Of a stretch of 30,742 nt of DNA, positions 1 through 30,742 are shown one piece after another. The translations under genes were made by a program, and so were the position numbers. Position 1 is the first letter of the stretch. Every line of letters begins with the position of its first letter. Location of the stretch: positions 1-30,742 of IMG/VR virus record IMGVR_UViG_3300037246_000652. One strand, written 5' to 3'. The stretch comes from a virus. The notes under the pieces were generated by a model. That model did not search any database and was not told the DNA's origin. It saw only the letters and a list, made by a program, of their open reading frames with translations.

Positions 1-1
1 C

Positions 2-424
2 ATACCGAGCGCCACGACCACCCCAGACCCGGTAGTGATTGAGGAATCAACCGCCGCCAACCAGTATGAGGGCGTCGTGAACTTCCTAGAAGCGTTGCTG
101 ACGCTGGACGCAGAGTCGTTTGAGGCGTTGTGTGCTAATGAGGGTGGGAAACTACTTGTTAGCGCGAACTACCACACCTGTACGGAGGGTCTTGCTGGTT
201 TTTCAGTCCAGATCAATGCTGGCTTTACTAAGGGAGCAGCTGTGATGGTGGAAGCTTCTGATGGCGAGGCTCTAGCTGCGGCTTTGATTGAGGCCGTGGG
301 CGAGCCTGACTTTGTTACAGGTCTGTCGGCTGCATGGGATCTGAATAACCTTATGCTTATCTTTGGTCCTGTAGGCAACATTGCGTACATTGCTATCCTA
401 GAACGAACAGGCGTTGCCCTGTAA
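2..424 (+). CDS. C-terminal part of an unknown protein (5' end outside window)
   Basis: The frame is open from the left edge to a TAA at 422-424, giving at least 140 residues. A GTG at 35 could be read as a start, but the frame continues upstream without a stop and no Shine-Dalgarno sequence precedes the GTG, so I treat it as an internal Val of a longer protein. The visible start is Pro/Thr-rich (linker-like), followed by a compact domain with alternating hydrophobic stretches and Ala/Gly-rich helices. No motif was recognised. It ends just before a strong promoter, so it is probably the last gene of the transcript entering from the left. Confidence 0.6.
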   Translation: MPSATTTPDPVVIEESTAANQYEGVVNFLEALLTLDAESFEALCANEGGKLLVSANYHTCTEGLAGFSVQINAGFTKGAAVMVEASDGEALAAALIEAVGEPDFVTGLSAAWDLNNLMLIFGPVGNIAYIAILERTGVAL

Positions 425-428
425 GTAG

Positions 429-457
429 TTGACTAATATTACGCAAATGGTTATACT
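429..457 (+). promoter_or_regulatory. sigma-70-type promoter of the plus-strand operon
   Basis: TTGACT at 429-434 (5 of 6 to the consensus) and TATACT at 452-457 (5 of 6) are separated by exactly 17 bases in the only gap between genes in this part of the window. The transcription start should fall near 464. It faces the run of genes that begins at 511 and continues to 4507. Confidence 0.8.
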
Positions 458-510
458 GGTTTATGAACAAATGGCAGGAATTACAGGGGGCAATAGGTCC
501 GAGGGTTATT

Positions 511-723
511 ATGACAAAGCGCAGAAATCCACAAGCAGGGGCGGCGTGGTCGCGACACCAGGGAGCACACGACCCCGGCACTAAGAAGCCCGATGTAGAT
601 GAAACCGAAGAACAGATAGAGGAGTACTTCGAAGGCACGCCAGCACAGCGCCACAACGACTTTTGTGAAGAGCAAGAAGAGAACAAAGAGGAAGAAACTG
701 AAGATGAGCAGCAAGAAGGATAA
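511..723 (+). CDS. small acidic protein, unknown function
   Basis: A 70-residue protein with a basic, Pro/Gly-containing N-terminus (about residues 3-25) and a very acidic Glu-rich C-terminal half (about residues 29-70). I chose ATG 511 because GAGG at 501-504 sits six bases upstream. The in-frame ATG at 463 lies at or before the transcription start predicted from the promoter and has no ribosome site. It is the first gene of the operon and overlaps the next start (704) by 20 bases. The charge split could suit a nucleic-acid or protein-binding accessory factor, but this is a guess; no family was recognised. Confidence 0.6.
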   Translation: MTKRRNPQAGAAWSRHQGAHDPGTKKPDVDETEEQIEEYFEGTPAQRHNDFCEEQEENKEEETEDEQQEG

Positions 724-1339
724 AAGCTTATATGGGGCCGCTAAGAACCCCTCCGATCTCGCTGCCTTGACGAACGATATTATCAAGGATCCTCCTTCGG
801 AACTGAACGAGCGGCAGAGAAGGGTTTTGAACTATCGCTTCCGAGGGCTCACCCAGACAGCTATAGCCAAGCTGGAAGATGTTAGCCAGCCCATGATTGC
901 TAAAGAGATACGCACTATCAAGAAGATATTTGCGGAGCAAGGGCGCACCATTGACCAGGAGCAGGTAGTTGGGGAGTCGGTTAGCCTCTACCAAGAGGTA
1001 GAGCAGCGAGCGTGGGAGATTTACTTCACCCACAAGAAGGAGAAGCCTAGTGCGGCTAATAAAGCTTTAGACACAGTGATGGCTTCGAGGGAAAAGACCG
1101 TGAAGCTACTCATGGACCTTGGCATTATGAAGAAGGCAGCTATCGAGCACGAGCACACGATGAAGGTGGCTCCCTTCTTTGAGCAGTTTGACAGCCTGGA
1201 AGACCAGCAGAAACAGAACGCATTGAGGAATGTCATTGATGTGCATCTGGGAGAACTGGAAGAACCTGAACCACCACAGCTTTTAGCTGACATTGAACCA
1301 GAAGAGGGCGAAGAGGATGACACAGAAGAAGAAAGCTGA
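704..1339 (+). CDS. sigma-region-4-type HTH protein, possible small terminase or regulator
   Basis: A 211-residue protein. Residues about 34-76 read as a helix-turn-helix of the sigma-70 region 4 or LuxR kind: a helix starting LNERQRRVL, then a turn and recognition helix around GLTQTAIAKLEDVSQPMIAKE. A long helical middle (about 85-170) and a strongly acidic tail (last 25 residues) follow. HTH plus central helices plus acidic tail is the plan of many phage small terminase subunits, but the large terminase is in the opposite-strand operon, so a transcription regulator is equally possible. The start at 704 (GAGGAAG upstream) is preferred to an in-frame codon at 665, which has no ribosome site and would add only a Lys/Arg-rich run. 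Confidence 0.7.
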   Translation: MSSKKDKSLYGAAKNPSDLAALTNDIIKDPPSELNERQRRVLNYRFRGLTQTAIAKLEDVSQPMIAKEIRTIKKIFAEQGRTIDQEQVVGESVSLYQEVEQRAWEIYFTHKKEKPSAANKALDTVMASREKTVKLLMDLGIMKKAAIEHEHTMKVAPFFEQFDSLEDQQKQNALRNVIDVHLGELEEPEPPQLLADIEPEEGEEDDTEEES

Positions 1340-1808
1340 ATTCCCCAAGGAGCTAGAGCAGTACGGGCTCAAGGACGTACAGCTTCGCAAGGAGTACTTC
1401 CGCCAGAAGGCAGCAGGTAGCCAGAGCATGGCTGATGAGTACAACGCTCTTGCTGACAAGCTAGACAGCTTTGTGACTCAGGCCAACAAGGAGCGGTTCA
1501 AGCTGGCTCAACAGGGCATGATTCGACTGGACGGCAAGACGGCTGAAGCTTTGATACGGAGAGGGCTAGGAGACACCTGCGGGATTATCCAGGCAGACAC
1601 GAAGCTCCTATGCCGCAAGGACGTGGTTGAGCTACAGCCAGCGCATTGGGCACCTGCTTGGTGCTCCGACATGATTGATGGACTCAAGAAGGCTGGCTTC
1701 AACGCACAGCAACGAGCTAAGTTCTACGACACGGTTATGATTTATAAGGATGACCCCGAGGGCGTACAGTCCGAAGCAGGGCTACTCATCCTGGAAAGGC
1801 AGCTATGA
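1317..1808 (+). CDS. paralogous-family protein A, unknown function
   Basis: 163 residues. ATG 1317 is preceded by AGAGGG at 1303-1308; an in-frame codon at 1293 lies inside the upstream gene and lacks a site. The N-terminal half is helical and charged. Residues about 66-84 contain GMIRLDG followed by EALIRRGL, residues 111-115 read WAPAW, and the protein closes with EAGLLILE at 153-160. The same three blocks in the same order occur in the gene at 2794-3315 and, more diverged, in the gene at 19881-20420. It ends in an ATGA overlap with the next gene. No known family was recognised. The LDG..EALIRRG segment could be a helix-turn-helix but is too short to be sure. Confidence 0.75.
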   Translation: MTQKKKAEFPKELEQYGLKDVQLRKEYFRQKAAGSQSMADEYNALADKLDSFVTQANKERFKLAQQGMIRLDGKTAEALIRRGLGDTCGIIQADTKLLCRKDVVELQPAHWAPAWCSDMIDGLKKAGFNAQQRAKFYDTVMIYKDDPEGVQSEAGLLILERQL

Positions 1809-2248
1809 GCGAACATATACCAGGACGGTTTGTCTTTATCCCAGAGGACGGCAACGAGGCTTACGAGATTGACCTAGATGCTATTTTGGGGGATGCAGCA
1901 GAGCGCATTGCTCTCACTAGGTGGGAACGTGTGAAGGCCTTCTTTCAAAGCTTTAAGAAAGCCTCTGCCGATGGTCTAGTGGAGCACATTACTGCCGAGC
2001 CTCAGAAGGTTAGCCTTCCACAGATGGTTTGCGATAAGCTGGAGGAGCTATTCTCCACAGCAGAATGGTATGCGAGAGACGGGAACAGCAGTTGCTACAT
2101 CTTGGACGTGTACCCGCGTAACCACGCCACAGGCTATGAGCCTATGGTTAGGGTGGCCTTTCTAGGAGGCACAGCTCACGAATTAACGGTAGCTGACCTC
2201 CTTACAGATTATGTGCCTATGGAACCAGCTAAAAAGGAAATGCACTAA
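1805..2248 (+). CDS. unknown protein, 147 aa
   Basis: The start overlaps the previous stop as ATGA, with GGAAAGG just upstream. The protein is acidic at its N-terminus, has an amphipathic Lys/Phe-rich segment around residues 42-52 (RVKAFFQSFKK), and then a mixed alpha/beta part with a Cys-containing strand near residue 98. No motif was recognised. It sits between a paralogous-family gene and a Cys-rich miniprotein, all translationally linked, so it is very likely expressed with them. Confidence 0.7.
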   Translation: MSEHIPGRFVFIPEDGNEAYEIDLDAILGDAAERIALTRWERVKAFFQSFKKASADGLVEHITAEPQKVSLPQMVCDKLEELFSTAEWYARDGNSSCYILDVYPRNHATGYEPMVRVAFLGGTAHELTVADLLTDYVPMEPAKKEMH

Positions 2249-2433
2249 TGTCTGAGGAGAAAGAGTTTATCTGCACGGCCACAGGTGAGCCCTGTAAGTG
2301 TGACAAGAATGGTTGTGTCACTAAACTAGACCCTCGGGATGAAGTGTGTTGCGCATTCGGGCTACGCACGGGCTGTGACTGCAAAGAGACTTCGGGGCCT
2401 GACTTCTGTGACTCTAAGGAGGAGGAGAAATGA
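2248..2433 (+). CDS. Cys-rich miniprotein, probable metal binder
   Basis: 61 residues with nine cysteines at 9, 16, 18, 23, 34, 35, 43, 45 and 54, including two CxC pairs (16/18 and 43/45) and a CC pair. There is no signal peptide, so in a reducing cytoplasm these more likely bind zinc or an iron-sulfur cluster than form disulfides; that is inference. It begins in a TAATG overlap with the gene before it. The next gene starts inside its stop codon, and AAGGAGG near its 3' end serves that next gene. No known family was recognised. Confidence 0.7.
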   Translation: MSEEKEFICTATGEPCKCDKNGCVTKLDPRDEVCCAFGLRTGCDCKETSGPDFCDSKEEEK

Positions 2434-2582
2434 ATATGAAGATACCAGCACTGACTGACCTAGCCAAAGACGTGAAGAAGATAGCCGAGGCCCTAACTAA
2501 GCTCGCTGAGGTAGCTCAGGAGCTAGTGGATAAACAACAGGGGTCTAAGGGGACGGAAAAAGAAGAGGATTTATGGATGTAA
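2430..2582 (+). CDS. coiled-coil miniprotein
   Basis: A 50-residue frame. ATG 2430 overlaps the preceding stop as ATGA, and a very strong ribosome site (AAGGAGGAGG) lies a few bases before it. Residues 8-32 show a clean 3-4 heptad pattern of hydrophobics (L8, L11, V15, I18, L22, L25, V28/A29, L32) with Lys/Glu elsewhere, so a short self-associating coiled coil is likely. A polar charged tail follows. Its 3' end overlaps the start of a two-helix membrane protein by ten bases. It could be that protein's partner, but nothing in the sequence proves contact. Confidence 0.65.
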   Translation: MNMKIPALTDLAKDVKKIAEALTKLAEVAQELVDKQQGSKGTEKEEDLWM

Positions 2583-2794
2583 AACAAACGATCGATCAGA
2601 ACTCACCACTCGGATGGGTCATCACAATGGTTACTATGGCGGGGATCAGCGTGGGTTGGTTCTTCGTCATGGTGAAGTTTTGGCCCTACCACCCGGCCAT
2701 CGGCTGGTCACTGTTCGCTATACCTGTGAGCATCACAGTGCTTCTACCACTCATGTTCGTGGTACGAAAGATTCAGGCCAGAAGGAACAAGTAA
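2573..2794 (+). CDS. two-helix membrane protein, holin-like topology
   Basis: 73 residues with two hydrophobic segments (about 13-35 and 43-64) joined by a short loop, and a basic C-terminal tail ending RKIQARRNK. Length, two helices and a charged tail fit small class II holins, which control lysis timing by opening the inner membrane. However, no endolysin or spanin is recognisable nearby, so any small phage membrane protein would fit. AGAGG precedes ATG 2573. It overlaps the coiled-coil miniprotein upstream, and its stop overlaps the next start (TAATG). Confidence 0.65.
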   Translation: MDVKQTIDQNSPLGWVITMVTMAGISVGWFFVMVKFWPYHPAIGWSLFAIPVSITVLLPLMFVVRKIQARRNK

Positions 2795-3315
2795 TGCGGC
2801 GTAAGAACGACGGGACACTAGGGTTTATCACCAGCAGGCGCTTGAACAACGAGCAGAACTGGCTGGAAACCCGTATTGAACGTGTCAAGAACCAAAGGGG
2901 CTGGTATATAGAAGGAAATCCTTCTGGCTCACAAGCTAAAATCAATGGTATCAGGAAAACCTACCACGAGGTTCCTAAAGCTATAGAGGCAGCCAATGAT
3001 GGCCGCAGAAGGGTCAACGCCAAAGGTCTCTGGCGGCTAGACGGACAATGTGGCAATGCTCTGAAAAGGAGAGGGGTAGATGGCCCGATCGGGGCTGAGT
3101 ACATATGTATAGACTTTTCAGTATTACCAGACAAAGATAAGTGGACGTACACAATAGAGCCTGTGCATGCCTGGTACGCCCCGCAGTGGTTTACTGACTA
3201 CGCTAACCGTATGCGCGACCGCAGACAAATGTATAGGCGCTTCGACAAACTGAAGGATGCTGGCCAAGACGCTATTGACTCTGAGATAGGACTGCTTATA
3301 TTGGGGGAAGTATGA
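2794..3315 (+). CDS. paralogous-family protein B, unknown function
   Basis: 173 residues. ATG 2794 overlaps the previous stop (TAATG), with AGAAGGA upstream; the open frame reaches back to 2614 but that part runs inside the membrane-protein gene. The N-terminal 60 residues are basic, with a GWYIEGNPSG segment that may be a small beta unit. From residue 75 on the protein matches the gene at 1317-1808 block by block: AKGLWRLDG, ALKRRGV, WYAPQW (127-132) and a C-terminal EIGLLILG (164-171). The repeated blocks define a family I do not recognise. It ends in an ATGA overlap. Confidence 0.75.
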   Translation: MRRKNDGTLGFITSRRLNNEQNWLETRIERVKNQRGWYIEGNPSGSQAKINGIRKTYHEVPKAIEAANDGRRRVNAKGLWRLDGQCGNALKRRGVDGPIGAEYICIDFSVLPDKDKWTYTIEPVHAWYAPQWFTDYANRMRDRRQMYRRFDKLKDAGQDAIDSEIGLLILGEV

Positions 3316-3794
3316 AAGACTGGGAACCACCACTACGGCCAGATCCCTGGTACGCACATATATTTAGATTCTTCCTACGAATGAACAGCAGAAAGAGAGC
3401 GGGAATGACTAAGAAAGTAGTAAATATAGTAGAGGACGACGAAGAAGAGTTTCACTGGCGGTATGCCCTCCTAGAGAAGAAGCACGGCGGGGAAACCTAC
3501 TACCATGTGTGCGAGGAGTACCCAGGGTTGGGTTACACCGGAGCGGAGACTCCTATGGGAGATACCCCTGAGGAGCTACAAACTGTGCTAGAAATGATGC
3601 TAGAGGACGTGAAGGGCGCTATCGCTCACAAGAACATTCTTGTGGACGGGGCTCCTTACGATAACTGGCGAGCGAAAGAGTTAGACGAAGGGGAGACTAT
3701 CCCCTGGGACGATGTTAAAGACGATTTGTTCGACGATCTCGACGATATAGGGAACGATCCGACACTTAAGGTAAAGGTAGATGAAGATGAATAA
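3312..3794 (+). CDS. acidic protein, 160 aa, unknown function
   Basis: The start at 3312 is linked to the previous stop (ATGA) and preceded by GGGGGAAG. A second in-frame ATG at 3405 (residue 32) could give a 129-residue form. The first 32 residues are aromatic and basic (PPLRPDPWYAHIFRFFLRM), and the rest is strongly acidic with an Asp-rich C-terminus. The middle has a small alpha/beta domain with YYHVCEEYPGLGYTG. No family was recognised. The contrast between a hydrophobic/basic start and an acidic body may mean that the shorter form is the core product. Confidence 0.65.
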   Translation: MKDWEPPLRPDPWYAHIFRFFLRMNSRKRAGMTKKVVNIVEDDEEEFHWRYALLEKKHGGETYYHVCEEYPGLGYTGAETPMGDTPEELQTVLEMMLEDVKGAIAHKNILVDGAPYDNWRAKELDEGETIPWDDVKDDLFDDLDDIGNDPTLKVKVDEDE

Positions 3795-4257
3795 GAAACA
3801 TGCGGCAGTTGCTGCTCTGGTCCTGCTAGCAGGATTCGTGATCTACAAGGTCAACACGCAAGACAAGCCTGTGCTTATTATTAGCCCAGGCACTGCCGAG
3901 GTGCTTCCTGACCCAGTAATAGAAATCACCACTCCGATAGTAGTTACTCTTGAGAAAGAGCCGTTTCGCCACGGTACAAAGCTTTGTCAGTGGTACGAGG
4001 ATGCAGGTATGCGCGCTGTCTCTGACATGGACGGTTGGGCAGAGTCTACCTGTAGTGGAAATACCTGTTTCCTGCTCGTGCATGATGCTGGGCTACCAGC
4101 TGGTTGGATTATGGCTGCCTGGATTAGTGAAGCAAGGAGCAAAGGACATGACCCGCGTAAAGAAGACGTTGAACTCTCTATATTCACCTTCCGAGGTGGT
4201 AAAGAAGTTGACCACATTGCCTACTTCCCAGGACGCGATGTCTTCGAGTCCTACTAG
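3781..4257 (+). CDS. membrane-anchored exported protein, unknown function
   Basis: 158 residues. A basic start followed by a hydrophobic run (AAVAALVLLAGFVIY, about residues 8-22) forms a signal anchor. No lipobox Cys follows and no clear cleavage site is seen, so a single-span protein with the rest outside the cytoplasm is likely. The outer part has three Cys in a short stretch (KLCQWYED, then STC and NTC), which could form a disulfide. ATG 3781 has AAGG nine bases upstream and ATG 3787 has AAAGG, so the start is uncertain by two residues. It overlaps both neighbours. Confidence 0.65.
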   Translation: MKMNKKHAAVAALVLLAGFVIYKVNTQDKPVLIISPGTAEVLPDPVIEITTPIVVTLEKEPFRHGTKLCQWYEDAGMRAVSDMDGWAESTCSGNTCFLLVHDAGLPAGWIMAAWISEARSKGHDPRKEDVELSIFTFRGGKEVDHIAYFPGRDVFESY

Positions 4258-4507
4258 AGAGCCCTACTACTGTACTCCTGAAGGGCTAGAGATCGAACCG
4301 GAGACGTATTGGCGCATTAACCACGAGGATGGAGATCACTACTTCCGTTTTGTGGAGCTACAGGACAGCGCTGGAGGCCTAGCTGCTACTATCCAAGACG
4401 AGTACGGCTACAGGACGATGGCCCCTGACTTCATGGACTACCTTTCAGTTGACCGGATAACAGAGCCAGAGTTGCTGGCTCTTGTGATGCTCGCTATCCA
4501 CGCATAA
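4238..4507 (+). CDS. unknown protein, 89 aa, last gene of plus operon
   Basis: The real start is most likely ATG 4238 (AGGA at 4230-4233), which overlaps the preceding gene by 20 bases. The frame is open back to 3950, but that extension lies wholly inside the previous gene and reads like a shadow. The protein is acidic, with PETYWRINHEDGDHYFRFVEL suggesting a small beta-sheet domain, and a helical end. No family was recognised. A hairpin terminator begins six bases after its stop. Confidence 0.6.
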   Translation: MSSSPTREPYYCTPEGLEIEPETYWRINHEDGDHYFRFVELQDSAGGLAATIQDEYGYRTMAPDFMDYLSVDRITEPELLALVMLAIHA

Positions 4508-4512
4508 AGAAA

Positions 4513-4542
4513 CGGCCCCCAGGGTACACTTCCTGAGGGCCG
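4513..4542. terminator. hairpin terminator between convergent operons
   Basis: The 11-base arms at 4513-4523 and 4532-4542 are complementary except for one mismatch, with an 8-base loop. On the plus strand it follows the stop at 4507 and is trailed only by a weak T-containing tail (CGTTTGATTGT). Read on the minus strand the stem is followed at once by TTTCTTT, a better U-tract. It sits in the 54-base gap between the converging operons, so it can stop both, with the minus-strand direction looking stronger. Confidence 0.75.
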
Positions 4543-4561
4543 CGTTTGATTGTCGGGTAAG

Positions 4562-4717
4562 TTAGGCGTAAGGGTCGTCTATTACTTCACCATCAATATT
4601 GATTACTTGTTTTCTCAAAAGGCGGTCCTCCCTAGCTTCAGGCTTAGGGTCGGCCGCTTTTTTCTCTTTTGGCTCTTCTTCGGAATCCCCGAACAGGTCA
4701 ATCAAGATGTTCGCCAT
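4562..4717 (-). CDS. small charged protein, 51 aa, last gene of minus operon
   Basis: I chose the ATG at 4717 (AAGAGAG upstream) over a codon at 4771 that lies inside the neighbouring gene. The N-terminus MANILIDLFGDSEEEP is followed by a Lys/Glu/Ala-rich middle and an acidic end (VINIDGEVIDDPYA). The short hydrophobic-acidic start and charged middle look disordered with peptide-like motifs at the ends. No family was recognised. It is the final gene before the shared terminator. Confidence 0.55.
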   Translation of the reverse strand: MANILIDLFGDSEEEPKEKKAADPKPEAREDRLLRKQVINIDGEVIDDPYA

Positions 4718-4820
4718 AATCTCTCTTTCTACTGAGGTGATGTATGCCCCACACAACAAAGGGTGGTGCAAAGATAAGGCACATAAGAAAAGTTATTACG
4801 TCTGTTATCAGAATGGCCAC
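4698..4820 (-). CDS. small single-span membrane protein, 40 aa (GTG start proposed)
   Basis: The frame from GTG 4820 gives a hydrophobic helix (residues 2-25, LITDVITFLMCLIFAPPFVV) and a basic tail, ending inside the next gene. The frame is open further upstream to a GTG at 4961, but that part overlaps a better-supported microgene and has no ribosome site. The GTG overlaps the end of that microgene, so coupled translation is the likely route. The small size and weak site make this tentative. Confidence 0.4.
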   Translation of the reverse strand: MAILITDVITFLMCLIFAPPFVVWGIHHLSRKRDYGEHLD

Positions 4821-4915
4821 CAGCTGTACTCGGACGCCAATGCGCCGTAAAGCAGTATGGCAGAGCCTAGGGGAAGGACAAGCATTAGTATCTTGTCTTT
4901 TAGTGAAAGCTTCAT
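4808..4915 (-). CDS. hydrophobic microprotein, 35 aa
   Basis: The ATG at 4915 follows AAGGAG by ten bases. The product has a basic N-terminus (MKLSLKDK), one hydrophobic helix (about residues 9-28, ILMLVLPLGSAILLYGAL) and a short aromatic end (SEYSWWPF). The clear ribosome site and sensible membrane topology support it. It lies in a cluster of tiny overlapping genes before the terminator; such clusters in phages often hold lysis or superinfection-exclusion membrane peptides, but no family was recognised. Confidence 0.5.
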   Translation of the reverse strand: MKLSLKDKILMLVLPLGSAILLYGALASEYSWWPF

Positions 4916-4933
4916 GAAGGTTGATCTCCTTAG

Positions 4934-4981
4934 TTAAAGAACAATCTTCAGTATAGCCCACAAAGCAGTAACACGCAGCAT
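4934..4981 (-). CDS. possible 15-residue peptide filling the gap
   Basis: The ATG at 4981 overlaps the stop of the upstream gene as TAATG, the same junction used at many places in this operon. The frame runs 15 hydrophobic-leaning codons (MLRVTALWAILKIVL) to a TAA just before the ribosome site of the next gene. It has no ribosome site of its own and could be chance; if translated it may serve only to carry ribosomes to the next start. Confidence 0.25.
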   Translation of the reverse strand: MLRVTALWAILKIVL

Positions 4982-5244
4982 TACTTTGAAGACGTTATGA
5001 TAAGTCTATTAAGCTCCTTGTTGAGCTTGCGAATCTCGGTTTCCCCGTCCCTTCTATCCTTGGTTATCTTCCTGATTCCTCCGACGACAGACATTCTGTC
5101 AAAATCGGGTCCAGCATTGTTTACCTCGTGACGGATCTCGAAAAGCTGAGTCCGGAGGTTTCTAACTTCGTCCAGAAGGCGGTCTACCACTGCCTCTGAC
5201 TGGTCGGGAGTATTATCTTTGTGATTCTTGGGGGTGGTGGTCAT
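4981..5244 (-). CDS. coiled-coil protein, unknown function
   Basis: 87 residues from ATG 5244. An in-frame GTG at 5295 would add 17 residues and neither start has a good ribosome site, so the start is uncertain. An AGGAGG lies inside the longer version with no standard start codon after it. After a polar Thr/Asn/Lys-rich head, residues about 16-43 form a likely coiled coil (VVDRLLDEVRNLRTQLFEI), followed by a second basic helix near the C-terminus. It could be a small structural or scaffold-type protein; no family was recognised. Confidence 0.55.
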   Translation of the reverse strand: MTTTPKNHKDNTPDQSEAVVDRLLDEVRNLRTQLFEIRHEVNNAGPDFDRMSVVGGIRKITKDRRDGETEIRKLNKELNRLIITSSK

Positions 5245-5316
5245 GGTTGGCTTGAAGTCCGCTATATGCCCCCTCCTAGGCCCCGCAATGGGCACCTCTG
5301 AGCAGGTCAGTGAAGG

Positions 5317-5559
5317 TTAGATTTCGTACACATCCCCATTCTCATCACATTTCTCATCTTCGTAGGGCGCGGCTATTCTACGATACAACTCTAACTTCGC
5401 GCATTCCAGCACACCTACTATACTATTAAGTGTGGCATAATTTAGGCCCTCACGCAAGATGTACTCATTTATGAGTGTAGAGATCAGGTAGTTAAGCTCA
5501 CCCGGAGTCTCCGCTATCATGGTAGGTCCTAGCCTATCTTCTTGTTTAATGTATGGCAT
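5317..5559 (-). CDS. conserved small phage protein (DUF6899-like)
   Basis: 80 residues. The pattern MPYIKQEDR, then GELNYLI, a Tyr-containing helix, [23 protein letters not shown], and an end [16 protein letters not shown] matches from memory a conserved small phage family of unknown function that I recall as DUF6899. The pattern match is strong; the family number is less certain. The protein is mostly helical with no catalytic motif. It overlaps the HNH gene upstream by one base and lies on the terminator side of the packaging genes. Confidence 0.75.
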
Positions 5560-6038
5560 TAGAAACGATTCCCCTTTTGTAGATTCTCTCTTGCTGTTAA
5601 GTACTGTAAGTTCTCTATGACGTGAAGTCCAGACACGTTCTCACCTTTTAGTGGAACAATGTGATCCACATGGAAACCATCTGGGCAGTTTCTGTAAAAC
5701 AAATTGATGGCTTCTGTGTCAGCCCACGCCGGAATTCTCGACTGCTTGTCTGCACGACGTGCCATGTTGCGCGCTAGCTTAGCTGACAGGTTTCGTTTGT
5801 CGTACTCTTTTTGGCGTTGCGCAGCGCGTTCGCGGTTTGCTTCATAGTAAGCTCGCCTGTACTCAGCACGAGCCACTGGATCCCTCTCTTTGTATCTACG
5901 CTTTTCTGCAGCTAGAAGTTTCTCCCTGTTCTCAACATAGTACGCCCTCAACTTCTTTTTGTTCTTCTGCCTGTAAGCCTTCTGATAATCCTTACGATAT
6001 TCAGGATCTTTCCATTTTGGATGTGTATATGTTTTCAC
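5559..6038 (-). CDS. HNH endonuclease
   Basis: 159 residues. The long, very basic helical N-terminal region (about 1-105, rich in Arg, Lys, Tyr and Ala) probably binds DNA. The C-terminal 45 residues carry the HNH fold: HVDHIVPL (H123, D125, H126), then GLHVIENLQ (H139, N143) and ENLQKGN (N152). No zinc CxxC pairs are seen. HNH nucleases are often encoded next to phage terminase genes and can be needed for the packaging cut. Here it lies directly downstream of the large terminase, 18 bases away, so either a packaging role or a homing role is possible. Confidence 0.85.
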
Positions 6039-6056
6039 GAGACGTTATACCAGCAT

Positions 6057-7790
6057 TTAGGCGAAGGTGAAGATAGTCTGTCTCTTCAGCCTTTCAAGAG
6101 CTACGTTACAATAGTTTAATGCATGCGCATAGTGTGGGTCGCCCCCACCATACACCCACCTCCAGCGCCCATCACCCGTTTCCTCGTTGGTTTCATGGAA
6201 ATTCTTGGTCAACCTAGTAAGGTGGTCGAACAGTCGTCTGGTGGGTTCCATTGGGGTCAGTAGGTTTGTCTTTTCATCAAAGGCCATTTGTCTAAGCCTA
6301 TCAGGATCAGGGATGACATAGCCTCCCGACTTCAGCTCGCCAAACATGTAATCAAGAGAAGAGAATCTAGCCACGCTGCAAGTGTGCTTAAATTTCAAAA
6401 GTGGCCCAGCTTTTCTCACAGTCTCTTTTACCTTCTTGCGGTCATTCCACTGCACGATCTCTTTGGCATCCTGCGAGTAGTAGGCAAGGAAGACACGGCC
6501 TGGGAACTGACTGGCGAACTGGAGGGCATCATTGACGTTAGGCATGGCATCAACCACTCCTAGCGCAATGTTGTACTCCCTCATGATCTCAGCCAGCCTG
6601 TTGAACGGACTAACCAATGCTCCGTCAGGTCCACGGTAAGAGGGGTTGTGCTGCTCGATAATCTCTGTGTGGCGGATACGCTTCTTTCCCTCTTTCAGGT
6701 CGGAGACGATGACGTACAAGTAACCAGCTCCCTGGTCCACTCCCATAGCACAGCGCGTTGTGGGCTTGTTGGGCTCTGCCCAAGGGAGATCCTCGTTTAT
6801 CAAAGCTTTAAGCTGAGGCAGGGTGACGCCTACGTTCTCAGCATCCACGTAAGGTAGACCGAGCTTAGCATTATAGAACTCAGCCTTGTTTGTCGTCCTC
6901 TTCCAGAAGTCCCAAATCTCTTTGGCAGTAATAAACTGGGACACAAGCTGAGACACATGGTAGCTGTTGTAGTCTGCACCAGGATTGTGGGATTCATATC
7001 GCCCATTCTGCGGGTTCTTGATCTCATACTTACACTTAGGACAGCGCAGGTAGACCTCATCAGGACGCCTGGGGTCATCCGCTATAACACAGTCAGGGAA
7101 GGTACGGGCTAGGTTGCACCCATCAGGGCAACCACACTTCGCCATCCACTGATACTGGCGACCAAGGTTGAACCTCATGTCGATGTTAGACCCAGGTAAA
7201 CCTGTAGTAGAAGCGAACAGCTTCATCTTGTATGGAGAGTGAGCGATACGTTCCATTGTCTGGTCGATATCCTTATCGCTACACAGACGAATCTCGTCGA
7301 AGCTAACGTAGTCAAGAGGAACCGAGTCCTTTGCGGACTTACCCCCTAGGTGTAGAAGATAGAAAGACGACTTTCCAATCTTGCGTAGCCCCAGCTTATC
7401 GTTGACATCAGATATCTCAGCAATAGGAGGCACAGACTGCATGAGCGGGGTGAGGCGGTCAGCGGAGGTGTTGTCTACAAGCTCCTTGTTGGGCATGTAG
7501 AGGCCCGCTTTACGTCCTGGGTGAGCATGTAGCCACCACAGGATCCTGAGCATCATCCACACTGTAGCACCCATCTGTGCTGCTTTAGCAAGCACAACCT
7601 CGGTAGACTGGTCGGCGTAGACGGGCAACAAATACCTATGCTTCTCGAACTCCACGGGGTTGTTATCTACCTCGGCTCCATGAGCCAGGCACCACAACGG
7701 GAAGCTATCCTTCGCTAGGTGCTTCAAATCCTCAACGGTAATGTCCTCTGGCCGTATGATAGGAGACGGTGTATGAATCTCAATAGTCAT
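6057..7790 (-). CDS. terL: terminase large subunit, GpA type
   Basis: 577 residues. It pumps DNA into the prohead with an N-terminal ATPase and cuts it with a C-terminal nuclease. A Walker-A-like loop (KAAQMGAT, 69-76; the usual GKT is modified, as in lambda gpA) is followed by Walker B LDYVSFDEI (D165, E166). A Cys cluster (C219, C221, C225, C234, C250, C253) between the two domains probably binds zinc. Nuclease acidic residues are in GVDQGAG (D352), GVVDAMPN (D414) and a C-terminal GGDPHYAHALNY. Length fits the family. It starts inside the end of the small gene upstream (11-base overlap). Portal and capsid genes are not in the window. Confidence 0.93.
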   Translation of the reverse strand: MTIEIHTPSPIIRPEDITVEDLKHLAKDSFPLWCLAHGAEVDNNPVEFEKHRYLLPVYADQSTEVVLAKAAQMGATVWMMLRILWWLHAHPGRKAGLYMPNKELVDNTSADRLTPLMQSVPPIAEISDVNDKLGLRKIGKSSFYLLHLGGKSAKDSVPLDYVSFDEIRLCSDKDIDQTMERIAHSPYKMKLFASTTGLPGSNIDMRFNLGRQYQWMAKCGCPDGCNLARTFPDCVIADDPRRPDEVYLRCPKCKYEIKNPQNGRYESHNPGADYNSYHVSQLVSQFITAKEIWDFWKRTTNKAEFYNAKLGLPYVDAENVGVTLPQLKALINEDLPWAEPNKPTTRCAMGVDQGAGYLYVIVSDLKEGKKRIRHTEIIEQHNPSYRGPDGALVSPFNRLAEIMREYNIALGVVDAMPNVNDALQFASQFPGRVFLAYYSQDAKEIVQWNDRKKVKETVRKAGPLLKFKHTCSVARFSSLDYMFGELKSGGYVIPDPDRLRQMAFDEKTNLLTPMEPTRRLFDHLTRLTKNFHETNEETGDGRWRWVYGGGDPHYAHALNYCNVALERLKRQTIFTFA

Positions 7791-8052
7791 AGATTACGAA
7801 CTTCTCTTCTATACGTTCTTCTACTTCGTCCATTGTGTACCACCAGTCCATTTTGTGGTGCGCGGTACCACGACAGATACTCCACACAAACTTAGGGTGT
7901 AGCACGCTGCCATCACTGTACTTCTTGCCTATACTACGCAGGAACCACACAGGAACCATAAGGGTCCAGCGATTGCGCCAAAGCTTTATGTGCCACGGCT
8001 GATTCTGATACCTATGAGCTAGGACTTCTTTTGTTGGCCATTCTTCTTCCAT
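7780..8052 (-). CDS. unknown protein between ParB-like and terminase genes
   Basis: 90 residues, rich in aromatic and basic residues: ten Trp, several in pairs with Arg or Lys (WHIKLWRNRW, DWWYT), and an acidic helix near the end (MDEVEERIEEKF). It is not clearly membrane-spanning, since the hydrophobic part around residues 30-40 is short. It starts in a TAATG overlap with the ParB-like gene and overlaps the terminase start by 11 bases, so it is tightly co-translated with packaging genes. No family was recognised. Confidence 0.65.
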   Translation of the reverse strand: MEEEWPTKEVLAHRYQNQPWHIKLWRNRWTLMVPVWFLRSIGKKYSDGSVLHPKFVWSICRGTAHHKMDWWYTMDEVEERIEEKFVIYDY

Positions 8053-8882
8053 TAGAACTCCTCGGGCTTGTCTAGGTCAACAGAGCCTTTTTCGATAACT
8101 TCCTCTGTCTCACCCTCAGGTATCATATTACTGGCATCTATGCCAATAGTCAATAACCCTCCTAGCACGACATTTATGTCAAGGTGGTTGCCTATGCAGT
8201 ACTCTGCCACGGTGGTCAGGCTTCTTACAAGTGCAGGGGTGGCAGCCACAAACATATGGTTCCTGCCCCCGGCGGGGAAAACGAGGAAGCTGTAGGGAAC
8301 GGTGTCCCCGTGCTCTTCGAAGATAGTAGAAAGCACTAACCCAAGGTCATCAACCATGTTGATAGCGGGGGCGCTAGACTGGCGTTCTTCCGCAGCATCT
8401 CGGGCTACCTGCTCTAGGCGCTCGTTCTCCTCTTTGTAGAATGCCATAAAGGTATCAACATCCGAAAAGCCCATAGACTCTCGGATCTCGTCCACACTAA
8501 TCTCTTGCTCTGCTGACAAAGCGTTGACTGCGATGGTAAAGGCATCTTTGTCGATGGCACCACGAACGTAGTTTCTACGAACCAGCTCGATCTGCTGCTG
8601 AACCTCGTCCCAGTCGCCTCGCACGACACAAGGGAACTCATCCATTCCCTCTTCGGAGCCCGCTCTGTAACGGTGGTTGCCCGCCACGATCCAGTAGCCA
8701 TCATTCCCGTCATCCCTAGGGACGACAGTTACAGTCTCATCGAAACCGTTCTCTCGGATGCTCTCTCGAAGCTCCTTAAACATGTGTCTAGACTGCTTGT
8801 TAGAGTTTCGTGGGTGCTCTTCCAAAAGCTCCCTTGAAATCATAACTGGCAAATGCACTGCTACCTTGTTCTTCTTGGTCAT
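8052..8882 (-). CDS. ParB/Srx-type nuclease-domain protein
   Basis: 276 residues. Residues about 8-95 match the ParB N-terminal fold: an opening strand, HPRNSNKQSRHMFKELRESIRENGF, a strand with VTVVPRD, then the signature GNHRYRAG (68-75) and a closing strand. This fold binds CTP or ATP in partition proteins and acts as a nuclease in some phage and plasmid proteins. A helical middle (about 95-165) may be a DNA-binding part, and the C-terminal half is a separate, unrecognised domain. The position two genes before the large terminase suggests a DNA-handling or packaging role rather than plasmid partition; no ParA is visible. Confidence 0.8.
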   Translation of the reverse strand: MTKKNKVAVHLPVMISRELLEEHPRNSNKQSRHMFKELRESIRENGFDETVTVVPRDDGNDGYWIVAGNHRYRAGSEEGMDEFPCVVRGDWDEVQQQIELVRRNYVRGAIDKDAFTIAVNALSAEQEISVDEIRESMGFSDVDTFMAFYKEENERLEQVARDAAEERQSSAPAINMVDDLGLVLSTIFEEHGDTVPYSFLVFPAGGRNHMFVAATPALVRSLTTVAEYCIGNHLDINVVLGGLLTIGIDASNMIPEGETEEVIEKGSVDLDKPEEF

Positions 8883-9733
8883 AGTATCTTGTTTACCTTA
8901 GTAAGTGCCTTCGAAGAGACACAAATGTACGAGTTTTCTACCTTCTCAGCTATTGGGTACTCTGGCTCTTCAGAATACCTACGTTTAACTTCTTCCAGCT
9001 TGAACAGAGGAAACACCCCAACCACAGCTTCAATGTTGTGGGAGGCCAGGGTTGCCACAGCTCTGCGGGAGTTGGGCACCTTGACCCACTCCAGCGGCTC
9101 GATGCAGTCAAGCTTAATCTCTATGACCGCTTTCTCGGCTAGAAGCTCGGGCAGCCCTCCTCCGAGGCCCATGACCCCTGAAGCTACCTGCTTTAGCTGC
9201 TTCACCTGCATGGCATAGCCGTGGATAATGAACCCACCTGCACCGCAAAGAGGGGTCAGGTCGAAGATATTGAACGTGCAACACAGGTCGTCTTCGCCTA
9301 AGTCTTTATGAGGAACCAATCTGGAGTCCATGATACTGGGGAGGTCCTGAACCATCTCCAGCAACTCTGGCCGAATGGGATTGCCAAATGGCCGATTGAA
9401 AAGGACAACTGGCACCTTCTCCTCTTCTTCCATCAAGGACAATGACTCACTAAGCTGCTCTACATCCATCTGCAGAGTTTCTTCATCTATATCAAGCAAA
9501 AGTGGGTATGAGCCCGAACGGAGTACGGCGCTAAGCGTATCCGGGGCTGAGGTCACTGGCATAATAACTGCAGTATCGTCCGTTCTTGTACCTAGAAGCT
9601 CTAGGCAAGATTGGACCGCAACCTGCACTGAGGCGGTAGCGCACGAATACTTAGGAGCTATGAGCTTCTCTAAAGCTGTAAGCCATGCTTTAGAGTGCCA
9701 ATCCTCTAGGTATAGAGTTGTTTTTGTCCCCAT
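8879..9733 (-). CDS. DegT/DnrJ aminotransferase-like protein without the catalytic Lys
   Basis: 284 residues from ATG 9733; a GTG at 9748 would add five. The order matches PLP-dependent sugar aminotransferases of the DegT family: YSCATASVQVAVQSCLELLG for the helix that holds the cofactor, AVIMPVTSAPDTLSAVLRSG, LLLDIDEETLQMDVEQL, VPVVLFNRPFG, and an Asp in IMDSR where the pyridine-contacting Asp belongs. The following FNIFDLTPLCGAGGFI lines up with the FSF.PTKN..TGEGG segment, but the Schiff-base Lys position is Leu (about residue 159). It is also shorter than the usual 360-390 residues. A loss of aminotransferase activity is likely. It sits between a winged-helix-like gene and the ParB-like gene. 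Confidence 0.75.
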   Translation of the reverse strand: MGTKTTLYLEDWHSKAWLTALEKLIAPKYSCATASVQVAVQSCLELLGTRTDDTAVIMPVTSAPDTLSAVLRSGSYPLLLDIDEETLQMDVEQLSESLSLMEEEEKVPVVLFNRPFGNPIRPELLEMVQDLPSIMDSRLVPHKDLGEDDLCCTFNIFDLTPLCGAGGFIIHGYAMQVKQLKQVASGVMGLGGGLPELLAEKAVIEIKLDCIEPLEWVKVPNSRRAVATLASHNIEAVVGVFPLFKLEEVKRRYSEEPEYPIAEKVENSYICVSSKALTKVNKIL

Positions 9734-9740
9734 ATTGCTT

Positions 9741-9950
9741 CTACTCACTCTCGGAGAGTCTATACCACTGTCCTCGTTCGTTCTTGTAGAGGTAGTGGTT
9801 CTTCAAAAGGCTAGACAAGACACCACGAAGCGTCTTGTCGTCCAGTCCCGTTGCCCTTCTAATGTCTTCAACGAAGAATAGAGCTTCTTCTTCTAAAGCA
9901 TCTATGACCTTGGGTCCGTGCTTTATCTTCTCAATCGGTTTTTGTCTCAT
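9741..9950 (-). CDS. small winged-helix-like DNA-binding protein
   Basis: 69 residues. After a basic N-terminus come three helices (about 14-22, 26-34 and 38-51, the last two reading FFVEDIRRATGLDDKTLRGVLSSLLK) and a beta hairpin (HYLYKNERGQWYRL), the layout of a MarR/ROK-type winged helix. It probably binds DNA as a regulator, though some winged helices bind proteins. It follows the RNase HII gene in an ATGA overlap. No named family can be assigned. Confidence 0.65.
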   Translation of the reverse strand: MRQKPIEKIKHGPKVIDALEEEALFFVEDIRRATGLDDKTLRGVLSSLLKNHYLYKNERGQWYRLSESE

Positions 9951-10612
9951 GATCCTTTTTCTTTATACCATCCCTGTTTATCGTAGGCTTTGCGAACCCT
10001 TTCAATGTTCATTCTGTGCAAACCTCTGATAGGCCCCAAGTCTTCGAGGAGCCGAAGATGCTCTGGGGTGGGATATCCTTTAGACTTGTCAAAATGCCAA
10101 GCAGCAGGCTGGGCTTTAACCATAATCCTATCTCTGTCTCTTTTGGCAATGATAGAGGCAGCGGATACTGCCGGAATGAAATCATCAGCCTTCACTAAGG
10201 CTGTGTGAGGGATGTCTAAACCCTCTACGGTCTGATCACCATCTAAGATGTAAAGTCCATCATCCCCGAACTTGTCGTACATATGCTCTAGCGCAGCTTT
10301 ATACAGGGCGGTAAGAGCTTCTCCGTGTCCTTGCTTTTGAATCTCGTTAGGGTAAGCCATGAAGGCTTTGTACTCAATAGCATGGGTGATTACCATCTGG
10401 TAGGCTTTTTCACGAGCACCATCCGAGGAGTATCTCTTGGAGTCCTTCACCTTTTCGGCAAAGTCTAGCTCCAGGGCGCACGCACCTACGCAAAGAGGTC
10501 CAGCGATAGCGCCATTCCCCGTCTCGTCAAACCCTACAATTACTTTAGGCGTGTGCTCCAGAAGTAGGTCCACGTACTTCTGATAGTCAGCATATAACGT
10601 CGCCTCTGTCAT
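9947..10612 (-). CDS. rnhB: ribonuclease HII
   Basis: 221 residues, the usual length. It cleaves the RNA strand of RNA-DNA hybrids and single ribonucleotides in DNA. The family blocks are present in order: VGFDETGNGAIAGPL with D29 and E30, an ILDGDQTV strand with D124, KADDFIPAVSAASIIAKRDRDR with D161 as the likely last metal ligand, and KGYPTPEHL followed by GLHR. All four acidic residues are kept, so it should be active. It sits in the packaging/structural operon rather than with the polymerase, joined to both neighbours by ATGA overlaps. Likely roles are primer removal and clearing R-loops. Confidence 0.9.
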   Translation of the reverse strand: MTEATLYADYQKYVDLLLEHTPKVIVGFDETGNGAIAGPLCVGACALELDFAEKVKDSKRYSSDGAREKAYQMVITHAIEYKAFMAYPNEIQKQGHGEALTALYKAALEHMYDKFGDDGLYILDGDQTVEGLDIPHTALVKADDFIPAVSAASIIAKRDRDRIMVKAQPAAWHFDKSKGYPTPEHLRLLEDLGPIRGLHRMNIERVRKAYDKQGWYKEKGS

Positions 10613-11070
10613 GATACAGGAACCTTGTCTGAGTTGAACTCAGCCATTCTGCCACCGAGATACTGCTTCCCGTTTTCGTAAAGGTATGCCACAAACATGT
10701 CTGGGGTAACTTGGGGGTCGCCACCACGGGTACCGAGAATGGTACCTACCTGTGCGTACTTCACCTCTGAGATAGTATTATCAGCGTCCACTGTCATTCT
10801 ACGAGCCTGATAGTTAGCATCTCTGTAAGATAGGGGACCGTGCCACGGCTCTGTGTCATCTCGTCTAACCCACCATTCTCTTCTTGGATCTCCCACAATA
10901 GAGCCAATGTTGTTTGGCGGCACCGGAATGACTACCGTGGGCGGTTGTGCTTCTACCTGCACTACCCAACCTAATGTAGCCATTCCTATGGGATTGTCAA
11001 CCAATCCCTGGGTAGCAACGTGAATCGGGTCAGCAAGGACACAATCTGCGCCTGGAATAACAACGGGCAT
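10609..11070 (-). CDS. unknown protein next to the repeat fibre gene
   Basis: 153 residues, rich in Val, Pro and Gly with a PPTVVIPVPPNNIGS segment, then an aromatic part (REWWVRRDDTEPWHGPLSYRDANYQARR) and a mixed C-terminal domain. The beta-rich composition and position just after the repeat-built virion gene (TAATG overlap) suggest a small structural or tail-related protein, but no motif proves this. It overlaps the RNase HII start by four bases. Confidence 0.65.
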   Translation of the reverse strand: MPVVIPGADCVLADPIHVATQGLVDNPIGMATLGWVVQVEAQPPTVVIPVPPNNIGSIVGDPRREWWVRRDDTEPWHGPLSYRDANYQARRMTVDADNTISEVKYAQVGTILGTRGGDPQVTPDMFVAYLYENGKQYLGGRMAEFNSDKVPVS

Positions 11071-12728
11071 TATTGTCTCGTAACTCGGACAGAGCCAGCA
11101 ACTGGTACGTTGTCCTCAATAAGCTGACTAATAGAACCTGCGGTTCTGCCGGTCTTGGACACGGTAAGAACTGCTGCAGGATCTAGACCAAGTATGCGCC
11201 ATGTCTCAAGTAGCTGGGTCTGTTGGTCAACGGTAAGGCCAACCCCGGAACTAAGTGTAGTAACGATAGACGCAAGGTCCTCCAGAATCTTGCCACCCAT
11301 CTGGGTGTTGTCGGAGTAGCTTGCCGTAGCAGCTTCCCACACAGCATCAGCAATGTCAAGCAGATCTGAGGGGTTTAGGGTAGTTCCTGTGCTATCGAGG
11401 AGTTTACCACCCATTTCGGCAGTAAGACCATCATAGTCAACGACGGCGGCCTTCCACACAGCATCGGCTGTCTCAGCTGCTGAAAGAGAAGCAACATTTG
11501 CGATGTCATCCTGAAGCTTGCCACCCATTTCGAGAGTGTTGGTGTAGCCTGCAGCGACTGCTTCCCAAACGGCGTCCGCTGTCTCTGCCACTGTCAAAGG
11601 CGTGTCGAGAATGTCAGCCTTGAGCTTGCCACCCATCTGGCCCTGGTCGGTGTAGGCGCTCTGAGTAGCTTCCCACACTGCATCCGCTGTTTCATCAACA
11701 GTCAAAGGTGTATCCAGAATGTCAGCCTTGAGCTTGCCACCCATCTGGAGCGTGTCTATGTAGCTTGCGGCTGTAGCCTGCCATACTGCATCTGCTACCT
11801 CAGCCTGAGAGATACCTGCGTTAGAAAGGTCATCGAGGATACGACCGCCCATTTCGAGAGTGTCTGTGTAGGCTGCTGCGGCGGCTTCCCACACAGCGTC
11901 CGCTGTTTCATCAACAGTCAAAGGCGTGCTGAGAATGTCATCCTGAAGCTTGCCACCCATTTGAGCTGTGTTCGAGTAACCTGCGGCAACTGCTTCCCAA
12001 ACGGCGTCCGCTGTCTCTGCCTCAGTCAAAGGTGTGCTGAGAATGTCATCCTTGAGCTTACCACCCATCTGGAGGGTGTCAGTATAGCTCGCAGCGGTGG
12101 CTTCCCACACTGCATCAGCAACTTCACCCGCGTTGATTCCGCCGTCCAGAAGCTTACCACCCATCTCGGTAGTCAACCCTACGTAGGCAGAAATCGGAGC
12201 CTTCCAGATGTCGTCTGGTATCCCATCAAAGTCCGCAAGGATTCGGCCACCCATCCAGGTTCCGGTTCCTTCGTAGTCTGTGACTGTAGCCTCCCAAACA
12301 GCATCTGCCGTTTCTTGAGCAGTGAGACCTCCGCCTCCTCCTCCTCCACCTGCGACCTGCTCAACCAACGTGGAAACCTTGAAGGTATAGTTGATTTGAA
12401 AATCACCTAAGGTGCCAACAACAGGGCTATCACCAGCGGGGACCGTGAAGATGTTTCCTTCAAGGATGAGGTTATGGTCGTACTCTGCAGCACGAATCTT
12501 CCAAGGGAATAAAAGGAAAAAGGTAGAACCCAAGTTCTCTGTACCAGAGATGGGCTCACCGCCGACAACAGCGAACGCTTGAGGGAATCTCTTTCGACTC
12601 GCATCCGCAAGAAGCCAGTCCTTCCATTCCGAGTAAATCTCGCGAATAGAGAGCGTGTTTACATCCAGAGCGGAGTTGATCTCGATTATCCTAAGATTAA
12701 TCGGATCGAATGTAACAATGTCAGGCAT
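11070..12728 (-). CDS. repeat-built phage structural protein
   Basis: 552 residues. The N-terminal domain (about 1-125, with IYSEWKDWLL, FAVVGGEPISGTENLG and FQINYTFKVSTLVEQV) looks like a conserved phage virion module. An eight-Gly linker (127-134) follows, then ten imperfect repeats of about 35 residues (139-486), each with a core like ADAVWEA, a Tyr-containing middle and MGGKL or MGGRI. The tail has LTVDQQTQLLETWRILGLDPA and ends in VRVTRQ, a closing seen in other phage proteins. The likely role is a fibre or baseplate/neck-associated component. The repeat number is a candidate for length variation. Confidence 0.8.
   Translation of the reverse strand: MPDIVTFDPINLRIIEINSALDVNTLSIREIYSEWKDWLLADASRKRFPQAFAVVGGEPISGTENLGSTFFLLFPWKIRAAEYDHNLILEGNIFTVPAGDSPVVGTLGDFQINYTFKVSTLVEQVAGGGGGGGGLTAQETADAVWEATVTDYEGTGTWMGGRILADFDGIPDDIWKAPISAYVGLTTEMGGKLLDGGINAGEVADAVWEATAASYTDTLQMGGKLKDDILSTPLTEAETADAVWEAVAAGYSNTAQMGGKLQDDILSTPLTVDETADAVWEAAAAAYTDTLEMGGRILDDLSNAGISQAEVADAVWQATAASYIDTLQMGGKLKADILDTPLTVDETADAVWEATQSAYTDQGQMGGKLKADILDTPLTVAETADAVWEAVAAGYTNTLEMGGKLQDDIANVASLSAAETADAVWKAAVVDYDGLTAEMGGKLLDSTGTTLNPSDLLDIADAVWEAATASYSDNTQMGGKILEDLASIVTTLSSGVGLTVDQQTQLLETWRILGLDPAAVLTVSKTGRTAGSISQLIEDNVPVAGSVRVTRQ
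11271..12314 (-). repeat. ten imperfect coding repeats of about 105 bases
   Basis: Within the fibre-type gene, a unit encoding ADAVWEA..AxYtdt..MGGKL(k/q)DDIL.TPLT recurs ten times. Units 3-8 are the closest to each other, while units 1, 2, 9 and 10 are more diverged. Several neighbouring copies share long identical DNA stretches, so unequal recombination or slippage could change copy number. Confidence 0.85.
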
Positions 12729-12731
12729 AGT

Positions 12732-13091
12732 TTATGCTGGGAAGGCTTTATCGCATTTAGCGCAGAATATCCACTCGTCGGTTCCGTCTGAAGCTACTGG
12801 CTGTGGGTCATAGCAAATAGGGCAGGACTGCTTTCTTCCTGTTGGTTCCATCTTTGCAGGCACGCGCATAATAACCGCTGCCTCTTCCTCGAACAACTTC
12901 TTACACACATGAGAAATCTGATGTGATAGAACCCTAACCGCAGAAATGCCTGATTGTCCTAAAGCTTTATCAGCCTGAAAGATAGCCTCCTTGTCAGTCA
13001 TAGCTCTAGTGTGTTCAACCCAGGCGGTTCCAACCTTGATCTCTACCACAAAATGAGCTGCCTCTCGTCTCCATTGAAGTTCTGGTTCCAT
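12732..13091 (-). CDS. zinc-ribbon-like protein, unknown function
   Basis: 119 residues. The N-terminal 90 form an alpha/beta domain with an EIKVGTAWVEHTRAMTDKEAIFQADKAL core, reading like a small double-stranded-RNA-binding-type or similar alpha/beta fold; this is not a firm call. The C-terminal end carries CPIC and CAKC about 20 residues apart, a likely single zinc ribbon. It lies between two virion genes and starts in a TAATG overlap, so it is co-expressed with them. No family was recognised. Confidence 0.65.
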   Translation of the reverse strand: MEPELQWRREAAHFVVEIKVGTAWVEHTRAMTDKEAIFQADKALGQSGISAVRVLSHQISHVCKKLFEEEAAVIMRVPAKMEPTGRKQSCPICYDPQPVASDGTDEWIFCAKCDKAFPA

Positions 13092-14722
13092 TAGTTATTC
13101 TCGAAGTTCCTATCTACTTGCTGGTTTAGGTTAAATGTTGCATCACCAGTAAAGGACTGGCTCTCGAAACGAATAGGAATGAAACCGGGAAGGATGGCTA
13201 CGATGTCATAGTTAATACCAGACTGTAAGGCGGCGTCCCAGGGGTCTGCAACAGTGGTTTCGATGCCGTCTTCTTCAACTCCTGTAGATGTAATATAAAC
13301 ACGAATTTCAGTTCCGACTTCGAAATTCGACATACTGACTGTAATAGCTGCTGTAACCGTGGTGGAGGCTCCCGAGCCATCCTTGTACGTGTGCTCGGAA
13401 ACAGAGGAACCAACCGTGGCTGAGATATCAACTGCACCGCCTGAGTCATTGAAGATGGCAGCATCCGTAGAAGTAGTAATTCCGTATCCAGTAAACCTAT
13501 TACCCTTGGATGTTTGGGAAGCTACACGAGGAGTAGTTAGCTCGATGGCGTGCCCATCCGAGAAGGTGAAGGAGCAGAACTTGATATCTCCTATATCGTC
13601 TGTGATCATAAAGGCCACATCATCAGCAGTGTTGGCTGCAACGATAGTATTGCGGAGCTGAAGGCTGTTGGTTACAGTAGCGCTGTTTACATCATTGATA
13701 ATACAAGAGATGAACTCAACCGACGTAGTGTCCAGTTGGAAATCAGCTCCGTGTGCCATTGACACGCCGTAGAATCCTATAGAGTCTAGATTGGCATCAT
13801 CAAAGTCAAGAGCGAAGCGAGGGCCACCAGCGGCGGAAGTTATTGAACCACCCTGAGCGCCCGTGGCGTCATCTCCGCTTCCTGCCTTGATACCAAGTGT
13901 GACGTTAGTAGTTCCGCCAGAGTTTCCTAAGGCAGAGAAGCCGTAGTAGCTATCGGGAACGAACTCCCAGTCCTCCCACAGCACAGTAGCGTTGACATCA
14001 GTAAAGCCGTGCGTGACTGTATCGTCGAACCCGAACTGAATAGGAGTGTTCAGAACTGTAGAGCCACCTGCGCCAAGCTTGGCCGTTCCGACAGAAACAC
14101 CCAGCTCAGTAATAATATCGGAGAAGGTCCAATCAGTAGAGCCACCGTTTCGACCCTGAACAAGGATACCTGGAGTAGCAGTAGGAAGACGGCGGATCTC
14201 ATCTACCCAAGTGTTGTCTACCATTCGAGGCATTGTGGCAGCGGTGATTGCTGAGTAGCCTACGTATTGGATAGCCGTAGTTGCTGGTACAGTTCCGTTT
14301 GTCCAGCCGTTGGTTACTGCGACGGCACGGGCGGTCGTGGTGTCAACAACGAACTGAGTCCAACCACCAGAAACGGAGGTAGGCCAGGAGTTAGACCCGC
14401 CGACGTATACCTCATACCAGTCAGTGACCGTTGCTCCACAAAAGCGGATAGTCAGGCCACCATTTTCTATGGTTTCGAGCAGACCAACAACACCACAGTT
14501 GATCCAGATATAGAAGGTCTGGTCGGCCCAGCTCTGCGCAGTGCCCGCGTTGTACAACAGCCCGTCACGGGTAGTAGTAGTATACTGGCCGATAGAGCCT
14601 GCGCCCTGAATCTTAATCTCAGAGTCTTCAGTACCGGCTGCGGCTCCAGTCAGATCGACGAAGTTAGTATTAAGATCGGCCACATCTACCGGCGTTCTGT
14701 TGTCTGTGATTGTATCAGCCAC
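13091..14722 (-). CDS. large virion protein, probable beta-helix fibre
   Basis: 543 residues from GTG 14722 (GGAG upstream). It is rich in Thr, Ser, Gly and Asn, with many short strands and a middle (about 280-410) whose periodic short beta segments suggest a right-handed beta-helix of the kind used in tail fibres and tailspikes. The N-terminus MADTITDNRTPVDVADLNTN looks like a virion-binding segment. The last residues, VDRNFENN, resemble the IERNFLNP end of the 837-residue neighbour. No lyase or hydrolase motif was seen. It probably takes part in the tail or adsorption apparatus. Confidence 0.7.
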   Translation of the reverse strand: MADTITDNRTPVDVADLNTNFVDLTGAAAGTEDSEIKIQGAGSIGQYTTTTRDGLLYNAGTAQSWADQTFYIWINCGVVGLLETIENGGLTIRFCGATVTDWYEVYVGGSNSWPTSVSGGWTQFVVDTTTARAVAVTNGWTNGTVPATTAIQYVGYSAITAATMPRMVDNTWVDEIRRLPTATPGILVQGRNGGSTDWTFSDIITELGVSVGTAKLGAGGSTVLNTPIQFGFDDTVTHGFTDVNATVLWEDWEFVPDSYYGFSALGNSGGTTNVTLGIKAGSGDDATGAQGGSITSAAGGPRFALDFDDANLDSIGFYGVSMAHGADFQLDTTSVEFISCIINDVNSATVTNSLQLRNTIVAANTADDVAFMITDDIGDIKFCSFTFSDGHAIELTTPRVASQTSKGNRFTGYGITTSTDAAIFNDSGGAVDISATVGSSVSEHTYKDGSGASTTVTAAITVSMSNFEVGTEIRVYITSTGVEEDGIETTVADPWDAALQSGINYDIVAILPGFIPIRFESQSFTGDATFNLNQQVDRNFENN

Positions 14723-15137
14723 GTTGAAGGCTCCGAGAATACAAGGTTAAGGCCGCTGCTGTGTGAGCGTACATCTCATAATGAGTGTCAGTCTGAATAT
14801 AGACTAGGGAAGCTGGTTCCCTTCCTCCGAGATGGTCTTCGTTTAGGTTGTCGTGGTCTGGCCCGAAGAGGTACACACAGTCCTCTGGATGTTTAAAGTC
14901 TCGTAAACGTATTTGTCCTGGTAGAAAACGGGCAGCTGGTGGGGAGAGAACCACAAGGGGCACCTCCGGTAGATCTGCTGCTGTAGTTATTCTAGTTGCG
15001 TCCTTGATTAGATGATAAGCCTCAATCTTCTCCTCCCCTGCACCATACAAATAAACGTATGATGGAGGGAAGTGAGAGAGTACGAAATCCCACTCTTTCA
15101 AGCGGGCTCCGCTACGGGGATTGAAGCAGACCCTCAT
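14715..15137 (-). CDS. SPOUT (TrmH/SpoU) methyltransferase-like protein, divergent
   Basis: 140 residues from ATG 15137, four bases after the previous stop. The C-terminal half follows the SpoU pattern: LRDFKHPEDCVYLFGPDHDNL (79-98) for motif 2 and VYIQTDTHYEMYAHTAAALTLYSR (112-135) for motif 3. In active enzymes motif 2 reads near FGPEDGGL and motif 3 has an Asn in LNLAAAV that contacts the substrate or SAM; here these are DHDNL and Glu. The N-terminal FNPRSGARLKEWDFVL is a weak match to motif 1. The fold is likely kept, and 2'-O-methylation of RNA is doubtful. Its place between two virion genes is odd for an RNA enzyme. Confidence 0.65.
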   Translation of the reverse strand: MRVCFNPRSGARLKEWDFVLSHFPPSYVYLYGAGEEKIEAYHLIKDATRITTAADLPEVPLVVLSPPAARFLPGQIRLRDFKHPEDCVYLFGPDHDNLNEDHLGGREPASLVYIQTDTHYEMYAHTAAALTLYSRSLQRG

Positions 15138-15141
15138 AATA

Positions 15142-17655
15142 TTACGGATTGAGGAAGTTACGTTCAATCTGGGACGTTACCGGAATCGTCAGGGCAGTAG
15201 TAGAAATAGTCGCTACGGAAGACTGCGTATACTGTGCTGTCGTCTGGCCTATAGCTCGACACTGCACATCCGCGTCACCGCCTGGTGTTCTACCACCCTG
15301 CGCGTTGTTCGAATAGTCGAAGCTAAAGTTGAAGTCAGAAGAGGCCAGACCAGAAACATCAGAGAGACCATCGTCCTGGACGATGATAGCGTCTGGGGAG
15401 TCGATTGGGTACTCGTCGATGTCTGCCGTGAAGTCTACGGTAGTAGTAAAAATGTCTTCACCATCATAGCGTTCTACAGACCACAGAGAGGTGGAGGTTT
15501 CTGCAGTGACCTGGTAAATACCATTCATTGGCTCATCAACACCAGTCAACCCAGAAACGCGAACGTACTGTCCTGCACCTGTGTCCAGAGCAGACAGCTG
15601 GCCGGTCGATACGAACGTTCCTGATGGTCCCGTACCTATCGTTATAACAAGGTCTGTCAATGCGCGGGTACGAGTGAAGTCGAAGAACAAGGTGTACTCA
15701 GCCACCGTGTCGTCAATAAGAGTCTGGTTGAAGTCGAGAGTTACCGAAACGGTAAGAGGAGCGTTCCTCAGTATTCCAAGGTTGTCGAAGTAGACCGTGT
15801 CATTGGCAGAAGCCGCTGCAAGGTTATTGATGTAAACGCCTTGGCTGTCCTCATCGTCTGGGTTACGTGGGAAGGAGAGACCACCATCAACAGAGCCAAC
15901 CTCAAGGGTAGGACCAACGAAGCGCATCAAACCATCCATCGTCTTACCGATAGCGATGTCGGCATCGGCGTCGATGTCGGTAGCCTGGCGGAGCGACCAC
16001 TGTACAAACTCGTAAACCTGTGTGTTGGTGCCTGTCGCGCCGTCGATGATGATACCAAAGTTGTACGGACCACCAACCAGGAAGCCATCGCCGCCACCGA
16101 GACCGTTGCCTCGTGACACTGGAACTGCCTCGTAGGTAATGGACATGACGTTCCACGGAGCGGAACCAGTGATTGTTGCATCCGAAGATGTAATATCAAG
16201 GTCCTGGGAGTTGGACAGACCGAACGTGAACAAACGGTTGGAGAGAGTAGTCTCACCGGCTGCAGCCAGGTCGGACTGAGAGAACGTTCTAGCGTTCGTG
16301 TTACCGGAGGTAGTACGAACACGAAGACGGAGCGTGAAAGCCGTTCGGTTATCAACAGCAACCTGCGCAAGAGGGTCAACCTCAAACGTGTCGAACACGG
16401 TAGCCTCAAAAGTGAGCGTCAGCGCTACTACAGTTTTAATGATGTAGGTACCATCATTCGCTGGAGTGGTGGCATCGCGAATCGTAATGGAACCACCGAC
16501 CTTGAAGCCATCGGCAACGAAGTCGCCAGCGGATTGAGTAAGTGAATCATCAGGAGCGCCAACAACGAATGTGAACGTGGAGGGATTGCCGATATCGTTG
16601 AAGGCCAAAACAGCCTCGTTAACAGGACCATTAAAGGCAAAGTCTACCGTATCGTCAACTGTAGTATCAGTACCGAACTGGTAGTAGGCCAAGTCGCCTG
16701 TACCGGCAGTTTCATCCAAGAAAGCGCCAAGAGTTCGAACACCAGCATACTGGGCATCAATAGTACCTGCAGCGGAGACTTCGGACCATCCCATGTTTCG
16801 ATACATCTTACGAGTACGAAGACCGTAAGAGCCTGACACATCTGCATCATCCTTAGGAACCCAACCGGAGTTGTTACCGGAGGGATCCTGTCCAATGAGG
16901 TATTTACCAGCATCGGCGTCAATCGTAAGCATGGGGAACGGAGCGTTCGCGATTAGGAAGTTATCATCTTTCCAGTCGATTACAGCCTTACTGTAAAATG
17001 CCTGACCAAGAACACCGTCAAGGTCCAAGTGACCTTCTGATGCAGTGGTAGTATCTTCCAGAAGGAAGACTCCGAGCCCAGCGGTGTCCCACATGATATT
17101 CTTCATGTCAGTACGAGCATCCGCTGCTTCAGCGCCTGCCGTGGTGGTAGCACCTGTGAGAGATGTAACGATGTAGTCAGAGGTGTCCGAGTTTACCGTA
17201 ACGACCTCATATACGCCATCATGTGTGGTGTGGTTGAAAACAGTGAATCGCTGACCTACTACCATAGATGGAAGGTCTGCGGTTCCTATGATCTGCACCT
17301 GTGGAGCAGCGGTGGCAACGAATTCCATCGTGGTAGACGCAGTCACTAAGTGTGAGAATACCTCAATAGTGTCGATTGTGTCCGTGGCGTCCGTTGGGTC
17401 TGCGCCGCTGACCTTCTCCAAAACCGCCAAGCTTGTGGTTGTACCACCGGCATCGTTTACACGATACAAGCCGTTGTTCACAGTGTCTACAGCATTGCGA
17501 ATCTCAATCCACTCGTTGTCGAGAAGAAGAGGAAGGAGAGTTGCGGAGGTGAGTGTAGTCGCACGACCGGCACTCGAAGTAAACGCCAGGTCGGTGACAG
17601 TAGTAGAGACGCCCTGAGAGAGACCATTGGGGTCTGCAATGATGCCTAAAGCCAT
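15142..17655 (-). CDS. large virion protein with repeated beta modules
   Basis: 837 residues from ATG 17655 (AAGGAA upstream). It has almost no Lys and is rich in Thr, Asp, Val and Gly. A module of about 45 residues with a core like (D/N)GxYxV in a strand-turn-strand setting recurs at least four times (near residues 61, 146, 401 and about 710). In the middle a QDPSGNNSGWVPKDDADVSGSYGLRTRK stretch may be a loop or a separate domain. The C-terminus ends IERNFLNP, as in the 543-residue neighbour. It is the first gene after the internal promoter, which fits an abundant virion protein, possibly tail sheath, tube or fibre; the exact part is not determined. Confidence 0.7.
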   Translation of the reverse strand: MALGIIADPNGLSQGVSTTVTDLAFTSSAGRATTLTSATLLPLLLDNEWIEIRNAVDTVNNGLYRVNDAGGTTTSLAVLEKVSGADPTDATDTIDTIEVFSHLVTASTTMEFVATAAPQVQIIGTADLPSMVVGQRFTVFNHTTHDGVYEVVTVNSDTSDYIVTSLTGATTTAGAEAADARTDMKNIMWDTAGLGVFLLEDTTTASEGHLDLDGVLGQAFYSKAVIDWKDDNFLIANAPFPMLTIDADAGKYLIGQDPSGNNSGWVPKDDADVSGSYGLRTRKMYRNMGWSEVSAAGTIDAQYAGVRTLGAFLDETAGTGDLAYYQFGTDTTVDDTVDFAFNGPVNEAVLAFNDIGNPSTFTFVVGAPDDSLTQSAGDFVADGFKVGGSITIRDATTPANDGTYIIKTVVALTLTFEATVFDTFEVDPLAQVAVDNRTAFTLRLRVRTTSGNTNARTFSQSDLAAAGETTLSNRLFTFGLSNSQDLDITSSDATITGSAPWNVMSITYEAVPVSRGNGLGGGDGFLVGGPYNFGIIIDGATGTNTQVYEFVQWSLRQATDIDADADIAIGKTMDGLMRFVGPTLEVGSVDGGLSFPRNPDDEDSQGVYINNLAAASANDTVYFDNLGILRNAPLTVSVTLDFNQTLIDDTVAEYTLFFDFTRTRALTDLVITIGTGPSGTFVSTGQLSALDTGAGQYVRVSGLTGVDEPMNGIYQVTAETSTSLWSVERYDGEDIFTTTVDFTADIDEYPIDSPDAIIVQDDGLSDVSGLASSDFNFSFDYSNNAQGGRTPGGDADVQCRAIGQTTAQYTQSSVATISTTALTIPVTSQIERNFLNP

Positions 17656-17735
17656 GTTAGTTCCTTATCTGTGATCTGTGCTGAAAAGCCAAAACAAGAC
17701 TGGCCGCTTATACGTTGGGCATTGTCTTGCTTGTA

Positions 17736-17764
17736 ATTATAGTTGATCAAGCCGTGGGGGGCAA
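17736..17764 (-). promoter_or_regulatory. minus-strand sigma-70-type promoter with 5' stem-loop leader
   Basis: On the minus strand TTGCCC (17759-17764, 4 of 6) and TATAAT (17736-17741, 6 of 6) are 17 bases apart, pointing at the 837-residue virion gene. The start should fall near 17729. The leader then opens with a stem: CAAGAC at the 5' end pairs with GTCTTG (plus-strand 17724-17729 with 17695-17700). Inner TGCCC/GGCCA can pair with one mismatch. The stem is followed by TTGTTTTGG. It could protect the 5' end of the transcript or act as an attenuator or terminator for reads from upstream. Confidence 0.7.
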
Positions 17765-17983
17765 GTTGTATTGTGCGGCCTGGTTCGAACGCAAGCCTTG
17801 GTAGCGTTTGGTTCCTCTAAGATACGTGGCTACTACAAATAGACGCGATCCTTGATACGTAACCATCTCTGATAATCCAGAGTCGTTAGTCCTGCTAAGC
17901 TCACGAGCCACTAGGTCGGCATGCGTGAAAGGAAGTGGGTCTGACAGAACCTCACTACGAAACTCTCTAACGAAGTACTCCAT
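17747..17983 (-). CDS. unknown protein, 78 aa
   Basis: A strong ribosome site (AGGAGG at 17992-17997) precedes ATG 17983 by eight bases. The protein has a charged helical N-terminal half and a beta-like centre (EMVTYQGSRLFVVATYLRG), with a polar end. The centre is reminiscent of small head-tail joining or decoration proteins, but this is not supported by any clear motif. Its 3' end overlaps the -35 box of the next promoter, so it closes one transcription unit. Confidence 0.65.
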   Translation of the reverse strand: MEYFVREFRSEVLSDPLPFTHADLVARELSRTNDSGLSEMVTYQGSRLFVVATYLRGTKRYQGLRSNQAAQYNLPPTA

Positions 17984-17999
17984 CTAAAGGACCTCCTAT

Positions 18000-18028
18000 A
18001 TTTTACCACGAGAACTCGTAATAAACAA
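18000..18028 (-). promoter_or_regulatory. possible weak promoter with a palindrome in the spacer
   Basis: On the minus strand TTGTTT (18023-18028) and TAAAAT (18000-18005) are 17 bases apart, and TGG before the -10 gives an extended -10 form. The spacer contains the inverted repeat ACGAG-TT-CTCGT, which could bind a repressor. Against it, the start would fall inside the ribosome site of the gene at 17983, so this is only a candidate. Confidence 0.3.
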
Positions 18029-18036
18029 GTAATACG

Positions 18037-18489
18037 CTACCTATTTGCAAGATATTCTTGGTGGGGAACAACTTCTCCGGTCTCCTGGATGAGGAAGCCC
18101 CAATCCTTATCCTTGTTGCCTGAGCAGAAGAGAGTCCAAGCACCCTTGCTGGTGTCCACCAGACTGACCCTGTGGAAATCGTTGCCCGAGAGCAGGTTGA
18201 GGCTTCCTGGTCCCTTTCGTCTGGTTTCAATAGTATTACCCACCAGGCGCTCCTCATCGTAGCCGCCAGTTAGGATGAGGCTGAAAGACCACATCCAGGG
18301 GTGGTTGTGAAGCTCCCTGTCCTGGTCCCCTTGGAAGAACCTATGGAGGTAGATCCCTGGGAACACGCCATTGTGCTTGATGTAGAAGCGCAGTAGGTAT
18401 TCTTCGCCGTAGTTGCTGATGATGCGGCTACGAGAAGGAAACTGCGTAACCAGGCTCCAGCACAGTCTGTCAATGAAGATCTCGATCAT
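18037..18489 (-). CDS. cupin-like phage protein
   Basis: 150 residues. The start is ATG 18489 in an ATGA overlap with the epimerase-like gene; a longer frame to 18582 is a shadow. The core IYLHRFFQGDQDRELHNHPWMWSFSLILTGGYDEER and a later GPGSLNLLSGNDFHRV form the two cupin strands with candidate metal ligands H49, H61, H63 and H106. It matches from memory a phage/bacterial cupin family of unknown function with the LHRF..SD.DR.LHDHPW signature. The following AWTLFCSGNKDKDWGF is also typical. It probably binds a metal; the substrate is unknown. Coupling to an SDR gene hints at a sugar-related role. Confidence 0.75.
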   Translation of the reverse strand: MIEIFIDRLCWSLVTQFPSRSRIISNYGEEYLLRFYIKHNGVFPGIYLHRFFQGDQDRELHNHPWMWSFSLILTGGYDEERLVGNTIETRRKGPGSLNLLSGNDFHRVSLVDTSKGAWTLFCSGNKDKDWGFLIQETGEVVPHQEYLANR

Positions 18490-19265
18490 TCCTGCACCAT
18501 TTTGAACAACCCTGACCTCAGGGAGGTTTTGGGTGCCCATCCTATTGTTTTGTGAAGCTTTATGATTCTTGGGACTTCCCACTCAGCGAATACCTCAGTA
18601 TACGGCTGAAGAATCTCGGGCTCTGTGTCCGCTCCATTGACGAACTTCCATATATTACGGAGGAGGTTGATGTACGTCACAGCCTCACCCGACCCGACAT
18701 TGAACACACCGTGTGCCCTCTTAGCCAACAACAGGTCAACCGCCTTGAGGAAGTCGTCCTGGTGTATAAAGGAGGTGGATGCGCCAAGCCTTCTAGGGTT
18801 GGTCAGCGGTTCGTTCCTCTTAGAGGATATGATGGTCTCGTGGATAAGGCCCCAAGTAATATCAGGGCCGTACACGTTGAAGGGCCTAACAATAGTGGTA
18901 AAGCCCTCTCGGTTCCAGAACAGGTGCTCTGCGGCTATAGCATAGATGCAGGTGCTCCTGAGGATAGCTGAAGCCGAAGGGTGGATGCCTAGAAACGCGG
19001 CCTCTCTAACGTCCTCCTCTGCAAGAACGGGGTCTGTGGTGGAGAGTAGCAGGACGGGCTTATCACTCACCTGCATCTTCTGTAGCTCAAGCTGAGCTAG
19101 AGGAGGGTTGACCTCATTGGTGATCTCAGCCCCTATCAGGCAGAAATCCGGGTCCTCGTCCCAAGGCACAAGCGCAAGCCCTCTACTAATGAAGTGGTTT
19201 CTAACCAGCCCCAATAGCGGGTGATTCCCGGCTAGAGTAAACTTTATCCTACCCTTCAGACTCAC
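18486..19265 (-). CDS. NAD-dependent epimerase/dehydratase-like protein, divergent
   Basis: 259 residues from GTG 19265, which overlaps the previous stop as GTGA. The middle and C-terminal parts are clearly of the extended SDR family that acts on nucleotide sugars: TTIVRPFNVYGPD (123-135), TSFIHQDDFLKAVDLLL (164-180) and HGVFNVGSGEAVTYINLL (185-202). The N-terminal nucleotide loop reads LAGNHPLLG (11-19) instead of GxxGxxG, and the family YxxxK pair is missing: STCIYAIAAEHL (104-115) has no Lys four after any Tyr. It is also about 60 residues shorter than family members. Ordinary epimerase activity is doubtful; it may bind a nucleotide sugar without turnover. Confidence 0.75.
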   Translation of the reverse strand: MSLKGRIKFTLAGNHPLLGLVRNHFISRGLALVPWDEDPDFCLIGAEITNEVNPPLAQLELQKMQVSDKPVLLLSTTDPVLAEEDVREAAFLGIHPSASAILRSTCIYAIAAEHLFWNREGFTTIVRPFNVYGPDITWGLIHETIISSKRNEPLTNPRRLGASTSFIHQDDFLKAVDLLLAKRAHGVFNVGSGEAVTYINLLRNIWKFVNGADTEPEILQPYTEVFAEWEVPRIIKLHKTIGWAPKTSLRSGLFKMVQE

Positions 19266-19369
19266 TTCTTTAGCTCATTCTTCTCACAGGTACAAACTAG
19301 GATGATCTTCCCACACTCTTCGCACCTAGGAAGCTCGTCTTCTATTTGCTTTTTGGTTTTCTTTCCCAT
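19262..19369 (-). CDS. two-pair Cys microprotein, 35 aa
   Basis: The frame from ATG 19369 to TGA 19262 has a basic start (MGKKTKKQIEDELPR) and then CEEC (16-19) and CTC (26-28) separated by a short strand, which is a likely zinc ribbon or knuckle. It starts inside the end of the nuclease gene (28-base overlap), and its stop overlaps the GTG start of the epimerase-like gene as GTGA, so it fills the gap exactly. The ribosome site is weak (AAAGAAG). No family was recognised. Confidence 0.55.
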   Translation of the reverse strand: MGKKTKKQIEDELPRCEECGKIILVCTCEKNELKK

Positions 19370-19881
19370 AACTTCTTTGGCTCCTCTAATAGATCATCAA
19401 ACAATCGGATATAAGCTGACTCTCCCTGCCTATCGGTAACTCGGATAGGTGAACCTTTAATGAAGTTCACTTGGGCAGGAGTAGCGGTATAGCGGTCCCG
19501 CATCATCACGAACCACGGGTTTCTGTTTCTCTTGAACACCAGCAGGGTGAGCCTGCCTTCTGCGGTTTCACGTTTTGCTTGCTCCCACCACTCCCAGAAC
19601 TTACTCTGGGGCGAGGTTAGGATATGGTCTAGAGTCCATTCCTCCTGCCACTTCACCTCTACAGAGAAGGGGAAGGTCTCGTCGGGGGTCACTACGTCAC
19701 CCTCGGCATTCCAGTCCTCTCGGAACTTCTTAGTTTTGAATCCACCTGAGCTGGGGGTTCTGGCAAAGTCAGACTTCCACCAATCCTTTAGGAGAGCGCA
19801 AACTTGGTTCTCGCCCCTTCCTCCCTTGTCTCTGGAGTTGATTCCTTTTCTCGTACTCTTAGGTCTTGGTGCATCTGCCAT
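19342..19881 (-). CDS. PD-(D/E)XK nuclease, resolvase-like
   Basis: 179 residues. The blocks fit the PD-(D/E)XK fold of archaeal-type Holliday-junction resolvases: RGENQVCALLKDW with E24 on the first helix, GDVV with D62, and FSVEVKW with E75 and K77 as the catalytic strand. A later LLVFKRNRNPWFVMM forms the next strand pair. The N-terminus is basic. It likely cuts branched DNA, useful for clearing the products of the recombination genes to the right before packaging. It starts in a TAATG overlap with the zinc-finger gene. Confidence 0.75.
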   Translation of the reverse strand: MADAPRPKSTRKGINSRDKGGRGENQVCALLKDWWKSDFARTPSSGGFKTKKFREDWNAEGDVVTPDETFPFSVEVKWQEEWTLDHILTSPQSKFWEWWEQAKRETAEGRLTLLVFKRNRNPWFVMMRDRYTATPAQVNFIKGSPIRVTDRQGESAYIRLFDDLLEEPKKLWERKPKSK

Positions 19882-20420
19882 TAGCCGTACATTCCTAACA
19901 TTATGAGACCAATCTCTCGGTCTCTCTCGTCCTGAGACAAATCGTCCAGGGCTTCTAACAGGGCGTAAGCCTTGCGGCTGTATCCCGCATCATTGTGCTG
20001 ATTCCAGATCCTGTAGACCCACTCGTGTACCCAATACTCCGGGAGCACCGTACAGTCTATGTCTGTGTGTATAAGCTTAGTTTTGGCCATCTCTAGGCCG
20101 CACATCTTTTCTAGGTTTCTTCTGAAGAGCGCGGAGGCAACATTCTTGACTACTGGAGCCTTGCCTTTGGAACGCATGCGCTCCTGCTCTTTCTTCGTAG
20201 CCTCTTTCAGAGGACGAGACTGCTGGGTGAGTTTACACTTCTCACTTCCAGCGTGCATACGCAATCCTGCGGGAGTGAGGTACACTCCGCATTCAGTACA
20301 CACAACGGGTGGTGGGGAGGGTCTATCCACCGGAGTCTTCTTCGCTGTTTGTTGCCACCCCTTGTTGAGGTTCCACCTCGGCCCTGGACGAGGGTTCGAA
20401 TACTGTCCTGTGACTGCCAT
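19881..20420 (-). CDS. paralogous-family protein C with zinc finger
   Basis: 179 residues from ATG 20420 (GGAAAAG upstream); a GTG at 20468 would add 16. A polar Pro-rich head is followed by a C2HC zinc finger CTECGVYLTPAGLRMHAGSEKC (C41, C44, H56, C62). The second half repeats the blocks of the plus-strand genes at 1317 and 2794, more weakly: SALFRRNL (97-103), EYWVHEW (128-134) and a closing REIGLIMLG (168-176). The finger suggests DNA, RNA or protein binding. The 5' end overlaps the homing-type endonuclease gene by about 98 bases, so their ends are shared. Confidence 0.7.
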   Translation of the reverse strand: MAVTGQYSNPRPGPRWNLNKGWQQTAKKTPVDRPSPPPVVCTECGVYLTPAGLRMHAGSEKCKLTQQSRPLKEATKKEQERMRSKGKAPVVKNVASALFRRNLEKMCGLEMAKTKLIHTDIDCTVLPEYWVHEWVYRIWNQHNDAGYSRKAYALLEALDDLSQDERDREIGLIMLGMYG

Positions 20421-20997
20421 ACTTTTCCAGCCAACCTCTCTTGATTCTTTTGTAGATGGTAAACCCACTTACAGGGCTTTCCTCTGCCCATTGAGATACC
20501 GTTTTAGTCACGCCGTCTATCTCCAAGACAACGTTATCGCTTTTGTTGAGAACCTGTTCCTGGCGAGAAGCCCACTTCACGTTACCAGGCACGTAACCCT
20601 TGTTGTAGTCTATACGTTCGATAGTGTCATCTATGTGGGGTCTCTGGCCAAGCATCATGTAAAAGGCCTCAAAACTCGTCCTCCACAGCGGAAAGACCGT
20701 TATGCCCCGGCCACCATAGTTCTCGTAATCTTTGTTTTTGGGGTTGTGACACCTCTGGTTCATATGAACCCACGTATTGTATTCAGGTGAGTCCGACATG
20801 CCGTGGGTCTCTCGCTTGGCTCGTGTAGAACAGCTTTTGCACATTCTACTTCGGCCCGACGAAAGGTTGTAACCCGGCAAGAACCTGGTGGTCTTGTTGC
20901 AAGAGGTGCAGATGCAAAAATACTTCTTACCCCTCTTCTCCACGACCAACCAAGCCCCGTAGGTTTCTCCCACCACAATGTCGGTGCTCCTAGCCAA
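20323..20997 (-). CDS. free-standing HNH homing-type endonuclease
   Basis: 224 residues. An N-terminal zinc-binding part has FCICTSC (C28, C30, C33) and CKSC (C53, C56). The centre follows a known phage HNH homing pattern: EYNTWVHMNQRCHNPKNKDYENYGGRGI, then W..SFEAFY, then TIERIDYNKGYVPGNVKWASRQEQ with conserved R, D, N, W and Q. A C-terminal helix-turn-helix (VSQWAEESPVSGFTIYKRIKRG) probably recognises DNA. Such genes move into phage genomes without an intron. It overlaps the start of the zinc-finger gene by about 98 bases, an unusually long overlap here that may record its arrival. Confidence 0.85.
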   Translation of the reverse strand: MARSTDIVVGETYGAWLVVEKRGKKYFCICTSCNKTTRFLPGYNLSSGRSRMCKSCSTRAKRETHGMSDSPEYNTWVHMNQRCHNPKNKDYENYGGRGITVFPLWRTSFEAFYMMLGQRPHIDDTIERIDYNKGYVPGNVKWASRQEQVLNKSDNVVLEIDGVTKTVSQWAEESPVSGFTIYKRIKRGWLEKYGSHRTVFEPSSRAEVEPQQGVATNSEEDSGG

Positions 20998-21208
20998 AAT
21001 CTAGTTCTACCCTATCCTCGTCTTCTTCATCTACAACAAAAGTCACTTCCACCTCAGGAGTAGCATCCACCAAAATCTTGAAAGCTTCTTGCGTGTCTGC
21101 CAAAGCCTCTGCTAGGCCAGCATCCGCCAGTTGAGAGGGGCTGATCTCTGTCAGCGCGTACTCCCAGCCCTCGCATTCTACCTTAGCAGCAAACTGCTCT
21201 TTTGTCAT
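20990..21208 (-). CDS. small acidic protein, 72 aa
   Basis: A short acidic protein: a helical first half (KEQFAAKVECEGWEYALTEI, then an Ala-rich helix) and a beta-rich acidic end (VEVTFVVDEEDEDRVELDFG). It starts in an ATGA overlap with the preceding gene and ends inside the homing endonuclease start. No motif was recognised; the acidic surface could mimic DNA, as some phage inhibitors do, but this is a guess. Confidence 0.6.
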   Translation of the reverse strand: MTKEQFAAKVECEGWEYALTEISPSQLADAGLAEALADTQEAFKILVDATPEVEVTFVVDEEDEDRVELDFG

Positions 21209-21546
21209 TCGCCGTCCTTTGGACCGCGCTTCTCAATGTCATTGAGAGCAGCAATATCCGCCATAGTAGCCGTATGCACCTTAGGAAGGTGCTCCTCTGC
21301 ATGCTTAGACGCTAGTTCCCGTAGGCGCTGGGCCGCAAGCTCTGGTGGGAGTTCAATAAGACGAATATCAAAAGTCTGATTCTCCTTATCGAAGTAAGTT
21401 TGAACCTGATAGTTGATCTCAAAGAATCTATTGAACCTATCAGAGTTCGTCAGCTGACGCATGACCTCAGACAGATACATCCTCTGAGCAGCTTCCTCCA
21501 TCTCCGTAGTGATCTCCTCTTGCTCTGTTGTTTCTTCTTCACTCAT
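21205..21546 (-). CDS. helical acidic protein, 113 aa
   Basis: I chose the ATG at 21546, nine bases after GAGGAAG; an in-frame ATG two codons earlier and a longer frame to 21624 lie inside the previous gene. The N-terminus is Glu/Thr-rich, followed by helical segments and one strand pair (EINYQVQTYFDKENQTFDIRLIEL). A C-terminal helix with LAAQRLRELASKHAEEHL follows. No catalytic motif or known family was recognised. Confidence 0.6.
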   Translation of the reverse strand: MSEEETTEQEEITTEMEEAAQRMYLSEVMRQLTNSDRFNRFFEINYQVQTYFDKENQTFDIRLIELPPELAAQRLRELASKHAEEHLPKVHTATMADIAALNDIEKRGPKDGE

Positions 21547-21841
21547 TGTCATCTTCCTCGAAAATAGGATGAGAGGGGTATTCGTCCTTCTCATCGTCAC
21601 CTGGTTGTTCTTCCACATCATCACTGTCTGTCATTTTAGCCACAGCCATACGTGTTATGTTGTCCTTGTAGATACCCACAAAGAAGGAACCCACTAGCCA
21701 CGCCGTGAAGGACAGGCCTAGAGCCTGCATAGACGTTCTAATCTCTAGCTCCGCATACATGGTGAAGAAGAACACCGCTAGACATATCAGGCTTATAATC
21801 CTGGCTGTAAGTGCGGCGAAGAATATCTGCTTCATCTTCAT
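21539..21841 (-). CDS. two-span membrane protein with acidic tail
   Basis: 100 residues. Two hydrophobic segments (about 7-29 and 40-58) are joined by a short polar loop, and the last 35 residues are very acidic (DDVEEQPGDDEKDEYP). The start is ATG 21841 in an overlap with the dNMP kinase gene. Topology rules favour both ends in the cytoplasm. The function is unknown; it is not obviously a holin, since the tail is acidic and the second helix is interrupted by a Gly pair. Confidence 0.65.
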   Translation of the reverse strand: MKMKQIFFAALTARIISLICLAVFFFTMYAELEIRTSMQALGLSFTAWLVGSFFVGIYKDNITRMAVAKMTDSDDVEEQPGDDEKDEYPSHPIFEEDDNE

Positions 21842-22680
21842 TTGGCCCTCTTGAATGCTGCGGCAACTACGTCCACCGCTGAATACAGCTCTGGTAGCGT
21901 GCCCTCGTTAGTAAGGACGGCATCAAACTGGTCGTCTGTAAAGGTCTTCTGCTCTGCCTCAGATTCGTGGTTCGGTATACCTACCTTCTTGGCCTTGCGG
22001 TCTGAGGATTTTCTGGTAACACGGATAAGCTTACCGTCCACAGACTTGACACTCTCTAGCTCGTTGGCGAAACGGACATCGGACACAACGACACCAGTTG
22101 GTGGGGGACATTCCTCTCCCGTGAACTCTTCCTCGCGGGTGTAGCTTTCCCCGTCTAGGATACGGCCAGCGTTGTCAACAAGTTTGTCAATCCAAATGTT
22201 TTCCCCGCAAACCTCTCTACCCCACTGTGTGCCTAGCTGCTGTAGCATGATACGTGGGCTAAGCTGATTGTAGTGGTGGCCTAGGGAGGCGAACCAGAAG
22301 TAGAGCATATTCAAAGCTTCTTCTCTGGCGGCAGGTTCCTCAAGCAGCCCGTTCACAAACTCCTCGCCGTAGTCTGCTAGACGCATAGCTGCGTCACCCC
22401 AATAGGGGTCGCAGTGTCTTCGCACCTTAGAGATGCTGCACCCAGGCTTGAACTCTACTTGGCTAACGCGAATGCTGCACTCGTTGAAGCCAGGGTCAAA
22501 GTGGTTCCTAGCCGAGGAAGGTCCCCAAAGCTGGATAACGTCGAACCCGAATACGTTCAGGCCAAAGCGCTTCATTGGGTCTGCTAGAGATAGCTGCGTG
22601 TAGTCGTGATTCTGCACCAACCTACCAGCTATCTCATCTTTTCCAGCGCCAGCCTGACCGGTAATACCGATGATACGCAT
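21838..22680 (-). CDS. deoxynucleoside monophosphate kinase
   Basis: 280 residues from ATG 22680, which overlaps the previous stop as TGATG. It phosphorylates dNMPs to dNDPs for phage DNA synthesis. A P-loop GQAGAGKD (8-15) opens the protein, followed by LADPMKRF, SPRIMLQQLGTQWGRE (a block typical of phage dNMP kinases), NIWIDKL and VVSDVRFANELE, and a C-terminal arm with a basic RKSSDRKAKK. The HY-type insert around residues 60-130 is longer than usual. It is the last recognisable nucleotide-metabolism gene of the replication block. Confidence 0.85.
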   Translation of the reverse strand: MRIIGITGQAGAGKDEIAGRLVQNHDYTQLSLADPMKRFGLNVFGFDVIQLWGPSSARNHFDPGFNECSIRVSQVEFKPGCSISKVRRHCDPYWGDAAMRLADYGEEFVNGLLEEPAAREEALNMLYFWFASLGHHYNQLSPRIMLQQLGTQWGREVCGENIWIDKLVDNAGRILDGESYTREEEFTGEECPPPTGVVVSDVRFANELESVKSVDGKLIRVTRKSSDRKAKKVGIPNHESEAEQKTFTDDQFDAVLTNEGTLPELYSAVDVVAAAFKRAK

Positions 22681-23006
22681 CAATCTTCTCCGAGATCAAT
22701 AGATCCAAAGAAGTCTGAATCGAGTTCAAGTTCTTCTTCATCTTCTTCATCTCCGAACATTGCGTTCTCTAAAAGGTTAGCAGCCAGGTTTGCAATGCTG
22801 ACTAGATAGTTGTCCTCATCCCCCGTCTCGGGAGAAAGGACCTGTAGGTCCAGCATGAAGTCATCCTCTCCCTCACCAGGTTCTTTGGTGATAACTAAGG
22901 CAACTGCGTTCTTAGGTATTTCTCTTTTAGGTTTAGTCATTTTACTCTCTTCATCCAGCAACTCTTGCCTACGGCGCATTGCATCAAGCACAGGATTGTA
23001 AGCCAT
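22680..23006 (-). CDS. acidic protein, 108 aa, unknown function
   Basis: ATG 23006 is preceded by AGGAG at a good distance. A short basic head (residues 1-30) is followed by a beta-rich middle (NAVALVITKEP, DFMLDLQVLSPE, DNYLVSIANLAANLLENAMFG) and a strongly acidic tail (about 85-108). The arrangement of a compact core with an acidic tail next to DNA-processing genes recalls SSB-type interaction tails, but no family was recognised. Confidence 0.65.
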   Translation of the reverse strand: MAYNPVLDAMRRRQELLDEESKMTKPKREIPKNAVALVITKEPGEGEDDFMLDLQVLSPETGDEDNYLVSIANLAANLLENAMFGDEEDEEELELDSDFFGSIDLGED

Positions 23007-23015
23007 TGTAATCTC

Positions 23016-23390
23016 CTAGACTAGTCCGTAACGTTTTGCTTCTTCCAGGGAGACCTTGTAAAAGGTCTGCTCATCCAAGTTTCTACGTATACACAATAAG
23101 TCCAATCTCTCCTGTGTCAAGTAGGCAGCCCTGTCTAATTGTGCTTTGATTTCAAGAGAATCGGAGGTTAGGTGCTGATTCTGGGCCAGAGCGAGCATAG
23201 CTCCTGTGGCCTGAACAGCTAGGGTATCGAAGTCCCCGCCAGCTTTCCCTCTTAGAAGGGCGGCTACCTTATCTAAACATTTAGTTGTCTCTCCCATATG
23301 CTGTGCAGCACGGGCGGCTAGTTGCTTCATGATTTCGGAACCAGGAACTACAAATACCTGGGTGGTGTCTCTTACTGTTGTTGCGGCCAT
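23016..23390 (-). CDS. all-helical protein, 124 aa, unknown function
   Basis: The start at 23390 overlaps the gp46-like stop as TAATG. A polar start (about 1-15) is followed by several helices with Ala and Leu (IMKQLAARAAQHMGETTKCLDKVAALLRG, then two more), so a helical bundle is likely. No motif was recognised. Its place directly after the SbcC/gp46-like gene makes a role in DNA end processing conceivable but unproven. Confidence 0.65.
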   Translation of the reverse strand: MAATTVRDTTQVFVVPGSEIMKQLAARAAQHMGETTKCLDKVAALLRGKAGGDFDTLAVQATGAMLALAQNQHLTSDSLEIKAQLDRAAYLTQERLDLLCIRRNLDEQTFYKVSLEEAKRYGLV

Positions 23391-25309
23391 TATGCTTTCT
23401 CCAGCGAGCTGAACCCGCCCTTCTTGACTACTGTCATTTTGTTTGGAAATAGTTGTTTGAAATGATCCTGGTGCGTAATAACGAACACAGTATCATATTG
23501 TTCCTGCTGCTGATTGAGCAGGAGAATTATGGCCTCTACACCAGCCTCATCGATTGACTCGAAGGGCTCGTCTAAGAAGCGGAATGGGATATTCTTATCT
23601 GCTCTCATGGCAGCCAGCTCACCTAGAGCTAAAGCTATAATAAGATTGGCCCTGGCTCTTTCCCCAGAGGAGTTAGAGGCATAGGAACCTCCGCCATGCT
23701 TCTGAGTGACCTGGATGTTGAACCGCTCTTTGCTCTTTCCGCTCTTGAGGGTGTCCTTAGTATGGAAGGTGATCTCCATCTCCCCCGCTGTCACAATGTC
23801 GGCGTACTTCTTGGCGAACTGGTTGAGAAGAGGCGTAACATGCTCCAACATGAAACTTCGAATTCCCTGAGGTGAAAAGCTGTCAACCCAAAAGTCTAGT
23901 ATTTCCAAGTCCTTACGAAGGGCTTCTATTTCTTTATCAAGCTTTCCATGTTCCTGTTGCTTATTGACAAACATCACCTCCTCGGACTCCACCAAAATCG
24001 AGTAAGGGTTAGCGTCAGCTTCGAGGCTTACCTTTCTCTCTGTGAGCTGTCCAATGCGCTGGTTTAGGTGGCCAGAGCTTACCTTAGCTTCCCGGCACTT
24101 CCCCAGCTGCACATCGACCCTAGTAATCTGATCCTGGTAGTAGCCTATCTTCTGTTCGGACTCTACGAGCTGGGTGTGGAGAACTTCCTTATCCCCATCC
24201 CACTTACCCCTGGTGAGGTCTTCGCTCTTCTCAATAGTATCGATCTTGATCTGAAGAGTACGCTCCTTCTTATCCAGGTTGGTTCTAAGCTTCTGGGCAT
24301 GCTCCGGGCTCACATCCTGGTAACAGGTGTGGCATTGACCCCCAAAGCCGTCCAGGGTGTTCTTCTTCTGGTCTACAGCCTCCATACGGACGCCTACTTC
24401 TACCAGATCCTCGCGCAGCTTGGCTATGTATGCAGAATAGTGGAGGTTGGTCTTGCCAATATCTGCTTTGAAAGACAGGTAGATATCCCCTTGCCCCTCA
24501 AGCAGAGTCTTTAGCTCCCCTTTCTCAACAGTTAGAGGGTCAATAGTAGATACAACCTGGTCTTCTTTTGCCTTGGTTTCCTCCAAGGAAGCTACAGCCG
24601 TATCTATCTCCTGAAGCTTTTCTAGCCGGTGATCCGCATACCCGCTTTCTTTAGTTTGCAGGCCTGTGATTCGCATCTCCACTTCAGAAATAGAACTCTC
24701 TAAATCAACCAAGCGGGTAGATAGGACAGCTAGCTCACCCGTAGCCGCCCTATGACGCCTTCTAGCCTCCTCAGAGGCCTTTCCAAGGGCCTCAGTACGG
24801 AGAAGCCTCTCCAGCAGAACCTTCACCTCTGCATCCGTCATGGTAGCAACGGTAATACCCGCTCCGGGCATCATGGCACAGAAAGTAGTGAAGTCCAGGC
24901 CTACGATGTCCTCAATCATGGACTGTGTAGCTGCAACAGAGGCACCAGACACCTCGGCCCCATCACACATAAGGATGAGATCGTTGGACTTGTGCTCCTT
25001 GTCCTCCTTGTTCTTGCGGTAGCGAATAACCTCGTACTCGTGGCTACCCTCAGAAAAGGAGACCCCCACCTTGCAGTTCGCATGAACCTTATTGTGGACT
25101 ACCTCATCCGAACCGAAACCACGGACGGTGTTCCCCCATAGCGCCCAGGTAAACGCATCCAAAGGCAAGGATTTGCCCGCACCATTGCTATCCGCTTGTG
25201 GTGCGTCCTCATTCCTGCCAAGGATGAGCGTTAGACCCTGGTCCGCTAGGGGGAGGGTCATCTCCCCCACGGAACCGAAGTTACTCAGTGTCAGTGTCAG
25301 AAACTTCAT
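23390..25309 (-). CDS. SbcC/Rad50/gp46-like recombination ATPase
   Basis: 639 residues. It pairs with a metallophosphoesterase nuclease to resect DNA ends for recombination. The N-terminal ATPase half has GRNEDAPQADSNGAGKS (31-47), a P-loop with the long insert known in phage members. Two long coiled-coil arms follow (about 170-320 and 345-490) around a zinc hook CHTC (near residue 327). The C-terminal half has the signature NSSGERARANLI (near 545), Walker B FRFLDEPFESID (near 580) and a His switch ITHQDH. Length and order fit T4 gp46 relatives. The nuclease gene is two genes upstream in the same operon. Confidence 0.92.
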   Translation of the reverse strand: MKFLTLTLSNFGSVGEMTLPLADQGLTLILGRNEDAPQADSNGAGKSLPLDAFTWALWGNTVRGFGSDEVVHNKVHANCKVGVSFSEGSHEYEVIRYRKNKEDKEHKSNDLILMCDGAEVSGASVAATQSMIEDIVGLDFTTFCAMMPGAGITVATMTDAEVKVLLERLLRTEALGKASEEARRRHRAATGELAVLSTRLVDLESSISEVEMRITGLQTKESGYADHRLEKLQEIDTAVASLEETKAKEDQVVSTIDPLTVEKGELKTLLEGQGDIYLSFKADIGKTNLHYSAYIAKLREDLVEVGVRMEAVDQKKNTLDGFGGQCHTCYQDVSPEHAQKLRTNLDKKERTLQIKIDTIEKSEDLTRGKWDGDKEVLHTQLVESEQKIGYYQDQITRVDVQLGKCREAKVSSGHLNQRIGQLTERKVSLEADANPYSILVESEEVMFVNKQQEHGKLDKEIEALRKDLEILDFWVDSFSPQGIRSFMLEHVTPLLNQFAKKYADIVTAGEMEITFHTKDTLKSGKSKERFNIQVTQKHGGGSYASNSSGERARANLIIALALGELAAMRADKNIPFRFLDEPFESIDEAGVEAIILLLNQQQEQYDTVFVITHQDHFKQLFPNKMTVVKKGGFSSLEKA

Positions 25310-25613
25310 TGGGAAGAATCTCTTTAACCATTTCCAGGGCCTTCTCGTTCACGGTTGCAGGCCTGTCCACGGGCGCTTCTTCGTCCTTAGGAATCGACGA
25401 CACGCAAAGCGTCAGGACGCCTTTGTACTGTCCCTCGCCTAGCTTAGCGCCCTCGTGCTTACGGAGACCGTCCAGCACCAGCTGATAGATTACGTCCGAA
25501 ATGTGAGCGGCGGGAATATCCTCTCGCTCCTCAATCGCGAACGTAATGTCTGCATTCACTGCAATGTGGTTGTCTGAAACCAACAGGCTTACGCCATTTG
25601 TCTTATTACTCAT
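25281..25613 (-). CDS. unknown protein between gp47-like and gp46-like genes
   Basis: 110 residues from ATG 25613 (TAGGA upstream), overlapping both neighbours (4 and 29 bases). The first half has beta strands (NGVSLLVSDNHIAVNADITFAIEE) and a helix, then LGEGQYKGVLTLCVSSIPKDE and an acidic end with a helix (ALEMVKEILPNEVSDTDTE). The strict coupling to the two recombination nuclease genes suggests a partner or regulator of that complex. No family was recognised. Confidence 0.65.
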   Translation of the reverse strand: MSNKTNGVSLLVSDNHIAVNADITFAIEEREDIPAAHISDVIYQLVLDGLRKHEGAKLGEGQYKGVLTLCVSSIPKDEEAPVDRPATVNEKALEMVKEILPNEVSDTDTE

Positions 25614-26719
25614 AATAGTCCTACCTCTTTTAATATGTCCCTGCCTACGGCAAGAACCTCTTCCTTGTTCAAATTCTCTGGTAACTTCTGCTCTACCCAC
25701 TCGTCCACCACTGCCGTTGGGCTTAGTTGTGTGGCGTCGAGTGAAAACTCTGTATTCTGTTCTTCTGTATCTACTACGATCTCTGGGGGGTTATCCAACT
25801 CCCACTTCAGTCTAAGCTCCTCACGGTCGAGGAACTTATCTTTGGTTATGTTCCTAACGAAGTCATTAGCCTTCATCATAGATAGCTCACCCCTGGAAGT
25901 TTTGCCGTCTCTAGTAATGACAAACTCTGGAGCCATAGTGCGGATCTGCTCGTGAATCTCCACTTTACCCTTTTCTACCTTCACATGCAAATAGCCTCGG
26001 CTTCCGTAGGCATCTCCCCAGTTGTGCTGGTGAGTCGCTCCGACAAACCATCCGTTAGAGAACAGCTGCTGGTGCTCGTGAAAGTGTCCGAAGAAACAAG
26101 CAGCAAACTTAGTATTAGGCACGTCCGACACAGTGATGTCAGCTTCGTTGATGAGAACATAGTCGCTTCCTACTGTAGCCCCCTGCATGCCGAGGTGCCC
26201 AAAGAGGATACTGGGCTTGCCTGAGTACTCAGCCAGGTTGCCAGCTACCTCTAGGCGGCGCTTAGCCTCTTCTAGGCTGTCGGTGTACGGCAGGAACACA
26301 AACTGAACTTCCTCTAAATCTTTAGCGTTAGTCTTGTCGTACACATGCACAAACTCGCTAAGCTCTCCCAGGCCTACCAAGTGGTGGTAGTTGCCTCTGC
26401 GGTCCCCCATATCATGGTTGCCGGGAATCATATATAGCTGGATGTCCTCATCAGCAAACTTCTGAAGTCGGTCAACTACAACGTGGCGAACATCCGTGGG
26501 CACAGACGTTCTACGATGGAACAGGTCTCCACAGAACACGACGTGCTCTATCTTCGTCTGCTTTGCGTATTCAAGAATCTCATCCAGAACAGCAGCGGTG
26601 TCAGCCAGCCGTGAGTTGTATAGTCCTCCCAGACCTGGGATGGTAGTCCTCGTTGCACCATAAGGAAAGTTATGGGCATGTAAGTCTGAGAAGACTATAA
26701 ACTCGAATGGCTTTGTCAT
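25610..26719 (-). CDS. SbcD/Mre11/gp47-like metallophosphoesterase nuclease
   Basis: 369 residues. All five phosphoesterase blocks are present: FSDLHAH (D12, H14), FCGDLFHRR (D65), PGNHD (N101, H102), the FGHLG His and GHFHEHQ with its metal-binding His pair. A capping domain fills about residues 230-300. It is the nuclease subunit that partners the gp46-like ATPase, cutting double- and single-stranded DNA ends with manganese. Length and motif order match the family. It begins in a TAATG overlap with recA, placing resection and strand exchange in one unit. Confidence 0.92.
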   Translation of the reverse strand: MTKPFEFIVFSDLHAHNFPYGATRTTIPGLGGLYNSRLADTAAVLDEILEYAKQTKIEHVVFCGDLFHRRTSVPTDVRHVVVDRLQKFADEDIQLYMIPGNHDMGDRRGNYHHLVGLGELSEFVHVYDKTNAKDLEEVQFVFLPYTDSLEEAKRRLEVAGNLAEYSGKPSILFGHLGMQGATVGSDYVLINEADITVSDVPNTKFAACFFGHFHEHQQLFSNGWFVGATHQHNWGDAYGSRGYLHVKVEKGKVEIHEQIRTMAPEFVITRDGKTSRGELSMMKANDFVRNITKDKFLDREELRLKWELDNPPEIVVDTEEQNTEFSLDATQLSPTAVVDEWVEQKLPENLNKEEVLAVGRDILKEVGLL

Positions 26720-27708
26720 TAGAATCCGTAATGTGCTCGAACTTGGGCCTCAATCACATCAAACTCTTCTTGATGCTCAGAGAACCAGTCTAGTGTAGCG
26801 TCCCGGCCTTGGCCGATGTTGTCCCCATTATAGGAGTACCATGCTCCGCTCTTAGACACGATATTCAGAGTCGTAGCTGCGTCCAGTACTTCTCCTGCTT
26901 TGTTGATTCCCTTACCAAATATGATATCGAACTCGCACTTGCGGAAGGGAGGAGCGACCTTGTTCTTCTTGACTGTGCAGCGAGTGCGGCAGCCAGGAAC
27001 GTCGTCGCCCTTCTTGATGTTTCCTATACGCGCAATCTCCACACGCTGCGTAGCGTAGAAGGCTAGCGCCTTACCACCTGAGGTGGTTGTTGGATTACCA
27101 AACATAACGCCAATCTTCTGACGAGTCTGATTGATAAATACTAGAGTGGTCTTAGACTTATGTACTGGACCTGCTAGCTTTCGCAGAGCCTGGCTCATCA
27201 TTCGAGCCTGTGCGCCTACGTGGTAGTCTCCTACCTCTCCCTCAATCTCTTTGATAGGAGTGAGAGCTGCAACCGAGTCGATTACAACAATGTCGAAGGC
27301 GTTGGATTCAACCAACTCACGAGCGAGGTTGAGGGCCTGCTCACCGCTATCAGGTTGGGACAGGACTAAGCCGTCCATATCCACACCAAGATTAGCAGCG
27401 TACTCAGGGTCCAGCGCGTGCTCAGCATCGATGAAGGCGGCTAAGCCCCCAGTCTTCTGAGCCTCAGCGATGGCGTGCAGCGTGAGAGTGGTCTTGCCAC
27501 TAGCTTCTGATCCCCAAATCTCTACCATGCGACCCCGTGCCCATCCGCCTACTCCAAGAGCAGCGTCTAGACCAAGGGAACCACTAGAGATGGTTTCAAT
27601 GTCCAGCTTGGGCATGTCGGCGTAAACACCGATCGTGTTCTGCCCATGATCCTTATTAAGCTTCTTTAGTAGCGCATCACGCGCCTTGATCTTGTCTTCT
27701 CTATCCAT
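26719..27708 (-). CDS. recA: RecA recombinase
   Basis: 329 residues from ATG 27708, after GGAGG; the frame reaches 27744 but that part lies upstream of the ribosome site. Bacterial-type RecA: Walker A GSEASGKT (66-73), Walker [10 protein letters not shown], loop L2 region [22 protein letters not shown], and a C-terminal domain shorter than the bacterial one, with no long acidic tail. It forms filaments on single-stranded DNA and exchanges strands, here probably as the phage recombinase in place of T4 UvsX. The missing acidic tail usually loosens SSB control; a UvsY-like candidate mediator is nearby. Confidence 0.95.
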
Positions 27709-27715
27709 AATTCCT

Positions 27716-27764
27716 CCAAAGTAGCTTTGGGGACCGCCGCGCACCCCTCAACGGCGACGGCCCC
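27716..27764 (-). promoter_or_regulatory. paired RNA hairpins between SSB and recA genes
   Basis: The 72-base gap holds two stems on the minus-strand transcript. The first is GC-rich (plus-strand 27729-27764: GGGG with CCCC, then CGCCG with CGGCG) and has no T-run after it. The second is CCAAAG-CTA-CTTTGG (27716-27730), whose 3' arm overlaps GG of the recA ribosome site (GGAGG, 27713-27717). They could block exonucleases, set the SSB:RecA ratio or mask the recA site; terminator use is unlikely. Confidence 0.5.
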
Positions 27765-27780
27765 CCTGCTACAACCTCAG

Positions 27781-28644
27781 TTAGCTGTTAAGACCTGCAC
27801 GCATTGCTGCTTCCAAATCGGCAGCTGCTGCGGGGTCCTTCTCCGCACTTACAGGAGCAGGTGCTGGGAGACTAGCTGAGGCGTTGTCGGGCAGGCTAGT
27901 CGCGTAGTCTGCTGCACGGCCACCGTCAAGTAGCTTCAACATACCATCGCGATCAAGCGTGAATCCCACCTTATCGAGGACGGGAAGGGCGATGTCGTCG
28001 TCAAAGCCTGTATCAGAGGCATCAAGGTCTGGGTAGACCTCGTAACGAGTCATCAAAGGATTGGGATTACCAATCTTATTGATACGGATACCACGACCCT
28101 CGTGGAGATCCGTAATGTCCTTACCGGACGAGTGGATGATTCCCAGGATTTGATCGAAGATTGTCAGAGGACAAGCGTAGATCTGAACCTTTGGCGAACC
28201 AACCTTGAAGGGAGCATCGTCATCAGGACGAGACTGCTTGAACTCAGCAACATCCTGAGCGGTATGCACTGGATCCTTTTCGACCACTACGTTTAGGAAG
28301 TAAGTCTTCTTGGCACGGAAGTCCTTAGCGAGCTTCTGCGCTTCTGCATCACCCTTGTTTCCACGAAGGCTCTGAACCAGCTCACAGATGGGACAATCCC
28401 CCTCTAGGTCTGGTGTTTCTTTGGGGCAGAGCACAGGACCCTTTTGGTCTGCGCTGACACCCCAATGTTGTGCGACCTCTCTCCAGAACTGGCCATCGAG
28501 AGCTTTGTCCCATTCAGGCATAACACGAATCTTGTTATCCCCGATCTCTGGACGCCAGAAGCGAGCCGATCCTCGGCCACCCCCACGCGATAGTTGTTCT
28601 TTGGTTCGCTTCTTAGCTGCGTTTACTTTATCTAGAATACCCAT
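27781..28644 (-). CDS. gp32-like single-stranded DNA-binding protein
   Basis: 287 residues. The N-terminus is basic (MGILDKVNAAKKRTKEQLSRGGGRGS), as in the cooperativity arm of T4 gp32. The core has WRPEIGDNKIRVMPEWD, then the zinc site H60, C73, C84, C87 (AQHWG, VLCPKE, CPIC), and the strands YFLNVVVEKDP and VQIYACPLTIFDQILGI typical of the gp32 OB fold. The C-terminal about 45 residues are Pro/Ala-rich with a weakly acidic helix, the place where gp32 relatives contact partners. It coats single strands for the polymerase, RecA and the mediator encoded around it. Confidence 0.88.
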   Translation of the reverse strand: MGILDKVNAAKKRTKEQLSRGGGRGSARFWRPEIGDNKIRVMPEWDKALDGQFWREVAQHWGVSADQKGPVLCPKETPDLEGDCPICELVQSLRGNKGDAEAQKLAKDFRAKKTYFLNVVVEKDPVHTAQDVAEFKQSRPDDDAPFKVGSPKVQIYACPLTIFDQILGIIHSSGKDITDLHEGRGIRINKIGNPNPLMTRYEVYPDLDASDTGFDDDIALPVLDKVGFTLDRDGMLKLLDGGRAADYATSLPDNASASLPAPAPVSAEKDPAAAADLEAAMRAGLNS

Positions 28645-28648
28645 TTTA

Positions 28649-29131
28649 CTATTTTCCTTGTTTGTACATTTCTTGTTTTATAGTTATATCTGACTGACCC
28701 TCAGCGCGATATGTTGCACCCATTTGGATGAGCATATCACGGCGATGAATCATAGCTTCTTTTGCGGCCTTTAGCAAGCCCGTGTTACGTTTAGCGTCCA
28801 GATAGTCCCCATGTGCTTTAGTGTAGGTGGGATCCGTGATTACGGAGTTCTCCACCATCTTCTCTGTCATCTTGACACCCGCTGCCTTGCCACTACTTCT
28901 GTGGTGGTGGTCTAGTCGGGCATAAGTTCTTGCTAGCTCCTCTTTGGCTCTACCATCTTTATCTAGGGCTAGCTCAAATGCCGTGGCGTACCAGGCAAAC
29001 AGCGCCCCATGCTCCATGAAGCATTCGTTGATGTTCTTGCTGCGCACGTCCAAGTGCTCGTTCAGGTCGTTGGGGAAGGTTACATCCCCAATCTTGAACA
29101 CGTCAAATAGTTCTAGTGTCTCTTCACTCAT
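28649..29131 (-). CDS. UvsY-like candidate recombination mediator
   Basis: 160 residues from ATG 29131, overlapping the polymerase stop as ATGA. It is helical: residues 47-78 read WYATAFELALDKDGRAKEELARTYARLDHHHR, and 87-142 a second pair of helices ending HRRDMLIQMGATYRAE. T4 UvsY has the same order of blocks, with a Trp helix, an ARLDYY segment, an acidic turn before a VLS.D segment, and a last helix with an Arg before a hydrophobic face. Identity is low but the pattern and the place between polymerase and gp32-like SSB fit. If right, it loads RecA onto SSB-coated DNA. Confidence 0.65.
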   Translation of the reverse strand: MSEETLELFDVFKIGDVTFPNDLNEHLDVRSKNINECFMEHGALFAWYATAFELALDKDGRAKEELARTYARLDHHHRSSGKAAGVKMTEKMVENSVITDPTYTKAHGDYLDAKRNTGLLKAAKEAMIHRRDMLIQMGATYRAEGQSDITIKQEMYKQGK

Positions 29132-30742
29132 GCTGCGAGTCCCTTCTTTTCTGCCCAACTTGTAGTTGAGTATGCAAATTCTACCTTGAGAGGTACCAGG
29201 AAGTCAAAGTCTTCCATCACATCCCTCTTCTTATTGAGCAGGTGTAACTCCTCTTTGTGAATATAAGACTGAATCTCATCATGCACAAGGTTTACAACCT
29301 TACTATTTGTGTTTTTGAACACTTCTTCGTGAACCCTGACCGCAGCGAACTTGAAAACGTCCGCAGCAGTGGATTGTACAACAAAGTTAGGGGCTTGGCG
29401 CATTGCTCGACCGGCCATCCACTTGCCCTCTTCTCCCATAATCTTCTTGGCGTGGACATGGGGCAAATGCCGTATCCTACCGAAAGAGTTAGGGATTTCG
29501 GCGTGCTTGGCAGCAATACGGCTGCATCGGCTAACAAACCTTTTCACACCACGGTACTTGGCGAAGTATTGGTCGATGAAACCCTGGCAAGCCTTAACCC
29601 ACTCGCTGTCTGGAGCGTTTTTGTACCTAAGAGGCCTGTCAATCTGCCCAGAGAGGCCCTGAGCGCCAACACCATAAATGATACCGAAGTTGATGGTCTT
29701 AGCCACGTCTCTATGGACCTTGAACCTCTTGTAGTACTCGTGGTCCTCGTCCTTGAGGACGGCAATGGTCTCGGCGTAGTTCAGGTCGAACATCTCGCAC
29801 GCTGTACGTGTGTGAATGTCCTGGTCCTTGGAGTAGGCATCCAGCATGATAGGATCTTCAGAGAAGTGTGCCGTAAGCCGCACCTCAACCTGAGAGTAGT
29901 CAGCAAAGACAAAGTAGTAGTCAGATGGGACGATAAACGCCTTACGAATACGTGTGTCGTTGCGTGGGATGTTCTGTACGTTAGGCTCTCTACAACTCAT
30001 GCGACCTGTGGTCACGTTCTGGTTGAAGTTCATATGAAGGTAGTTGTCCTCAACAAGCTTGTCCTGAATGCCAATGGCATACGTATTCATGATCTTCTCA
30101 GACCCACGAAGGTACAGAATGTCACTAACGATAGGATAGTCTTCCTTGAGGCTCTCTAGGACCTTCTTGTCTGTGGAGAACCTACCTGCTGGGGTCTTCT
30201 TTGTGAGCACGACGCCCTGAGACTCTAAAGCCTCGGCTAGCTGCACGCCAGAGCCCAGGTTGATAGGACCAAGCTGGGCGTGGACCTTCTTCCTGGCATC
30301 CTCGCATTCCTTGGCAAGCTCAATCTCCAAATCTTTGAGGTAGGGCTTATCAATGAGCGCACCGTGCTCCTCAGTCTCAACCAGCATCTTGCAGAGCTTG
30401 ATTTCATTGATGTACACCTTCATCAGTTCTGGTGTCATGTTCAAGGTGTTCATAAGGTAGTCGTACAGAGCGTAAGTCAGGAACGTGTCCATTGCCGCGT
30501 ACTCTGCCATAGTTTCAATGGGAACGTAGCCGTAATGTATGTCTTCCTTGCCCACACCGTTGTCAATGTGGTCGGCTAGCTCGTTCTCTATAATCCACCG
30601 CTTGAGAGGTGCCCTCTTCTTGTCCTGGTGCTCAATAGCGGTCTTCAAAACGTCTGCACGGGCCATAACGATGTCTCTGAAGTTGTCGCGGCGGGCTTTG
30701 GCCTCTGCTGCGCGCCAATCACTTACTTCCTTCTCCATCTTA
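29128..30742 (-). CDS. family A DNA polymerase (5' end outside window)
   Basis: At least 537 residues are visible; the frame is open at the right edge and the protein continues upstream, since only the end of a 3'-5' exonuclease domain is seen (EYAAMDT near residue 81, the Exo III-like block). Motif A DYSQVEVRL (near 278), motif B RDVAKTINFGIIYG (near 343) and motif C LVHDEI (near 483) are complete, and the fingers helix has Phe at the discriminator site. TTGRMSCREPNVQNIPR precedes motif A as in other family A enzymes. It replicates the phage genome and heads the replication/recombination set. No helicase or primase gene is visible in the window. Confidence 0.93.
   Translation of the reverse strand, partial: KMEKEVSDWRAAEAKARRDNFRDIVMARADVLKTAIEHQDKKRAPLKRWIIENELADHIDNGVGKEDIHYGYVPIETMAEYAAMDTFLTYALYDYLMNTLNMTPELMKVYINEIKLCKMLVETEEHGALIDKPYLKDLEIELAKECEDARKKVHAQLGPINLGSGVQLAEALESQGVVLTKKTPAGRFSTDKKVLESLKEDYPIVSDILYLRGSEKIMNTYAIGIQDKLVEDNYLHMNFNQNVTTGRMSCREPNVQNIPRNDTRIRKAFIVPSDYYFVFADYSQVEVRLTAHFSEDPIMLDAYSKDQDIHTRTACEMFDLNYAETIAVLKDEDHEYYKRFKVHRDVAKTINFGIIYGVGAQGLSGQIDRPLRYKNAPDSEWVKACQGFIDQYFAKYRGVKRFVSRCSRIAAKHAEIPNSFGRIRHLPHVHAKKIMGEEGKWMAGRAMRQAPNFVVQSTAADVFKFAAVRVHEEVFKNTNSKVVNLVHDEIQSYIHKEELHLLNKKRDVMEDFDFLVPLKVEFAYSTTSWAEKKGLAA

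Follow-up and report, generated by a model that had tools for sequence, protein, structure and literature searches.

Why would one phage carry three genes that end in the same small domain, in two operons and with different N-terminal parts? The question is raised by the window, the whole stretch of viral DNA analyzed here (30,742 nucleotides, IMG/VR record IMGVR_UViG_3300037246_000652), for which a first-pass annotation had proposed such a family. The three open frames are present as described, the first two (P1 and P2) on the plus strand and the third (P3) on the minus strand (Table 1).

The limits of P3 had to be revised. The start proposed earlier, at position 20420, is not conserved in relatives and would give a 98-nt overlap with the neighboring HNH gene; in AlphaFold2, pLDDT stays below 50 over residues 1–32 when this longer form is modeled. 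The relatives place the P3 start codon on the stop codon of the HNH gene (ATGATTAG in L010, ATGAGTAG in L002, GTGCCTAG in L020, and, in frame, ATGACGATTAG in L021), and the same junction reads GTGGATAG in the window. Hence, P3 is taken to start at the GTG codon at 20330. P1 shares 23 nt with the helix-turn-helix (HTH) gene upstream of it and 4 nt with the gene that follows.

Table 1. Family members, their parts, and adjoining genes in the window
Feature	Positions	Strand	Remarks
P1, member 1	1317..1808	+	163 aa; basic helical N-part (residues 1–66), core 67–163
P1 shared core (GMIRLDG...GLLILERQL)	1515..1805	+	Core-only shuffle test, hhalign
P2, member 2	2794..3315	+	173 aa; N-part with a strong net positive charge (+9), core
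P2 shared core (GLWRLDG...GLLILGEV)	3025..3312	+	Core-only shuffle test
P3, member 3	19881..20330	-	149 aa from GTG 20330; C2HC zinc finger, basic helix, and core
P3 C2HC zinc finger (VVCTECGVYLTPAGLRMHAGSEKC)	20235..20306	-	Ligands invariant in aligned orthologs
P3 shared core (GKAPVVKNVASALFRRN...GLIMLGMYG)	19884..20165	-	AlphaFold2 model, hhalign, core-only shuffle test
HTH protein, adjoins P1	665..1339	+	Sigma-70 region-4-like (E = 0.004); PHROG 645 (E = 1.4e-5)
HNH endonuclease, adjoins P3	20323..20997	-	phrog_3377 (E = 1.8e-46); stop codon overlaps P3 start
PDDEXK endonuclease, adjoins P3	19342..19881	-	PF24608 (E = 1.7e-32); RusA-like PHROG 244

A Constant Core and Three N-Terminal Parts

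The three genes are paralogous, as had been proposed. Pairwise Smith-Waterman scores between full-length members (113, 84, and 95) far exceed the shuffled means of about 29, and none of 2,000 shuffles reached the observed values (Gumbel p = 3e-11, 1.6e-7, and 1.9e-8). When the proteins are split at a conserved glycine, the cores remain significantly similar (p = 3.6e-9, 2.6e-7, and 1.9e-8) and the N-terminal parts are not (p = 0.24, 0.04, and 0.53, window sequences, uncorrected). Hence, the similarity ends where the core begins, and the N-terminal parts do differ, as was first noticed. Profile–profile comparison, whose failure had been named beforehand as grounds to reject the family, matched all three pairings: hhalign gave 96.8% (E = 2.4e-10) for the P1 group and P2, 95.4% (E = 1.8e-8) for the P1 and P3 groups, and 83.5% (E = 8e-6) for the P3 group and P2. 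A family profile run over the window and its relatives retrieved the members at E ≤ 1.1e-51 (E ≤ 4e-56 for P1, P2, and P3 of the window), the best nonmember having E = 0.64. Because this profile was built from these same members, the independent support comes from the shuffle tests, from hhalign, and from single-sequence phmmer searches, which retrieved only family members among all frames of the window and the first relatives up to E = 1. The profile search found no fourth member in the window or in the relatives G001 and G002.

The shared core spans about 95 residues and is C-terminal in all three proteins. Eight of its positions are invariant among 11 aligned sequences (G67, A78, R82, G89, W115, G155, L156, and L159 in P1 numbering). 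The motifs by which the family was first recognized are less uniform. RLDG is present in P1 and P2 and replaced by PVVKN in P3, which also departs from ALxRRG (it reads ALFRRN); the tryptophan block reads WAPAW, YAPQW, and WVHEW in P1, P2, and P3, so that only its second tryptophan is invariant. The closing block, E(A/I)GL(L/I)(I/M)L, is found in all three. The zinc finger reported for P3 was also recovered, with its four ligands (C-x2-C-x11-H-x5-C) conserved in all aligned P3 orthologs; it resembles C2HC/C2H2-like fingers in its GLxxHxGSxxC pattern. It is present in this member only, as a predicted head outside the shared domain, and the heads of P1 and P2 are not recognizable domains. The three genes form a true lineage-specific family that combines a single constant module with heads unrelated to one another. 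The reading that we favor, with a probability of about 0.4, makes the core a module for docking or assembly that has been kept with three different heads since before the phage group diverged.

Conservation and Divergence of the Three Positions

Members were found on eight IMG/VR contigs (L001/G003, L002/G004, G001 of 34.4 kb, G002 of 39.0 kb, G005, G006, G007, and G008). The large terminase subunits (TerL) of G001 and G002 are 86% identical to that of the window, and each of these contigs has exactly three members, positioned as in the window: P1 and P2 on the strand opposite TerL, P3 upstream of TerL and on the same strand. Since both relatives that cover the two loci have all three members, the triplication is a stable feature. 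In each of the remaining six contigs a single member was found, the zinc-finger member P3. These contigs are fragments; the P1/P2 locus was found in none of them, nor was the HTH gene that adjoins P1 in the three that were tested, and their lack of P1 and P2 therefore says little.

The three positions evolve at different rates. The P1 ortholog at the same position of G001 (locus L006) is 62% identical (dN/dS about 0.21) and the P3 ortholog of G001 is 64% identical (dN/dS about 0.13), both genes being under purifying selection. P2 is only 27% identical to its positional counterpart (L006:14702-15193), whereas five neighbors in the same operon are 49%–63% identical, which makes it the fastest-evolving slot of its operon neighborhood between the window and G001. 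Its core is no nearer to the core of the counterpart than to the core of P1, and no similarity is detectable between their N-terminal parts. In the phylogenetic tree each positional class occupies one side of a branch, the branches of P1 and P3 being supported by 93/91 and 83/91 and that of P2 only weakly, by 74/77. Identity, dN/dS, and tree together indicate that P1 and P3 are both ancient and under constraint. P2 may be an ortholog that evolves fast, or its slot may have been refilled. The same region shows a displaced pair of small genes (MSEEKEFIC... and MKIPALTDLAKDVK...), which follow P1 in the window (2248-2570, +) and lie on the opposite side of the HTH gene in G001 (L006 17193-17870), suggesting local gene shuffling around the P1/P2 locus.

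One could regard these genes as products of plain duplication and divergence, with unrelated jobs in their own operons and a common scaffold but no common target. Paralogous cores are only about 27%–35% identical in the hhalign alignments, P2 has diverged so fast that it resembles its counterpart no more than either resembles P1, and the gene neighborhoods differ, all of which one would expect from such a history. We nevertheless consider it unlikely, because the three copies are present in all three records that cover both loci (the window, G001, and G002) and because all paralogs keep one set of invariant core positions, which suggests a retained common constraint, although fold stability alone could explain the latter. 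If the cores do share no partner, the family would be a case of duplication with head replacement.

Predicted Fold and Comparison with Known Domains

AlphaFold2 models were obtained for P1 (mean pLDDT 82, pTM 0.70) and P3 (mean pLDDT 74, pTM 0.58) from input alignments of only 10–11 sequences. Both have the same order of elements: a long helix, a short strand, a helix, a two-stranded hairpin, and three helices. P1 and P3 thus agree in the order of secondary structure, the level at which these two models were compared. Foldseek found no significant relative (E ≤ 0.001) for P1 in the PDB or for P3 in the PDB and BFVD, every match having E > 0.6; given the shallow alignments behind the models, this is a moderate rather than a strong negative.

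The helix-strand-helix-β hairpin order of the P1 and P3 models recalls the winged helix-turn-helix. The core might then be a degenerate DNA-binding domain of this kind, and the proteins sequence-specific regulators or DNA-recognition factors (in transcription or in the choice of packaging or replication sites), with heads that set dimerization or specificity. The nonsignificant Foldseek matches include TFIIE, HSF1, and phage HTH or AntA proteins, and P1 adjoins an HTH protein as P3 adjoins nucleases, in keeping with such a role. However, a proper recognition helix is missing from the P1 model and only four residues long in that of P3 (both of moderate confidence), no significant fold match was obtained, and no member matches any HTH family of Pfam or NCBIfam at E ≤ 10. 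The cores are also near-neutral to slightly acidic, with net charges of -1, -1, and -2 in P1, P2, and P3 (and +1 in the P2 core of G001), against +3, +9, and +5 for the N-terminal parts. Although net charge predicts binding poorly, any affinity for nucleic acids would more likely be found in the heads than in the cores. A winged-helix core seems to us somewhat improbable on balance.

The architecture also resembles that of the domain-shuffled phage regulators. AntA/AntB, Rha, KilA-N/KilA-C, ANT, and Bro-N are small modules that occur with varied N-terminal partners and in several copies per viral genome, and here too one module has different N-terminal partners. However, no member matches the Pfam or NCBIfam models of AntA/AntB, Rha, KilA-N, KilA-C/ANT, or Bro-N at E ≤ 10, and the sole structural hint is a nonsignificant BFVD match to AntA/AntB (E = 0.63, probability 0.25). 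The zinc-finger half of P3 weakly matches phrog_16925, a family of unknown function, the best E being 2e-4 among the six aligned family members that show this similarity; the match spans profile positions 4–75 of 151, i.e., the finger and the following helix and not the core.

No family of Pfam, PHROGs, or NCBIfam matched the core of any member above noise, and the PDB gave no significant match to the members by sequence. With the three members and one P3 ortholog as queries, tblastn matched none of 50,697 phage genomes at cutoffs of E = 1 or 10, and positions 1–12000 of the window had no megablast match among phages. Two pattern scans of bacterial and archaeal genomes, which reach close relatives only, found no member. 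The family profile did not match six phages with distant TerL homologs, a weak negative since this set holds no positive control. A search of the literature on terminases, winged helices, and zinc fingers in combination likewise gave no match. The core adds a domain family unmatched in the libraries of sequences and folds that were searched.

Genomic Contexts and a Possible Role of the Core

The HTH protein next to P1 is conserved in G001 and G002, and the PDDEXK gene accompanies P3 in L001, L002, and L010. By its context, the HTH protein might be small-terminase-like, a weak assignment. The start/stop overlaps (HTH protein with P1; HNH gene with P3 and P3 with the PDDEXK gene) hint, as adjacency can, at packaging and nuclease contexts. 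The proteins could accordingly assist, as accessory factors, in packaging or processing the DNA: P1 would act with the small-terminase-like protein, P3 would guide the HNH and PDDEXK nucleases to phage DNA, and P2 would serve another packaging or lysis step. The overlaps and their conservation in relatives are what speaks for this role, and they amount to adjacency; the small-terminase label of 665-1339 is itself weak, TerL is on the other strand and in another operon, and the gene directly upstream of P2 is not the same in the window and G001. Such a role is the least probable of those considered here.

Since the core has no structural relative in the PDB or BFVD, it is charge, hydrophobic pattern, and architecture that point to a docking module. 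Under this preferred reading, one module of about 95 residues would have existed in three copies before the phage group diverged, and the three different heads would have been retained. Three elements would make up the docking surface: the long helix, the aromatic WxxxW block of hairpin and helix, and the last helix, which is hydrophobic (ExGLLxL). The core would bind to itself or to a partner, from phage or host, that the three proteins have in common. The heads are basic overall, with the zinc finger in P3, and would bring nucleic acid or a context-specific partner; from sequence features we infer that they bind nucleic acids in at least P3. P1 would be coproduced with the HTH small-terminase-like protein, and P3 with the HNH and PDDEXK nucleases; P2 occupies a fast-changing slot. 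The earlier suggestion that the three proteins bind a shared target in different contexts fits this scheme and is a reasonable hypothesis. If the cores do share a partner, a compact phage would be reusing one docking surface in two operons. A bolder version, which we hold to be unlikely, sees in the core a phage interaction domain not described before, a plug that can be interchanged: the three differently headed proteins would compete for, or assemble on, one socket of a phage machine, and the P2 slot would be a cassette, its head being exchanged or evolving at high speed between relatives. One and the same core, joined to three unrelated heads within a small genome and conserved across relatives, provides a clean natural experiment.

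Other genes of the window were observed in passing. A ribonuclease HII is encoded at 9947-10612 (-; PF01351, E = 7.7e-20), and RecA-, DNA polymerase I-, and SbcCD-like genes were recognized by sequence, not by search. The gene at 11070-12728 (-) codes for a putative structural protein of 552 residues with many imperfect ETADAVWEA...MGGKL repeats and no good match in PHROGs. The TerL of the window has 577 residues; its distant homologs in phages Touem01 and ST4 (L033 and L034) lie in frames of about 870 residues, with about 210 extra residues before the match. Finally, the group at 18037-19265 and 8879-9748 (-) includes a cupin/cysteine-dioxygenase-like protein (phrog_4786, E = 1.3e-30), an NAD-epimerase-like protein identified by eye, and a DegT/DnrJ-type aminotransferase (PF01041, E = 1.2e-7), possibly sugar-modification genes in a small phage.
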